DNA of 55,235 nt from an uncultured Saprospiraceae bacterium (lineage in GTDB: Bacteria; Bacteroidota; Bacteroidia; Chitinophagales; Saprospiraceae): NCBI GenBank assembly GCA_937923485.1, contig CALDUE010000036.1, positions 1-55,235 on the forward strand. Direction: 5' to 3'. The notes beneath the pieces were generated by a model. That model was not told the origin of the DNA, searched no databases, and saw only the letters and a list, made by a program, of their open reading frames with translations. The position numbers and the translations under genes are program-made. This document shows, piece after piece, positions 1 through 55,235 of the stretch (within the stretch, counting starts at the first letter, position 1; each line of letters begins with the position of its first letter).

Positions 1-837
1 TTCAATGCGGCACTTTTCCATTACGATAAGGCAGCCACACTTGGCGCTCCAAATTCAAGATGGTATTTAGGCAAAAGCGCACTGTTTACTAACATGGGAA
101 GGGATGCAGAGGCTCTTCAGTTGATAGTGGATGGGAAGAAAGTTTACCCTTATTCAAACCGATTGGCCTTGGCGTATGCTCGGATGACCACACTTCAAGA
201 GGGCACGCCAACAGCTGAGGAAATTGAAGAAATGGACTTACCCCCAGTTGCCAAGGTGCAGCTCAAGGCTCTGGTCGCGTTTAAGAATAAAGACTTTGTC
301 CGCGGCTTACTTGAGACAGAGCGAGCCCATTATCTAGCTCCCGATGAGTCGATAGATCAGGACTTGTCTAATCAATACTTGCAGGCTTTTTTCAAGCTTT
401 CTATGGCTTATCAAAGCGATAGCCTTAATGCAGCTCCCGAACATATTTCTTACCCTGATGGCTCGCTTGAAAGTTTATATTTGAAGAGTATTAAGACAGC
501 AGTTGGCGCGTATAATACGCACCATGCAAAAGAAGATGCAGAAGGTATACTTGCCCTCGTTCGCCTTGCAGATATTCGAACGTCTAGTCTACGTGACTTC
601 GTAAAAAAAGGGCATCTCGGACGTTTTCAAGATCCAATGTTAGTTGACCTCTACATACTTGATAATGCAAATCATCTGCGAGGAGCAACATTGCTGATGT
701 ATTTAAATTTCCTCGGGCAGCTTAATACTGCTGCAGAAATAGCCGTAGCTCCATATTTACCAGAAATGGCGACTGCTCAACAGTATATGGATACCAAATG
801 GAGTGATGACGTAGATGCGTTTTTAGCAAGGTTTTAA
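1..837 (+). CDS. TPR-like helical repeat protein, 3' part only
   Basis: The reading frame is open from the first base, so the start lies upstream of the window; 278 codons are visible. The first 60 residues contain a pattern typical of tetratricopeptide-like helical hairpins (alternating Ala, Leu, Tyr and Gly positions, 'AALFHYDKA' then 'YLGKSALFTNMGRDAEAL'). The rest is mostly alpha-helical and acidic, without recognisable catalytic motifs. An internal ATG at 94 is probably not the true start because the repeat pattern continues through it. The next gene begins with the base after the stop codon, which suggests translational coupling. The role is unknown; such proteins usually scaffold protein complexes. 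Confidence 0.6.
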   Translation, partial: FNAALFHYDKAATLGAPNSRWYLGKSALFTNMGRDAEALQLIVDGKKVYPYSNRLALAYARMTTLQEGTPTAEEIEEMDLPPVAKVQLKALVAFKNKDFVRGLLETERAHYLAPDESIDQDLSNQYLQAFFKLSMAYQSDSLNAAPEHISYPDGSLESLYLKSIKTAVGAYNTHHAKEDAEGILALVRLADIRTSSLRDFVKKGHLGRFQDPMLVDLYILDNANHLRGATLLMYLNFLGQLNTAAEIAVAPYLPEMATAQQYMDTKWSDDVDAFLARF

Positions 838-1206
838 ATGAGTAAGTTTTCGAAGTCTAATACAGTTTTATACAAGAAATTATATAGGGAAAGTAACGAT
901 AGTTACTTATTTAGCTCATTCATTTGCTTCGTCCTAACTAGCGTTACTAGAGACTATTACAGTCTACCTTACTTTGCTATTCGAAAAACAGGAATAGATT
1001 ATATTTTCAGGACATATACAGCAAGGAGAGTGGCTGATTGGAAGGACATACTTAGGTTAGAAGCTTCCGTATCCAATTTCAAATTTATCATGAAATCTGG
1101 ATATAGTTTTGAAATAAAATTTTCTAAGATCGATTATTCTTCTGTCCAACTTATTAAGGATTCATTTTCGAAGAAAGGCCTACTAGTCTCAACCACTACA
1201 GCCTAA
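838..1206 (+). CDS. small PH-like domain protein, hypothetical
   Basis: A 122-residue protein whose ATG directly follows the TAA of the upstream gene, so the two are probably co-translated. The segment from about residue 48 to 116 alternates short beta-strand patterns and ends in an amphipathic helix, which resembles small bacterial PH-like domains ('IDYIFRTYTARRVADWKDI', then 'FKFIMKSGYSFEIKF'). Residues 22-36 are hydrophobic but too short and polar for a confident membrane segment. The gene is richer in A and T than its neighbours. I do not recognise a specific family, and the PH-like call is by pattern only. Confidence 0.5.
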   Translation: MSKFSKSNTVLYKKLYRESNDSYLFSSFICFVLTSVTRDYYSLPYFAIRKTGIDYIFRTYTARRVADWKDILRLEASVSNFKFIMKSGYSFEIKFSKIDYSSVQLIKDSFSKKGLLVSTTTA

Positions 1207-1231
1207 CAGGTTTTAAAACTTGTATTCCTGA

Positions 1232-1251
1232 AAACGAACGAGTGTTCGTTT
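1232..1251 (+). terminator. 8-bp perfect hairpin after the PH-like gene
   Basis: AAACGAAC and GTTCGTTT pair perfectly around a GAGT loop, 26 bases after the stop codon. There is no following T tract, so termination would be weak. The right arm ends in TTTG (1249-1252), which lies 15 bases before TATCTTAG (1268-1275), a weak Bacteroidetes-type promoter for the next gene. The hairpin could therefore also be regulatory. Confidence 0.35.
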
Positions 1252-1303
1252 GCTGCGCTACCTTCCGTATCTTAGCCGCAAGCCCTAGCTCAAATTGAAA
1301 CTT

Positions 1304-3394
1304 ATGTCAAAGCGCACCAACGATTTCATTCTCGATACTTGGACCCCTCATCAAGGGGATGGCATTCCGCAATACGATGCCGTTGATGGTTCGATCGTAG
1401 CAACCGCTGGTAATGAGGAGCTTGATTACGAGCGCATTTTAGCCTTTGGACGCGATGTGGGCGGTCAAGCTTTACGGAAGATGACAACACCTGCGCGGGG
1501 ACGCATGCTTAAAGCATTGGCGCTCTATCTCGAAGATCGCAAAGCGAAGTACTATGAGATTAGCTACCGTACGGGGGCAACGAAGGCTGACTCATGGATT
1601 GATATCGATGGCGGGTTGGGAACCCTGTTCGCCTACGCAAGCCTTCGCCGTCAATTTGCAGATCAACCCTTTCATGTAGAGGGAGACACTGTACGCCTTT
1701 CAAAACAAGGAAGCTTTTCCGGACACCATATTTTGGTTCCTAAGCATGGTGTTGCGGTACATATCAACGCCTTCAATTTTCCCATCTGGGGCATGCTCGA
1801 GAAGTTGAGCGCGACACTCATGGGTGGAATGCCAGCAATCATCAAGGCCAGTGAAATGACCAGTTTCGTTACCGAGGCAATGGTGCGCGACATCCACGCA
1901 TCGGGGATTTTGCCGAAAGGCGCATTGCAACTCGTGTCAGGTACTGGACGTGGAATACTCGACCACCTGATGCACCAAGATGTGGTCACGTTTACAGGCT
2001 CGGCGAGCACAGGAAGAAAGCTTCGTGCTCATCCACGAATTATTGAAGAAAGTATCCCCTTCAATATGGAGGCAGATTCTCTCAATGCAATTGTGTTGGG
2101 ACTAGATGCGGCGCCAGATACTCCTGAGTTCGCTCAATTCATCAAAGAAATTCGTCGAGAGGTTACCGCGAAGACCGGTCAAAAATGTACTGCGATCCGT
2201 CGGATCATGGTGCCAGAAGGTCTGGTTGAAGAGGTGCAAATTGCCTTAGGTCAAGCTTTCGCCAAAACAACCATCGGGGATCCAAGAGACAAGTCCGTAC
2301 GCATGGGCGCATTGGTCAATCGAGATCAACTCGGTAAGCTTGGAGAGTCTATAGAATCACTTCAAGGCGGCGCGGAGATTGTCATCGGTGGCCCAGATCG
2401 CCTAAACCTTGTTGGTGCAAACGCAGATGATGGTGCCTTCCATGCTCCAACAATTCTTCTCGATAAAAATCCAAGCAAAAACAAGACTACGCACGAAATC
2501 GAAGCCTTTGGTCCTGTCGCGACCATCATGCCATATACCGACCTAGGTGATGCGATCGAGCTAACTGCCAAAGGCAAAGGTTCACTGGTTACTACTATGG
2601 TAACCAACGATCCGAGTATCGCACGGGAGTTCACCTATGGGGCTGCGCCGTACAATGGCCGCATCCATATCCTCAACCGCGAAGCCAAAGAAAGCACAGG
2701 CCATGGTAGCCCAATGCCAGGCTTGAAGCACGGCGGACCGGGTCGTGCAGGTGGAGGCGAAGAACTCGGCGGAACGCGCTCCGTTGCACATTACATGAAC
2801 CGTTGTGCTGTCCAAGGGCACCCAACCATGGTCACTGCTCTAACACAACAGTATCAAGAAGGTGCCGCGCAATTCGAAGACCGGGTTCACCCATTTGCAA
2901 AGTACTGGGATGAACTAGTTGTTGGCGAAACCTACACGACAGCTAATCACACGGTAACGGTTGCTGACATTGTCAATTTTGCCAACGTAAGTGGGGATCA
3001 TTTCTACGCGCATGTTGACGAGACAAGTCTCGGAGATACCTTGTTTGAGGGCAGGGTAGCGCATGGATACTACTTGCTGAGTAAGGCTGCAGGCCTATTC
3101 GTACATGCGAAGAAAGGTCCAGTGCTACTCAACTATGGAATCGATACGTGTCGCTTTACCAAGCCTGTATATCCAGGTACGACAATAGGCGTCCGTCTCA
3201 CTGTTCTCGACAAGACATGGCAAGAGCTTCGCGAAGACGATGACATTGCAAAGGGAATCGTTCGTTGGCGAGTTGAGCTACGAGACGTAGAGCTCGAAGC
3301 CAAGGATCAAAGCCACCTACCAGAAGAAGAGCGAGAGTCAGAGATTATCGGCGTCGCTGTGATTTTGACGATGGTGCGTAGGTTAGAGGAGTAG
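1304..3394 (+). CDS. paaZ: bifunctional PaaZ: aldehyde dehydrogenase plus MaoC-type hydratase
   Basis: A 696-residue fusion. The N-terminal part (about 1-510) is an aldehyde dehydrogenase with catalytic Cys295 in 'GQKCTAIRR' and Glu256 in 'NMEADSLN'; these residue numbers match those known for E. coli PaaZ. The C-terminal part (about 535-690) is a MaoC hot-dog domain with the Asp565/His570 pair (DxxxxH). In phenylacetate degradation the enzyme hydrolyses oxepin-CoA and oxidises the resulting semialdehyde. The start is the ATG at 1304; a TTG nine bases upstream is in frame but adds nothing conserved. No other paa genes are in the window, so its pathway here is uncertain and other ring-cleavage or acyl-CoA substrates are possible. 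One copy of the dispersed motif lies at 2255. Confidence 0.9.
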   Translation: MSKRTNDFILDTWTPHQGDGIPQYDAVDGSIVATAGNEELDYERILAFGRDVGGQALRKMTTPARGRMLKALALYLEDRKAKYYEISYRTGATKADSWIDIDGGLGTLFAYASLRRQFADQPFHVEGDTVRLSKQGSFSGHHILVPKHGVAVHINAFNFPIWGMLEKLSATLMGGMPAIIKASEMTSFVTEAMVRDIHASGILPKGALQLVSGTGRGILDHLMHQDVVTFTGSASTGRKLRAHPRIIEESIPFNMEADSLNAIVLGLDAAPDTPEFAQFIKEIRREVTAKTGQKCTAIRRIMVPEGLVEEVQIALGQAFAKTTIGDPRDKSVRMGALVNRDQLGKLGESIESLQGGAEIVIGGPDRLNLVGANADDGAFHAPTILLDKNPSKNKTTHEIEAFGPVATIMPYTDLGDAIELTAKGKGSLVTTMVTNDPSIAREFTYGAAPYNGRIHILNREAKESTGHGSPMPGLKHGGPGRAGGGEELGGTRSVAHYMNRCAVQGHPTMVTALTQQYQEGAAQFEDRVHPFAKYWDELVVGETYTTANHTVTVADIVNFANVSGDHFYAHVDETSLGDTLFEGRVAHGYYLLSKAAGLFVHAKKGPVLLNYGIDTCRFTKPVYPGTTIGVRLTVLDKTWQELREDDDIAKGIVRWRVELRDVELEAKDQSHLPEEERESEIIGVAVILTMVRRLEE
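2255..2268 (-). repeat. dispersed motif, exact copy
   Basis: GTTTTGGCGAAAGC read on the minus strand, inside paaZ, where it encodes 'AFAKT'. Confidence 0.9.
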
Positions 3395-3400
3395 GTAATT

Positions 3401-3472
3401 CTAATTTCTTCGCGGGATGGTCAGCTCGCGGGCGGAGCCGCTTTTCGGCTGACCACCCCGCGAAGAAATTAG
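3401..3472. repeat. REP hairpin upstream of the RAYT gene
   Basis: Arms 3401-3425 and 3448-3472 pair over 25 bases with one mismatch. The loop holds GGCGGAGCCGC and a GGAG tetranucleotide followed by a CCG...CGG mini-hairpin. A second element with the same core lies just after the transposase gene. A GGAG or GTAG foot next to a small hairpin is the established hallmark of REP sequences handled by RAYT proteins. It may also stop transcription from paaZ. Confidence 0.75.
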
Positions 3473-3523
3473 GTAGTGAACTAGCTCTATCATACCTCTT
3501 CAGTTTCTTCCTTATTTTTAGGA

Positions 3524-4309
3524 ATGTACGAGCAGCAAAATGGCACTCGAATTTCGAGACTTTTTATGCAGGATGAGTGGCGTCCTGAACTTTTTTACCA
3601 TGTGATTGGCAAGGCGATTCCAGGAAGTACACTTTTTCAAGATGACAAGGATTGCCACTGGTTTTTAAAGCATGTGTTGCGCTTTAAGCTGCATCACTGC
3701 TTTCGTATTTTAGTATATTGTCTATGCGGTAATCACTACCACTTAGCCATTCAGACTCGCTCCGAATCTGAAATTCGGAATAGTCTACTAACGAAGCCTA
3801 CCTCTAGCTATAGTCCATCAGACGAGGCATTTCTTGCCAGTGAGATAAACTATCAGAAATTTATATCTAACACGCTTTCGGGGGCAATTAGTGGTTACAC
3901 AAGGAGATACAATTCGCGCTGGAATCGTGAAGGGCAACTCTTTATTCGTCCAACCCTTCATGGATTGACTGACAAAGGAGGCAAATTCGGTCAGCTTTTT
4001 TCAAGGACACTATGCGGCTACGTCGGCTTTAACTATGTAAAGCATCACATCGCAACAGTAGAAGAATTCTATATGTGGAGTTCACTTAGAAAGCAATTAT
4101 ATCAAATTGTAGATCATGACTATTTACTTGAGCTCTTTGGAGGAGAAAAAGCTTATGTAGACTTTCATGCAAAATACCTTTTGAAATATGGAAGAGCCTT
4201 TCATCAATTTGATGAAGACCTCTTCTTTGCGGCATTGCAACCCCGGCGCTTTGATAGTGCTCAAGCGAAGTGGGTGGAAGAAGAGTGGCGAAATGATTCC
4301 CAGCATTAG
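3524..4309 (+). CDS. REP-associated tyrosine transposase (RAYT, Y1/HUH family)
   Basis: A 261-residue single-domain HUH endonuclease of the IS200-like superfamily. The HUH motif is 'NHYHLAI' (His71 and His73) and the likely nucleophilic tyrosine is Tyr125 in 'SGYTRRYNSRW', followed by the usual 'GQLFIRP'. N-terminal 'FYHVIGKAI' is the family's first strand. Such proteins nick single-stranded DNA at REP hairpins through a 5'-phosphotyrosine link; they are domesticated relatives of transposases and normally stay at one locus. The gene stands alone between two REP hairpins of the same type, and its last codons form part of the left arm of the downstream hairpin. Catalytic residues look intact, so it may be active. 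Confidence 0.85.
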   Translation: MYEQQNGTRISRLFMQDEWRPELFYHVIGKAIPGSTLFQDDKDCHWFLKHVLRFKLHHCFRILVYCLCGNHYHLAIQTRSESEIRNSLLTKPTSSYSPSDEAFLASEINYQKFISNTLSGAISGYTRRYNSRWNREGQLFIRPTLHGLTDKGGKFGQLFSRTLCGYVGFNYVKHHIATVEEFYMWSSLRKQLYQIVDHDYLLELFGGEKAYVDFHAKYLLKYGRAFHQFDEDLFFAALQPRRFDSAQAKWVEEEWRNDSQH

Positions 4310-4369
4310 TACGGGATTGTCGGCCTGCAGGCGGAGCCGCTACTCGGCCGACCATCCCGCACCAATGCT
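4302..4369. repeat. REP hairpin overlapping the RAYT stop codon
   Basis: Arms 4302-4325 and 4346-4369 pair over 24 bases with three mismatches. The loop again contains GGCGGAGCCGC and GGAG with CCG...CGG. It is in the same orientation as the element at 3401-3472. Outer arm sequences differ between the two, while the core is shared, as expected for REP family members. Confidence 0.75.
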
Positions 4370-4386
4370 AGGTCCTAATAGGGGTA

Positions 4387-5430
4387 CTATTCTAACTCCT
4401 CAATCCATTGCTTGATCAATGCCAGCCCCTCCTCATGTGCGATGCTCCTGCCAACCTCTGGCATACGGACGGCCGCATCGTTGCTTTTCATACGGTAATA
4501 AAGAATAGACTTTTCAGGTTTTCCCGGAAGGATGTCATAGGTACGTCCTCCAGACCCCTTACCCGCAGCAACAGGACTTTTAAGCACGCCCGTTTCTGGG
4601 CCAGTCGGGTATTTGTCGTGAAGAAACAAACCTGAAGTACTCGCTGGACCTTCATGGCGATGGCAATAGCCGCAGTTCGCATCCAGGTATGCGCGTGCGG
4701 CCACTTCAACAGTGACTCCTTCTGCTTTCCAATCCATGACGGGCCAAGTGCTATGATCGGCAGGAGACCCTGTTAGGACTCCAGTTTCTACCCAATTACC
4801 TACGTAATCAACCTTGCCACCGTGCAATTGGCGTGCAGCAGGACCAATAGGTTTGATCTTACCATTATAGCTGTGGCAACTCTTACACTGAAACTGATTA
4901 GGTGACTCGTAATGTACCTCGCGAATTTTACCTTTCACATCAGTCCACGTCACGTCTGTTTTGCCTCCGAGCGCTTTATACGCCGCATCGGTCTGCTCGT
5001 CATTCCACCAATATCCCCAAGCCTTCCAGCCTTTTGATGTGTTTTTAAGGATACGTGTTTCAATAAATCGGTTTTCTGAATCTGGATCACGCTCATCGGC
5101 TTTGTAATAAAAATGCTTGACGATAATAGCGCCCTGCGGTATGTCAAATACCTCGATGGGATCCCAGGCCATTTGTGTTCCTTCTGGCAAATAGATAAAC
5201 CTCGCTTTATGTGCATAATCGCTGAAAAGTGGCGTGTTAAGTTCGTAAGGCAACACATTTTCTGCGGGCACCATGTCAGTGAGATCTCCGATAAACAAAC
5301 CGTAGTCAGAGAGTAATTTCAATGGTTTTTCGGTGCTGCTTTCAACGAGCGGTCTATGGCTTACCAGTAGCCAGCTAAGGCAAGCGAATAGTCCGACAGA
5401 TATGTAGGTATTATAGCCCAAACGAATCAT
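4387..5430 (-). CDS. SO2930-family diheme c-type cytochrome
   Basis: A 347-residue exported protein with two haem c sites, 'CKSCH' (about 182-186) and 'CGYCH' (about 253-257). A likely Met ligand follows in 'AVRMPEVG'. The N-terminus has a single hydrophobic segment (about 10-24), which would anchor or export it to the periplasm. The sequence matches my memory of the diheme cytochrome family found next to parallel beta-helix proteins (TIGR03806 with TIGR03805). The upstream beta-helix gene overlaps it by 20 bases, so they form one operon. The start chosen is ATG 5430; an in-frame TTG at 5445 would add five residues. The substrate is unknown; electron transfer linked to the beta-helix partner is an inference from synteny. 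Confidence 0.8.
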   Translation of the reverse strand: MIRLGYNTYISVGLFACLSWLLVSHRPLVESSTEKPLKLLSDYGLFIGDLTDMVPAENVLPYELNTPLFSDYAHKARFIYLPEGTQMAWDPIEVFDIPQGAIIVKHFYYKADERDPDSENRFIETRILKNTSKGWKAWGYWWNDEQTDAAYKALGGKTDVTWTDVKGKIREVHYESPNQFQCKSCHSYNGKIKPIGPAARQLHGGKVDYVGNWVETGVLTGSPADHSTWPVMDWKAEGVTVEVAARAYLDANCGYCHRHEGPASTSGLFLHDKYPTGPETGVLKSPVAAGKGSGGRTYDILPGKPEKSILYYRMKSNDAAVRMPEVGRSIAHEEGLALIKQWIEELE

Positions 5431-6631
5431 ATATAGGGCTATCAAGGCCAGTATAGATAAAAGCTGGAGGATTGATTAGGATATCTTTGAACTTCCGCGC
5501 AGCATCAAGAACTGCAAAATCAGCTTGCTTACCCATTAGTAGAACAGCGTTCTTAGAAAAGTCGAGATCCTTGCCGGCTAATGTTTCTTCGGTGATGCCA
5601 TCGTAGATAATAGGCGGCACTTTACGACCAAACTTAAAGGCGAGCAACTTGCCAATCTTATTCTTAAAAGTTGGCCATTGATGCTTCCGCTCGATGTTAT
5701 TTCCATCGATAGTGATTTCATGAGGAATGGGCTCATACGCGTCATCCTGAATAGGCAATTCTGTGATGTAGTAACTCACAACAGCTATCGAAGTCGTCCT
5801 ATTCTCTACGATGGTGTTTCTATGAATTGCTACATCACTAGTTGCTAGCACCATAACGCCTGTACCAGGAGGAACTTGAGCAACTATATTGCCTTTAGGT
5901 GCGAAATTTTTTAGGTTATTAGATCTTACCTCGTTTCTGAAGACCTCTATATGGCCTCCTCTTTTCTTAATGAGTCCAGGCAAGTCAAAAACGAGGATTC
6001 CTCCAGTATTATTTTCGGCCAGATTGTCGTAGACCATTGCGTTTGTAGTATTCTCTATTTCAATGCCTGCCACATTTTCAATTGCTGTGCAATTACGCAC
6101 AATTACTTTGTTGCTTTGTCCTACATAAATACCTGCGTCGCTCGCACCTCTAGCCTTGCATCCATCGATAAGGACATTAGTGCACTGCACAGGATAAAGT
6201 CCATAAGAACCATTGGTTGATTTTGGCTTTCCAGTCCAGCTTGTCTCTAAATTCAAAAAATTAATCTGATCACACATTTGCGTTTTAATCGCATCACCCG
6301 CGGTATTCAAGATCGTGAAATCCTTCATTGTAAAGCGATTACAATTGCTCACTTTGAATCCTTCGGATCCTGCTTTCTGACCTTCGAATTGGAGGATGGT
6401 TTTATCCATTCCAGCTCCTGTAACTACGACGTCATCATAACCATCCACGAGTAGACTCTCCGTAAGTGTGTACGTCCCCTCAGGAAGGTGCAAGGTGTCT
6501 CCATCTTCCATCTCAAGTAAGGCGAGTTGCCAAGCTTGTTGGTGTTCGATTTGGGCTTTCGCCAAAACCGCCACTACGCACGATAGCAGTAAGGTGAACG
6601 CACATCTCAATATTGGAGAGGAGTTAATCAT
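5411..6631 (-). CDS. secreted parallel beta-helix repeat protein (SO2929/TIGR03805 type)
   Basis: A 406-residue protein with a signal peptide ending near 'VLAKAQ' at residue 27. The middle (about 50-300) is a right-handed beta-helix of the type seen in polysaccharide lyases and NosD/CASH domains: repeated 'VVVTGAGMDKTIL', 'NVLIDGCKARGASDAGIYVGQ' and 'IVRNCTAIENVAGIEIENT' rungs. It overlaps the downstream diheme cytochrome gene, the characteristic partner of this family. The signal peptide is partly encoded by a copy of the dispersed motif (6555-6569). Carbohydrate binding or cleavage is plausible from the fold, but no catalytic residues are assigned. Confidence 0.75.
   Translation of the reverse strand: MINSSPILRCAFTLLLSCVVAVLAKAQIEHQQAWQLALLEMEDGDTLHLPEGTYTLTESLLVDGYDDVVVTGAGMDKTILQFEGQKAGSEGFKVSNCNRFTMKDFTILNTAGDAIKTQMCDQINFLNLETSWTGKPKSTNGSYGLYPVQCTNVLIDGCKARGASDAGIYVGQSNKVIVRNCTAIENVAGIEIENTTNAMVYDNLAENNTGGILVFDLPGLIKKRGGHIEVFRNEVRSNNLKNFAPKGNIVAQVPPGTGVMVLATSDVAIHRNTIVENRTTSIAVVSYYITELPIQDDAYEPIPHEITIDGNNIERKHQWPTFKNKIGKLLAFKFGRKVPPIIYDGITEETLAGKDLDFSKNAVLLMGKQADFAVLDAARKFKDILINPPAFIYTGLDSPIYDSFGL
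6555..6569 (-). repeat. dispersed motif, exact copy in a signal peptide
   Basis: GGTTTTGGCGAAAGC in the sense of the beta-helix gene; it encodes 'VLAKA' at the end of the signal peptide. Confidence 0.9.
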
Positions 6632-6672
6632 AGCCTCAAGATACTACATAGGCGTCGTTCTAGGCCAAACCA

Positions 6673-7100
6673 TTACTGCCACCGAACACTCCATCCCCTT
6701 TTTGAGGCCGTCCGGATGAACAAGTAGACGAGCCAACCAACAGGTCCCAGCATAAAGGTGAGGAGCAAAGCAGGGATCATTAGCCATCGATTAAGGCCTT
6801 GTTGATCAGCGTCGTTGGCAATTACCCAACCATAAGGTCGAATGCGAGGTAATGCACCCAGCCAACGAGTGCAGCAAGCTCGTTGCCTTGTAAGCTCATC
6901 ACTCCTTCAAGGGTGGAGAAAGCCATCGGGTCCATTCCTTGCAATGCAGGGAAGATTAGGACAGCATAAAGCAAGGCTAGTGCAGGTGAACATAACGCGA
7001 TCGGAAAGCGGTAGCGCCAAGGTTTAGGCAAGAAAATCAAGCCTAGCCAACCTAGAAAAGCAACCGTACTAGCAAAAGAGAAAAGTGTACTGGGCGACAT
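6673..7100 (-). pseudogene. ABA4-like (DUF4281) membrane protein, frameshifted
   Basis: The first frame (from ATG 7100) encodes 'MSPSTLFSFASTVAFLGWLGLIFLP' in part and runs through several membrane segments to 'HYLAFDLMVG', where it stops at 6822. The family normally continues through a conserved tail with another membrane helix. Exactly that tail is present in another frame directly after: 'WVIANDADQQGLNRWLMIP' and then 'FMLGPVGWLVYLF', ending at 6673. The break is at the GGTTGGGTAATTG stretch near 6825-6835. Loss of seven bases between two GGTAATTG-like repeats would explain it, since it restores the family's 'GNW' spacing. A sequencing or assembly error is the alternative. Function of the family in bacteria is not established. 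Confidence 0.65.
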
Positions 7101-7171
7101 ATTGGAACGTTGTGATGTGCAATCTGACAAGGGCTTGCATCAGCTAGATAACTCATCTAACACATCTAGTC

Positions 7172-9058
7172 ATGCGAATTTCTACATTCTACTCCATCCT
7201 TATCCTTCTTATCACAGGTTTTGGCGAAAGCCCCGTGCTTGCGCATGCAGCCTCGTCCTTTTCACGGAACTCTTTCTTTGCAACTGAACTCGACTGTAAT
7301 CATCCAGATGCCACAGCCTCACATGAACAGACCGTATCAGAAAGCAAGCTAGAGGCAGTCACCGTCTATCGGCGAGGAGCACTCATCAAGCGTACTGGCG
7401 AAGTAACGCTCACAGAAGGAGAGAACATTCTCTCCATCGTTGGACTCGAAATTGGGATAGCCCCATCCACTATTCAAATCGCTATTGCGGATGATGCCAG
7501 TGTTTTTTCAATCGCCTATTCAACAGATCCAAATCGAAAAGTCATAGAGCCTGATAGCCTCGTGGATCTCAGAAAACTTCGTCAAGAAATAGAACTTGAA
7601 AAAAGAATGCTCGGAGCGGATATCGAAGCACTCCATGAAGAACTTGCAATACTCAATGCCAATAAAAATTTCTCAAGAAGAACGAGTGAGCCCGAGGAAA
7701 TACAGCGTGGTGCAAAGCTCATAAGTGAAAGCGTTCGTGCAACCAAGCATGCGTTGGTCAAACTAAGTTTTGAATTTGAGGAACTAGATAAAAAGGCCAC
7801 TCAAGTCGACAATAGGATTGCGACAGTTCGACCAACTGTTCCACAAAATATCGGCAAAATTTATGTAACCAGCATTGCGAATCGCCCCGGCACCTATACG
7901 TATGAACTTAGCTACCTCGTTCAAGATGCTGGCTGGACGCCCGACTATGATCTCTTCTCTAAAACTGTCGAAAATCAGTTTGCAGAGCTTGTCCTTGTCG
8001 GTAATATCTACCAACGCACTGGTATAGATTGGAAAGATGTCGAGCTCTCACTGAGTACAGGAAACCCACAACAACGCAAGATGGCGCCGAGTTTGAGACG
8101 ACTCTATCTAGGAGAGAACAATGCTTACAATCAGCTAGGGGCAAATGGAATGATGCTCACTGCTGAACAAGTGAAGCTTCTTGGTGCCAATTCCATTAAT
8201 GCCATAGCGAGTCTATCAGCTGGGGCCAGTGCCGAAGATTTTGGGGAGGCGATCAGTATGAGAGGAGGTAGGAGTAACGCAACGCAGTACATTATCGACG
8301 GCATGCGGGTCACGGGCACGCTCGTTGTCGAGTCTGACATTAACGACGATTTTTTCAACCAAAATCCATTGGGTAGTCCAGATAGTTATCTCGGGACATC
8401 CACTGAACCTGTTCCACAAATCTCCTTCGCCAGCGAAAAGAGTATGCTCACTTCTCGCACCTACACCGTTGATTATCCAGTTAGTCTTGCTGCCAACGGC
8501 ACTTCAAGCGCAGTACGATTGACCTCGCATATACTCCCTTTAGACCTTCGTTATCGATCAGTCCCGAAGATTGATCCAACCGTTTATCTCGAAGGCATCG
8601 TTACAGGTTGGGACACTTTGCGACTCTCAGATGGTAGAATGCGTCTTCACCTCGATGGCCGATACTTAGGCACAACGGTGCTAATCGCCAACCAGCCATC
8701 TGATACGTTGCTTTTGCCGCTCGGGGCAGACAAACGCATCATCATCGAACGCGAAAGTGCCAAGCAACTCGTCGAGCGTAAGCCTGTACGTGGCAGAAAA
8801 AACTATGACCTAGGCTACATCATCAAAGTCCGAAATACCCGGCAAGAGGCTATCAAATTAGTGATCGAAGACCAGATGCCTTTAAGCAAGAAACAAGAAA
8901 CCGAGGTCGAATTGATTTCTGCTGGGCTTTCGCCAAAACACGATACCCAGACTGGAATTTTCACCTGGGACTTAAGCCTCGCAGCAGCGAGCGCTGAAGA
9001 AATTGAAGTAGCCTATAAAGTGACAGCAGGAAAGTTTGTGAAGGTGAATTTTGAATGA
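7172..9058 (+). CDS. DUF4140/DUF4139 MuiA-like protein with a TonB-plug-like insert
   Basis: A 628-residue exported protein. After the signal peptide an N-terminal DUF4140 segment ('ESKLEAVTVYRRGALIKRTG', about 50-150) is followed by a coiled coil (about 125-215) and the DUF4139 beta-rich domain to the C-terminus. Such proteins are called mucoidy-inhibitor-like; biochemical function is unknown. Unusually, residues about 327-383 read like a TonB receptor plug ('AISMRGGRSNATQYIIDGMRV'), an insert absent from the tandem paralog downstream. Copies of the dispersed motif lie in the signal peptide (7217) and near the end (8926). The gap to the paralog is about 115 bases. Confidence 0.75.
   Translation: MRISTFYSILILLITGFGESPVLAHAASSFSRNSFFATELDCNHPDATASHEQTVSESKLEAVTVYRRGALIKRTGEVTLTEGENILSIVGLEIGIAPSTIQIAIADDASVFSIAYSTDPNRKVIEPDSLVDLRKLRQEIELEKRMLGADIEALHEELAILNANKNFSRRTSEPEEIQRGAKLISESVRATKHALVKLSFEFEELDKKATQVDNRIATVRPTVPQNIGKIYVTSIANRPGTYTYELSYLVQDAGWTPDYDLFSKTVENQFAELVLVGNIYQRTGIDWKDVELSLSTGNPQQRKMAPSLRRLYLGENNAYNQLGANGMMLTAEQVKLLGANSINAIASLSAGASAEDFGEAISMRGGRSNATQYIIDGMRVTGTLVVESDINDDFFNQNPLGSPDSYLGTSTEPVPQISFASEKSMLTSRTYTVDYPVSLAANGTSSAVRLTSHILPLDLRYRSVPKIDPTVYLEGIVTGWDTLRLSDGRMRLHLDGRYLGTTVLIANQPSDTLLLPLGADKRIIIERESAKQLVERKPVRGRKNYDLGYIIKVRNTRQEAIKLVIEDQMPLSKKQETEVELISAGLSPKHDTQTGIFTWDLSLAAASAEEIEVAYKVTAGKFVKVNFE
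7217..7231 (+). repeat. dispersed motif, exact copy in a signal peptide
   Basis: GGTTTTGGCGAAAGC in sense of the first DUF4139 gene, read as 'GFGES' within the signal peptide. Confidence 0.9.
8926..8939 (-). repeat. dispersed motif, exact copy
   Basis: Exact copy antisense to the first DUF4139 gene, read as 'LSPKH'. Confidence 0.9.
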
Positions 9059-9172
9059 ATAGGTGATTCGTGGCTTCCGTTCTGGGCAAAAGTGTATTGC
9101 ATGATAAATACTACCTGCTTGGTTCGGGAGCCTACTTTTATGCAATTCAAGAACTCAGCGCATCTTTATAGT

Positions 9173-10828
9173 ATGCAAAGCACTTTTCTTCGACTTTCTG
9201 TACTTACCGTCTTCGTTTTCCTTGTTGGACTAACCCCTGTTTTGGCGCAAGCTGATAGGGACTCGCAGAGCGCGAACTCTGTCCCCTCCAAACTTGAAAA
9301 AGTTACTATCTATCAGCAAGGGGCACTGCTCACAAGGACCGGATCGCTTACCTTAAAAGCAGGCGAGCAAGAAATTATTCTTGAAGGTCTAGAACGTAAT
9401 ATCAATCCAGGAAGCATCCAGCTTGCCATAGATCGAAGTGTAGGAATCTTTGCCGTGGAGTACACCAGAGTAAATCCAAAAGCCGGTTCAGAACCTGATA
9501 GCCTCATTAAACTTAGAGAGGAATTGAAAGGGCTCCGAAAGGTGCTTGCCGTAAATGCCATTCAGCAAAAAGGATACGATGAAGAAATCGAAATTCTCAA
9601 AGCAAATCGCCTGATAGCACAGAGTGAAACATCCGGTTACTCTGCTGCGAGCATTCGCGAAGCGACCCAGTTGCACAACGAACTCGCCACGGCGGCAAGA
9701 GTTGCTCGTCTTGACTTGGTAGAGAAAGCTACCGAAATCAACAAGGATATACTCGTGCTCGAACAACGCATTAATGCAATTCGACCGAACCAAAACGGCG
9801 CAGTTGGAAAAATCGTCGCAAAAGTCATTGCTGAGCGTGGCGGCGCATTCAATTTTGAGCTGAGCTACATTACTAATGCGGCCAGCTGGAATCCAAACTA
9901 TGACCTTTATGTCCAGACGGAAGGAACTTCAAAGTCGCAATTGGTTTTAGCAGCTGACATCCGTCAGAATACAGGCATTGATTGGGAAAATGTAGCGCTC
10001 ACATTGAGCAACACTAATATTAATTCAAGGCTGACGCCACCAACGCTCTCACCGATTTTTTTAGGTGGTAATGCTGAATACGACCTCAAAAGCCAAGTAG
10101 CTGGCACTGTGCAAAAACGAAAGCAAACAGCCGAAGAAGAAGTCGTCTATGCGCCGCTGCAAAACGCGAGCGCAGATGTCGCTTACGCAGCTACCTATGC
10201 CACGCAAAGCAACTCTGCAGCGGCACGCCTTTACGAAATAGATCGACCTTTTAGCCTTGTCGCTAACGGAAAGTCTTCATCCGTAAAATTGACCTCGAAC
10301 GAACTCCCAATCGACCTACGTTACCGTATCGTACCAAAGCGTGAACAGCAAGCTTACCTCGAAGCGGTAATTACCGGCTGGGATACGCTCAACTTACTCG
10401 CTGCACAAACGCGCACCCACCTTGATGGTCGCTATCTCGGTAAGACCTATTTAAACACACAGCAGAATAGTGATACGCTTACTGTTGGATTGGGACCAGA
10501 TAAGCGTCTCGTCGTAAAACGTACAGGTAGGGGGCAGGGTAGTGATACCAAGTTTATCCGCGGGAAAAAAGAGTACAACCTTGGTTACCAAATTACATTA
10601 CGCAATACGCGAAATGTCGCGATTGATGTCCTCGTCGAAGATCAAATTCCAGTCAGTCAGAAAGACGAGCTTACTGTTGAATTAAAGAATGCTACTGGCA
10701 AACCTGACTTAGATGAATTTACAGGAAAGCTCACTTGGAAGCTTTCGCTAAAACCTGCCAAGGAAGAAAAACTAATTGTCAATTATCAAATCGTTGCGCC
10801 TAAGAATACTCCCATTCGATTTGAATAA
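9173..10828 (+). CDS. DUF4140/DUF4139 MuiA-like protein, paralog without plug insert
   Basis: A 551-residue protein with a signal peptide ending near 'VLAQA', then the same domain order as the upstream gene: 'SKLEKVTIYQQGALLTRTG', coiled coil, and DUF4139 ('GRYLGKTYLNTQQNSDTL' and 'YNLGYQITLRNTRNVAIDV'). It clearly arose by tandem duplication. The plug-like segment is replaced by a short low-complexity stretch ('QKRKQTAEEEVVYAPLQNA'). The ATG at 9173 is chosen because it begins the signal peptide; the in-frame GTG at 9092 would add 27 residues that do not look like part of a signal sequence. The stop is only 23 bases from the end of a convergent gene. Confidence 0.75.
   Translation: MQSTFLRLSVLTVFVFLVGLTPVLAQADRDSQSANSVPSKLEKVTIYQQGALLTRTGSLTLKAGEQEIILEGLERNINPGSIQLAIDRSVGIFAVEYTRVNPKAGSEPDSLIKLREELKGLRKVLAVNAIQQKGYDEEIEILKANRLIAQSETSGYSAASIREATQLHNELATAARVARLDLVEKATEINKDILVLEQRINAIRPNQNGAVGKIVAKVIAERGGAFNFELSYITNAASWNPNYDLYVQTEGTSKSQLVLAADIRQNTGIDWENVALTLSNTNINSRLTPPTLSPIFLGGNAEYDLKSQVAGTVQKRKQTAEEEVVYAPLQNASADVAYAATYATQSNSAAARLYEIDRPFSLVANGKSSSVKLTSNELPIDLRYRIVPKREQQAYLEAVITGWDTLNLLAAQTRTHLDGRYLGKTYLNTQQNSDTLTVGLGPDKRLVVKRTGRGQGSDTKFIRGKKEYNLGYQITLRNTRNVAIDVLVEDQIPVSQKDELTVELKNATGKPDLDEFTGKLTWKLSLKPAKEEKLIVNYQIVAPKNTPIRFE
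9239..9252 (+). repeat. dispersed motif variant with GCAA loop
   Basis: GTTTTGGCGCAAGC encodes 'VLAQA' in the second DUF4139 signal peptide. One base differs, in the loop. Chance is possible because VLAQA is common in signal peptides. Confidence 0.5.
10741..10755 (-). repeat. dispersed motif variant, A flank
   Basis: GGTTTTAGCGAAAGC on the minus strand, near the end of the second DUF4139 gene ('LSLKP'). Confidence 0.8.
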
Positions 10829-10851
10829 GGCTGTTTAGACTTGCGCTTACG

Positions 10852-11265
10852 CTAGAGGTCTACGAAGATGCCGAGGATTAAAAAGGATAATCCTACGAGT
10901 ATCAGTACCGCTCCTAAAATGCCGAACACGATGCCGGAGATGCCTGTAGTGACAGCAATCAGAACGATTCCTCCAACTAGGCTTATAATGCCAGCGAGGG
11001 TAATATTCCCTACGGAAGCTCGTGCTCTTCTGGCGCGCCGTTGTTTGCGAATTTTCTGCCTATTAAGGCGTTTTTGCTCACGCAAGTTCAGCTTTAAAGC
11101 TGATTTATTGACGCCAGTCACTTCGAAAGAAGATGATGAAAACTGCTGCGTTGACTGAACTTCTTGTACCCGTTGAGGGATGCCAGTAATGGCAAAAGCA
11201 GAAGGTGAATTCAATCCGAATAATAAAAAGAGAAGTACGAGAAGCTGAGTAAATTTTGGTCGCAT
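10852..11265 (-). CDS. small exported membrane protein, hypothetical
   Basis: A 137-residue protein: signal peptide (1-25, ending 'SAFA'), a polar Ser/Gln-rich stretch, a strongly basic segment (about 63-83, rich in Arg and Lys), then two closely spaced hydrophobic segments (about 88-110 and 112-136) with Gly-rich packing. Comparable small proteins with a KR-rich linker and a C-terminal hydrophobic hairpin are common in Bacteroidetes and uncharacterised. I assign no function. Confidence 0.55.
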   Translation of the reverse strand: MRPKFTQLLVLLFLLFGLNSPSAFAITGIPQRVQEVQSTQQFSSSSFEVTGVNKSALKLNLREQKRLNRQKIRKQRRARRARASVGNITLAGIISLVGGIVLIAVTTGISGIVFGILGAVLILVGLSFLILGIFVDL

Positions 11266-11343
11266 AACATGGCCTATTTAGACAAAGAGACTGTCGTTTT
11301 TTAACAGGGTTGCATGAAAAGCTTTCTGTTGCTCAATATTTCT

Positions 11344-11889
11344 CTACGGGCAATTCGCTAGGAGAGTATCTCGTATTTCGCCAGGAAAAGAGAGGGTAGA
11401 ATCTATGAATATGGCTGACCCATGTTGCGCGCCCGCCTCGTCGGTCGCAATAACGCGATAGTAACCTGGTGCAAGTCCATCGAGCTGATATCTAAAGCTA
11501 GCCAATGGCTGTGACGAGGTAAGAGAACGACTTGTCAACGCCTGAATTTCATCTTCCGAATAACCCTCAAATTGATCAAATGCTGCGCTCACTTCAATCT
11601 CAGAGAATTCACCATTTTTCTCGGCAGGTACCAATTCTAGGCTGACAATATTTTCATTAGATGTTAATATAGCCGTCTGTACGTCTTCGGGGGGATTCGG
11701 AAAGAGAACTAGGTCCCCATAATTATTAGGATTCCCTACTGCTCCAAACCCTTGTCCGTTCACATCTGTGAGTGCAATCCCTGTAACAATTTCGATATCG
11801 GTCACTTCGACTGTTGGAAGATCATCATCATCGTCATTGCATGAAACAATAATGAGAAAGGCGAGCGATAAAAGGAGAGAGGTTCGCAT
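11344..11889 (-). CDS. small acidic lipoprotein, hypothetical
   Basis: A 181-residue protein with a lipoprotein signal ('AFLIIVSC', Cys17) followed at once by a run of five Asp. Acidic residues just after the lipid-bearing Cys suit the known surface-export signal of Bacteroidetes lipoproteins, so it may be on the cell surface. The C-terminal half has a fibronectin-like beta pattern ('FRYQLDGLAPGYYRVIATD'). It lies 39 bases downstream of the S9 peptidase on the same strand and may be co-transcribed. Confidence 0.55.
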   Translation of the reverse strand: MRTSLLLSLAFLIIVSCNDDDDDLPTVEVTDIEIVTGIALTDVNGQGFGAVGNPNNYGDLVLFPNPPEDVQTAILTSNENIVSLELVPAEKNGEFSEIEVSAAFDQFEGYSEDEIQALTSRSLTSSQPLASFRYQLDGLAPGYYRVIATDEAGAQHGSAIFIDSTLSFPGEIRDTLLANCP

Positions 11890-11927
11890 ATTTAAAAATG
11901 AGTTTATTAAACGAATAGCAGTCAGAT

Positions 11928-14030
11928 TTACCTCCGGTTGCTATATTTTTCGAACCAACCTAAAGTCCACTGCACTTTTTGTACGAGTTGACTTGGGCGG
12001 CTAGCTATGCCGTGACTAGCTCCTGGAAACTCTACTAAAGCTGTAGGAATACCGCGCAATTTAAGTGCATGGTAGAGTTGCTTAGCTTCTGAAGGTGGCG
12101 TACGCAGATCGTTTAAGCCTACGAGTACCGCAGTAGGTGTGGTGATGTTTCCGACCAAACTTATTGGAGAAAAACTCCAATAATGCAGCGGGTTTTCATA
12201 CGGCTGACCTTCATACCTTCCGTTGGCATAATAGAAGTAATTATCCGCTACGAGGGTCTTTGAAATCCAGTTTACCACAGGCTTTGCCACTACCGCCGCT
12301 CTAAAGCGATCATTCTTACCAACCATCCAAGCGGCCATGATTCCGCCTGCCGAACCACCAGTAACGTAAAGACTATCTGGATGAACGAGGCCTTGCTCAA
12401 TTACATAATCAACTCCTGCCATCACGTCGTCGTAATCACGGTCAGGATATGCACGGTAAAGCTCGTCACTAAAGGCCTCTCCATATCCTGTACTTCCCCT
12501 AGCGTTCGGATAAAAAACTACATACTCTTGAGCAGCGTAGAGTTGAATTTCAGCCGAAAAATGGGGACCATAGGCAAGTATTGGACCGCCATGATTTTCG
12601 ACGATCAACGGATATTTACGAGCAGCATCATAGTTGGGTGGCAACACAACCCAACCTTCTATTTCAAGTGCTGAGGTCGTGTCCGCCCCATATTTCATTG
12701 GAACACTTTTATATTTTATTTCGCGAATCTCTCCTAATGTTCGTTGCCCAAGCAGATCTTCGTTTAAAGCAGTTAGGATCTTTCCTTGCGAACTTTTTGG
12801 AGCAACTATCGCCACGTCCGCGGGCCTATCTGGTCTTGAGATGGTATAAGCGATCGTTCCGTTTTGCGAAAGCGAATAACTCCCGCTAGTGTATGGTCTT
12901 CCAAGCGTGGTTCCTCCAAGGTCACTTACAACGTCGGAGATTTCACCGCTGGCCACATTGAGGCGGGCAAGTTTGTTGTATCCGGCGTCTGTATATGTGA
13001 AGTATAAACTTTTACTATCGCTACTCCAAGTAAGGTCGCTGGGCGAGCGATCAAAATCTTTTGCCATTACCTTCTTTGATGCACCTGAAGTGCTCATTAA
13101 ATTGAAAAGATTACGCTGATAAGCTCGCCTGTTATATTCGTAACCGAGGTAGGCTATCCACCTTCCATCAGGACTAGCGGTCACATTATTATCTGGACCG
13201 TATCGATCTGTCAACTTCGAAACGCTAGTATCAGAAAGAGTCACCATAAACACGTCACTGTCTCTGAACTCCGTATCAGCATCAGCTCTCCTGTTAGCGC
13301 TAAAGATCAGTCCGCTTCCATCACCAAGCCAGTCAAAATCACTTCCGTGTTGGAATTCGCCACTGGTTAGCTGTCGAGGAGTACCTCCTTCAGCGGTCAA
13401 TACAAAGAGTTGACTGAAGCCAGGCTTGAGGTACCCGCGACCATCTTGCTCATGTCGCAGCCTTGTCGTGACGCGCGGCGCATCGGCCCATTTCGCACCT
13501 TTAGGTTTGGCAGGCATACTTAGGCCAAAATCACCTCCCCTTTCTTTTCCTTCGACGTACATGCTGAAGGCGAGTTGACTCCCATCGGGACTCCATTGCA
13601 TCCCGCTTGGTGAGGCAGGGAGACTACTGATTTTAGCCATTTGCCCCGTAGCAGTCCAGCGGATATAAATTTCGCTCCCATTGTCAGTACTTAAAGTAAA
13701 GGCAAGCCGATCTCCTGACGGACTCCAATGCGGGTTGGACTCGTTACGTTCGTTCGTGGTCAGCTTCCGGTGTGTGTTACTGGCTACATCAATTTCCCAT
13801 AACCTTCCATCGACACCATCGGTGAGTACGTTGTAGCTGCGGCGTATGTAAACGATTGTTTTGCCAGAAGGCGATATTTGAGGATTACTCGCATATTCTA
13901 GGTCGAATACATCTCGGGTAGAGAATGCAGGAAGTTCGACAGTTTTTTGAGCAAATGAGAGATTACCCAAGCCAACAACCAGAGAAAGAATTGCAAGCGA
14001 AAGAAAGCTTTTAGAATTTGAAATGGCCAT
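11928..14030 (-). CDS. S9-family prolyl oligopeptidase-like peptidase, secreted
   Basis: A 700-residue serine peptidase. Signal peptide (1-27), then a TolB/WD40-like propeller (about 40-420) with repeats such as 'NPHWSPSGDRLAF' and 'GMQWSPDGSQLAF', then an alpha/beta-hydrolase domain. The catalytic triad is visible: Ser560 in 'GGSAGG', Asp641 in 'GLNDLRTP', His673 in 'ASHGI'. The family removes dipeptides or acyl groups from peptides in the periplasm or outside the cell. It starts 33 bases after the ASPIC lipoprotein gene on the same strand, so the two probably form an operon facing away from SusC/SusD, consistent with uptake of peptide- or glycan-derived nutrients. Confidence 0.9.
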   Translation of the reverse strand: MAISNSKSFLSLAILSLVVGLGNLSFAQKTVELPAFSTRDVFDLEYASNPQISPSGKTIVYIRRSYNVLTDGVDGRLWEIDVASNTHRKLTTNERNESNPHWSPSGDRLAFTLSTDNGSEIYIRWTATGQMAKISSLPASPSGMQWSPDGSQLAFSMYVEGKERGGDFGLSMPAKPKGAKWADAPRVTTRLRHEQDGRGYLKPGFSQLFVLTAEGGTPRQLTSGEFQHGSDFDWLGDGSGLIFSANRRADADTEFRDSDVFMVTLSDTSVSKLTDRYGPDNNVTASPDGRWIAYLGYEYNRRAYQRNLFNLMSTSGASKKVMAKDFDRSPSDLTWSSDSKSLYFTYTDAGYNKLARLNVASGEISDVVSDLGGTTLGRPYTSGSYSLSQNGTIAYTISRPDRPADVAIVAPKSSQGKILTALNEDLLGQRTLGEIREIKYKSVPMKYGADTTSALEIEGWVVLPPNYDAARKYPLIVENHGGPILAYGPHFSAEIQLYAAQEYVVFYPNARGSTGYGEAFSDELYRAYPDRDYDDVMAGVDYVIEQGLVHPDSLYVTGGSAGGIMAAWMVGKNDRFRAAVVAKPVVNWISKTLVADNYFYYANGRYEGQPYENPLHYWSFSPISLVGNITTPTAVLVGLNDLRTPPSEAKQLYHALKLRGIPTALVEFPGASHGIASRPSQLVQKVQWTLGWFEKYSNRR
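12861..12873 (+). repeat. dispersed motif-like site lacking one G
   Basis: GTTTTGCGAAAGC keeps the GC-GAAA-GC hairpin but lacks the base before the stem. Inside the S9 peptidase. Confidence 0.45.
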
Positions 14031-14063
14031 GCCGGAAAGCTACGGCATGCCAGTCGATTTGCT

Positions 14064-17000
14064 TTACTCCATTCGGATGTATCGTCCACCACTACTCGCA
14101 TTGCCCATTCCAAACGGAGTAGCCTGCCCATCGACTTGCGTCTTTGAATCATTTACGCGCTTGTAGGTGCCTTTAGCTTCGGTTTTGGCGAAAGCAAGAA
14201 GTTTACCTCTGTTTTGACCAACTACATTTAGAAGCTGCCCGTCAGCGGTCAATACCTTCACCATTCCTGTCCCATCTCCTATGATGTTTAGGCCTGTTTG
14301 AATGTTGGGCAAGGCTAGCCAAGAGCCATTTTTGTCTTTTGACAAAACAAGCCCATGAAGTGCATCCATCTGGCCTGAACGCACTTCTATTCCGTAATCA
14401 TTACCCGTAAGTAAAAGTTCAGGAGTTCCATCATTATTAATATCCTCAGCACTCATTCCATAGATAGGTGCGAGTTGAGCTTCTCGTGGAAGTTCTTGTA
14501 GCGTGAAGCTTCCATCTTCCTCATGTTCGAGGTAAATACTTGCTAAATAATTTACTTCAACTGTAAGGCTATCATTTCCACCTAGTGCAATTATTATTTC
14601 ATCCGCTTTGGCCTCAGCGAAATCTTTATGAAACGGATATACATCTTTAATTTTGATTACCTGCATCTGATTTTCTTGACGCTGAAAGAGCGTGTAGAGT
14701 TGGGCCTCACCATTCTCGTCATCGAATCGAGTTGCGGGTATAGCATCGAGCGTACCGTTGTTGTCAAAGTCCCCCGCATAGATGCGTGCAAAATCTCGTC
14801 CGTCACGGTGGTAGATGTTGTTTCGCCCTAGATTTCCTGCAACAATATCGAGATCACCATCATTGTCTCCATCAAAGAAAAGTAGGCTATTCCAACAGCC
14901 GGTTTTGCCTTTCAGCGCATCTATTTCGCTTTCGCTAAAACCAGCCTTTCCAGACTCAAAATGACGGATTTTCCCCCAATCTTCAGTAATAAATAAATCC
15001 TGCCAACCATCTTGATCAATATCGATCACAACGGCATCGGTTACCATTCCGAGCGAACTGAGCTGCCATTCTTGTTTAAATGAAAAATTACCGCCATCAT
15101 TTAGAAGAATAACACTTTTTGCGGGTCTTGGAAATTGACCAGCTACCGTTCTTGCTCCAACAAACAAGTCTAGGTCTCCATCTCTATCAAAATCTCCAGC
15201 ACGAACGCAACTTGATGATTCAGTGAATGCTGGAATTGCTTCCTTATCGCGACTTAATTTGCCATTTACATTTCTATAAAAGACATCTTGGTATCCTTCA
15301 TGGCCTGGGCGTAATTCTACGCTACCATGCGCGATGTAGAGGTCTTCGTCACCATCTCCATCTGCATCAAAAAATAAGGCGCTGGTTGTCTCACCTAAAG
15401 TATCTATTGGGATGAAAGAATCGTCTAACGCAAAGGTTCCATCTTGATTTTGTAGCCAAAGCAAATCCGTTGCATCGAGCGGTCCTCCAATGAGCAAGTC
15501 GTCAAGTCCGTCGCTATTTGCATCGCCTACACAAAGTACAGGACCAAATTGCGAAAGTTGTCTTGGAAGCAAGCGCTGAATATCAAAATCAACGAAGAGT
15601 GTTTCCTCAAATTGAAAATCAATACCTTTTTGAGCCGCAACTTCCCTTAGGTATGGTTTGATGTTGACTGTTTTGGCGGAAGCTGGAACTTTCCCTTCCT
15701 TTTGATCGAAAGTGATGCGCTGATCAGTTCTCACATTACGCCTATAAGACACTTTACCGTCTGGCCATCTTACGCTAACATCAGCAGTCGAAAAGGTGTC
15801 AAGTCCAAAGTTGAGGATTTTTGATACGGTGGAGAGGTATCCTCTGTATGGACTTTGGTATCTTCTCAAGGATCTGTCACCAATCGTAATCGTTACTTCA
15901 GCACCAAATGCGGACTTGTTAGCAGTATTGCCATTTAGAACAACTTGTAAGTAGTGCTTATCGATCTGGCTTGCGGTGCGTGTATCGTTGCGATAAAGCA
16001 AGATCGAGTCGTTGATGCAATTGACTACATAATCGAGGTCTCCATCATTGTCTAAATCGACAGTAGCAGCGCCGCTAGAGAAACTTGGACGTTTGAGTCC
16101 CCATTTTTCAGTTGAATTTTCAAATTGTGGGACCAAGTTCCCATCATTTTCGTAACCATAATTACTGATGAGGACGGAAGGGATTTTCTCCATTAATAAG
16201 GCTGGAGACGAGTACGAGCTCAAACTCGAGGAGTAGTCCATAAAATCGAGATCTGTAATGTCTCGCGGGAATCCGTTTGTAATCAAGAGGTCCAGGTCGC
16301 TATCCAAGTCTACATCGGTGGAAAGGACACTCCAACTCCAGTCGGTAGCTGATATTCCACTGAAGAATCCGATTTCGCTAAAAATTGGCAAGCTATCCTG
16401 AGTACTTAGTTTTCCTCGATTTAGCTGTAGCACATTGCGCATGTACTGAGGTTGATACTTAAACCGACGATTATTACGCTCGTTGTTGAAATTGGCTGAG
16501 GCGACCATCGTCTTTCTTCGAAAGTTGCTCCCTGGAAGCATATCAAGGGTAAGAATGTCGCTCCTTGTGTCTCCATTTATATCGGCCACATCGACACCCA
16601 TCGCAGAATAGCTCGTGTGTTTCGTGAGTTGGTCCGCTTCGTCTTTAAAGGTCCCGTTTTGCTGGTTGATCCAAGCTAAATCATTGCTTAAGTAGTCGTT
16701 GGCAATATAAATATCAGGCCATCCATCTTCATTTAGATCGCAGACAGCGACGCCGAGTCCGTAGCCATCTTTTAGTATACCCGCTTCTTTGGTGACCTCA
16801 GTAAAAACAGGATGTCCGACCTTCCCGATCCCCTCATTTCGGTAGAGTTTGTCATTTCTTACACTCGTCCCATCGGTGACTTTAGGTCTGTACAAGTTGG
16901 GCACTCTTTTATCGTCCATGTGATTTACTAGCACATAGCAATCTAGATCGCCATCTAGGTCATAGTCGAGGAAAACAGCATTCGTGGAGTGAGTCGAATC

Positions 17001-17546
17001 AGCAAGACCATAGGCTTTTGAGCTTTCGCTAAAACGTGGTATGCCATTTTGGTCAGGGCCATCATTGATGTAGAGCAAGTTGGTTCGCCTATGCGCAGGT
17101 TCGAGTACTGTTGCTGAAACATAGATATCATCTAATCCATCGGCATTGATGTCTACGACGGTGACGCCTGAGCACCATCGTTTTTGTGCTGCTACTTCTG
17201 CTTTCTCTGTGACATCTTCAAAATTGAAGTTTCCTTTATTGAGGTATAGTGCATTATCTGCGGTATTCCCGCTTAGGTAAATATCTTGAAGTCCGTCATT
17301 GTTAAAGTCTCCAATTCCTACGCCTCCGCCGTTGTATACATATTCGAGATCAAGGATGTTGAATGTGTCGTTTTCTGCGATGCGATTTGCAAAATGAACG
17401 CCTGAATTGGCCGGGGTTACCTCTGAAAATGTTTTTTTATTGTCTGTAGAAGGGCCACAAGCACCTAGAATTGTCACGCAACAGACAAACGCGAGCGAAA
17501 AAAATGTGGATAATTCCAATTCCGTACTGAATTTCGAGATGTTCAA
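14064..17546 (-). CDS. large FG-GAP/VCBS repeat lipoprotein with ASPIC/UnbV domain
   Basis: A 1160-residue lipoprotein (lipobox 'ILGAC', Cys30). Many FG-GAP repeats with calcium-binding 'DxNxDGxxD' loops form beta-propellers ('GDFNNDGLQDIYLSG', 'VDINADGLDDIYVSA', 'GDANSDGLDDLLIGG'). An ASPIC/UnbV segment near residue 600 ('VRWPDGKVSYRRNV') separates two propeller blocks. In Bacteroidetes this architecture is often encoded next to SusC/SusD pairs; here it is divergent from one, about 300 bases apart. The start is TTG at 17546: no in-frame ATG precedes the lipobox and an in-frame stop lies seven codons upstream. It probably binds polymer or protein substrate at the cell surface. Four dispersed-motif copies lie inside it. 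Confidence 0.85.
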   Translation of the reverse strand: MNISKFSTELELSTFFSLAFVCCVTILGACGPSTDNKKTFSEVTPANSGVHFANRIAENDTFNILDLEYVYNGGGVGIGDFNNDGLQDIYLSGNTADNALYLNKGNFNFEDVTEKAEVAAQKRWCSGVTVVDINADGLDDIYVSATVLEPAHRRTNLLYINDGPDQNGIPRFSESSKAYGLADSTHSTNAVFLDYDLDGDLDCYVLVNHMDDKRVPNLYRPKVTDGTSVRNDKLYRNEGIGKVGHPVFTEVTKEAGILKDGYGLGVAVCDLNEDGWPDIYIANDYLSNDLAWINQQNGTFKDEADQLTKHTSYSAMGVDVADINGDTRSDILTLDMLPGSNFRRKTMVASANFNNERNNRRFKYQPQYMRNVLQLNRGKLSTQDSLPIFSEIGFFSGISATDWSWSVLSTDVDLDSDLDLLITNGFPRDITDLDFMDYSSSLSSYSSPALLMEKIPSVLISNYGYENDGNLVPQFENSTEKWGLKRPSFSSGAATVDLDNDGDLDYVVNCINDSILLYRNDTRTASQIDKHYLQVVLNGNTANKSAFGAEVTITIGDRSLRRYQSPYRGYLSTVSKILNFGLDTFSTADVSVRWPDGKVSYRRNVRTDQRITFDQKEGKVPASAKTVNIKPYLREVAAQKGIDFQFEETLFVDFDIQRLLPRQLSQFGPVLCVGDANSDGLDDLLIGGPLDATDLLWLQNQDGTFALDDSFIPIDTLGETTSALFFDADGDGDEDLYIAHGSVELRPGHEGYQDVFYRNVNGKLSRDKEAIPAFTESSSCVRAGDFDRDGDLDLFVGARTVAGQFPRPAKSVILLNDGGNFSFKQEWQLSSLGMVTDAVVIDIDQDGWQDLFITEDWGKIRHFESGKAGFSESEIDALKGKTGCWNSLLFFDGDNDGDLDIVAGNLGRNNIYHRDGRDFARIYAGDFDNNGTLDAIPATRFDDENGEAQLYTLFQRQENQMQVIKIKDVYPFHKDFAEAKADEIIIALGGNDSLTVEVNYLASIYLEHEEDGSFTLQELPREAQLAPIYGMSAEDINNDGTPELLLTGNDYGIEVRSGQMDALHGLVLSKDKNGSWLALPNIQTGLNIIGDGTGMVKVLTADGQLLNVVGQNRGKLLAFAKTEAKGTYKRVNDSKTQVDGQATPFGMGNASSGGRYIRME
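14181..14195 (+). repeat. dispersed motif, exact copy
   Basis: Exact copy antisense to the ASPIC lipoprotein gene, which reads 'AFAKT' here. Confidence 0.9.
14928..14942 (-). repeat. dispersed motif variant, A flank
   Basis: GGTTTTAGCGAAAGC in sense of the ASPIC lipoprotein gene, read as 'FSES'. Confidence 0.8.
15670..15683 (+). repeat. dispersed motif variant with GGAA loop
   Basis: GTTTTGGCGGAAGC, antisense to the ASPIC lipoprotein gene ('ASAKT' in the protein). Confidence 0.7.
17022..17035 (-). repeat. dispersed motif variant, A flank
   Basis: GTTTTAGCGAAAGC in sense of the ASPIC lipoprotein gene, read as 'RFSES'. Confidence 0.8.
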
Positions 17547-17844
17547 ATTGAGTCTATTTGGTAACTATTTGGAAGTGAGAGTCTTATCACTTACCTCGTA
17601 GCGAGTAATGCTTCTTTTAGTGAAGGAAACCCTAATGAATCTGTAGGCTAGAATGTTACGTATTGTTCAATGCCTAGGCGCAATTTTACCTAAATAAGCT
17701 ATAGCTTTTCTCAAATAGTTAGAAAGATTTGGGAAGTATGGCCTTGAAATGATAATGATTTTGTCTACTTTTCCGCCCTCCAAAGGGTGTGTACATTTTA
17801 CGCTAAGGTCTTTTGGAGGACCAAAAACGAAAACTCAAACTTGC
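17547..17844. promoter_or_regulatory. divergent intergenic region between ASPIC lipoprotein and SusC
   Basis: About 300 bases without a gene. It must hold promoters for both directions. A perfect 12-base palindrome AAGCTATAGCTT lies at 17696-17707. For SusC, TTG (17744-17746), 19 bases and TACTTTTC (17766-17773) is one base off the TAnnTTTG consensus and is a fair candidate. I see no clear box for the minus strand. Confidence 0.35.
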
Positions 17845-20800
17845 ATGAAGCAGCATCTACTCTTACTAGTAGGCTTGTTCTTTTCGACGCTGGCATTCGC
17901 CCAGCAGTCGATCAGTGGAACAGTCACCGATGAACTCGGTGAACCAGTTATTGGAGCCACCGTCGTAGTGACGGGAACATCAACCGGAACCGCCACAGAT
18001 TTTGATGGTAAATGGGAACTAACCGTTCCTGATGGTTCTGAATCAATCACCGTTTCTTACATCGGATACGACAAACAGCGTATCCTTCTTGATGGAAGAA
18101 ATGTATTAGAAGTGCAACTCTCCGAGGGAGTAGCACTTAGCGAAGTCGTTGTAACGGGTTACTCTGTCAGTACGGCACGCGAGGCGACAGGCGCCATTTC
18201 AACAATCTCTACTGACCGCTTAACAGCGATTCCTTCTGGAAACGTTGAGCAGCAACTTCAGGGACGTGCCTCTGGTGTAACCGTTATCTCCAACGGACAG
18301 CCGGGTACTGATTCTAAAGTTCGTATCCGTGGATTTGGTTCGTTCAACAACAACCAGCCGCTTTATGTAGTAGATGGTATTCCTCTCAACAGCGTTAACT
18401 TCCTTCCAGCAGAAGACATCGAGTCCACTACGATCTTGAAGGATGCTGCGTCTGCATCTATTTACGGTGCTCGTGCAGCGGGTGGTGTAATCGTTTACAC
18501 GACGAAGAAAGGTTCACGCGATGGTGGAATTAAAGTATCTTACGATGGCTTGGTTGGTTTTACAACTGCAGGCTCTGGTGCTGACATTCTCAGTCCACAG
18601 CAACAAGCAGAAGTAATTCTTCAAGGTCGCCAAAACGATCTATTCTTGGCAGGAGAGGATCCAAACCAACCGATCACACACCCTGTATACGATTTCTCTG
18701 ACCCGAACAATGTTCGCATCCCTGATTTCCTCCAGATTGGAGCGGCAGGTACTTCACGATTCGGACAGCCGACTCAAGATGAGTTAGATCAATTCAGTAT
18801 CGACCCTGACGCTGGATTGTTCCTTATTCAGCCAGCGAACATAGCTGGAACAGATTGGTACGATGAAATTACACGTACTGCAACCGTTACCCGTCACAGC
18901 CTCGGATTTTCTGGTGGTGCTGATAAAGGCCGCTACTACTTCGGCTTCAACTACCAAGATCAAGAAGGAGTTCTTATCAATAACGACTTCACGCGATACG
19001 TCGTTCGTGGAAACTCTGAGTTTGACCTATTGCCAACTCTACGTGTAGGAAGTAACATTCAGTTCCAGTTCATTGAGAACCTCGGCCAAATCGGTGGAGG
19101 CGGAGGCCAGAACGTTGCGAACGAGGAGACTGATGTCTTGCTAGCATTCCGTAACGCGCCTATCCTTCCTGCTCGTATTGGACCAAACCTCGAAGGTTAT
19201 GGTGGTACTGCCGCAGGTGGAGCGAATTTCGGAAACGCTGCAAACCCACTTGCAAACCGCGAGTCTGCGAGCGACAACACGAACAATAATCTTGGAGTAG
19301 TTGGATCTGTCTACGCAGAGCTTGACATCGTCAAGGGGCTTTATGCAAAGACACTCTACGGTGGTAACTACTTCACTTTCCAAGGAAGAAATTTTGGACG
19401 TAGAACATATGAGCGTTCAGAGAACATCCTTAATAATACGTACAGTGAGTTCAGTGGAGCAGGTGGATCATACGTATGGACGAACACACTTAACTTCGAC
19501 TATACGATTGCTGACCAGCATGACATCAAAGGTCTTGTAGGATTTGAGGCAAACCGTCTTGACAACTTCAACGTATCGAACTCAAGTGGTATTAACCCAT
19601 TCAACTTCACGCCTTCTTTTGCATCTCTATCGAACGTAACATCACCAAATGTTACTTCATTCTTCGGCACGCAGAGGACGTTCGTATCTCAGTTTGGACA
19701 GGTTAACTATAACTTCGATGAGAAGTACTACTTCACTGGTGTTCTTCGTCGCGATGCATCTTCTGCATTTGGAGAGAACAACCGAAGTGCATTCTTCCCA
19801 GCTGTTTCTGCTGCATGGCGTGTAACAGGTGAGGATTTCTTAGCTCCTACTTCAACGCTTTCAGACCTTAAGATTCGTGGTGGTGTAGGACGTATCGGTA
19901 ACGCGAACGCAGTTAGTGTTATCAATCAATTTGACCTCTTTAGTGGTAGTATTTTCAATACTGCTTATGCTATCGATGGCTCTCAAACAAGTGCAATTCA
20001 AGGTTTCGCTCAGTCACAAATTGGAAACCCTAACGCACAGTGGGAGGAAAGTAACACAATCAATATCGGTGCAGAAGCAACGATGTTCAACGATAAGTTC
20101 GAGATCATCCTTGACCTTTGGAGAAAGCGCAACGAAGGAGTACTATTCCCTGTAGCACTTCCTAACGTTAACGGTGCAGCAAACGCACCTTTCGTCAACG
20201 TTGCAACTGTAAATAACAAAGGTATCGACGTATTGCTTACTTACCGCGACAGACGTGGCAAGTTTAACTGGCAAGCTGATTTGACAGGATCTTTCCTTGA
20301 CAATGAGATTCTCGAGATTGCAGAAGGAATCGATTTCTTCGAAAGCGCTGGCTTCTCTCGATTGGAAGGAAACATCGTACGTAACGAGGTAGGACAGTCT
20401 ATCTCTACTTTCTTCGGCTACCAAGTTGAAGGCCTATGGCAGAGCTTCGACGAGGTCGACGCAGCCGGAGGTGATGATTTCCAATTAGGAGCAGCTCCTG
20501 GCCGCTTCCGCTTTGCAGATATCAACGGTACTGATGACGAAGGAAACATTGTTCCTGGTGCTGATGGCCAGATTACCGCAGCAGATCGTACTCAAATCGG
20601 TAGCCCAGTTCCTGACTTCACTGGTGGTCTAAACATCAAAGTAGGATTTGGAGACTTCGATCTCGAAACGTTCCTATACGCTTCTATCGGCAACGAAGTA
20701 TTCAACTTCAGTAGATGGTACACTGATTTCCTCGTATCATTTACAGAGGGATCAGCTAAGAGCACTCGTCTCCTTGACGCGTGGTCTCCTACTAACACTG

Positions 20801-21114
20801 GGTCTAGTATTCCAATTGTAGAGTCTGGTTCTAACTTCAGTACCAACACTCAGGTGAACTCATACTACGTAGAAGATGCAGGTTACCTAAGAATGCGCAA
20901 CCTTTCTCTAGGTTACAATGTTCCAGCAAGCGTACTTGGCGACAAAATCAGCAGAGCACGAGTATTCGTGAACGCTAACAACCTCTTCACTATCACTGGA
21001 TATGAAGGTCTTGACCCATCAGTTGGTGGTTCAGATGACACAAACTTTGGTATTGATGTCGGCAACTATCCAATTACTCGTTCTTACCAGCTAGGTGTAA
21101 GCCTTGGCTTCTAA
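17845..21114 (+). CDS. SusC/RagA-family TonB-linked outer-membrane transporter
   Basis: A 1089-residue outer-membrane receptor. Signal peptide ending 'LAFAQ', CarboxypepD_reg-like domain ('ISGTVTDELGEPVIGATVVV', about 22-95), a TonB-box-like 'EVVVTGYSV', the plug ('VRIRGFGSFNNNQPLYVVDG' with 'SIYGARAAGGVIVYTTKKG'), and a 22-strand-type barrel ending 'YQLGVSLGF' with a terminal aromatic. Together with SusD it imports oligosaccharides or peptides. The ATG at 17845 begins the signal peptide; an in-frame ATG at 17749 would add 32 implausible residues. Synonymous codon choice appears more biased than in neighbouring genes (frequent AAC, TTC, GTA, CGT), which suggests high expression. No dispersed-motif copy occurs in it. 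Confidence 0.93.
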   Translation: MKQHLLLLVGLFFSTLAFAQQSISGTVTDELGEPVIGATVVVTGTSTGTATDFDGKWELTVPDGSESITVSYIGYDKQRILLDGRNVLEVQLSEGVALSEVVVTGYSVSTAREATGAISTISTDRLTAIPSGNVEQQLQGRASGVTVISNGQPGTDSKVRIRGFGSFNNNQPLYVVDGIPLNSVNFLPAEDIESTTILKDAASASIYGARAAGGVIVYTTKKGSRDGGIKVSYDGLVGFTTAGSGADILSPQQQAEVILQGRQNDLFLAGEDPNQPITHPVYDFSDPNNVRIPDFLQIGAAGTSRFGQPTQDELDQFSIDPDAGLFLIQPANIAGTDWYDEITRTATVTRHSLGFSGGADKGRYYFGFNYQDQEGVLINNDFTRYVVRGNSEFDLLPTLRVGSNIQFQFIENLGQIGGGGGQNVANEETDVLLAFRNAPILPARIGPNLEGYGGTAAGGANFGNAANPLANRESASDNTNNNLGVVGSVYAELDIVKGLYAKTLYGGNYFTFQGRNFGRRTYERSENILNNTYSEFSGAGGSYVWTNTLNFDYTIADQHDIKGLVGFEANRLDNFNVSNSSGINPFNFTPSFASLSNVTSPNVTSFFGTQRTFVSQFGQVNYNFDEKYYFTGVLRRDASSAFGENNRSAFFPAVSAAWRVTGEDFLAPTSTLSDLKIRGGVGRIGNANAVSVINQFDLFSGSIFNTAYAIDGSQTSAIQGFAQSQIGNPNAQWEESNTINIGAEATMFNDKFEIILDLWRKRNEGVLFPVALPNVNGAANAPFVNVATVNNKGIDVLLTYRDRRGKFNWQADLTGSFLDNEILEIAEGIDFFESAGFSRLEGNIVRNEVGQSISTFFGYQVEGLWQSFDEVDAAGGDDFQLGAAPGRFRFADINGTDDEGNIVPGADGQITAADRTQIGSPVPDFTGGLNIKVGFGDFDLETFLYASIGNEVFNFSRWYTDFLVSFTEGSAKSTRLLDAWSPTNTGSSIPIVESGSNFSTNTQVNSYYVEDAGYLRMRNLSLGYNVPASVLGDKISRARVFVNANNLFTITGYEGLDPSVGGSDDTNFGIDVGNYPITRSYQLGVSLGF

Positions 21115-21124
21115 ATTTACCAAC

Positions 21125-22879
21125 ATGATTAACAACATTAAAACTAGCTGGCGCTTAGCCCCAGTCTTGGCCTTGTCTTTGGCCGTGTTTGTGTCTGCTT
21201 GCGAGGACTCGTTTTTAGAGCCAGATCCACCAGGCGTTCTTACAATCGATGCACTTGCATCACCTGCAGGAATTGAAGGTGCCGTAATCGGTGCTTACTC
21301 AGTTCTTAAAGGAATCAGCAATGGCCAATTCGATGGTGGTAGCCGATTTGCAACTTCATACAACTGGGTCTCTTCATCTATCCAAGGTGGAGAAGCTAAC
21401 AAGGGTACAGAGCCAGGTGATGGTAACGAGATTGACCTCGTAGTATCGTACAACCTTAATGCAACGTCTTCTGTCCCAGCGGACAAGTGGCGTGGAGCTT
21501 TTGAGGGCGTAACTCGTGCTAACTCTGCAATCAGAATTGCATCTAGCTCAACTGATGAGCGAGTTACTGACGACTTCCGTCAAAACATGATTGCGCAAGC
21601 AACATTCTTGAGAGCTCACTTCTTTTTCGAGTTGCACAAGCACTTCGGTAACATTCCTTACTTCGACGAAACAGTTCCTGCTGCTGAACTAGCAAGTGTT
21701 CCAAACACGGATAACCTTGATAATATCGAAGCTGACTTCCGTTTCGCAGTTGCTAACCTTCCTGAGACTCAGTCTGCAAGAGGAATGGTAAACAGAACTG
21801 CTGCTGAAGCTTACCTAGGAAGAGTACTTCTCTTTCAAGAGAACTTCACGGAAGCTGCCACTGTACTCCAGGACGTAATCGACAACGGAGTTACTTCTGA
21901 TGGTTTGCCACTTGATCTATTGCCGAACTACAGCGACGTATTCAATGCGGAATCTGATAACAGCGTAGAATCAATCTTTGCAATCCAAGCAGCAGCTAAC
22001 ACAGGTGCTGTGACCAATGCAAACTTCGCTTTTGACCTCTCTCACCTTCAGGGTACACCAATCGGTGGATGCTGCGGATTTTGGCAGCCAAGTTTCACGT
22101 TGGTTAATAGCTTTCGTACAAACAATGGTCTTCCTCTCTTAGACGGTTCATTCAATGATCCAGCTAATCAGGTTGTAAGTGATCTTGGTGTGGCGTCAAC
22201 AGATCCATTCACTCCAGATGCTGGTCCTTTGGATCCTCGACTAGACCACTCTGTTGGTCGTCGTGACATCCCTTACCTTGATTGGGGACCACACCAAGGA
22301 CAGGTTTGGATTCGTAACCAAGGCTACGGTGGTCCTTACTCTCCGAAGAAGTTCATCTACTACCAGCGTCAAACTGGTACACTCCAAGATGGATCTAGCT
22401 GGACTGCAGGTTACACTGCGATCAACTTCAACATTATCCGTTTTGCTGATGTACTCTTGATGGCAGCTGAGGCTAACATCGAAAATGGCAATCTAGAAGC
22501 AGCTCGTATGTTGATCAACCGAGTTCGCGCTCGTGCGGCTAACCCAGACTCTTTCGTAAAGAACGATGATGGCACAGACGCTGCTAACTACGAGATTTCT
22601 ACTTACGATGCGCCGTTCTCAGGAGAGGCAATGGCAACAGATGCTCTTCGTCTAGAGCGTATGTTGGAGCTTTCAAACGAAGGTTTCCGTTGGTTTGATC
22701 TTGTACGCTGGGGAGTTGCGGCTGAAGACTTGAACGCATACGTTGCTTTCGAGCGTCAGTTTATCCCTGGTCAATTCCAGACTGCATCTACATATGATGC
22801 AACCAACGACATGTGGCCAATACCACAAGGTCAAATTGACTTACAGCAAGGAGTTCTCAGCCAGAACCCAGGATACTAA
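21125..22879 (+). CDS. SusD/RagB-family nutrient-binding lipoprotein
   Basis: A 584-residue surface lipoprotein (lipobox 'FVSAC', about Cys24). SusD features: an N-terminal TPR-like part with 'FLRAHFFFELHKHFGNIPYF', 'RTAAEAYLGRVLLF', and the C-terminal 'NEGFRWFDLVRWG' followed by 'MWPIPQGQI', all typical. It forms the lid of the SusC transporter. The start is ATG 21125, ten bases after the SusC stop; an in-frame TTG at 21104 overlaps SusC and is unlikely. Substrate cannot be told from sequence; the neighbouring peptidase suggests peptides, and no glycoside hydrolase is nearby. Confidence 0.93.
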   Translation: MINNIKTSWRLAPVLALSLAVFVSACEDSFLEPDPPGVLTIDALASPAGIEGAVIGAYSVLKGISNGQFDGGSRFATSYNWVSSSIQGGEANKGTEPGDGNEIDLVVSYNLNATSSVPADKWRGAFEGVTRANSAIRIASSSTDERVTDDFRQNMIAQATFLRAHFFFELHKHFGNIPYFDETVPAAELASVPNTDNLDNIEADFRFAVANLPETQSARGMVNRTAAEAYLGRVLLFQENFTEAATVLQDVIDNGVTSDGLPLDLLPNYSDVFNAESDNSVESIFAIQAAANTGAVTNANFAFDLSHLQGTPIGGCCGFWQPSFTLVNSFRTNNGLPLLDGSFNDPANQVVSDLGVASTDPFTPDAGPLDPRLDHSVGRRDIPYLDWGPHQGQVWIRNQGYGGPYSPKKFIYYQRQTGTLQDGSSWTAGYTAINFNIIRFADVLLMAAEANIENGNLEAARMLINRVRARAANPDSFVKNDDGTDAANYEISTYDAPFSGEAMATDALRLERMLELSNEGFRWFDLVRWGVAAEDLNAYVAFERQFIPGQFQTASTYDATNDMWPIPQGQIDLQQGVLSQNPGY

Positions 22880-22888
22880 GATTTATCT

Positions 22889-22904
22889 TCTCGCACCTGC
22901 GAGA
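22889..22904 (+). terminator. small hairpin after SusD
   Basis: TCTCGC and GCGAGA pair around a four-base loop just after the SusD stop. With no T tract it is probably a 3' stabilising or pausing hairpin ahead of the stronger terminator at 22923. Confidence 0.4.
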
Positions 22905-22922
22905 GTAATCTGATATTTGAAG

Positions 22923-22956
22923 AGCCCGATTGCGTAAGCAGTCGGGCTTTTCTTAA
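22923..22956 (+). terminator. Rho-independent terminator of the SusC/SusD operon
   Basis: AGCCCGATTGC and GCAGTCGGGCT pair with one mismatch around a GTAA loop, followed by a T-rich tract. It separates the SusC/SusD operon from the metal module that follows. Confidence 0.85.
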
Positions 22957-23003
22957 TTTTATGCCAGATGAAACAAATTCTTCCGTCTCAGCGTTAAGTC
23001 TCT

Positions 23004-23477
23004 ATGCGCCAATGCCTCACCATACTAACTGGTCTGGTGGTACTTCTAAGTACTACAGGCCTTCCGCGTGTGCAGCACCTATGCGGTGGCATTGTCCAAT
23101 CTGCTGGATTTTGGCTTGGAGGTGCATCAGGGTGTAATCATGAAACGCTTGCTGCTGAAAGCTGCGCACATGAAGGGGACCAAATGCATTCCCACGCATC
23201 TTTATCTTCTTGCTGTGAAAATCCCTCCGCGCTTGACGCCGAGAATAAGGGCTGTTGTACCGATCAAGTAGATTGGGAACCTTCTCAATTGGATCTAGCT
23301 TTCGCAGACCAATCACCTATCGAAGGATTCTCTCCTTCAGGTTTTCCAGTCTTAATTAATCAGACATCGAATGTCTTCGTTATCGAGGAGGTACAAAGAC
23401 CTTACGTAAGGCCACCGCCTCCGATACCTATAGTTCAAACAAGGCGTCGCGCCTTGACACAAGTCTATCGCTGCTAG
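23004..23477 (+). CDS. HYC_CC_PP-family small Cys/His-rich protein
   Basis: A 157-residue exported protein with the three signatures that name this Bacteroidetes family: a His-x-Cys near the N-terminus ('VQHLCGG'), paired cysteines ('SSCCEN', 'GCCTD') and a proline run ('RPPPPIP'). The many Cys and His residues suggest metal binding. It lies directly upstream of a TonB receptor and an HMA protein, the usual setting. The function is not established; a role in copper handling is inferred from the neighbours. Confidence 0.65.
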   Translation: MRQCLTILTGLVVLLSTTGLPRVQHLCGGIVQSAGFWLGGASGCNHETLAAESCAHEGDQMHSHASLSSCCENPSALDAENKGCCTDQVDWEPSQLDLAFADQSPIEGFSPSGFPVLINQTSNVFVIEEVQRPYVRPPPPIPIVQTRRRALTQVYRC

Positions 23478-23547
23478 AAAAGAGCTTGTCGGTACTCAAA
23501 AGAGTAGCCGTCGTACACAAGTTTTTCTCCTTTCAGTAATAGACAAT

Positions 23548-25869
23548 ATGAATTCAACTTTCTTTCATCAATGGTCCACTCGAGTATTCGAGGTCGGCCT
23601 TCTCTGCTGCACGCTGCTGGTTTTGGCGAAAGCTGACTTACACGCGCAGACTCTGGCAGGTACGCTCAAAGACGATGCCGGCCAAGCTCTTATAGGCGGT
23701 ACCGTCCTCGCAATTCCTTCACAAACGGGTACTACCGCTGACGCTGACGGGAATTGGACCCTAGATGTGAGCGGCGCCGATAGTCTTCGCTTCGGATACG
23801 TAGGCTATGATGCACGTACGCTTTCTGTAAATGAGGTTACTAGCGACGCGACGATCACCCTACAGCCGCAGAGCTTCGAAATCATAACTGTAACCGCTTC
23901 TAAGCAGGGTAATTACACCTCGACACTCGATCCGCGTAACGTTGAGTCAATCACCACGACCGAACTCAAGAAAGCACCATGTTGTAATCTCGGCGAGAGC
24001 TTCGAGACCAATGCAGCAGTAGACGTTAGCTATCGCGATGCGGTCACCGGTGCACGTGAGATTCAAGTGCTTGGACTTCGAGGAGTTTATTCTCAGCTCC
24101 TGTTGGAAAAGCGACCTACGCTTTATGGACTTGCGAGTCCACTCGCGCTTGATTTTATAGCGGGTACGTGGCTGTCGGGGATTCAAATAGGAAAAGGTGC
24201 ATCAAGTGTCCAAACTGGACCAAATGCATTAAGTGGCCAAATCAATACAGAGCTAGAGAAGCCATTCGATTCAGATCCAGTTTTCGTCAATTTTTTTGTC
24301 AATCCACTCGGTCGTTTTGAAGCTAATGTGCAGCTCGCCAAGCCATGGAATGATAAGCATTCAACGGGTCTGCTCATGCATTCGAGCGTCAATACGCAAG
24401 CACACGATCGAGATAATGATGGATTTGTTGAGCAGCCTGGCCGCGAGACCTATTCAGCAATGCTCCGTCACTTTTACCGAACAGAAGACTGGCGCGCGCA
24501 ATTCAACCTTTGGGGAACTCGAGATCGCCGTGAAGGAGGTCAAACGGATCACTTAGCACCAGGAGAACATGGTGAGCATCATGGTGGCGCTCAGTATGTC
24601 GTGGCACAAGCCAATGATCGTTTTGAAGCTTTCGCCAAAACAGGCTACCTAGGCTTTAGTCGTCCGAACACGAGCGCCGGATTTATAGCAAGTGCAACCT
24701 ATCACAAACTAGACAACAACTACGGTCCTATCATTCACAGGGCCGATCAGCGTTCAGCTTATTTGAGTGGACTGTATTCCAGCTACCTGCTGAATACAAA
24801 CCACCAATACACGGTTGGTTTGAGTCACCGCTATGATGCTTATGACGAGGTATTGGACGACGCGAATTTCGACCGCGAGGAGAACGTCACAGGAGCTTTC
24901 GGAGAATACACCTATAACTATTTACGACCATCAGGTTCAACTGATGGACTGTATGGTGTCTCTGTCATTGCTGGATTTCGACTTGACAACCACAGCATCG
25001 GTGGATGGCAAGCATTACCACGTCTTAACCTAAAAGTAAATCCTTCTGAAGGCTTAGCTATCCGTGCGAGTGCAGGACGAGCTTATCGCAGTCCGCAAGT
25101 GATTGCAGAAAACATTAGGCTTTTGGCGAGTACACGCGAGTTTCAAATTGAAGAGCCATTAGATCTCGCCTCAGGATGGAACTATGGGGTCGCGCTAACC
25201 AAAAATTTCGAACTTGGAAAAAATGAGCTTCTATCGTCGGCAAGTAGCTTTCTCCCTAATGGGCAGTTTACCCTCGATGTGTACGCAACAGTTTTTGACA
25301 ACCTAGCTGTAGTTGATCAAGAGCGTACCTCTCGATTTACCACTGTGGCCAATGCAACTGGACCTGCGCAGACACTTGCTATTTTAGGCAGTGTTCGCAT
25401 TGAGGTTATTAAAGGATTGTCTTTTAAAGCTGCATACAAGTACGTCCATTCTGAGATAGAATATGCAGATGGAATCACCCGTGAGGTTCCTTACGTCGCA
25501 CGTTGGCGCGGACTGTTCTCAGGTGATTACGAAACGATAAGCAAGCGCTGGAGATTCAATACTAACCTGCAAGTTGTCGGACCTCAACGCCTCCCGGGTG
25601 AAGGTGTCTTAGACGTGATACTGACAGATGTAGAAGAACCGTTAGTCTTTGAAAGTCCCGTATTCGCTCTGCTTGGCGGCCAAGTAACGCATGTCGTCAA
25701 TGACATGCTCGAACTCTATACTGGGGCCGAAAACATCACGGATTTTCGCCAATCCCAGGCCATCATCGGTGCAGGAAATGAAGCGACGTTTTTTGATGCA
25801 AGTCGAGTGTACGCTCCACTCATGGGGATCATGCCCTATGTTGGATTGCGCTACACGTTACCAAAATGA
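23548..25869 (+). CDS. TonB-dependent receptor, probable metal (copper) transporter
   Basis: A 773-residue outer-membrane receptor. Signal peptide ending near 'LHAQ', a CarboxypepD_reg-like domain ('LAGTLKDDAGQALIGGTVL', about 35-110), plug ('CCNLGESFETNAAVDVSY' and 'LGLRGVYSQLLLEKRP'), and barrel ending 'PYVGLRYTLPK'. The paired Cys in the plug and a His cluster in an extracellular-loop-like segment ('GEHGEHHGG', about 345-353) fit metal or metal-chelate uptake. It sits between a HYC_CC_PP protein and an HMA protein. Two dispersed-motif copies occur, one forming the signal peptide's 'VLAKA' (23619). Confidence 0.88.
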   Translation: MNSTFFHQWSTRVFEVGLLCCTLLVLAKADLHAQTLAGTLKDDAGQALIGGTVLAIPSQTGTTADADGNWTLDVSGADSLRFGYVGYDARTLSVNEVTSDATITLQPQSFEIITVTASKQGNYTSTLDPRNVESITTTELKKAPCCNLGESFETNAAVDVSYRDAVTGAREIQVLGLRGVYSQLLLEKRPTLYGLASPLALDFIAGTWLSGIQIGKGASSVQTGPNALSGQINTELEKPFDSDPVFVNFFVNPLGRFEANVQLAKPWNDKHSTGLLMHSSVNTQAHDRDNDGFVEQPGRETYSAMLRHFYRTEDWRAQFNLWGTRDRREGGQTDHLAPGEHGEHHGGAQYVVAQANDRFEAFAKTGYLGFSRPNTSAGFIASATYHKLDNNYGPIIHRADQRSAYLSGLYSSYLLNTNHQYTVGLSHRYDAYDEVLDDANFDREENVTGAFGEYTYNYLRPSGSTDGLYGVSVIAGFRLDNHSIGGWQALPRLNLKVNPSEGLAIRASAGRAYRSPQVIAENIRLLASTREFQIEEPLDLASGWNYGVALTKNFELGKNELLSSASSFLPNGQFTLDVYATVFDNLAVVDQERTSRFTTVANATGPAQTLAILGSVRIEVIKGLSFKAAYKYVHSEIEYADGITREVPYVARWRGLFSGDYETISKRWRFNTNLQVVGPQRLPGEGVLDVILTDVEEPLVFESPVFALLGGQVTHVVNDMLELYTGAENITDFRQSQAIIGAGNEATFFDASRVYAPLMGIMPYVGLRYTLPK
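23619..23633 (+). repeat. dispersed motif, exact copy in a signal peptide
   Basis: GGTTTTGGCGAAAGC encodes 'VLAKA' in the signal peptide of the metal-module TonB receptor. Confidence 0.9.
24628..24641 (-). repeat. dispersed motif, exact copy
   Basis: Exact copy antisense to the same TonB receptor gene, read as 'AFAKT'. Confidence 0.9.
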
Positions 25870-25958
25870 TAATGTTTGGCAACTTAGCGGCCAATCGTTT
25901 AACTTTGAAAATAATCCAGATCGGCTCGAACTTTGAGCCTATCACCAAAACCTCTAAA

Positions 25959-26564
25959 ATGATTAAGCAAATTTCACGCGTAGCCCTCATGGGCGTGCTT
26001 TTAGCTGCGCTAACTGCCTTTACGGTTGGATTCAAAACAATTAAGATTCAAACATCTGCAGTTTGCGGTATGTGTAAGGATCGCATAGAAGGGACACTCG
26101 GCGCGCTTGACGGCGTTGAAGAAGCCCGTCTCGACCTTACGACTAAGAAGGTCAAGGTCAAGTATGACGATGCTAAACAAAGTGAAGCTAGCCTCAAGGC
26201 GGTCCTCACAAAGATCGGTTATGCAGCCGATGAGCTTTCTGCAGAGGAGGCAGCATTTAACGCGCTCCCAGGTTGCTGTAAGAGCGCTGCTGCATGTAGC
26301 GCTTCAAAAGCGAGTGCTTCCAATGTAGAAGGTGCAGCCAAGGCTTGCTCAAGTGAAGCAAAAACAGCTTCAGCTACGAAGGCATGTGCGAAAGGCGCAT
26401 CTGCAGGCAAGGCATGTTGTGCAAGCAAAGCAACTGGATCAGCATCTGTCGATGCTACAACAACAGCTGCTCCGGACAGAAGCTCTGCGGCACCTGCTAA
26501 AGCATGCTGCAGCGGTGCTAAGGCAAAGGCTTGTTCAAAGGGTAAGGCAGAAGGAACGAAGTAG
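25959..26564 (+). CDS. membrane-anchored or exported HMA metal-binding protein with Cys-rich tail
   Basis: A 201-residue protein: N-terminal hydrophobic segment (about 8-26), a heavy-metal-associated domain (about 30-98) with the 'CGMC' metal site, and an unusual tail of about 90 residues made of Ala, Ser, Lys and about ten Cys, mostly as 'KAC' or 'KACC'. HMA domains bind Cu(I) or similar soft metals; the tail resembles a metallothionein-like sink. The ATG at 25959 is chosen because it starts the hydrophobic segment; an in-frame ATG at 25866 overlapping the receptor gene is less likely. A terminator follows. Confidence 0.8.
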   Translation: MIKQISRVALMGVLLAALTAFTVGFKTIKIQTSAVCGMCKDRIEGTLGALDGVEEARLDLTTKKVKVKYDDAKQSEASLKAVLTKIGYAADELSAEEAAFNALPGCCKSAAACSASKASASNVEGAAKACSSEAKTASATKACAKGASAGKACCASKATGSASVDATTTAAPDRSSAAPAKACCSGAKAKACSKGKAEGTK

Positions 26565-26585
26565 CCTTCAGTTATTTCGAACCTT

Positions 26586-26626
26586 AAAAGGGCAATGCAA
26601 CTTGGGTTGTGTTGCCCTTTTTTCTT
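26586..26626 (+). terminator. Rho-independent terminator of the metal module
   Basis: AAAAGGGCAA and TTGCCCTTTT arms (inner CAAC/GTTG also pairs) surround a short loop and run into a T tract. It lies 22 bases after the HMA stop codon. Confidence 0.85.
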
Positions 26627-26728
26627 GGTCTACCACTCCTACAGTGCACCAGAAAGAAGGAGCATACACACCACACACCCATAACCAAAAAACCCCAGAA
26701 AGCTCTCGCCATCTAGGGTTTTAAAGTG

Positions 26729-26799
26729 AGGTCGGTAGCGGATTTGAACCGCTGTACGAGCTTTTGCAGAGCTCTGCCTAACCACTCGGCCAACCGACC
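26729..26799 (-). tRNA. tRNA-Cys (anticodon GCA)
   Basis: Read on the minus strand it begins GGTCGGT and ends ACCGACC plus discriminator T, a full seven-pair acceptor stem. The anticodon arm GAGCT/AGCTC holds CTGCAAA, giving anticodon GCA. The T arm contains GGTTCAAATCC. U73 is the known tRNA-Cys identity base. CCA is not encoded. Confidence 0.95.
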
Positions 26800-26872
26800 A
26801 AGGTTGATTCTGCTAACTCAAACGCGTTAGCGGAGCGCGAAGTTACGTACATCCTGCTTAAGCGGCAAGAAA

Positions 26873-28588
26873 TTATCGAACTAATGTGAAGATACCATCC
26901 ACCTTGACGGGTGGACTGCCAGCTTCTTCTAGCCGTATCGCCGCTAAGTAGTTGCCTGGAGGGACAGACTTACCCTTGTAGCGACCATCCCAATTTTCGA
27001 ACGGATCAGTGGTCTCAAAAATCTGCGTTCCCCAACGATCAAAAATCTTGAACTCATAAGACAGTCCTTCAATCAACGATAATCGCGGACGAAAACCAAT
27101 GGTAAAGCCTTCAGGAACATAGCCTGTCGGAATGAAGACCCGCGGAGTTCTTAAGGCACAACCTGGTGCTGAACGCCATAAGAATCTAGCTTCAGGACGG
27201 CGTAAGACCGCTGGTAAGCGAACCTCAGTAATAAGTTCATAGCAAACCTCGCGAACGTTGACTTCTGAAACATCGTGAACGAAGGAGGTCTCCTCATTAG
27301 ATGCAAAAATCAACCGCGAACCCGAAAGGTCGAAAAAGCGCAAGTCCCACTCAGCAAGCTCAATCGGATCAGCTTGTGGCAAATCCCAATTGATATCTAC
27401 GGTCAATGGACCAGTTTCTTGTGCAAACACAATCGCTGGCGTAGCTGGATTACTTTCCCGAACAACGCCACAAGCATCTGTGGAGCGCACTAAGATTTCA
27501 GTGTTGTTCCAATCAAAATCTGCATCTAAGCCTAAAGCTGTAAAAGGTGCTGGTAAATTATTGAAATCTGGATCGGTAGCAACTTGCTCGATGGTCTGCC
27601 CTCCACGTCGAATGATGTACTCCGTGTCCACATAGCCTGCCGCGGGATCCCATCGCCAACGTAAAAACCAGCCCGTTGGCTCGAAAGTAACTTGAGCAAT
27701 CTCGATGATGTCATTCGAAACAAAGGGCTCTTCACCAAGATCAACAGGCAACGCAGTCGTAGATCCGCCATCACTATCGACATAGGTCACCGTAATCGTG
27801 TAGGCCGTATCAGAAGCGATGTCCGGAATGACAATGAGACTATCTGGGTTGTTTACAACCACGGTGTCTGTCGGACCTCCAAATCGATCGCGAACGATGA
27901 TGGCTTCAACAAAAGGAAACGGCCACTCAACAGGAATCAATCTTCCAATCCTCAACTCACTGGCACAGGCGTCACGGTCTGTTAGTACCGTAAGACTTGA
28001 ATATGCGGTGTCGCTAAAAGAACTCGACTGGCAATCATCAAGACTTCCGAGGAAATAAATTGAACCAGCATTCTCTACTTGCGTGTTCGGGTCGAAATAA
28101 TCTGTTCCAAAAACAGTGTCGATCAAGGTTGTGCCGAGGTCGGTTTCCTTGTAGATGAGAAACCCTGTAACACGAGGATCTGGAGGGAATTCCCAATCCA
28201 GGAAGGTGCCTGTGGTGGTGTAGCGGATGTTGTTTATCCTAGGCACCAATACTGAGCTAACCGTTAGCGTATCACTCGGAATACTCATGCTTGGCGAACA
28301 GGTCGCGTAATTTGCAACGAGGTAAAAGAAGTCGTTTGCGATACTTTCCGAAGGAGTTAGTTCACCTCGCGCCCCATCTGCAACAGGGACATTGAAGAGC
28401 AAGCTAAAGGGGCCATTTTCATTCGCCGAACCGTAAATATCGATCGAGGTCAAGTCTCCACAAGGGTCTGTAGGCTGTGTCCAAGTGAGGGTGTCTCCTA
28501 CAATGCAGTCAAATTGTGGCGGGTTAGGTTGGGCTTTCGCCAAAACCACCGAGCAGCAAATGACTAGAAGACTGAATAAGATTCTCAT
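26873..28588 (-). CDS. secreted protein with type B T9SS (gliding-motility-type) C-terminal domain
   Basis: A 571-residue protein. Signal peptide 'MRILFSLLVICCSVVLAKA' is followed by several fibronectin-III-like beta domains (about 25-470). The last 85 residues are a CHU_C / gliding-motility-associated domain: 'FIPTGYVPEGFTIGF', 'YEFKIFDRWGTQIFETTD', 'NWDGRYKG', 'PPGNYLAAI', the known type B signal for export and surface attachment by the type IX secretion system. The ATG at 28588 is preferred over an in-frame ATG at 28648, which precedes the signal peptide. A dispersed-motif copy encodes the end of the signal peptide (28533). The passenger's ligand is unknown. Confidence 0.85.
   Translation of the reverse strand: MRILFSLLVICCSVVLAKAQPNPPQFDCIVGDTLTWTQPTDPCGDLTSIDIYGSANENGPFSLLFNVPVADGARGELTPSESIANDFFYLVANYATCSPSMSIPSDTLTVSSVLVPRINNIRYTTTGTFLDWEFPPDPRVTGFLIYKETDLGTTLIDTVFGTDYFDPNTQVENAGSIYFLGSLDDCQSSSFSDTAYSSLTVLTDRDACASELRIGRLIPVEWPFPFVEAIIVRDRFGGPTDTVVVNNPDSLIVIPDIASDTAYTITVTYVDSDGGSTTALPVDLGEEPFVSNDIIEIAQVTFEPTGWFLRWRWDPAAGYVDTEYIIRRGGQTIEQVATDPDFNNLPAPFTALGLDADFDWNNTEILVRSTDACGVVRESNPATPAIVFAQETGPLTVDINWDLPQADPIELAEWDLRFFDLSGSRLIFASNEETSFVHDVSEVNVREVCYELITEVRLPAVLRRPEARFLWRSAPGCALRTPRVFIPTGYVPEGFTIGFRPRLSLIEGLSYEFKIFDRWGTQIFETTDPFENWDGRYKGKSVPPGNYLAAIRLEEAGSPPVKVDGIFTLVR
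28533..28547 (-). repeat. dispersed motif, exact copy in a signal peptide
   Basis: In sense of the type B T9SS cargo gene it encodes 'VLAKA' at the signal peptide end. Confidence 0.9.
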
Positions 28589-28713
28589 GAAAGGAGTTCG
28601 GACCACAAGTTTACAAACGATTACGCGGAGTTTTTTGGTGCCCTCCACATCAGTGCTTACTCGAACTAGCTAAAAGGCCACAGGTGTTTGTCGTTGAGCT
28701 TGCAAGAAGGGAG
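28589..28713. other. intergenic spacer before the 74-bp repeats
   Basis: Non-coding stretch between the start of the T9SS cargo gene and the tandem repeats. It should hold the cargo gene's promoter on the minus strand, but I see no good TAnnTTTG box. Confidence 0.3.
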
Positions 28714-28880
28714 TTGGTTGTAGCGGTACAACCTTCAGATCTACTTCCATAATTGAAGGAATACAAAGACTTAGGGTAACCTGCCAATTGGTTGTAGCGG
28801 TAAAACCGTCAGATCGACCGCTATAATTAAACGAACACAAAAACTGAGAGTAACCTGCCAATTCGTTATAGAATTAGATC
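28714..28880. repeat. 74-bp tandem repeat, two full copies and a partial third
   Basis: Copies begin at 28714, 28788 and 28862 with TTGGTTGTAG-like starts and end in TAACCTGCCAA. Each full copy contains its own inverted repeat: CCTTCA/TGAAGG in the first, AGCGGT/ACCGCT in the second. The partial third copy carries GATCTGACGGTT, the reverse complement of AACCGTCAGATC in the second, so a larger foldback is possible. Confidence 0.8.
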
Positions 28881-28959
28881 TGACGGTTTGCTGTTTCATT
28901 ATACAATAGGCGCTTGTGCGCAAGAGATTTCTCTGTGCGTCCATTCGTTCCTCAGGGCC

Positions 28960-29691
28960 TTAATCGAAATGACGTTGCCCATCCCGCAAAGCCGTCAAGC
29001 TATCCATAGAAAAGCGGCCGCTAAGTCGATAGGCCTCTTGGCTACCATCTGAAAAAATACGCTCACGGTACACCATTCCTATGCCCTGTGCATAGATCTC
29101 AATGGCACGCGATTCCAAGGCGAGTACACCTAGACTGTCCTGCTCCGTTAACTCTCGCACCGACCAAAGTTGCGATGGAATGGGTTTTCCCGAAAGGTTG
29201 AACATGGTATCCTGCACAAACTGGCGGTTGCGCGTGAGCGTGTACAAAGCACTCGAATCTTGGTTTGGGTTTTGGCGAAAGCTGACCGCATTGACTAAAA
29301 TCCGCTCTGGATCAGGCTCCTCGAATGAAAACAGAGCTGGCGCAAGGACATTTGCAATCACTGCATCGCTAGCTCCTTCTGTCGGCGTGTACAAGCGCAA
29401 ATCCCGCATCAAACTGCCTGTCTCGACGATTCTTTCATTCACGAATTGGCGCGGCTCGAAGTCTACAGAGTAATACGTACTTGTAAGGACAAGAGAGTCA
29501 GGCGTCTCCACACTTCTGTAAAACCAATAATGCGGAGGCTGTGGTAAAGGACCAACACTTTCGTACGCATAGACTATTCCGTCAGCTAGAGTATCGACAG
29601 GATAGTAAAAGTCCGCGTTGGGACCCAATTTGGAACAACTTACGAGTCCAAGTGCAAGAAACAGAGCGGTATATCCAGAAGGTAGGTTCAT
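28960..29691 (-). CDS. lipoprotein, hypothetical
   Basis: A 243-residue protein with a lipoprotein signal ('LALGLVSC', Cys19) and a mainly beta-strand body. Recurrent patterns such as 'VYAYESVG', 'QLWSVRELTEQDSLGVLAL' and 'GIGMVYRERIF' resemble uncharacterised Bacteroidetes lipoproteins. The last pattern recalls the 'gvGlV' strand of lipoproteins that sense or hold hydrophobic compounds, but I cannot name a family. Divergent from secA. One dispersed-motif copy lies at 29268, read as 'SFRQNP'. Confidence 0.55.
   Translation of the reverse strand: MNLPSGYTALFLALGLVSCSKLGPNADFYYPVDTLADGIVYAYESVGPLPQPPHYWFYRSVETPDSLVLTSTYYSVDFEPRQFVNERIVETGSLMRDLRLYTPTEGASDAVIANVLAPALFSFEEPDPERILVNAVSFRQNPNQDSSALYTLTRNRQFVQDTMFNLSGKPIPSQLWSVRELTEQDSLGVLALESRAIEIYAQGIGMVYRERIFSDGSQEAYRLSGRFSMDSLTALRDGQRHFD
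29268..29282 (+). repeat. dispersed motif, exact copy
   Basis: Exact copy antisense to the lipoprotein gene, read as 'SFRQNP'. Confidence 0.9.
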
Positions 29692-29799
29692 GCGTTAGTC
29701 AAGTTGTGAATCGTTCTCAGCGTGTAAAATTCGACCGAATTAGCATTTCTTACACGAACGCTGTGTGCGAATTAACGCATTGCTTTGCTAGAGTAGCCT

Positions 29800-29826
29800 T
29801 TTGCCTAGCTAAGACTATTATCTTTG
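29800..29826 (+). promoter_or_regulatory. candidate secA promoter
   Basis: TTTG (29800-29803), a 15-base spacer, then TATCTTTG (29819-29826), a perfect TAnnTTTG box, 48 bases before the secA ATG. The spacer is shorter than the usual 17-23 bases. Confidence 0.45.
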
Positions 29827-29874
29827 CGGTCCGTTAGCCAGTCTAACACCCCTTAACGCCTTATAAGCGAACCC

Positions 29875-32800
29875 ATGCTAGATTTCCTTTCAAAGAGTGT
29901 AAAAAAGTTCTTCGGCACTAAATACGACCGTGACGTTTCTGAATACGCGCCGCGCGTCGAAGTAATCAACGAGCACTACGCTACTTACGCTAGCTTGTCG
30001 AATGACGAACTGCGTAACAAGACCTTGGAATTCCGTGCGACCATCGCTCGCGAGCTCAAAGAGATTGATACAGAGATCGAGAATTCTCTGGCGGAAGCGC
30101 AAAACGAACCGAATCTTAATCGCAAGGAAGACCTCTTTAAAGAGGTCGATGACATGAAGAAAGGGCGCAATGAGCAACTCGAAGCCGTCCTAAGAGACAT
30201 TCTTCCAGAAGCTTTTGCAGTCGTAAAAGAGACTGCGCGTCGCTTCATGGAGAATGAAGAGATTACGGTAACAGCTACTCAGCACGACCGTGAGCTAGCG
30301 ACTAAAATGAGCCATGTCAGGATTGAAGGTGAAAACGCCATCTGGAAAAATAGCTGGAAAGCTGCTGGGGGCGACATCACTTGGAACATGCTCCACTACG
30401 ATGTTCAGCTCATCGGTGGTATGGTGCTTCATGATGGCAAAGTGGCTGAGATGGCAACGGGTGAGGGTAAGACCTTGGTTGCTACGCTTCCAGCTTACCT
30501 CAATGGGGTTGCGGGACAAGGCGTCCACATCATTACCGTCAACGATTATCTCGCACGTCGAGATCAGGAATGGGTAGGTCCGATCTTCCAATTTCTATTG
30601 CTCACTGTCGATTGTATCGACAAGTACAGGCCGAATTCACCAGAACGTCGCGAAGCCTACGCTTGTGACATCACATACGGAACCAACAACGAGTTCGGTT
30701 TCGACTACTTGCGAGACAACATGGTGCGCACTGTGGCCGAGAAAGTGCAACGTCAACATCATTATACGATGATTGATGAGGTCGATTCTGTCCTCATTGA
30801 TGATGCAAGAACACCACTCATCATCTCTGGTCCTGTAACATCAGGATCTGAGGAGCAAGAGTACAACGAACTCAATCCACTAGTAAGTCGCCTCATTGAG
30901 AAGCAGCGTCGTTTGGCAACAGACTACCTTGCGCAGGCAAAAAAGCTCATAAAAGATGGAAACAGTGGCGTCGAAGAAGGCGAGGGTGGTCTAGCACTAC
31001 TGCGCGCATATCGAGCCTTACCCAAGAATCGACCACTCATCAAGTTCCTATCAGAGGACGGTGTACGCGTGATTCTTCAAAAGACGGAGAACTTCTACAT
31101 GGGTGAGAACAACAAGCGCATGCACCTCGTGGATGATGCCTTGTTCTTTAATATCGATGAGAAAAATCGCCAAGTAGAGTTGCTCGACAAAGGAGCAGAG
31201 ATGCTTTCTGCGGGGCAGGATGATCCAGAGCTTTTCGTTCTCCCAGATATTGGAGGAGTGATGGTTGAGATTGATCTCGATGAGAGCCTAACAGCTGAAG
31301 AGAAAGCAAGTGCAAAAGCGAAGGCTGGTCAGGATTTCGCTGCAAAGTCAAAGCGTGTACACGCGGTGAATCAGTTGCTTAAAGCACACACCCTCTTCGA
31401 GCGCGATGAGGAGTATGTCGTCATGGACAGTGAGGTCAAAATCGTCGACGAGCAGACTGGTCGTATGATGGAAGGTCGTCGCTATTCTGACGGTCTTCAC
31501 CAAGCACTCGAAGCAAAAGAGAACGTAAAGGTTGGCGAGATTACGCAGACCTATGCAACCGTTACGCTGCAGAACTACTTCCGCATGTACCACAAACTCT
31601 GTGGTATGACGGGTACTGCCGAAACGGAAGCAGGAGAGCTTTGGGAAATCTACAAGCTCGATGTAGTTGTCATTCCAACCAACCGTCCAATCGTTCGTAA
31701 CGATGGCGACGACATGGTCTTCAAAACAGCGCGTGAGAAATTCAACGCTGTTATTGACGAAATTCAACGACTTACTACTGCAGGAAGACCAGTGCTTGTT
31801 GGTACGACCTCTGTTGATGTGTCGGAGGTGCTATCGCGCTTACTTCAACGTCGAGGAATAGAGCACGCTGTACTGAATGCGAAGCAGCACCAAAAGGAGG
31901 CCGAAATCGTAGCAGCTGCAGGTAATCCAGGTACTGTCACGATCGCTACCAACATGGCAGGTCGTGGTACGGATATCAAGCTGACAGCAGAAGTCAAGGC
32001 TTCTGGTGGACTTGCGATTATAGGTACAGAACGCCACGATTCACGTCGAGTCGACCGTCAGTTACGAGGTCGTGCTGGACGTCAGGGAGATCCGGGTTCA
32101 TCACAGTTCTATGTCTCTTTGGAGGATAGCTTGATGCGACTTTTTCAAAGTGATCGGATCGCGAAGCTGATGGACAAGATGGGCCACGAAGAAGGCGAGG
32201 TCATTCAGCACTCGATGGTGTCTAAGTCTATTGAGCGTGCACAGAAGAAAGTCGAGGAAAACAACTTTGGTATTCGTAAACGTCTACTTGAGTATGATGA
32301 CGTGATGAACATCCAGCGTGAGGCGATTTACACCAAGCGTAATAATGCTTTGACTGGAGAACGTCTAGCAGTGGACTTAAACAACATGTTCCAAGGGCTA
32401 ACAGAGACCTTGGTAGTAAGTCACCGTAATGGAGGTAATTATGAAACCTTCAAGCGCGCTAGCCTTACCGTGCTAGGACTTGATCCAGAGTTGGATGCAG
32501 GTCAATTTGAGAACGGGAATGAATCTGACGCGATTCAAGGATTCCAGCAAAATTTCGACGCCTTCTACCTCCGTAAGGAAAATGAATTAAAAGGGATTCT
32601 TCATCCTTTCATTCAAAAGGTGAAGGACGAGCACGGGGACAAGTACCGCAACGTACAGGTTCCATTTACGGATGGTCGTTCACGCATGATGAACATCGCT
32701 GTGCGCATTGATCCAGCGCTTGAAAGTGAAGGAGGCACGATCATGCGTGATATTGAGCGTGCTGTTACACTCGCCGTGATCGACGAGAAGTGGAAGGAGC

Positions 32801-33234
32801 ACCTCCGTTCGATGGATGAATTGAAGACATCGGTTCAATCCGCGCAGTTTGAGCAGAAAGATCCATTGGTGAAATACAAGATGGAGGCTTACGAGTTGTT
32901 CGAGCAGTTTATCTACCTCATCAACGAGGAAGTTACTGGCTTCCTTTCTGCGGGTCGTGTAGTTGTCCAAACACCTGAAGGGGGTGGTGCTGGAATACCG
33001 CAGCGAGCGCGTCAAGTAACCGAGCGCAAGCAACCGAAGCTACAAACTTCACGTGGCGAGACTGCGAGCAACGACAGCGCCCAACAGGCTGCTGCTCGGC
33101 GTGCAGCTCAAGGTGCTGGAGGTCAGCAGCGCAAAAAAGTAGAAACCGTCAGGAATGAGACTCCGAAGGTTGGACGTAATGAACCATGTCCGTGTGGCAG
33201 TGGTAAGAAATTCAAGCAATGTCATGGTCGCTAA
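29875..33234 (+). CDS. secA: SecA preprotein translocase ATPase
   Basis: An 1119-residue motor that pushes preproteins through SecYEG. Walker A 'TGEGKT' (Lys199), DEAD-like '[14 protein letters not shown]', '[16 protein letters not shown]', '[12 protein letters not shown]' and '[15 protein letters not shown]' are intact. The extra length over E. coli SecA comes mainly from an insert around residues 330-500, which is usual in Bacteroidetes. The C-terminus keeps the zinc-binding, SecB-interacting tail '[13 protein letters not shown]'. The next gene starts inside its last codons. No dispersed-motif copy occurs in this long gene. Confidence 0.97.
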
Positions 33235-33643
33235 ACGCTTCAGTTATTTCGTAGGCTTATTGGTAGCCGTATTCGTGGTTTTGCCGAAAGGTGACGTACA
33301 GGCTCAAGTACGAATCGTTGAGCATGGTCCGTTCACAGAAATGTTGGACAAATACGCAGACATCAATCGCGACAATAGTCGAAGGTTGGCTGGCTACCGA
33401 GTGCAAATACTCGCGACTACCGACCGGATGAAGCTTGAAGAGGCCAAAACAAAGTTCGAAAGTATTTATCCGTATGCGGCCGACTGGAAGCATGAGGCAC
33501 CTTACTATAAATTGCGAACAGGTGCTTTTACAGATCGTGCGAGGGCAACTGCTTTCCTCTATAAAGTGAAGAAGAATTTTCCGAGTGCATATCCAGCAAC
33601 GGTGAGAGATATTCGACCTTCGGAGTTGCTCAACTATCGGTAG
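33224..33643 (+). CDS. exported SPOR-domain protein
   Basis: A 139-residue protein with a signal peptide ('[14 protein letters not shown]' then 'DVQAQ') and a SPOR domain (about 57-131: '[20 protein letters not shown]', '[19 protein letters not shown]'). SPOR domains bind denuded glycan strands of septal peptidoglycan. The ATG at 33224 overlaps the secA stop by 11 bases, suggesting coupling; an upstream in-frame start at 33155 would put charged residues before the signal peptide. A variant of the dispersed motif encodes 'VLPKG' in the signal peptide (33277). The rodA gene downstream fits a cell-wall role. Confidence 0.75.
33277..33291 (+). repeat. dispersed motif, swapped-stem variant in a signal peptide
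   Basis: GGTTTTGCCGAAAGG: both stem bases changed together (CC/GG). Encodes 'VLPKG' in the SPOR protein signal peptide. Confidence 0.85.
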
Positions 33644-33859
33644 GTCGAAGGCCTGAATGGTACTTAGAATTTTGAATTTCACTTCACTTCACTTCGCTTT
33701 CGGACTCGAAATGTCTAGCTCGCCTTCGGCTGATTTCTGAGGTAAATTAATTTTCCGACAACCGATCCCGTGCGTAGCCCCGCTGGTCGCTTGGATCAAG
33801 ATACGAGGACCCATGCGTTCCACGCGGGACACTCGACATCCGACATCCCTTTTTCATTA

Positions 33860-35284
33860 ATGCCCAAACATTCCCTTAATCGAAATCCGATAGCAAGCGT
33901 CGACTGGGTGCTGCTCTCGATGCTGCTCGCGTTGATGTCAATCGGGTGGGTTATGATTTATGCGGCAGGTTTTGGTCAAGGTTATCCAGATAGTTTAAGC
34001 GATTGGCTATTTAAGACTTCGGTGGGGAAGCAGACGTTATTTATCGCCATTTCACTAGGCTTGCTCCTCTGCACGCTTGTGATTGACCACCGGTTTTGGC
34101 GAAACGGAGCTTTCATCATCTACGGACTTACATTGCTACTGCTGCTTGGCGTTTTAATTTTTGGAAAAGAGGTAAAGGGCGCGAGGTCGTGGTATGGCAT
34201 TTTCGGGTTCAGCCTTCAACCCAGTGAGTTTGCAAAGTTTGGTGCGACCCTCGCTGTGGCTAGTTTTCTCGCAGGCTACAGGGGACAAGTGCGTAACATT
34301 CAGACTTGGGCGATCGCGATAGGTTTCTTTGTAGTTCCTGCGGCGCTTATTTTGATACAACCTGATGCCGGATCGGCGCTCGTATTTTCTGGATTACTCT
34401 TGATCCTCTACCGCGCAGGTCTCAATGCGAGTCTATTTGTGCTGGCTTTTGGAGCCGCGACGTTGTTGATTTTGGGCTTTGTCTTTCCTCCTTCGAGGAT
34501 AGGACTGCTTCTACTTGGATTTTCGCTATTGGTACTTGCCTTTCAATTTGAGAAGACGCGTTGGTACTTCATGCTTGGGATTATAGGTCTAGGAGTAGCC
34601 GTCCATTTTTATCTTCAGCAAGGAAGTATGTGGTACCTACCTCTCGCCTTGGCGATTACAGCATTTATAGGCTTAGGAGCTTTCTGGTATACCAAACGGA
34701 AGGCAAGTCTCGTAGGTGGATTGACGGCTTTCGTGCTTGGGGGTACCGCACTCGCGGCGATTTCTAATTTCCTTTTTAATTCACTTGCTCCTCACCAGCA
34801 AGACCGTATCAACGTTTGGCTACAACCATCGAAATGTGATCCGCGAGGATCGCTGTACAATGTGCTACAGTCAAAGATGGCCATCGGGTCGGGCGGTTGG
34901 CAAGGCAAAGGCTTTTTGGATGGTACACTCACCAAGCTTCAATATGTGCCTGAGCAAACAACGGATTTTATCTTCTGTACAGTAGGGGAGGAGCACGGCT
35001 TCATCGGGGCGTTTTTTGTGATTGGATTATTCGTTGCGTTGTTACTGCGATTGGTAAGTCTAGCCGAGCGTCAGCGTTCTTTGTTCGCGCAGTACTATAT
35101 GTATGGAGTTGCAGGGATCCTCTTCATTCATTTCCTGACCAATATCGGCATGACCATGGGTTTGATGCCGATCATTGGAATTCCATTGCCGTTCATCTCT
35201 TATGGCGGATCAAGTCTTATTGCGTTTACGCTGATTATGGGTGTCGCCCTTCGACTAGATGCGACGCGAGCTGAGCGAGAATAG
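33860..35284 (+). CDS. rodA: RodA, SEDS-family peptidoglycan polymerase
   Basis: A 474-residue integral membrane protein with about ten helices. Signature segments: 'SRSWY'-like 'ARSWYGIFGFSLQPSEFAKF', 'RINVWLQPSKCDPRGSLYNV', 'TDFIFCTVGEEHGFIGA' and 'MGLMPIIGIPLPFISYGGSS'. SEDS proteins polymerise glycan strands with a class B penicillin-binding protein during side-wall growth. A long insert (about residues 200-310) between helices matches Bacteroidetes RodA. The ATG at 33860 starts a sensible N-terminus; an in-frame GTG at 33770 would add 30 polar residues. The usual mreBCD/pbp2 partners are not in the window. Confidence 0.92.
   Translation: MPKHSLNRNPIASVDWVLLSMLLALMSIGWVMIYAAGFGQGYPDSLSDWLFKTSVGKQTLFIAISLGLLLCTLVIDHRFWRNGAFIIYGLTLLLLLGVLIFGKEVKGARSWYGIFGFSLQPSEFAKFGATLAVASFLAGYRGQVRNIQTWAIAIGFFVVPAALILIQPDAGSALVFSGLLLILYRAGLNASLFVLAFGAATLLILGFVFPPSRIGLLLLGFSLLVLAFQFEKTRWYFMLGIIGLGVAVHFYLQQGSMWYLPLALAITAFIGLGAFWYTKRKASLVGGLTAFVLGGTALAAISNFLFNSLAPHQQDRINVWLQPSKCDPRGSLYNVLQSKMAIGSGGWQGKGFLDGTLTKLQYVPEQTTDFIFCTVGEEHGFIGAFFVIGLFVALLLRLVSLAERQRSLFAQYYMYGVAGILFIHFLTNIGMTMGLMPIIGIPLPFISYGGSSLIAFTLIMGVALRLDATRAERE
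34092..34104 (+). repeat. dispersed motif, partial copy
   Basis: GGTTTTGGCGAAA followed by CG and not GC, so the stem is lost. In rodA, read as 'RFWRNG'. Confidence 0.5.
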
Positions 35285-35337
35285 ATTGCCTGTAGTTTGC
35301 CACCTTTGGACCTCTGAACACAAGAACATTATCCTTA

Positions 35338-36483
35338 ATGGCTGATCTACCCCTGCCTGGTACTTTTGAATTGCACACAAACGATGGCAAGGCGCGTGCT
35401 GGAACATTGCATACCGCTCACGGACCTATCCAGACGCCGATATTTATGCCCGTGGGTACTGTTGCTTCTGTCAAGGGCTTGCACCCTCATGAAGTGCGTG
35501 AGGAAGTAAAAGCTCAGATCATATTGGCAAACACCTATCACCTGTATCTACGTCCAGGAGTGAAAGTTGTAGAGACGGCTGGGGGAATTCAAGAATTCGG
35601 CAAGTGGAGGGGACCTATGCTAACCGACTCTGGTGGATATCAAGTCTACAGCCTTGCGCAAAATCGTAAGCTGTCAGAAGAAGGGGCAACGTTCAGAAGT
35701 CATATCGATGGTTCGAAGCACCTTTTTACACCTGAAAGTGTAATGGGCCTTCAACGCAAGATTGGAGCGGACATCATCATGGCCTTTGATGAGTGCCCTC
35801 CGTATCCGAGTACGTATGCTTACGCCAAAACCAGCATGGGACTCACGCACCGTTGGTTAGATCGTTGCATCTCGAGTTTTAGCGAAAACGAATGTCCTCA
35901 TGGATACGAGCAGATGTTGTTTCCAATTCTTCAGGGGAGTACGTTCCCTGATCTCAGAAAGCAAAGTGCAGAATTCGTTGCGAGTAAAGACCTTCCAGGC
36001 AATGCCATCGGAGGACTCAGCGTCGGCGAACCTGCGCACGAGATGTATCCTGTGGTTGAGCAGGTCTGTGAGATCTTACCAAAAGAAAAACCTCGCTACC
36101 TCATGGGCGTAGGAACACCAGCGAATATCATCGAATGCATAGCGCGTGGCATTGACATGTTTGACTGCGTACTTCCTAGTCGAAACGCAAGACACGGTCT
36201 GATCTATACCCGAGAAGGAAGCATCAGTATCAAGAGTGCCAAGTGGGCAAACGACCATAGTCCAATCGACGATGGCGGACCTTGCGCAACAAGTCAGCTG
36301 CATTCCAAAGCTTATCTAAGACATCTTTTTCATGCTAAGGAAGCCCTCGGTGGTCAGCTGGCAACGATCCACAATTTGAGTTTTTACCTGTGGCTTGTGG
36401 GACAGGCGCGCGAACACATCCTAGCGGGTACCTTCACCTCGTGGAGTAAAGACATATTACCGAAGCTCGATCGACGTTTGTAA
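35338..36483 (+). CDS. tgt: tRNA-guanine transglycosylase
   Basis: A 381-residue enzyme that exchanges G34 for a queuine precursor in tRNAs with GUN anticodons. Conserved 'LTDSGGYQVYSL', 'AFDECPPYP', 'GGLSVGEP' and the nucleophile Asp276 in 'MFDCVLPSRNARHG' are present. The zinc site is degenerate: where other bacteria have CxCxxC followed by His, here the positions read Gly314, Cys316, Ser319, with His345 kept. Loss of these Cys is, as far as I recall, typical of Bacteroidetes Tgt. The 7-bp repeat begins three bases after the stop. Confidence 0.95.
   Translation: MADLPLPGTFELHTNDGKARAGTLHTAHGPIQTPIFMPVGTVASVKGLHPHEVREEVKAQIILANTYHLYLRPGVKVVETAGGIQEFGKWRGPMLTDSGGYQVYSLAQNRKLSEEGATFRSHIDGSKHLFTPESVMGLQRKIGADIIMAFDECPPYPSTYAYAKTSMGLTHRWLDRCISSFSENECPHGYEQMLFPILQGSTFPDLRKQSAEFVASKDLPGNAIGGLSVGEPAHEMYPVVEQVCEILPKEKPRYLMGVGTPANIIECIARGIDMFDCVLPSRNARHGLIYTREGSISIKSAKWANDHSPIDDGGPCATSQLHSKAYLRHLFHAKEALGGQLATIHNLSFYLWLVGQAREHILAGTFTSWSKDILPKLDRRL
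35818..35832 (-). repeat. dispersed motif variant with GTAA loop
   Basis: GGTTTTGGCGTAAGC antisense to tgt, read as 'AYAKT'. Confidence 0.8.
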
Positions 36484-36485
36484 TT

Positions 36486-36623
36486 GAGACGTGGGACGTG
36501 GGACGTGGGACGTGAGACGTGGGACGTGGGACGTGAGACGTGAGACGTGGGACGTGGGACGTGAGACGTGAGGCGTGGGACGTGAGACGTGAGACGTGGG
36601 ACGTGAGATATGGGACGTGAGAC
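36486..36623. repeat. 7-bp minisatellite, about 19 copies of GACGTGR
   Basis: Tandem GACGTGG and GACGTGA units run without interruption from three bases after the tgt stop codon; two units near the end are degenerate. The unit is not a multiple of three, so it is not coding on either strand. Confidence 0.95.
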
Positions 36624-36634
36624 TCGTTAACCTT

Positions 36635-36748
36635 GAACCTTGAACCAGCGTTCAAAGAATGCGTAGCATTTGAGATACTTTGCTGAACCTTGAACCAGCT
36701 TTTTGACAATGCGAAGCGTTAGAGAAAAGCGTATGAACCTTGAACCTA
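36635..36748. repeat. 50-bp imperfect repeat built on GAACCTTGAACC
   Basis: GAACCTTGAACC begins at 36635, 36685 and 36735, exactly 50 bases apart. The rest of the unit is less conserved, with shared ATGCG(T/A)AGC(A/G)TT segments. It fills the remaining space up to the TTG start of the next gene. Confidence 0.85.
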
Positions 36749-36755
36749 TTCCCCC

Positions 36756-37844
36756 TTGCTAAAACGCCTCGACAAGTACATCATCGGAAACTACCTGAAG
36801 ACCTTTGGCTTCACGGTGCTGATTTTTACGTTGGTGTCGACCATCATCAACTTTTCGGAGATGGTGCATCGCTTTATAGAAAATGATGTGCCTTGGTCGA
36901 GTGTGGTGTTAGACTTTTACATCTGGTATATACCGTACATCAACTCTCAGTTGGTGCCGCTCTATGCGCTGATTTCGGTCATTTTCTTTACGAGTCGCTT
37001 GGCTGATAACTCGGAAATCCTTTCTATGCTCAATGCGGGCATGAGTCTGGGGCGAATCGCGCGGCCTTACTTAATCGGAGCCACCGTGATAGCAGGTTTA
37101 AGTCTTTTCTTAAACCACGTCTTTGTGCCGTATGGCAACGCGCAGCGACTCGCCTTTGAGCGAAACGACCTCGGCCGTGAAAAAGACCTGGGTAGGCACA
37201 GTGAGGTACACATGTTTATCACGCCTACGAGCAAGGTGTACGTAAGGCACTACTCAAAAAAAGACAGTACCGCGAGAGACGTACGCTTAGAGACTTATGA
37301 TGGTCCGAAGCTGACCACCATCCTTTCCGCTGCTCGCATGCAATGGAACGGCAAAGACAGTACGTGGAAGTTATTTAACCGTACGCATCGAACCTTTGAT
37401 GGTACAGACGAGACGTTTATGCAGGAACGTAGGACAACCATTGATACGACCCTTGCCTTGGTGCCGTCAGACTTTGTCGCCTACAAATATGAGAAGGATC
37501 AGCTATCAACGCTTGGTCTGATGCAGCACATCAAAAAAGAGCGGGCGCGCAGCGTTGGCAACACGACGAAATTTGAAATTGAGTTGGCCAAACGGACAGC
37601 TGAACCTTTAAGCGTCTTCATCCTCACCTTGATAGGTCTGGCCATCGCTGGTCGAAAGACGAGAGGTGGAATGGGGATTAACCTAGTATCGGGTATCGTG
37701 TTGGGACTCAACTTCGTGTTCTTAAGTCGTTTCTCCCACACCTTGGCCAACAGTTCGGCTATTCCAACCTGGGTTGGCGTATGGATTCCGAACATGCTCT
37801 TCAGTTTGATTGCGCTTTGGTTGCTTTCTCGCGCACAGCGCTGA
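36756..37844 (+). CDS. LptF/LptG-family (YjgP/YjgQ) lipopolysaccharide export permease
   Basis: A 362-residue inner-membrane protein with three helices before and three after a periplasmic beta-jellyroll, the LptF/LptG plan. Characteristic are 'LDKYIIGNYLKTFGFTVLIF' at the N-terminus, 'EILSMLNAGMSLGRIARPYL', and 'LSVFILTLIGLAIAGRKTRGG' near the C-terminus. Together with LptB and a partner it extracts LPS for transport to the outer membrane. The start is TTG at 36756; the nearest in-frame alternatives do not give the conserved N-terminus. Upstream DNA is entirely repeats, so its promoter may lie in them or upstream of tgt. Confidence 0.9.
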   Translation: MLKRLDKYIIGNYLKTFGFTVLIFTLVSTIINFSEMVHRFIENDVPWSSVVLDFYIWYIPYINSQLVPLYALISVIFFTSRLADNSEILSMLNAGMSLGRIARPYLIGATVIAGLSLFLNHVFVPYGNAQRLAFERNDLGREKDLGRHSEVHMFITPTSKVYVRHYSKKDSTARDVRLETYDGPKLTTILSAARMQWNGKDSTWKLFNRTHRTFDGTDETFMQERRTTIDTTLALVPSDFVAYKYEKDQLSTLGLMQHIKKERARSVGNTTKFEIELAKRTAEPLSVFILTLIGLAIAGRKTRGGMGINLVSGIVLGLNFVFLSRFSHTLANSSAIPTWVGVWIPNMLFSLIALWLLSRAQR

Positions 37845-38056
37845 TGTCATCGCCCCTTAGGACATGATTTTGCCTCAATTCGGCTTACGAGTGTCGATTG
37901 TTGAACGTGTCCAACACGAACTTTCACTTTTTATTGAAAGAACCATAAATAAAATAACCAGCGAAGACAAGTTTTCATACTTGATAATCAGCAAGTTATG
38001 GTATAGGTGTGATTTTTTACACCTTTCCATGCCTAAATTCATACTCTAAAGTGGTG

Positions 38057-38085
38057 TTTGTTTGTTGAACAAAGGCGTACATTTA
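38057..38085 (+). promoter_or_regulatory. candidate promoter of the ECF sigma gene
   Basis: TTTG (38057-38060), 17 bases, then TACATTTA (38078-38085), one base off TAnnTTTG, 43 bases before the ATG. Confidence 0.4.
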
Positions 38086-38094
38086 CGTTAAACA

Positions 38095-38111
38095 AAGTGA
38101 AATTATCACTT
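38095..38111. promoter_or_regulatory. inverted repeat AAGTGA/TCACTT before the sigma gene
   Basis: Perfect six-base arms around AATTA lie between the candidate promoter and the ATG, where a repressor or autoregulator could bind. Confidence 0.3.
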
Positions 38112-38127
38112 CATCAACCAACTTGTC

Positions 38128-38667
38128 ATGTCTACTCTAGATTTCGATAACCGCTTTTACCAGATGACTAACATGTTGCAAGCTTTCGCTTACAACCTCA
38201 CTAAGAATTCTGAAGACGCTAAAGATCTGTATCAAGAAACAGCCTTTAGGGCGATGACCAATCGAGAAAAGTTCCGAACTGGGACCAACTTCAAGGCTTG
38301 GTTGTTCACAATCATGAAGAACATTTTCATCAATAACTATCGTCGCAAAGTGAAGCGCAATACAATCCTTGACTCGACAGACAACCTCTACTATTTAAAT
38401 AGTGGTTGGGATGGAATTGGTAACAGAGCCGAAACGGATATTTTCGTGAAGGAGCTGAAGAAAATGATCGCAGATTTAGAAGAGACATTGCGTACTCCTT
38501 TCATGCTCCACTACCGCGGATTTAAGTATCAAGAAATTGCTGACCAATTAGGTCTACCCTTAGGTACGGTCAAGAGCCGCATATTCTTTGCTCGCAAAGA
38601 ATTGAAAGTACTCATTGATAAGCGATATGACGGATACGCCACCAATCGTCTCACTTCCAGATACTAA
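38128..38667 (+). CDS. ECF-type RNA polymerase sigma factor
   Basis: A 179-residue sigma-70 family protein. Region 2 spans about 10-80 ('AKDLYQETAFRAMTNREKF', 'FKAWLFTIMKNIFINNYRR') and region 4 about 110-165 ('YRGFKYQEIADQLGLPLGTV' and 'SRIFFARKEL', the DNA-binding helix-turn-helix). No anti-sigma gene is adjacent. The sequence belongs to a conserved Bacteroidetes group of stand-alone short sigma factors whose regulons are poorly known. It has its own terminator downstream. Confidence 0.88.
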   Translation: MSTLDFDNRFYQMTNMLQAFAYNLTKNSEDAKDLYQETAFRAMTNREKFRTGTNFKAWLFTIMKNIFINNYRRKVKRNTILDSTDNLYYLNSGWDGIGNRAETDIFVKELKKMIADLEETLRTPFMLHYRGFKYQEIADQLGLPLGTVKSRIFFARKELKVLIDKRYDGYATNRLTSRY

Positions 38668-38744
38668 TCAAAGTCTCTTGACAGTCACCAAATGAGAATT
38701 TGTGACTAGAAGCCCGATCGTTTACGGTTTTAGGTTCATTTCAT

Positions 38745-38779
38745 AAGTGGTCGTATCCTAGATACGGCCACTTTTTTTT
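38745..38779 (+). terminator. Rho-independent terminator of the sigma gene
   Basis: AAGTGGTCGTATC and GATACGGCCACTT pair (one G-T) around CTA and run into eight T. It lies 16 bases before the mutY start. Confidence 0.9.
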
Positions 38780-38794
38780 CGTTCTTGTCGCCCC

Positions 38795-39910
38795 GTGCAG
38801 ATATCCTCAGCAATTTCTTCAGCTTTCGCCAAAACCCTCCTTGCGTGGTCTAAGACTATTGATCGTCCAATGCCATGGCGAGGAGAGCGAGACCCATATC
38901 GGATTTGGCTTAGTGAAATAATCCTACAGCAGACCAGAGTCGCACAAGGTATCAGCTACTACCTCAAGTTTTTGGAGGCATACCCATCGGTGGCTGATTT
39001 GGCCAATGCTAAAGAAACCGAAGTGCTTGCCCTTTGGCAGGGTCTCGGTTACTACAGTCGCGCCCGCAATCTGCACAAAGCCGCTCAGCAGGTTGTAACA
39101 CTTGGCGGTCAATTTCCTGACAACTATCAAGGCCTGCTTGCCCTTGCGGGTGTCGGTCCGTACAGTGCAGCAGCCATCGCGAGCTTTGCTTACGGAGAGT
39201 CTGTTGCGGTCTTAGATGGCAATGTTTATCGGGTTTTGTCTCGATACTTCAACATCGACGCACCGATCAATAAGCCCATAGGTCAGAAGCTTTTCCGAAA
39301 GCTTGCGCAGGAGTTGGTGCCTTCAGGCAAGTTGAGAGGATATGCTAGTGCTGCCAGTGCACACAACCAGGCGATCATGGACTTTGGGGCAACGGTGTGT
39401 ACGCCAAAAAAGCCACTATGCGAGGCATGCCCTTTTGCAGATTCTTGTGGTGCCCTAGCAGCAGGAACTGTCGCCACGCTACCTGTAAAGGAGGGCAAGA
39501 TCAAACGGCGCGATCGGTATTTTGATTATGCTGATGTCCGCTCCACGGCTGGAGAATTGTTGCTTAGAGAACGAGGTGCTGGAGACATTTGGCAGGGCCT
39601 ATTTGATTTCGCGATGCTTGAAAGTACAGGCCGTTTTGCCGAAAGGCCAGAACTTGAAATGCATCTCGATTGGCTTCCGCTAAAACAAGCAAAATACTCA
39701 GGGCCGCGTCCGCCCGTGAAGCATGTATTGAGTCATCAAGACCTCTTTGTGCAATTCTGGCGCTATGAATTGACCAGCGAACCTAAGGTTTTGCCGAAAG
39801 GCTACAGATGGATAAAAGCGAGCAAACTCGACCAAGTGGGCGTACCTCGAGTAATAGATCGCTATCTAAACGATTCCACATTGTTGCTGGACTTTGATGT
39901 CTTGCAGTAA
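38795..39910 (+). CDS. mutY: MutY A/G-specific adenine DNA glycosylase
   Basis: A 371-residue base-excision repair enzyme removing A opposite 8-oxoG. HhH-GPD fold: catalytic Glu41 in 'SEIILQQTRV', 'LAGVGPYSAAAIASFA' hairpin, Asp141 in 'LDGNVYRVLSR', and the 4Fe-4S cysteines Cys202, 209, 212 and 218 (C-x6-C-x2-C-x5-C). The C-terminal NUDIX-like 8-oxoG recognition domain follows. The start is GTG 38795; no ATG precedes the conserved core. The gene carries four dispersed-motif copies, the densest in the window. It heads the conserved mutY-ssb-gldE-gldD order. Confidence 0.95.
   Translation: MQISSAISSAFAKTLLAWSKTIDRPMPWRGERDPYRIWLSEIILQQTRVAQGISYYLKFLEAYPSVADLANAKETEVLALWQGLGYYSRARNLHKAAQQVVTLGGQFPDNYQGLLALAGVGPYSAAAIASFAYGESVAVLDGNVYRVLSRYFNIDAPINKPIGQKLFRKLAQELVPSGKLRGYASAASAHNQAIMDFGATVCTPKKPLCEACPFADSCGALAAGTVATLPVKEGKIKRRDRYFDYADVRSTAGELLLRERGAGDIWQGLFDFAMLESTGRFAERPELEMHLDWLPLKQAKYSGPRPPVKHVLSHQDLFVQFWRYELTSEPKVLPKGYRWIKASKLDQVGVPRVIDRYLNDSTLLLDFDVLQ
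38822..38836 (-). repeat. dispersed motif, exact copy
   Basis: Exact copy antisense to mutY at its very start, read as 'AFAKT'. Confidence 0.9.
39633..39646 (+). repeat. dispersed motif, swapped-stem variant
   Basis: GTTTTGCCGAAAGG in sense of mutY, read as 'RFAER'. Confidence 0.85.
39673..39686 (-). repeat. dispersed motif variant, A flank and GGAA loop
   Basis: GTTTTAGCGGAAGC antisense to mutY. Two changes, both at the positions that vary elsewhere. Confidence 0.5.
39787..39801 (+). repeat. dispersed motif, swapped-stem variant
   Basis: GGTTTTGCCGAAAGG in sense of mutY, read as 'VLPKG'. Confidence 0.85.
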
Positions 39911-39915
39911 CTTTG
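39884..39915 (+). promoter_or_regulatory. candidate ssb promoter overlapping the mutY stop
   Basis: TTG (39884-39886), 21 bases, then TAACTTTG (39908-39915), a perfect TAnnTTTG box whose TAA is also the mutY stop codon. It is 58 bases before the ssb ATG. Confidence 0.45.
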
Positions 39916-39973
39916 CACACGAAAAGTTTGAAAAGAGTGCCCCAATCCTAAGGCTGGCGCAAAACCCTAGACT

Positions 39974-40441
39974 ATGATTAACAAAGTAACTTTAGTAGGT
40001 AACCTCGGACGAGATCCAGAACTACGTCGCCTGGAAAGCGGAGCGGCAGTCGCCCAGTTTTCTATAGCAACATCTGAGAACTACAAAGATCGCAATGGAG
40101 AGTGGCAAACTTCGACTGAGTGGCATGATATTGTTCTTTGGCGCAACCTCGCCGAACGCGCGGAGTCTCAGCTAAAGAAGGGAATGCTCATCTACTTGGA
40201 AGGTAAATTGAGCACTCGAAAGTGGGAGGATAAGGATGGCAATCCACGAAAAACGACCGAAGTAGTTGGTAGTTATTTGCGCATCATTAATCGTCGTGAA
40301 GAGCAGTCAAATGGGGGGTATACGCCTGCAGCGCAAGCAAGCCCAGCACAACCAAGCGCACCGGCAAGTAGTGCTGAGGGAACCCAAGATGCAAGCCCTG
40401 CAGCAAAGCCAGACGCGGGCAAAGACGATCTCCCTTTCTAA
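39974..40441 (+). CDS. ssb: single-stranded DNA-binding protein
   Basis: A 155-residue SSB with an N-terminal OB fold (1-105: 'INKVTLVGNLGRDPELRRLE', 'STEWHDIVLWRNLAERAE', 'YLEGKLSTRKWEDKDG'), a Pro/Ala/Ser-rich flexible linker, and the acidic tip 'DDLPF' that recruits repair and replication partners. It protects single strands in replication, recombination and incoming DNA during transformation. Position between mutY and gldE is typical of Bacteroidetes. Confidence 0.95.
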   Translation: MINKVTLVGNLGRDPELRRLESGAAVAQFSIATSENYKDRNGEWQTSTEWHDIVLWRNLAERAESQLKKGMLIYLEGKLSTRKWEDKDGNPRKTTEVVGSYLRIINRREEQSNGGYTPAAQASPAQPSAPASSAEGTQDASPAAKPDAGKDDLPF

Positions 40442-40600
40442 GGCCTCTAGTAGATTGAGCTGTAAAAGGACAGCGCAGAGATTTCGGCGTAGAAATTTTG
40501 AACTCCTATGTAATTTTACTACGTCATTGTATTAGCTTCGATGTCAATGTAACCACGAAACGACTAGCTACGTTTCTTTGTCTTAACCAACTTCCCAAAC

Positions 40601-42052
40601 TTGGACCCCGACCCTGGCCCCAGTTTTTACAGCTTTTTTTCGCACACAGACCTGTTGCTGTTAGCTAATCTATTGCCCAGTGCTATAGGTGGAATATTCT
40701 TACTTATTCTTTTACTCGCTGCTTCTGCCTTGATTTCTGGTAGTGAGGTGGCTTTCTTTTCGCTGACGAATTCGGATTATAATGATCTACGCGAGGATAA
40801 TTCCCCTCAGGCGAAGCGAATTTTATTGCTCAAGCAGAAGCCGTATCGCCTCTTGGCTACGATCTTAATCTGTAATAACTTCATCAACATTGCAATAGTG
40901 TTGCTGTCCGAGTATTTGGTCAGAAACCTCTTGCCTGACGCGAGGTTTATCGCAAGTGCGAGATGGATCACTGATGCCCTGAGCGTATTAAACAAAGGGT
41001 TCGGTACGTGGCTGGCCACATTTGATTTAGCGAACGTGCTACGTTTTGGTGTCACCGTAGTGGGTGTCACGTTCTTGCTTGTTCTTTTTGGAGAGGTTAC
41101 ACCAAAGGTTTATGCCCGCACAGAGAATGTGCGTCTTGCTCGATTGATGAGTGGACCTTTGCGTGTTTTGCTCGGATTTTTTGCACCACTTAGTGCCACG
41201 CTTGTGAAATCTGGGCGCTTTTTGGAAGATCGTTTGCGGAGTCATCAAGGTGCTCAAGCGATTAGCCGTGAAGAACTTGACGAGGCGATTGACCTCACCG
41301 TGCGCGATGAGAAAGAGCTCGCAGGAGAGCGTGATATCCTTAAACGTCTAGTAACCTTTGGCGATGTTACGGTACGTCAGATTATGCAATCACGGGGTGA
41401 TATTGTCGCACTGAGTGTGACGGCTACTTTTTCTGAAGTGCTTGCTATTATTCGAGCGTCGAGTTACAGCCGCATCCCGGTTTTTGATGAGGATCTGGAT
41501 AAGATTCTGGGCATTCTTTACGCAAAGGACCTTATTCGCCACGTCCGCGAAAAAGATGGTTTCAATTGGGCTGAACACGTTCGAGAAAGCTTACTTTATG
41601 CCCCAGAAAGTAAAAAGATTGCGGAGCTACTTCGCGAATTTCAGGCTGAACGCCTGCACATGGCCATCATTGTTGATGAGTTTGGAGGAACGAGTGGGCT
41701 GGTGACTTTGGAGGATATTCTAGAAGAGGTTATTGGCGATATTAAGGATGAATTTGATGATGACTTAGAGATAGAGTTTGAAAAAATAGATGACTTTAAT
41801 TTCCGCTTTGAAGGCAAGACTCAACTCACCGATGCTTTGCGCATCATGGGGATGCCTACCAATGAGCTTGATGAATTGCGGGGCGAAGCCGATACCTTGG
41901 CTGGTGTAATGCTTGAGCACTTGGGCAGGTTGCCGCAACCAAAGATTTCCGTAGTAGTTGGTGATTTAACCTTACTTGCAGAAACCGTGAGCAAGCGTAG
42001 AATCGAGCGTATACGTATTACGCTACCTCCTGACTTCGTTAAGTCGACATAA
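40601..42052 (+). CDS. gldE: gliding motility protein GldE (CNNM/CBS-pair family)
   Basis: A 483-residue membrane protein: CNNM transmembrane domain (about 25-215), a pair of CBS domains (about 240-365, 'VRQIMQSRGDIVALSV', 'YSRIPVFDEDLDKILGILYAK', 'DEFGGTSGLVTLEDILEEVIGD') and a CorC_HlyC domain. It is homologous to hemolysin-C/CorC-type ion transport proteins and in Bacteroidetes is found beside gldD. The start is TTG 40601, which gives the usual 'DPDP' N-terminus. It overlaps gldD by one base (TAATG), so they are translationally coupled. GldE is known as a partner or suppressor of GldB in gliding. Confidence 0.92.
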   Translation: MDPDPGPSFYSFFSHTDLLLLANLLPSAIGGIFLLILLLAASALISGSEVAFFSLTNSDYNDLREDNSPQAKRILLLKQKPYRLLATILICNNFINIAIVLLSEYLVRNLLPDARFIASARWITDALSVLNKGFGTWLATFDLANVLRFGVTVVGVTFLLVLFGEVTPKVYARTENVRLARLMSGPLRVLLGFFAPLSATLVKSGRFLEDRLRSHQGAQAISREELDEAIDLTVRDEKELAGERDILKRLVTFGDVTVRQIMQSRGDIVALSVTATFSEVLAIIRASSYSRIPVFDEDLDKILGILYAKDLIRHVREKDGFNWAEHVRESLLYAPESKKIAELLREFQAERLHMAIIVDEFGGTSGLVTLEDILEEVIGDIKDEFDDDLEIEFEKIDDFNFRFEGKTQLTDALRIMGMPTNELDELRGEADTLAGVMLEHLGRLPQPKISVVVGDLTLLAETVSKRRIERIRITLPPDFVKST

Positions 42053-42660
42053 TGAAGAGTTTCCTCATTCGCACTGCGTACATTTTTCTTGGTCTCGTCT
42101 TAGCTACAGCTTGCAGTGAAGAAACGAGTACGCTCCCCAAGCCACGTGCTTTTCCTCGTGTAGTCTATCCAACGGGCGAACTGGAACCCTTCAAGCTAGA
42201 AGTCTGTCCTTTTAGTTTTTCGAAACCGAGCTATACGTTGGTAGAGCGCGATACGGCCTATTTTGACGAGAAGCCTCTTAATCCCTGCTGGTTTGATATC
42301 GTCACCCCGGCGCTCAATGGAAGAGTCCACATGAGCTACTATCCGATTAATTCGCTCGAAGAGTTCGAGAAGCATCGCGATGATGCCTATACTTTAGTAG
42401 GGAAGCATAACATCGTTGCGAATTATATTGATGAGGTACCAATTAATCGCCCAAAATCAGACGTCACTGGCTTTGCTTTTGACATAGATGGCGATGTAGC
42501 CTCGCCATTTCAATTCTTTGTGACAGACACCTCGAAGCACTTTCTACGAGGAGCGCTGTATGTCCGTGCTAAAGCCTCCTCTGACTCTCTCGCACCGATC
42601 TATAGTTTTTTGCGCGAGGATGCCTTGGAAGTTTTGAATACGCTAGAGTGGGACAATTAG
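42052..42660 (+). CDS. gldD: gliding motility lipoprotein GldD
   Basis: A 202-residue lipoprotein (signal 'LGLVLATAC', Cys21). The body matches GldD: 'PKPRAFPRVVYPTGE', 'CPFSFSKPSYTLVERD', 'PCWFDIVTPALNGRVHMSYY', 'VANYIDEVPIN', 'GFAFDIDGDVASPFQFFVTD' and 'FLRGALYVRA'. GldD is required for gliding and for type IX secretion in flavobacteria. Its presence, with T9SS cargo domains elsewhere in the window, supports a functional secretion system in this organism. Confidence 0.92.
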   Translation: MKSFLIRTAYIFLGLVLATACSEETSTLPKPRAFPRVVYPTGELEPFKLEVCPFSFSKPSYTLVERDTAYFDEKPLNPCWFDIVTPALNGRVHMSYYPINSLEEFEKHRDDAYTLVGKHNIVANYIDEVPINRPKSDVTGFAFDIDGDVASPFQFFVTDTSKHFLRGALYVRAKASSDSLAPIYSFLREDALEVLNTLEWDN

Positions 42661-42768
42661 CGCGCGTATTCTGTGTAGAATAAACCTTGGATTGGGTATA
42701 TGATCGTGCTTGAAGACCTTTAATTTGGCATCGTAAGGAACGAAGTCAAACAAATTAACACGGTTTGT

Positions 42769-42798
42769 TTTGAAAACCAAACTTTTTGTTTATGTTTG
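42769..42798 (+). promoter_or_regulatory. recA promoter
   Basis: TTTG (42769-42772), an 18-base spacer, and TATGTTTG (42791-42798): both boxes and spacing match the Bacteroidetes consensus. It lies 47 bases before the recA ATG. I see no LexA-like operator. Confidence 0.65.
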
Positions 42799-42845
42799 TG
42801 CCGAGCTTATACAAGTTCGTTTAACACTAACGCCCAACACAGATC

Positions 42846-43922
42846 ATGGCTAACGATAGAGAATCGAAATTAAAGGCACTTCAATTAACAGTTGATCGCC
42901 TTGAAAAAAACTACGGAAAGGGAACAATCATGCGACTTGGCGACAAGGCGCGCTCTGATGTTGATACCATTCCATCTGGTTCACTTGGACTAGATATCGC
43001 ACTAGGCATCAATGGCTTCCCCCGAGGCCGCGTTGTCGAGATTTACGGACCTGAGTCTTCAGGTAAAACGACACTGGCAATCCATGCGATTGCAGAGGTG
43101 CAGAAGAAAGGCGGTATCGCTGCCTTCATCGATGCGGAGCATGCCTTTGATCGTACATACGCCGAGGCACTTGGAGTAGATACGGAGAACCTGTTCATCA
43201 CGCAGCCAGACAATGGTGAGCAAGCGCTTGAAATTACTGAGAGTCTCATTCGCTCTGGTGCTGTAGACATTGTTGTCATCGACTCTGTCGCCGCACTTAC
43301 CCCTCGTGGGGAGATTGAAGGTGAAATGGGAGATAGTAAGGTTGGTCTTCACGCCCGCCTAATGTCTCAAGCCATGCGTAAGCTCACTGGTGCGATCTCT
43401 AAGACGAATTGTACTTGTATTTTCATCAATCAGCTTCGGGAGAAGATCGGTGTGATGTTCGGTAACCCGGAGACCACTACTGGAGGTAACGCACTTAAGT
43501 TCTATGCTTCTATACGTCTTGATATTCGTCGTAACGGTGCAGCACTTAAAGACAAGGAAGGCAATGTCATCGGTAACCACGTAAAGGTGAAGGTGGTCAA
43601 GAACAAGCTTGCCCCTCCATTCAGAATCGCTGAGTTTGACATCATGTATGGTGAAGGAATCAGCAAGAGTGGTGAGATCGTTGATCTCGCGGTTGACTAT
43701 GACATCATTCAAAAGTCAGGAGCATGGTACGCTTACGATAGTGCCAAGATTGCTCAAGGACGCGATGCAGCGAAGAGATTTTTGAAAGACAATCCTGAGA
43801 TTGCAGAAGAGATCGAGCTGAAGGTAAAAGCGATGATTAATCCAAAGGAAGAGGATATCGCAAAACCGAGCGCGAATGGTGACGGTAAAGCAAAACCAGC
43901 ACTAGCAAAGAAGGAAAAATAG
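42846..43922 (+). CDS. recA: RecA recombinase
   Basis: A 358-residue protein with Walker A 'GPESSGKTT' (Lys74), '[19 protein letters not shown]', the '[21 protein letters not shown]' Walker B/L1 region, and '[20 protein letters not shown]' leading to L2. It forms the filament for homologous recombination, repair and integration of transformed DNA. The C-terminus ends in a Lys/Ala-rich tail rather than the acidic tail of E. coli RecA. Its own promoter and terminator bound it. Confidence 0.97.
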
Positions 43923-43971
43923 GGCGCTACTGGATGCCGAACGTTGGCAGACGTTGAAAATTGCCCGTAAG

Positions 43972-44019
43972 GCCTAGCTTTTAATGCTCTATAAGGGGGT
44001 GTTGGAAGCTAGGCTTTTT
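43972..44019 (+). terminator. recA terminator
   Basis: GCCTAGCTT (43972-43980) and AAGCTAGGC (44006-44014) pair perfectly around a 25-base loop, followed by TTTTT. Confidence 0.75.
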
Positions 44020-44104
44020 ATTTGCCTATTCTTGAGGAAGAATAGGGATAAAAGAAACTACTCTGGGTATCTCGGGTAACATTTGGAACTAATAGCGTCT
44101 TAAT

Positions 44105-44326
44105 CTAGATAAGGGTGTTGCCTAAGAAGAGCGTAAAGATTCCGATAAACACGACCGCGATGTTTAGGTTCCTGCCTGTGGTTTGTTAAGACAGCAACCC
44201 GATTACAGCACCAAGTAAGGCCAATGGCACTATGGCCCAGTAAGCCCAACCCAGTATGGGTATGAAAGCGAGAATCGTAGAAATCACGGCCAGAAGTCCG
44301 ATCAGGGTGGAGAGTAAGTTTAACAT
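44105..44326 (-). pseudogene. small two-helix membrane protein, interrupted by an in-frame TAA
   Basis: The frame from ATG 44326 encodes 'MLNLLSTLIGLLAVISTIL' and a second hydrophobic segment, stops at TAA 44186, and then continues in the same frame as 'QTTGRNLNIAVVFIGIFTL' to a second stop at 44105. The paralog at 44930-45151 has the same sequence with Glu in place of the stop, and ends at the same relative point. A single-base change (GAA to TAA) explains this. It is either a recent pseudogene or a sequencing error; the truncated 47-residue product could still insert in the membrane. Confidence 0.6.
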
Positions 44327-44929
44327 GTAAGCATCAATGTGAAAGACATTTTTTTGAATTAGACTGAACCACCAAAATATTGTAGTAGTTGAGTAAACGT
44401 TCAATAAAAAAACATGTTACATTTAAAACAATTAGAAAAATATTATTTGGTGCTTTTCAGAAAAGTAGACCTTAAATAGTTCTTTATACGATCGACGGTC
44501 TGTATTTCCACAGCAATCGTGCGATGTAGATCGAATTTTGCATGTGTGACTAACAAGTTTGGAAGTGCTGAAGCGAAAAAAAACCGTTTTAAGACCTGGA
44601 AATGTGCATTTGAACTAACATTAAGATTTTAATGCATGTTCAATCTGGTTAACATCAAGGTTTTAGCACTTGTTCATTCGTCTAGGAAATAAGCGAGCAG
44701 CATTTATCATTTAACATCTTAATCAATAGTAGAGACGTGGAGGCTTACGCTTAACTGCTGAATCGTGAATAGAAAATATTAGGGAAAGCTGATTAAGCAG
44801 TAGGCTCGAACAACTTGCGTTGCTAGACGAGGAGCGTACCATCGTGCTCGTTTGTGGTTACTACAGCGTATTGAGGCAGACGTGAAAGTCTTAAGACGAC
44901 AGAATTAAAAATAATAGGCTAAGGGACGT
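44327..44929. other. AT-rich non-coding stretch between the two small membrane genes
   Basis: About 600 bases with no credible gene. It holds an imperfect 26-base direct repeat (44617-44642 and 44651-44676, about 20 of 26 identical, starting AACAT and ending TGTTCA) and CATTAA/TTAATG arms within the first copy. Otherwise I see nothing. Confidence 0.4.
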
Positions 44930-45151
44930 CTATGAAAGTCCACTACCAAGGAAGAGCGTGAAGATTCCAATCAGCACAACCACTAGATTGAGATTCCTGC
45001 CTGTAGTCTTTTCAGATAACAAACCGAGAACCGCTCCAAAGAGTGCTAATGGAACAATTACCCAATAAACCCAGCCAAATATGGGAACGAAGGCAATAAT
45101 TGTAGATAAAACAGCTAATACGCCGATTAGGGTGGAGAGCAGATTAAGCAT
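44930..45151 (-). CDS. small two-helix membrane protein, intact paralog
   Basis: A 73-residue protein with hydrophobic segments at about 3-21 and 23-45, a short 'SEKTTGRNLN' loop and a third hydrophobic stretch to the C-terminus ('VVVLIGIFTLFLG'). Conserved with its neighbour at 44105-44326, so the pair came from tandem duplication. Similar short three-helix proteins are common in Bacteroidetes and uncharacterised. The ATG at 45151 is chosen because it is shared with the paralog; upstream in-frame starts add unrelated residues. Confidence 0.6.
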   Translation of the reverse strand: MLNLLSTLIGVLAVLSTIIAFVPIFGWVYWVIVPLALFGAVLGLLSEKTTGRNLNLVVVLIGIFTLFLGSGLS

Positions 45152-45208
45152 GTGTATCAGTAAAAAAACAAAAGAATTTTTCAGAATACACTGTGTTGTC
45201 AACACCTT

Positions 45209-45225
45209 GTATGTTTCAAACATAC
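45209..45225. promoter_or_regulatory. 17-base palindrome overlapping a TAnnTTTG box
   Basis: GTATGTTTCAAACATAC is a perfect dyad. Its minus-strand half, TATGTTTG (45224 to 45217), is a perfect -7 box 66 bases before the ATG of the small membrane gene. No matching TTTG is found at the expected distance, so the site may need an activator or be an operator. Confidence 0.4.
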
Positions 45226-45271
45226 GATTATTAATCATATATTTTGACATTTCTTGGACAGGCCAAAAATA

Positions 45272-45301
45272 ATACCCCCAATAGCTGCCTATTGGAGGTA
45301 T
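45272..45301 (-). terminator. hairpin terminator of the small acidic protein gene
   Basis: ATACCCCCAATAG and CTATTGGAGGTAT pair over 13 bases with one mismatch around CTGC. On the minus strand a T-rich stretch (ATTATTTTT) follows, fitting termination of the gene at 45357-45593. Confidence 0.65.
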
Positions 45302-45356
45302 AATCGACCATCAAAAACTCACTTATGGAGCAAGGTCGGCGTGGGTAAATCGGTTT

Positions 45357-45593
45357 TTAGGCCGAAAGTTCAAGTGTTTCATTTCGGCTATAAGCCAAAA
45401 TTGCACTAACGCTTAGTGAAGAAGGACAGTAGGTCACCTGGGCTAACGCATTCTTTGCGTCGCGAAGCTCCTCGTAGTCTTCCCGTAGTTCGAAATTTCC
45501 CTCAAGGGAAAACTCCATTTCAAGCCGCTCTAAAACGGGCAGCTCTCCGTACGCTAAGCGCACAAGTTGGGTTTGTGTAGAAGGTTGAGACAT
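45357..45593 (-). CDS. small acidic conserved protein, hypothetical
   Basis: A 78-residue protein: a predicted helical N-terminal half ('TQLVRLAYGELPVLERLEME', then 'LREDYEELRDAKNAL') and a tail 'PSSLSVSAILAYSRNETLEL'. Proteins with this layout are widespread in Bacteroidetes and look like small anti-sigma or adaptor proteins, but I know of no experimental role. ATG and a terminator are both present, so expression is likely. Confidence 0.6.
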   Translation of the reverse strand: MSQPSTQTQLVRLAYGELPVLERLEMEFSLEGNFELREDYEELRDAKNALAQVTYCPSSLSVSAILAYSRNETLELSA

Positions 45594-45791
45594 GTAGTAG
45601 GCTTTTTGTCATTATGTAGTTAATCGTTTCACCGCTATAACCTTTTGAAGGTCTATTCTATTGCATTTTACTGTGGATAATTTCGCTTGAAGAATTTTTC
45701 TTTCGCTCATTAACAGGAAACAGCTCCTAAGTAGCAGACATAGCCGTTTGATTAGCATAACCTTTTTTCTTGCTTTTGGTTTGATTAGGCG

Positions 45792-46307
45792 ATGGCAACA
45801 TTTATTTCAGGTCGAAAGGTGGTTACAATCCGCTACGATCTACATGATGGGGGACCAGGGGGAGAACTTCTAGAACGAATGGATGTAAACTATCCATTTA
45901 CCTTCCTTTTTGGTAACGGAAATCTTCTTCCCGCTTTTGAGGATGAACTTGATGGTTTGCCCGATCGGGCAACCTTCGATTTCACGCTTACCCCAGAAAA
46001 AGCATATGGTCCTTATCGACCTGATCAAGTATTGCGGCTGCATCAGAGTCAATTCGCAGATCGCGAGGGTAACCTCTCTGAAGGCATCCTAACGGCTGGT
46101 AACAGCGTAAGACTAACGGCGAATGATGGCCGTGAGCACTCCGGCAAGGTCGTTCGTAGAGATGGAGAAGAGGTGCTCGTAGACTTCAATCACGTCATGG
46201 CAGGAAAAGCACTCTACTTTACCGGCGCAGTGCTTCACGTCAGAGATGCTACACCAGATGAACTTGCGAGAGGACATCACTTAGAGGATACTGGAGTAAG
46301 ACGCTAG
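45792..46307 (+). CDS. slyD: SlyD-type FKBP peptidyl-prolyl isomerase
   Basis: A 171-residue cytoplasmic chaperone/isomerase. FKBP strands flank the 'insert-in-flap' domain: 'VVTIRYDLHD' at the start, 'YPFTFLFGNGNLLPAFEDEL', 'FDFTLTPEKAYGPYRPDQVL', then 'VLVDFNHVMAGKALYFTGAV'. SlyD helps fold proline-limited proteins. The His-rich metal-binding tail of E. coli SlyD is reduced here to 'GHHLEDTGVRR', so nickel delivery is unlikely. Confidence 0.9.
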   Translation: MATFISGRKVVTIRYDLHDGGPGGELLERMDVNYPFTFLFGNGNLLPAFEDELDGLPDRATFDFTLTPEKAYGPYRPDQVLRLHQSQFADREGNLSEGILTAGNSVRLTANDGREHSGKVVRRDGEEVLVDFNHVMAGKALYFTGAVLHVRDATPDELARGHHLEDTGVRR

Positions 46308-46364
46308 TTCTGGCTCATCTTTACGCCGCCTCATACACCGCACCCTAGCTTAATTGCCACAATC

Positions 46365-47942
46365 TTGACTTCTACTTCTTCTTCATCATTAGCTACTACT
46401 TCAGCTGTTCGCACGCGAACCAAAGCACTATTGGACGCACTCACCGAAGGCTTGCATGAGCGAGATACTGCGGTAGCCATGGCACTGCTCACTGCATTAG
46501 CAGGAGAAAGTATCTTTCTACTTGGCCCTCCAGGTGTAGGTAAATCTTTGATCGCTCGGCGACTCAAACATGCCTTCTCAGACGGCACAAGCTTCGAATA
46601 CCTGATGTCGAAGTTCTCTACGCCAGATGAAATCTTTGGACCTGTTTCCATCCGAAAGCTAAAAGACGAGGATAAGTACGAACGACTTACCGCCAAATAT
46701 CTCCCAGGAGCCAACGTCGTATTCCTCGACGAAATTTGGAAAGCGGGCCCAGCGATTCAAAATGCACTGCTTACCATTCTGAATGAGAGAATATATCGCA
46801 ACGGCGAACAAGAAATCGAAGTTAAAGTCCGCGCAATTATCTCGGCCAGTAACGAGCTGCCAGCGCCAGGCTCAAGTTTAGACCCGTTGTGGGATCGCTT
46901 TTTGGTACGGCTCGAAATAGGAAACGTGCGCAAATTCGATTCCTTTGTCAAGCTTATCACGGATACGAACAATGTCTACGACGTCAATATTCCAACAGGG
47001 GTCGCCTTGTCACAACAAGAGCTTGAGGCATACTCCACAGAGATTGATAAGGTCGAACTTTCTCCTGAGGCGCTGAACACGATCCAAGTGCTCAAGTCGC
47101 GCATCGACGCCTACAACGCAGAACGACCTGATCCTTCCGATCACATTCGCGTCTACGATCGCCGATGGAAGAAGGCTGTGCGACTGCTGCGCACAAGTGC
47201 TTACCTCAACGGAAGGTCTGCCGTAGATCTCATGGATTGTTTCCTGCTTGAATATTGTCTGTGGGGAAAGCCTGATCAACGAGATCACATCAAAGAGATG
47301 TTGGCAGAAACAATCCGTCAGCATGGCTATGCAGTCGCGGTCAATTTACCGATGCTACGCAAAGAGCTAGACAGTTTTGAAGCAGATGTTGATGCAGAGA
47401 TTCGTGTACGACATATCGTGGCCGAGGATCAGCTCCAACCCGTACAGGATGAGTACTACGAGATCCTCAAGGAAGACTCTCAATTTGAAGGTGTGCTCAT
47501 TAGTGTCAAGCAGTTTGACGGACTTACGGCTGACGAGCTAAGCGTGACCAATCTGTTTGATGCGAATAAAAGCCTCGTCAATAGATTGAAGGTGCGTAAG
47601 AGTGATCGTCCCAACATGATCACTGTCGAATACAATGCACGCGAGTATACCTACCGGCTCCGCACGCGTCAAATCGAGCGCACGGAGATCATTCCAAAAA
47701 CACCTCATGCCTTGGTGGTTCAGCATTGGGAAGAAAGATTCCGTGAGCTAAACGCCTACATTGCTGAGCAGGCCTCTCGCCTAAAAGCCGATGCTCCAGA
47801 AGCGCTAAACGGCTTACGCCAAAACCTCTTCGTGGAGGCTAGATTCGCGGAGCTAGCTGAAGCTAATCAACGTCAAACTGCCGAGGCCGTAGATGCCTTG
47901 AAGTTGCGCTTGGATAAGCTGCGGTATAGCTACAACCCATAG
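46365..47942 (+). CDS. ravA: RavA-like MoxR-family AAA+ ATPase
   Basis: A 525-residue MoxR ATPase. Walker A 'GPPGVGKS' (about residues 54-61), Walker B 'VVFLDEIWKAGPAIQNALL', sensor 'IISASNELPAPGSSLDPLWD' and an arginine-finger region match RavA closely. The C-terminal part (about 330-525) corresponds to the RavA triple-helical/LARA region. RavA normally works with the VWA protein ViaA, which is not next to it here. Start is TTG 46365, the only in-frame start before the conserved core. The aminotransferase gene begins three bases after its stop, so both are likely one operon. A GTAA-loop variant of the dispersed motif lies at 47812. Confidence 0.8.
   Translation: MTSTSSSSLATTSAVRTRTKALLDALTEGLHERDTAVAMALLTALAGESIFLLGPPGVGKSLIARRLKHAFSDGTSFEYLMSKFSTPDEIFGPVSIRKLKDEDKYERLTAKYLPGANVVFLDEIWKAGPAIQNALLTILNERIYRNGEQEIEVKVRAIISASNELPAPGSSLDPLWDRFLVRLEIGNVRKFDSFVKLITDTNNVYDVNIPTGVALSQQELEAYSTEIDKVELSPEALNTIQVLKSRIDAYNAERPDPSDHIRVYDRRWKKAVRLLRTSAYLNGRSAVDLMDCFLLEYCLWGKPDQRDHIKEMLAETIRQHGYAVAVNLPMLRKELDSFEADVDAEIRVRHIVAEDQLQPVQDEYYEILKEDSQFEGVLISVKQFDGLTADELSVTNLFDANKSLVNRLKVRKSDRPNMITVEYNAREYTYRLRTRQIERTEIIPKTPHALVVQHWEERFRELNAYIAEQASRLKADAPEALNGLRQNLFVEARFAELAEANQRQTAEAVDALKLRLDKLRYSYNP
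47812..47826 (-). repeat. dispersed motif variant with GTAA loop
   Basis: GGTTTTGGCGTAAGC antisense to ravA, read as 'LRQNL'. Confidence 0.8.
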
Positions 47943-47945
47943 TCT

Positions 47946-49241
47946 ATGTCCTCCTCCCTTTCAAATCGCGGTGCCGCCCTCATCGGCAAGCCCCTTCGTG
48001 CTGACTTTGACAAGTTTGCACTTGCCGAAGAGAATCCCTACGATGCAGTTAATAATCCTGAGGGGGCTATTTCCCTTTGCATCGCCGAAAACGTATTGTC
48101 TTGGCCAGAGATGCGCGCCAAATTGCAAGAGATCGCCCAGCGACCGATACCGCAATGGGTCTCAAAATACACTTCGATTCTTGGTGCTCCACCGTTTCGT
48201 GAAGCGCTGGCGCGTTTTGCCGAAAGGCACCTTAGCACCATTGGGGGCAGATCGGCTCAAACGTTTAGCGAAGACCATTTTGCTGTCTCAAGTGGTGCCA
48301 CGGGTATCGTCGAACTGACTGCCCTATTGCTCTGCGATGATGGAGATGTGGCAGCCTTTCCCGCTCCCTGCTATCCGGTCTACACACAGGATGTCGGTAA
48401 CAAGGCCAAGGTGGGGAGATTCGATATTTTACCGGCGGCAGCTTGGAGAAATACACCCGGCCAACACCCACTTTCCGTGCTGGATTTAGATCGCTCGCTT
48501 GCCGAGATTGAGGCACAAGGCAATCAATTGAAGTTGCTTGTACTTACACAGCCCGATAATCCGACGGGAGTGATTTACAGTCAGCAGCAACTGGAGCAAA
48601 TCACAGATTGGTGCATTGCACACAAGGTGCACCTCTGCGTCAATGAGTTATATGCACTTTCGCAGATTGATTACACCGATGCTAGTTTGGCGAACGACTA
48701 TGGCTCCCAGCCTGTCCAGTATTACTCTTTTCTAAATGAGGTAGAACGTCGCCAGAGTCCGTTTCTTCATTGGTGGTATTCCTTTTCGAAAGACTTCGGC
48801 ATATCAGGACTACGCACAGGAGTGATGTATAGCCGCAACGATGATTTTCTGGAGGCTTTGGGCAACTATGGTGCTCCATCTTTGGTGAGCAACCATACCC
48901 AGTGGTTATTGAGTGAAATGCTTAGTGATGAGGATTGGGTTACAGCTTTCGCCAAAACCAATCAGCAGCGTCTCACAAGAAGTTATGCAGAGGTCATCAA
49001 AACGCTAAGAAAGAAGAACATTCAGTACTTCCCGGCTAGAGGGTCGCTTTTTGTGTGGGCGAAGTTGAACGACACGCAGGCCACCTCCGATATTGAATAC
49101 TGGAGCAAGCTCTTTGACGATCAACAGCTTTTGCTAACTGCACCAGGAGGTTTTGGCCACACTGAAAACGGTTGGCTAAGAATCGTGTATTCCTGTGTTG
49201 ATGCAACAGTTTTGGATGTCGCCCTAGATAGACTTAGCTAA
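47946..49241 (+). CDS. PLP-dependent class I/II aminotransferase (ACC-synthase-like)
   Basis: A 431-residue fold-type I PLP enzyme. Motifs: 'SSGATGIVELTALLLCDDGD' (cofactor phosphate loop), 'LTQPDNPTG', the Schiff-base Lys in 'YSFSKDFGISGLRTG', and the carboxylate-binding Arg in 'GWLRIVYSC'. The wording of these motifs is closer to ACC-synthase-like enzymes than to aspartate aminotransferase. True ACC synthase activity is unlikely to be inferred from this alone; a transaminase or lyase on an unknown amino acid is equally possible. It follows ravA by three bases. Two dispersed-motif copies lie inside it (48214, 48945). Confidence 0.8.
   Translation: MSSSLSNRGAALIGKPLRADFDKFALAEENPYDAVNNPEGAISLCIAENVLSWPEMRAKLQEIAQRPIPQWVSKYTSILGAPPFREALARFAERHLSTIGGRSAQTFSEDHFAVSSGATGIVELTALLLCDDGDVAAFPAPCYPVYTQDVGNKAKVGRFDILPAAAWRNTPGQHPLSVLDLDRSLAEIEAQGNQLKLLVLTQPDNPTGVIYSQQQLEQITDWCIAHKVHLCVNELYALSQIDYTDASLANDYGSQPVQYYSFLNEVERRQSPFLHWWYSFSKDFGISGLRTGVMYSRNDDFLEALGNYGAPSLVSNHTQWLLSEMLSDEDWVTAFAKTNQQRLTRSYAEVIKTLRKKNIQYFPARGSLFVWAKLNDTQATSDIEYWSKLFDDQQLLLTAPGGFGHTENGWLRIVYSCVDATVLDVALDRLS
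48214..48227 (+). repeat. dispersed motif, swapped-stem variant
   Basis: GTTTTGCCGAAAGG in sense of the aminotransferase gene, read as 'RFAER'. Confidence 0.85.
48945..48959 (-). repeat. dispersed motif, exact copy
   Basis: Exact copy antisense to the aminotransferase gene, read as 'AFAKT'. Confidence 0.9.
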
Positions 49242-49290
49242 GAAACCTTCCTGCGTGCACAGCCTGGGCGAAAGGCACTAATTCAAAAAA

Positions 49291-49320
49291 GCCCAACGAC
49301 ACTCGTCGCTGGGCAATTTT
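49291..49320. terminator. bidirectional terminator between aminotransferase and sigma gene
   Basis: GCCCAACGAC and GTCGCTGGGC pair with one mismatch around ACTC. On the minus strand TTTTTT follows (strong); on the plus strand AATTTTA follows (weaker). It serves the convergent genes on both sides. Confidence 0.8.
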
Positions 49321-49432
49321 ATAAGATCCGTCAAGTCAACTTTTTCTAGGCAACTAATCTTTCAGTATTCCATAGGTAGCCCTTACACTACCTGAATCCG
49401 AAGACCTGAACGGTTCAATTTTAACGCGCTAT

Positions 49433-50077
49433 TTATCGCTTAGCTACACGCACATTGTGCTCGAGGTAGCTAAGTGCAGCGGGGTTCTTTAGTTCGTTGT
49501 GAAGCATCTCCTTCGCACGGAAAAGTTGAGCTTTAACCGTACCGAGTGGTATGTTGAGTTCTGTTGCGATCTCATCGTAGCTAAGCTCTTGGAAAAAGCG
49601 CATCTCGATCATCTGACGGTACTTCGTTGAAAGTTGACCGATGAGAGCACGCATCATCTTAAGGCGCTGATCTTTCATGAGGCGCTGTTCTGGATCTGGA
49701 GCAGAAGAGCGGATATTGAAGCTGAATTGCTGGTTTGAATCTTCTTTGATTGTTTCATCAATCGAAAGGGTCACCAAGCGCTTCTTACGAATGTGGTCGA
49801 TGCAGTTGTTGGTTGCAATTTTGAATAACCAAGTCGAGAACGCATAACGTGGCTCATAGCTTGGGAGCTTATTGAAAGCCTTCGTGAATGCTTCCTGCGT
49901 TAGATCGCTCGCATCTTCAGTGTTGCTCACCATCTTGTACATCATCTGGTGAATTGCACCGCGGTAACGCCCCATAAGGCTAGCATATGCATCTTGAGCG
50001 CCGTCGATGGCCTTTACAACAAGTACGTAGTCTTGCTTAGCTCTATCTGAAAGGCGTGGGTTAGGAATCATAGTCAT
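49433..50077 (-). CDS. RpoE-like ECF RNA polymerase sigma factor
   Basis: A 214-residue sigma-70 family protein. Region 2 (about 30-100) includes 'DASDLTQEAFTKAFNKLPSY' and 'FSTWLFKIATNNCIDHIRKK'; region 4 (about 145-200) includes 'FFQELSYDEIATELNIPLGT' with the helix-turn-helix. Bacteroidetes carry a conserved essential-looking factor of this type. No anti-sigma factor is adjacent. Upstream minus-strand DNA has TACCTTGC near 50190, a weak -7 box. Confidence 0.9.
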   Translation of the reverse strand: MTMIPNPRLSDRAKQDYVLVVKAIDGAQDAYASLMGRYRGAIHQMMYKMVSNTEDASDLTQEAFTKAFNKLPSYEPRYAFSTWLFKIATNNCIDHIRKKRLVTLSIDETIKEDSNQQFSFNIRSSAPDPEQRLMKDQRLKMMRALIGQLSTKYRQMIEMRFFQELSYDEIATELNIPLGTVKAQLFRAKEMLHNELKNPAALSYLEHNVRVAKR

Positions 50078-50450
50078 GGTAGGGGGGATGTAGTGTTAGT
50101 AGTGCGGTTTGCGTTTGTGTTAATGTCACTTCGGGTGACGTTTTTAAGAACGATTGGTGTAACTTTTTACCTCTTTCATTCTGGACGCAAGGTAGACTTA
50201 TGGGATGCGTAACTTTATGGTTAAGAGCTCGTTGGGTAGTGTTGGGTGCCGATGTGGTACGTTCTATTACGGGTGCGGTAGCAGCTAATGAGGGAACGGT
50301 CGATCAATTTGTAACCTCCTCAGAAACCTCGTTGAGGGAACGGTCAATTTTGTACGCTAATCGGTAATGCCTCGTTTTCCCACGCGAAGCTTTTGAGCTT
50401 TCAGGAGGCTAGAACTTGAATTTGGCGCACTTTTTAGCTGGTGAATCGCC
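50078..50450. other. non-coding region between sigma and glycosyltransferase genes
   Basis: About 370 bases without a gene. TGAGGGAACGGTC occurs twice (50289-50301 and 50333-50345), each followed by a similar CAATTT..GTA stretch. A CACTTCGGGTG hairpin lies near 50128. The sigma gene's leader should be here; otherwise I see nothing. Confidence 0.4.
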
Positions 50451-51563
50451 CTACCAGTTCGCTTTTCCGCTTGAAGGAAAAAGTGCCGCAAGAGAAAAGC
50501 GGACATAATAGATGCATACGCCTACATCAAGTACAGGCAAATAGGCGATCAGGTCGCTTTCACCGAGGCTCTTTGCGATTTGGCTCATCCGCCACCAGAC
50601 TAATGCAAGTCGTACACTATATATAAGGAGTGCGAATTGCCAAGCCCCAAACAGCATAAGAACAAGTACACCAACGAAGTGAGCAACATGTGAAGCTGCT
50701 AGCATGCCGAGCCACAGCTGATCACTCTTTTTATATGCTGTACTCACAGAGAGGTGACGCGTCTTTTGTTTGAAGTAGCCACTCCATGTTGTGTGTGGCT
50801 CGGAGTATACCCATGCATCGGCATCCACACAGATGCCCGTATTGGTAGCTGTTGCGCCTTGGTTGACAAGTAGGTCGTCATCTCCACCTGCAAGATGTGC
50901 ATGGGAAGAGAAACCTTCGACACGGTTATAGAGCGCTCTGCTATAAAGCATGTTGCGACCTACTCCCATGTAGGGGTTTCCAGATGCGGCTGCGCTCAAA
51001 TACTGGCCTGCGGTATACAAGGCCTCGAATCGAATCCACTTATTAAGCCATCCAGCTCGCTTTTGGTAAGGACCGTAGCCCAAGACTAGCTCGGTTTTGT
51101 CGTCTGCGGCGCTGAGCATTCGGGCAGCCCAGTTGCTAGAAGCTGGTTTGCAATCTGCATCGGTTGCAAGAATCCAAGTGGATGTACTCTTGGCGATGGC
51201 CTCGCTGAGGGCGGCCTTTTTACCAGGACTGGTTTTGGCGAAAGCAGACACCACGCGTAACTTCGAATACTTCTCCTCAAATTGTGCGAGCACCTGTCCA
51301 GTAGCATCGGTACTGTCATCGTTCACTACGACCACTGCTAGGCTAGGAAGGTCTTGATCTAGGATCGCTGGTAGAAACCGCTTCAAGTTTTCAGCCTCAT
51401 TGCGAGCAGCAAGTAGAATGTCCACGCTTTCGATAGGATTGGTCTCAGCAGACTTCTTACCAAAATGCTTGACCAACCGCGCGGCAGGCACGACATAAAA
51501 CCAGGCGTTTATAAAGCTGGCAAGCGTAGCGAGAAGAAGAATAGTCAAGACCACAGTCTGCAA
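50451..51563 (-). CDS. membrane glycosyltransferase family 2
   Basis: A 370-residue enzyme: N-terminal membrane helix (about 4-24), GT-A fold catalytic domain (about 45-250) with 'DILLAARNEAENL', 'VVVNDDSTDATGQ', the DxD-like 'ATDADCKP', 'GGDDDLLVNQGA' and 'QKTRHLSVS', then two or three C-terminal membrane helices. The plan resembles processive or chain-transferring GT2 enzymes of the cell envelope. Acceptor and sugar are unknown. Start is TTG 51563; no in-frame ATG lies before the helix. One motif copy encodes 'AFAKT' (51231). Divergent from dtd. Confidence 0.82.
   Translation of the reverse strand: MQTVVLTILLLATLASFINAWFYVVPAARLVKHFGKKSAETNPIESVDILLAARNEAENLKRFLPAILDQDLPSLAVVVVNDDSTDATGQVLAQFEEKYSKLRVVSAFAKTSPGKKAALSEAIAKSTSTWILATDADCKPASSNWAARMLSAADDKTELVLGYGPYQKRAGWLNKWIRFEALYTAGQYLSAAASGNPYMGVGRNMLYSRALYNRVEGFSSHAHLAGGDDDLLVNQGATATNTGICVDADAWVYSEPHTTWSGYFKQKTRHLSVSTAYKKSDQLWLGMLAASHVAHFVGVLVLMLFGAWQFALLIYSVRLALVWWRMSQIAKSLGESDLIAYLPVLDVGVCIYYVRFSLAALFPSSGKANW
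51231..51245 (+). repeat. dispersed motif, exact copy
   Basis: Exact copy antisense to the glycosyltransferase gene, read as 'AFAKT'. Confidence 0.9.
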
Positions 51564-51650
51564 AGTAGCCGAAGATTGAGTTTCAATGATGTCTAGCTTG
51601 GCAGAGAAGCTTCGCTTGGTGGATATTGCATCTGTCTAAAGACGATTGCT

Positions 51651-52103
51651 ATGCGTGCGATTTTACAACGGGTCACTTCAGCCTCCGTCATTTCAGATGG
51701 GGTGCCAACAGGGGCGATTGAAAAGGGTCTCCTTATCCTATTTGGCGTCGAAGTTGGAGACACTATGGAGGAACTACAATGGTTGGTGAGAAAGATTGCC
51801 GGCCTACGCATCTTCTCAGACGCAGAAGGACTCATGAACCTCGACCTTGCAGATGTCGGCGGCCGATGTTTGGTAATCAGTCAATTTACGCTACTGGCAT
51901 CAACCAAGAAAGGAAAGCGACCGAGCTACATACGGAGTGCTCGTCCTGAAGAGGCTATTCCCTTCTATGAGATTTTCGTCAAAACACTCGCCGCGCAAAC
52001 CAATACGGAAGTTGCTACGGGTGTATTTGGTGCAGACATGCAGGTAAGCCTTGTTAACGATGGGCCTGTAACGATTACGATCGACACGCGGCTCAAAGAA
52101 TAG
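51651..52103 (+). CDS. dtd: D-aminoacyl-tRNA deacylase
   Basis: A 150-residue homodimeric enzyme that hydrolyses D-aminoacyl-tRNAs. Family marks: 'MRAILQRVTSASV' at the start, 'GLLILFGVEVGD', 'KIAGLRIFSD', the catalytic 'SQFTLLA', and the cross-subunit 'NDGPVTITID' near the end (canonical NxGP). Length is as expected. It stands alone, with a strong bidirectional terminator after it. Confidence 0.95.
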   Translation: MRAILQRVTSASVISDGVPTGAIEKGLLILFGVEVGDTMEELQWLVRKIAGLRIFSDAEGLMNLDLADVGGRCLVISQFTLLASTKKGKRPSYIRSARPEEAIPFYEIFVKTLAAQTNTEVATGVFGADMQVSLVNDGPVTITIDTRLKE

Positions 52104-52124
52104 CATATGGCATACTGCCAAATG

Positions 52125-52165
52125 AAAAAAGCCTGATGAATGCACTTGCAATCATCAGGCTTTTT
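52125..52165. terminator. bidirectional terminator between dtd and the T9SS cargo gene
   Basis: AAAAAGCCTGATGA (52126-52139) and TCATCAGGCTTTTT (52152-52165) pair perfectly around a 12-base loop, with T tracts on both strands, between convergent genes. Confidence 0.92.
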
Positions 52166-52232
52166 CGATTTCAAAGGAGTTTCCCTTGCGTCGTATGAAA
52201 TGTACAAGAGTAAATGATTGCGAAAAGTTCCG

Positions 52233-53381
52233 CTACTGCACAAAAACTTTTTGAGTACCAACCAATTTACCCCTAGACCATACCGTAATTAGCTGAATAC
52301 CAGACGGCCATGCCGAAGTATTGAATTTGATTCTATCGTCACGAAGCTGAATATTTCGTTGTTCGATTACTGCTCCGTTGGCACCATATACCTTAACCTC
52401 GCCCTGACCACTGAGCTCGCTGCTTACGAGTGTGATGTCTAGTGTGTTGTTTTGAGCGAAAGCGGTAATGCCTACTTGAGGCGCCTGCTCTCTGGTACTC
52501 AAGGCAGGATCGGCCATAAACGTGGCTGTCTCTGCCTGACCATTGCTGTCAACGGCAACTTGCATGATTGGGAATGAAAACTCTGCCACTTCCCAAGTAA
52601 AGGTTTCTCTACGCTGATTATTAAAATCAATCGTGCTATCAATGCCAGGGATTTGCGAAGTGATCGGAACCCAACCGAGGAAAGGAACGAGTACCTCTAT
52701 TTCTTGAAAAGCTTGCGTAACGGTCGAGATGCGAAGCGCGTCGTAGGTCTGTCCGTTGAGTGAAATCGTTCCCCAAGAATCTACATTAGTATCTACGTCT
52801 TGGCCGATGCTTACGCCTACACTGTCAATAAAGTTATTGAAGGTAGAGTCACCCGTAAAAACAGTGAGGATTTCAGGTCCGAACGTAAGGCGCAGGCGCG
52901 TTTGATCAGAAGTCGTACTCAAGAAAGTAAGTGGGATTGATTGAAATAACAATGGATCTGTCAGTCGAATAGTTGGAAGAACTGCCGCTGGATCTGCATC
53001 AGCAATACCAATGATTTCTAGGTCATTACCAACTCTGTCGAGATAAACCTCGCTGGATGCAGTTACGAATCCAGCTTCTTGCTCGGTAGTAAAAACCAAT
53101 TCAGCATCTGGAAAGCTGTCTGATGCATTTCCAAAACTTGCCAATCTGGCTTCAACCAAAGTGGTGTCGTTTATATCCAAGCCTTGACTAAAATCCCACG
53201 TTTGGTCCGCACCTATTCGGGCGAGATTCCCTTGTGGGTCATCAAAATCCGAATCAATAAAGAGCGTCATCGAAAAGCCCGCCGCTATGAGATGATCAGG
53301 TCCGAGGATAATCTGAGCCGATAGCGATAGCGATAGCGAAGTGAAGGCCATCACGGAAATGAGTGTATAAATGCGTTGCAT
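52233..53381 (-). CDS. secreted protein with type A T9SS C-terminal sorting domain
   Basis: A 382-residue protein with a signal peptide ending 'LSLSAQ' (its Leu-Ser repeat is a GATAGC triplet repeat in the DNA). The middle is beta-rich without a family I recognise. The last 80 residues show the Por-secretion C-terminal domain: 'GQGEVKVYGANGAVIEQRNI', 'KFNTSAWPSGIQLITVW', 'GTQKVFVQ', ending as usual in a short basic-aromatic strand. It should be exported and attached through the type IX system. A motif-like copy with one extra base lies at 52449. Confidence 0.8.
   Translation of the reverse strand: MQRIYTLISVMAFTSLSLSLSAQIILGPDHLIAAGFSMTLFIDSDFDDPQGNLARIGADQTWDFSQGLDINDTTLVEARLASFGNASDSFPDAELVFTTEQEAGFVTASSEVYLDRVGNDLEIIGIADADPAAVLPTIRLTDPLLFQSIPLTFLSTTSDQTRLRLTFGPEILTVFTGDSTFNNFIDSVGVSIGQDVDTNVDSWGTISLNGQTYDALRISTVTQAFQEIEVLVPFLGWVPITSQIPGIDSTIDFNNQRRETFTWEVAEFSFPIMQVAVDSNGQAETATFMADPALSTREQAPQVGITAFAQNNTLDITLVSSELSGQGEVKVYGANGAVIEQRNIQLRDDRIKFNTSAWPSGIQLITVWSRGKLVGTQKVFVQ
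52449..52463 (+). repeat. dispersed motif-like site with one extra A
   Basis: GTTTTGAGCGAAAGC keeps the GC-GAAA-GC hairpin with a two-base spacer. In the type A T9SS cargo gene. Confidence 0.45.
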
Positions 53382-53560
53382 AGGTTCGCTGTTTGAATTT
53401 TGCAGAAGAAAGAGTTACTCCTCCGCTTAGTAAAAGTAGTCGTTTATCCCTTAAGGTTAGATCATCAAAAGGTTAATATCACTGGATAGATCGTCAGAAA
53501 GTGGTAGTACCGTATGCTTTATAGTCCAGTCACGGCTATCCGACGAATAGCAGATTGAGC

Positions 53561-55235
53561 TTATGGTCTGTCCGCGGACTGTAGTTCTATGAGGCGAGCA
53601 TAGGTTCCTCCTTTTTCCAATAGGGTAGCGTGATCACCGCGCTCAATGACTTTTCCGCGTTCCATCACAAGTATCTCATCCGCTTGCTGAATGGTGGCCA
53701 TGCGGTGTGCAATCACCAAGCTGGTGCGACCTTCCATGAGGCGGAAGAGTGCACTTTGGACGAGTTGCTCGCTTTCGGCGTCTAAGGCGCTAGTCGCCTC
53801 GTCGAGAATCATGATCGGGCGATTCTGGAGGATAGCTCGAGCAAGGGTAATACGTTGGCGTTGTCCACCACTGAGACGGTCCCCACGATCACCAATAATG
53901 GTATCGTAGCCTTGCGGTTGTTCTTTGATAAAATCGTGCGCATTGGCTTTTCGAGAGGCTGCCTCGATTTCTGCATCCGTCGCATGTTCTGCCCCAAAGA
54001 CGATGTTCGCCCGAATCGTATCATGGAACAGAACCACATCTTGACTTACAATACCGATAAGGTTGCGCAAATCTTTGAGCTTCAATTTTCTTATGTCGGT
54101 GCCGTCGAGAGAAATCGTTCCACTGTCTATGTCATAAAACCTTGGGATGAGGTCTGCCAGCGTACTCTTACCTGCTCCACTAGCTCCGACGAGTGCTACA
54201 ACTCTACCTGCTGGAAGGGTAAGTGAAACACCATCGAGCGCTGGCATATCGGCGTTTTCATATTTAAAACTCACTTGCTCGAAGCGCAATTCTTCTTTGA
54301 GCTCGGCTACCGATTGCATACCTGATCCTTCGGCAATTGAGTTGGGCGAGTTCATAACTTCTTGGATACGATCCATGGCCGCTCGCCCACGTTGGAGTGA
54401 GTAGAAGGCATTGGAGAATTGCTTACTGGGCTGGATGGTCGAGAAAAACGCATAGATGAAGGCCAAGAACACAGCCACATCAATAGCACCTGCTTGGATC
54501 TGTTGGAATCCGAAGTAGATGAGTACCGTCACGACTCCGATTCCCAAGAACTCACTTAGCGGCCCTGATAGGTCTCGACGTCTCAAGAGTTTGACAAGTG
54601 TATCGCGATAATTTCTGTTGCTTTCGCCAAAACGGTCGGCCACATAGCCTTCTGCCCCAAATGCTTTGACCACGCGCAGTCCACCGATGGCCTCATCAAT
54701 TTGACTGGTCATGTCGCCGAGTGCTCCTTGTACTTCACCCGATTGCTTGCGTAGGCGACGACTGATGCCACCGATGAGAAAGCCGGTGATCCCTAATAGA
54801 AGGATGGTGAACAAAGTCAGCTTAGGGCTAATGAACAGCATCACGATGAGCGCACCAATAATGAGCAGTGGATTCTGAATCAATGCTTGTATAGAGTTCA
54901 GAACGGAATTTTCGAACTCCTGCACATCTCCGGTGAATCGAGAAATCAGATCTCCACGTTTGGTAGCGGAGAAGTAGCCGATGGGCAATTGGACGACGTG
55001 TTTGAACAGGTCTTGGCGCATGTCTCGCACCACATTGGAGCGCAACGGTGCCATGGTTGCTACGGATAGGTACCTGAAGAAGTTCTTGCCGAAAAAGACG
55101 AAGAGGATACCGAGGCACATGTAGATGAGGGCTTGGTTATAGCCTTCGGTACGTATGATCTCGCTGAGCCAAAAGTTGAAATTCCCAGTAATGCCTTCCA
55201 CGCTCCAAGACCATGCGGGGGCTTCGGTGGTTAGC
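53561..55235 (-). CDS. MsbA-like ABC exporter, 3' part
   Basis: The frame is open to the window end, so the true start is beyond 55235; a GTG at 55201 is only an internal candidate. Membrane domain of the exporter fold (about the first 300 visible residues, 'LFKHVVQLPIGYFSATKRGD', 'VVKAFGAEGYVADRFGESNR') is followed by the nucleotide-binding domain: Walker A 'GASGAGKST', 'LSGGQRQRITLARA' signature, Walker B 'PIMILDEATSALD' and switch His in 'LVIAHRMATI'. The best match in wording is MsbA, the lipid A flippase, but multidrug exporters look similar. One motif copy lies at 54620 ('RFGES'). Confidence 0.85.
   Translation of the reverse strand, partial: LTTEAPAWSWSVEGITGNFNFWLSEIIRTEGYNQALIYMCLGILFVFFGKNFFRYLSVATMAPLRSNVVRDMRQDLFKHVVQLPIGYFSATKRGDLISRFTGDVQEFENSVLNSIQALIQNPLLIIGALIVMLFISPKLTLFTILLLGITGFLIGGISRRLRKQSGEVQGALGDMTSQIDEAIGGLRVVKAFGAEGYVADRFGESNRNYRDTLVKLLRRRDLSGPLSEFLGIGVVTVLIYFGFQQIQAGAIDVAVFLAFIYAFFSTIQPSKQFSNAFYSLQRGRAAMDRIQEVMNSPNSIAEGSGMQSVAELKEELRFEQVSFKYENADMPALDGVSLTLPAGRVVALVGASGAGKSTLADLIPRFYDIDSGTISLDGTDIRKLKLKDLRNLIGIVSQDVVLFHDTIRANIVFGAEHATDAEIEAASRKANAHDFIKEQPQGYDTIIGDRGDRLSGGQRQRITLARAILQNRPIMILDEATSALDAESEQLVQSALFRLMEGRTSLVIAHRMATIQQADEILVMERGKVIERGDHATLLEKGGTYARLIELQSADRP
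54620..54633 (-). repeat. dispersed motif, exact copy
   Basis: Exact copy in sense of the ABC exporter gene, read as 'RFGES'. Confidence 0.9.

Follow-up and report, generated by a model that had tools for sequence, protein, structure and literature searches.

Dispersed tag-plus-hairpin marks in some Saprospiraceae chromosomes look like an own-DNA label of a previously undescribed kind

The machinery for the DUS of Neisseriaceae and the USS of Pasteurellaceae is a type IV pilus, and the receptor is a minor pilin. Chi sites are oriented, occur every few kb and are read on one strand; they are usually co-oriented with replication and carry no hairpin. KOPS is replication-polar, matS is confined to the terminus region and HIP1 is a perfect palindrome. 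To our knowledge, the dispersed intragenic signals described for chromosomes (DUS, USS, Chi and KOPS) are linear words, and we know of no stem covariation in KOPS, matS or HIP1. Tag-plus-hairpin repeats are bound as single-stranded DNA by REP-associated tyrosine transposases (RAYT).

Based on a sequence-only reading, which had proposed a dispersed word with 13 exact copies (about 28 with variants), the window, that is, the whole 55,235-nt stretch of DNA analysed here, was searched for GTTTTGGCGAAAGC. The search revealed 13 exact copies and 27 at up to two mismatches, where 0.65 (SD 0.83) was expected from 100 dinucleotide shuffles. Defined as a hairpin (see below), the marks numbered 28, with 15 on the minus and 13 on the plus strand, and all 28 lay within ORFs of at least 120 aa. 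In 60 order-1 Markov simulations the hairpin definition gave a mean of 0.017 sites and a maximum of 1. Thus the proposed copy number was confirmed, as was the even strand split (given as 14:14). Exact copies of GTTTTGGCGAAAGC were located on the minus strand at 2255..2268, 6555..6568, 8926..8939, 24628..24641, 28533..28546, 38822..38835, 48945..48958 and 54620..54633, and on the plus strand at 7218..7231, 14182..14195, 23620..23633, 29269..29282 and 51232..51245. The host gene of the copy at 38822 encodes HhH-GPD and NUDIX_4 domains and is MutY-like. In the sister species alignment the mark at 14182 is oppositely oriented. GTTTTAGCGAAAGC was found on the minus strand at 10741..10754, 14928..14941 (where the sister species has G-T in place of G-C) and 17022..17035, and GTTTTAGCGGAAGC at 39673..39686 (minus). 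Other loops were GCAA in GTTTTGGCGCAAGC (9239..9252, plus), GGAA in GTTTTGGCGGAAGC (15670..15683, plus) and GTAA in GTTTTGGCGTAAGC (35818..35831 and 47812..47825, both minus). A C-G stem pair characterizes GTTTTGCCGAAAGG (33278..33291, 39633..39646, 39788..39801 and 48214..48227, all plus). All of these were recovered by both the mismatch search and the hairpin definition. The hairpin definition alone added GTTTTCCCGGAAGG (4518..4531, plus, C-G stem pair), GTTTTGACGGAAGT (21573..21586, minus, A-T stem pair) and GTTTTCCCGAAAGG (29184..29197, plus, C-G stem pair), and it lost the mismatch sites at 34093 and 35876.

The variants of GTTTTGGCGAAAGC were not random. They retained a stem of 2–3 bp and a GNAA loop; thus the motif is structural, GTTTT-N-X-C-GNAA-G-X' with X and X' as Watson-Crick partners, and the 14-mer is just its most frequent form. 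Each mark consists of a T-tract, GTTTT in this genus, and then a mini-hairpin in which the outer stem bases may vary freely provided that they pair. In the covariation count, X and X' were Watson-Crick partners at 326 of 329 sites in a 686-kb sample of genome G000. The sister species G001 gave 188 of 194 sites, the remaining six all being G-T, and G027 gave 207 of 241 with the tag TTT. The tag AAA was found in G027 at 12 sites only, 2 of them paired. A third stem pair exceeded the marginals in G027 (90 vs 52.6 of 198) and in G038 (20 vs 9.5 of 34). A longer stem in G000 was rejected: when every pair of columns was scanned for complementarity across 205 sites with 40 bases of flank on each side, only pair 6-13 stood out strongly (z 13; the next value, 3.6, was at noise level).

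From the stem pairing it follows that the marks are read as single-stranded DNA, and this conclusion is well supported and very probably correct. A standard DNA folding model assigned weak energies to the marks, none clearly beating shuffles, which counts against the self-DNA reading set out below; for the commonest variant it favoured a different fold. The stem-loop resembles DNA mini-hairpins with GNA or GNNA loops, a likeness in favour of that reading; these are described as very heat-stable and nuclease-resistant, those reported having at least two G-C pairs, in the accessible portion of one study (PMC4686876), and the d(cGNNAg) mini-hairpin is named in a reference title. About one-tenth of the marks have a single G-C pair and an A-T pair, unlike these reported mini-hairpins, again a point against.

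Whole-genome counts were determined for the 3.31-Mb Saprospiraceae (Bacteroidota) source genome. GTTTTGGCGAAAGC was present in 508 exact copies (253/255), and the reversed-word control gave 0/0. At up to two mismatches the counts were 752/750 vs 32/37 in the control, and hairpin marks amounted to roughly 1,500 per genome (1,514 vs 23). The genome-wide count asked for by the earlier reading is therefore far above control (508 vs 0), and the copies could not be traced to any one mobile element or protein family. The genome-wide ratio of 253:255 sums contigs of unknown orientation and is thus uninformative on polarity; within individual stretches both strands carry marks. A 417-kb sample of G000 had 82 marks in sense and 103 in antisense orientation, with a further 23 lying outside called ORFs, so that 185 of 208 were intragenic. 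All six codon phases were used, albeit unevenly (sense 40/33/9, antisense 50/18/35). G001 had 72 sense and 66 antisense marks; 35 of its 173 marks were located outside called ORFs, above the 9% of DNA found there, which counts against the self-DNA reading. The claim that all copies are coding thus held for the window (28/28) and failed for the genome (23/208 outside called ORFs). The balance of sense and antisense indicates that DNA is the selected form, and, with every codon phase in use, the suggested selection on DNA and not on protein was upheld.

Marks were evenly spaced on each strand independently; in the source genus each strand has one roughly every 4 kb. Same-strand pairs at 300–3000 bp numbered 122 of 316 in G000 (shuffle mean 158) and 52 of 159 in G001 (shuffle mean 79.3), with 0 of 2000 shuffles as low in either case. 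Repulsion was weaker in G027 (208 of 461; shuffle mean 230; 25 of 2000 as low), which counts against the self-DNA reading. Opposite-strand pairs were not depleted within 3 kb. Same-strand repulsion without opposite-strand repulsion implies that each strand is served separately. At 0–300 bp in G000, 20 of 67 pairs were same-strand (self-pairs excluded). Neighbours at most 150 bp apart tended to opposite orientation (G000 17/22, G001 11/15, G027 19/27). Most marks have no close inverted partner, so that termination cannot account for the set, and inverted close pairs as terminators were rejected for the set as a whole. No leading-strand bias was seen by GC skew (99:103, 71:78 and 105:93 in G000, G001 and G027), the skew being weak in the first two and clear in G027. 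Mark strand and GC skew were not correlated over 20, 19 and 10 stretches, and KOPS-type polarity was thus not found, in agreement with the earlier view that the word is not replication-polar.

Of 40 G000 sites, 31 were retained in G001 at 77% flank identity, compared with 20 of 222 shuffled words. An alignment gap fell at the site in one of the 40 alignments. The marks evolve through base substitution, and a mobile origin was ruled out by the ungapped alignments. Five orthologous sites were altered between G000 and G001 and were still marks. In none of them was the stem pair changed, which counts against the self-DNA reading; no single site thus showed both stem bases replaced in a compensatory way, and the covariation is between sites.

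The majority of Saprospiraceae genera lacked the hairpin and were near control, and it was dense in g1 and g27. In G296, one of five g27 species, the GTTTT-type excess was absent (17 vs 19), a further point against. In some other Saprospiraceae genera the hairpin is preceded by a different tag (TTTT or ATTT), in a dialect-like manner. An unbiased tag-by-core scan of 12 samples ranked TTT/CGnAAG first in G000, G001, G027, G038, G029 and L010 and fourth in G066 (7 paired, 3 unpaired). No clear signal was obtained for G063 (9 paired, 9 unpaired), G061 (4, 1), G036 (6, 5), G013 (2, 5) and G007 (0, 2). L010 (9 paired, 16 kb) was the sole long locus with a clear excess among the SecA and small loci scanned. 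In a count scan of 395 genomes of the phylum, values outside Saprospiraceae peaked at roughly twice the control, examples being G473 (384 vs 183) and G811 (579 vs 295), counted apart from pairing. IMG/VR contained at least 120 matching stretches; the 80 matches listed have one copy each, with no dense viral carrier among them. Neither GTTTTGGCGAAAGC nor its complement nor the 13-mers were found in the non-subscription papers searched, and none of the titles and abstract openings listed in literature searches described such a signal.

The best reading of these data is that the marks may serve as self-DNA marks, working in a DUS-like way and read on single strands, to which we would give an even chance. 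We infer the function from the pattern, and uptake as the process is a weaker step than single-stranded reading. During natural transformation, DNA passing the inner membrane via ComEC turns single-stranded, and the incoming strand would fold the mini-hairpin. A putative protein at or behind the ComEC channel would recognise T-tract and hairpin and help that strand to be transported, protected or recombined. One mark would suffice per strand of a few kb, further marks on the same strand would gain nothing and marks on the opposite strand would be neutral. Biased recombination could build and maintain the marks, as has likewise been proposed for DUS and USS. The fuller picture is a structural code, in which some Saprospiraceae chromosomes would be labelled by thousands of marks, each needing only a T-tract tag and a paired C-GNAA-G stem-loop and set every few kb on either strand separately; a protein would read them on single strands and so distinguish own from foreign DNA in a pilus-free transformation, with tag dialects between genera; this we consider plausible, if slightly short of evenly balanced. 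ComEC was present in all 26 genomes tested, which speaks for the proposal; these include genomes without the mark, so that it does not discriminate, a point against. No reader protein was found, and a role of Y1/RAYT proteins as reader was not supported.

The main rival, which we regard as unlikely, is a recombination signal of the Chi type built as a hairpin: a resected strand would fold, the nuclease would stall and RecA loading would start. Such a signal acts on single strands with one orientation per end, and the even same-strand spacing therefore fits, as does the density per strand. A leading-strand excess is absent, however, and the tag drifts between genera. All known Chi sequences are short and linear. 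The mark is very patchy within one family, whereas enzymes of end resection should be present almost everywhere. The nuclease resistance of GNA/GNNA mini-hairpins, as stated in the accessible portion of PMC4686876, speaks for the Chi-like signal.

Improbable is a conventional DNA uptake sequence, that is, a linear word that a pilin binds in double-stranded DNA. The likeness to DUS and USS drawn by the sequence-only reading stands for density, strand balance, intragenic position, conservation and dialects. It breaks down at the linear word, since the unit proved to be a genome-wide dispersed hairpin with a covarying stem, spaced strand by strand. It also breaks down at the machinery: PF00482 (PilC/GspF type, the pilus platform) was detected in 1 of 26 genomes and in no densely marked one (G000 and G001 are 85% complete). 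Strand-specific spacing is likewise at odds with H. influenzae, whose uptake is independent of motif orientation according to the part of the report available (PMC1939737).

REP-type elements handled by a RAYT share the tag-plus-hairpin architecture; in the excerpt available, REPs start with GT(A/G)G as their head, contain a palindrome foldable in single strands and are chiefly extragenic (PMC2817692). RAYT-like proteins occur in the source genus at 54–64 bits, below the 80-bit NCBIfam cut-off. This explanation is nevertheless very improbable, as the marks are chiefly intragenic and change by substitution, 39 of 40 alignments being ungapped, rather than by transposition. The 200 bp flanking five Y1 genes contained no mark (for L184, one side comprised only 104 bases), and other palindromes, identified by eye, lie beside the Y1 genes L173, L174, L178 and L180. 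One mark was seen inside the L178 Y1 gene. Y1_Tnp matches did not track the mark, being absent in G029 and found in G007 and G003, although the Pfam model gives these RAYT-like proteins low scores and could overlook some of them. Priming or replication-restart sites on a single-stranded template would require single-stranded DNA and a hairpin, as phage G4-type origins do, but have a very slim chance given the equal strands despite the clear GC skew of G027 (105:93) and the patchy distribution. An RNA hairpin in transcripts is scarcely credible: C-GNAA-G is a standard RNA tetraloop, but antisense marks are about as frequent as sense, which mostly refutes it, G-T pairs are few, and G at loop position 3, tolerated by RNA GNRA loops, occurred at 1 of 335 sites in G000 and 1 of 193 in G001.

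The marks thus resemble an own-DNA label of a previously undescribed kind, defined by the secondary structure of single-stranded DNA and mostly intragenic, which k-mer counting alone blurs. If the self-DNA reading is correct, Bacteroidota would have self-recognition that needs no type IV pilus, and the own-DNA preference of at least one Bacteroidota species would become easier to approach; Riemerella columbina prefers its own DNA, the signal not being established in the part of the report available (PMC7965970). Covariation within dispersed words is a general test, applicable to any genome.

In summary, the marks are like DUS and USS in their hundreds to thousands of copies on both strands, often genic, conserved and with dialects among relatives. 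They differ in being hairpins with free but paired stem bases, in strand-specific repulsion and in dense carriers without detected PF00482, and their uptake role would be an inferred one. Like REPs, they have a 5' tag and a hairpin foldable in single-stranded DNA; REPs are longer, mobile and chiefly extragenic, whereas the marks have 14 bases, are chiefly intragenic and substitution-driven, and the RAYT-like genes of the genus adjoin palindromes that differ from the mark. Like Chi, they occur every few kb and are read strand-wise, but they are hairpin-based. KOPS, matS and HIP1 are likewise short dispersed chromosomal words. The stable mini-hairpins d(GCGAAAGC) and d(cGNNAg) share the C-GNNA-G turn, GCGAAAGC being the core of the commonest copy; such mini-hairpins appear in chemistry and aptamer papers, and none was found as a genome-wide signal in the literature searches made here.

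The 14-base word that a sequence-only reading had described as scattered through the genes of the window occurs there in 13 exact copies and in 27 copies with at most two mismatches, against 0.65 expected. These counts bear out the original ones, and in the whole genome of the uncultured Saprospiraceae bacterium (G000) 508 copies were found, compared with 0 of the reversed-word control. The assembly comprises 3.31 Mb in 216 contigs and is 85% complete, the window being located on contig C36. Its gene content includes the CHU_C type IX secretion signal, SusC/RagA and GldE, and the nearest relatives found for its SecA are 66-69% identical, mostly Saprospiraceae or Lewinella records; both lines assign the genome to Saprospiraceae in the Bacteroidota. 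Two other repeats were observed in the window. About 19 tandem copies of the 7-mer GACGTGG lie between two ORFs (36486-36623), and a 74-base unit is present in about two copies (28714-28871) just upstream of a gene with a CHU_C secretion domain (26873-28648, minus strand).

Variants of the word were tabulated in a 417-kb sample of G000 (the window and 19 further stretches), later enlarged to 686 kb. In the smaller sample, two places accounted for the difference in 55 of the 60 one-mismatch copies, and just two words, GTTTTGCCGAAAGG and GTTTTGACGAAAGT, made up 36 of the 68 two-mismatch copies. When the sites were written as GTTTTNXCGNAAGX', positions 7 and 14 were G-C 142 times, C-G 37, A-T 20, T-A 2 and G-T once, with no other combination. 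Watson-Crick partners were present in 326/329 G000 sites of the larger sample (the remainder C-T, G-A and G-T) and in 188/194 sites of the sister species G001, where the remainder were all G-T. The inner pair of the stem is C-G with few exceptions. Loop position 2 accepts any base, with A favoured; at position 3, 326 of 335 sites had A, eight had C and one had G. The unit, referred to here as the mark, thus consists of a T-tract, a single base and a C-G-closed hairpin with a GNAA loop. Counted on the two strands of whole genomes, GTTTTNNCGNAAG gave 760/754 in G000 (control 11/12) and 819/837 in G001 (control 16/14). A third stem pair was above marginal expectation in G027, from another genus, and in G038; the excess was smaller in G000 (93 vs 69.2 expected, n=232) and G001 (69 vs 50.6, n=183). 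The core GCGAAAGC is a known DNA mini-hairpin of unusual stability, and passages of PMC4686876 report heat stability and nuclease resistance for GNA or GNNA loops when at least two G-C pairs are present. A standard folding model did not reproduce this stability for the mark.

Conservation was analyzed by alignment of G000 with G001, one sister species, in 26 blocks covering 84 kb at 77.9% identity, every block being kept; several of the genomes used in this study are incomplete. Of 40 G000 sites, 31 were also marks in G001, 26 of them identical, with flanks 77% identical. As a control, shuffled words of the same letters retained the ten fixed positions in 20/222 cases. Only 1/40 alignments had a gap at the site. 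The marks thus evolve by substitution and are retained far above the control. Among the nine sites lost in G001, three had a single-base difference, two of these leaving a G-T pair, and one carried a mark of opposite orientation. The five sites that were altered and still marks had all changed outside the stem pair, and no compensatory double change was seen among them. At 14182-14195 of the window and in the G001 locus L132 both species are marked at the same place in opposite orientations, which connect via the near-palindrome GCTTTCGCGAAAGC.

In G027 an unbiased scan recovered the identical hairpin after CTTTT, TTTTT, ATTTT and others, not after GTTTT alone. With the tag TTT, this genome had 232 sites in 200 kb, 198 of them paired; with AAA, 12 sites, two of them paired. 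Whole-genome counts of TTTNNCGNAAG were 1,878/1,953 in G027 (control 120/147), 1,042/1,106 in G038 (control 233/249) and 561/515 in G029 (control 104/111); among 119 genomes several others had weaker excesses and the majority were near control. In g1, the genus of G000 and G001, TTT is usually preceded by T (itself after G), and in G027 by T or A. In small numbers of sites the preceding base was mostly A in G038 (34) and in L010, a locus of a named MAG (9), and mostly T in G029 (16). Among 398 genomes drawn from the family, dense GTTTT marks were restricted to g1; counts were intermediate in four of the five g27 species and in some g29, g38 and g66 genomes. No further dense carrier was seen among 395 genomes of the phylum, where the largest excesses were about two-fold.

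Spacing, like the alignments, was tested on samples of 686 kb (G000), 429 kb (G001, 2.5 kb masked) and 210 kb (G027). Counts per 5 kb were under-dispersed, with variance/mean ratios of 0.68, 0.73 and 0.83. Neighbours more than 400 bp apart alternated in strand in 91/137 cases in G000, 75/109 in G001 and only 64/123 in G027. Shuffling of the strand labels over unchanged site positions revealed a depletion of same-strand pairs 300-3000 bp apart in G000 (122/316, z -4.1) and G001 (52/159, z -4.4), a weaker one in G027 (208/461, z -2.2), and normal numbers beyond 4 kb. Opposite-strand pairs at 300-3000 bp showed no depletion against uniform placement. Each strand is therefore filled as if the other were irrelevant. 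Same-strand spacing had coefficients of variation of 0.75, 0.69 and 0.85, against simulated values of 0.94, 0.90 and 0.97. What the data show is a hairpin motif that is dispersed and conserved, is spaced strand by strand and carries a tag specific to the genus. Such marks may serve as a label of own DNA, either in ComEC-based uptake without a pilus or in a recombination step behind uptake, and biased recombination would keep them, as for the DNA uptake sequences (DUS) of Neisseriaceae. Chi-like control of end resection, the main rival, fits the strand-wise spacing equally well, but the patchy distribution of the marks, the drift of the tag between genera and the lack of replication bias argue against it.

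Mechanically called ORFs, covering 91% of G000 and G001 and 85% of G027, placed 82 marks in sense, 103 in antisense and 23 outside ORFs in G000, and 72, 66 and 35 in G001, where those outside were somewhat above expectation. GTTTT-type sites of G027 were 8, 6 and 3. This balance supports the earlier proposal that selection acts on DNA rather than protein, and it argues against a signal in transcripts as the main cause. A duplex offers no pairing within one strand; the simplest view is therefore that selection acts on single-stranded DNA, in which the marks are probably read.

ComEC was found in 26/26 genomes tested, with or without marks. The PilC/GspF platform family (PF00482) was detected in 1/26 Saprospiraceae genomes tested (G063, loci L250 and L251), the densely marked genomes among them giving no match. 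The distribution of Y1 transposase matches does not track the mark. RAYT-like proteins of the genus matched NCBIfam REP_Tyr_transpos at 54-64 bits, below the cut-off of 80; they are encoded at L174:3243-3920 (minus strand), L180:4334-5053, L173:462-1136 and L178:1831-2529 (all plus strand), those of L174 and L180 being 79% identical. No mark was found within 200 bp beside these genes, where other palindromes occur; the L178 gene itself contains one mark. By eye, the genes have their own flanking palindromes (L174/L180: TCCTGCGGATT...AATCC.CAGGA) and together look like REP-RAYT pairs in Bacteroidota.

In Haemophilus influenzae, passages of PMC1939737 report that motif orientation is without effect on uptake; the strand-wise spacing of the marks differs from what a double-stranded uptake word of that kind would lead one to expect. 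For Riemerella columbina, section 16 of PMC7965970 describes a preference for own DNA; counting of k-mers no longer than 10 bases yielded A/T-rich words alone, their function being unproven. The likeness to uptake sequences first proposed holds in part: the marks are kept above control and have genus dialects, but they differ from DUS and the Pasteurellaceae sequences (USS) in being no linear word and in that the pilus platform family PF00482 was not found in the dense carriers tested. We therefore describe the mark as DUS/USS-like in working, not as DUS/USS.
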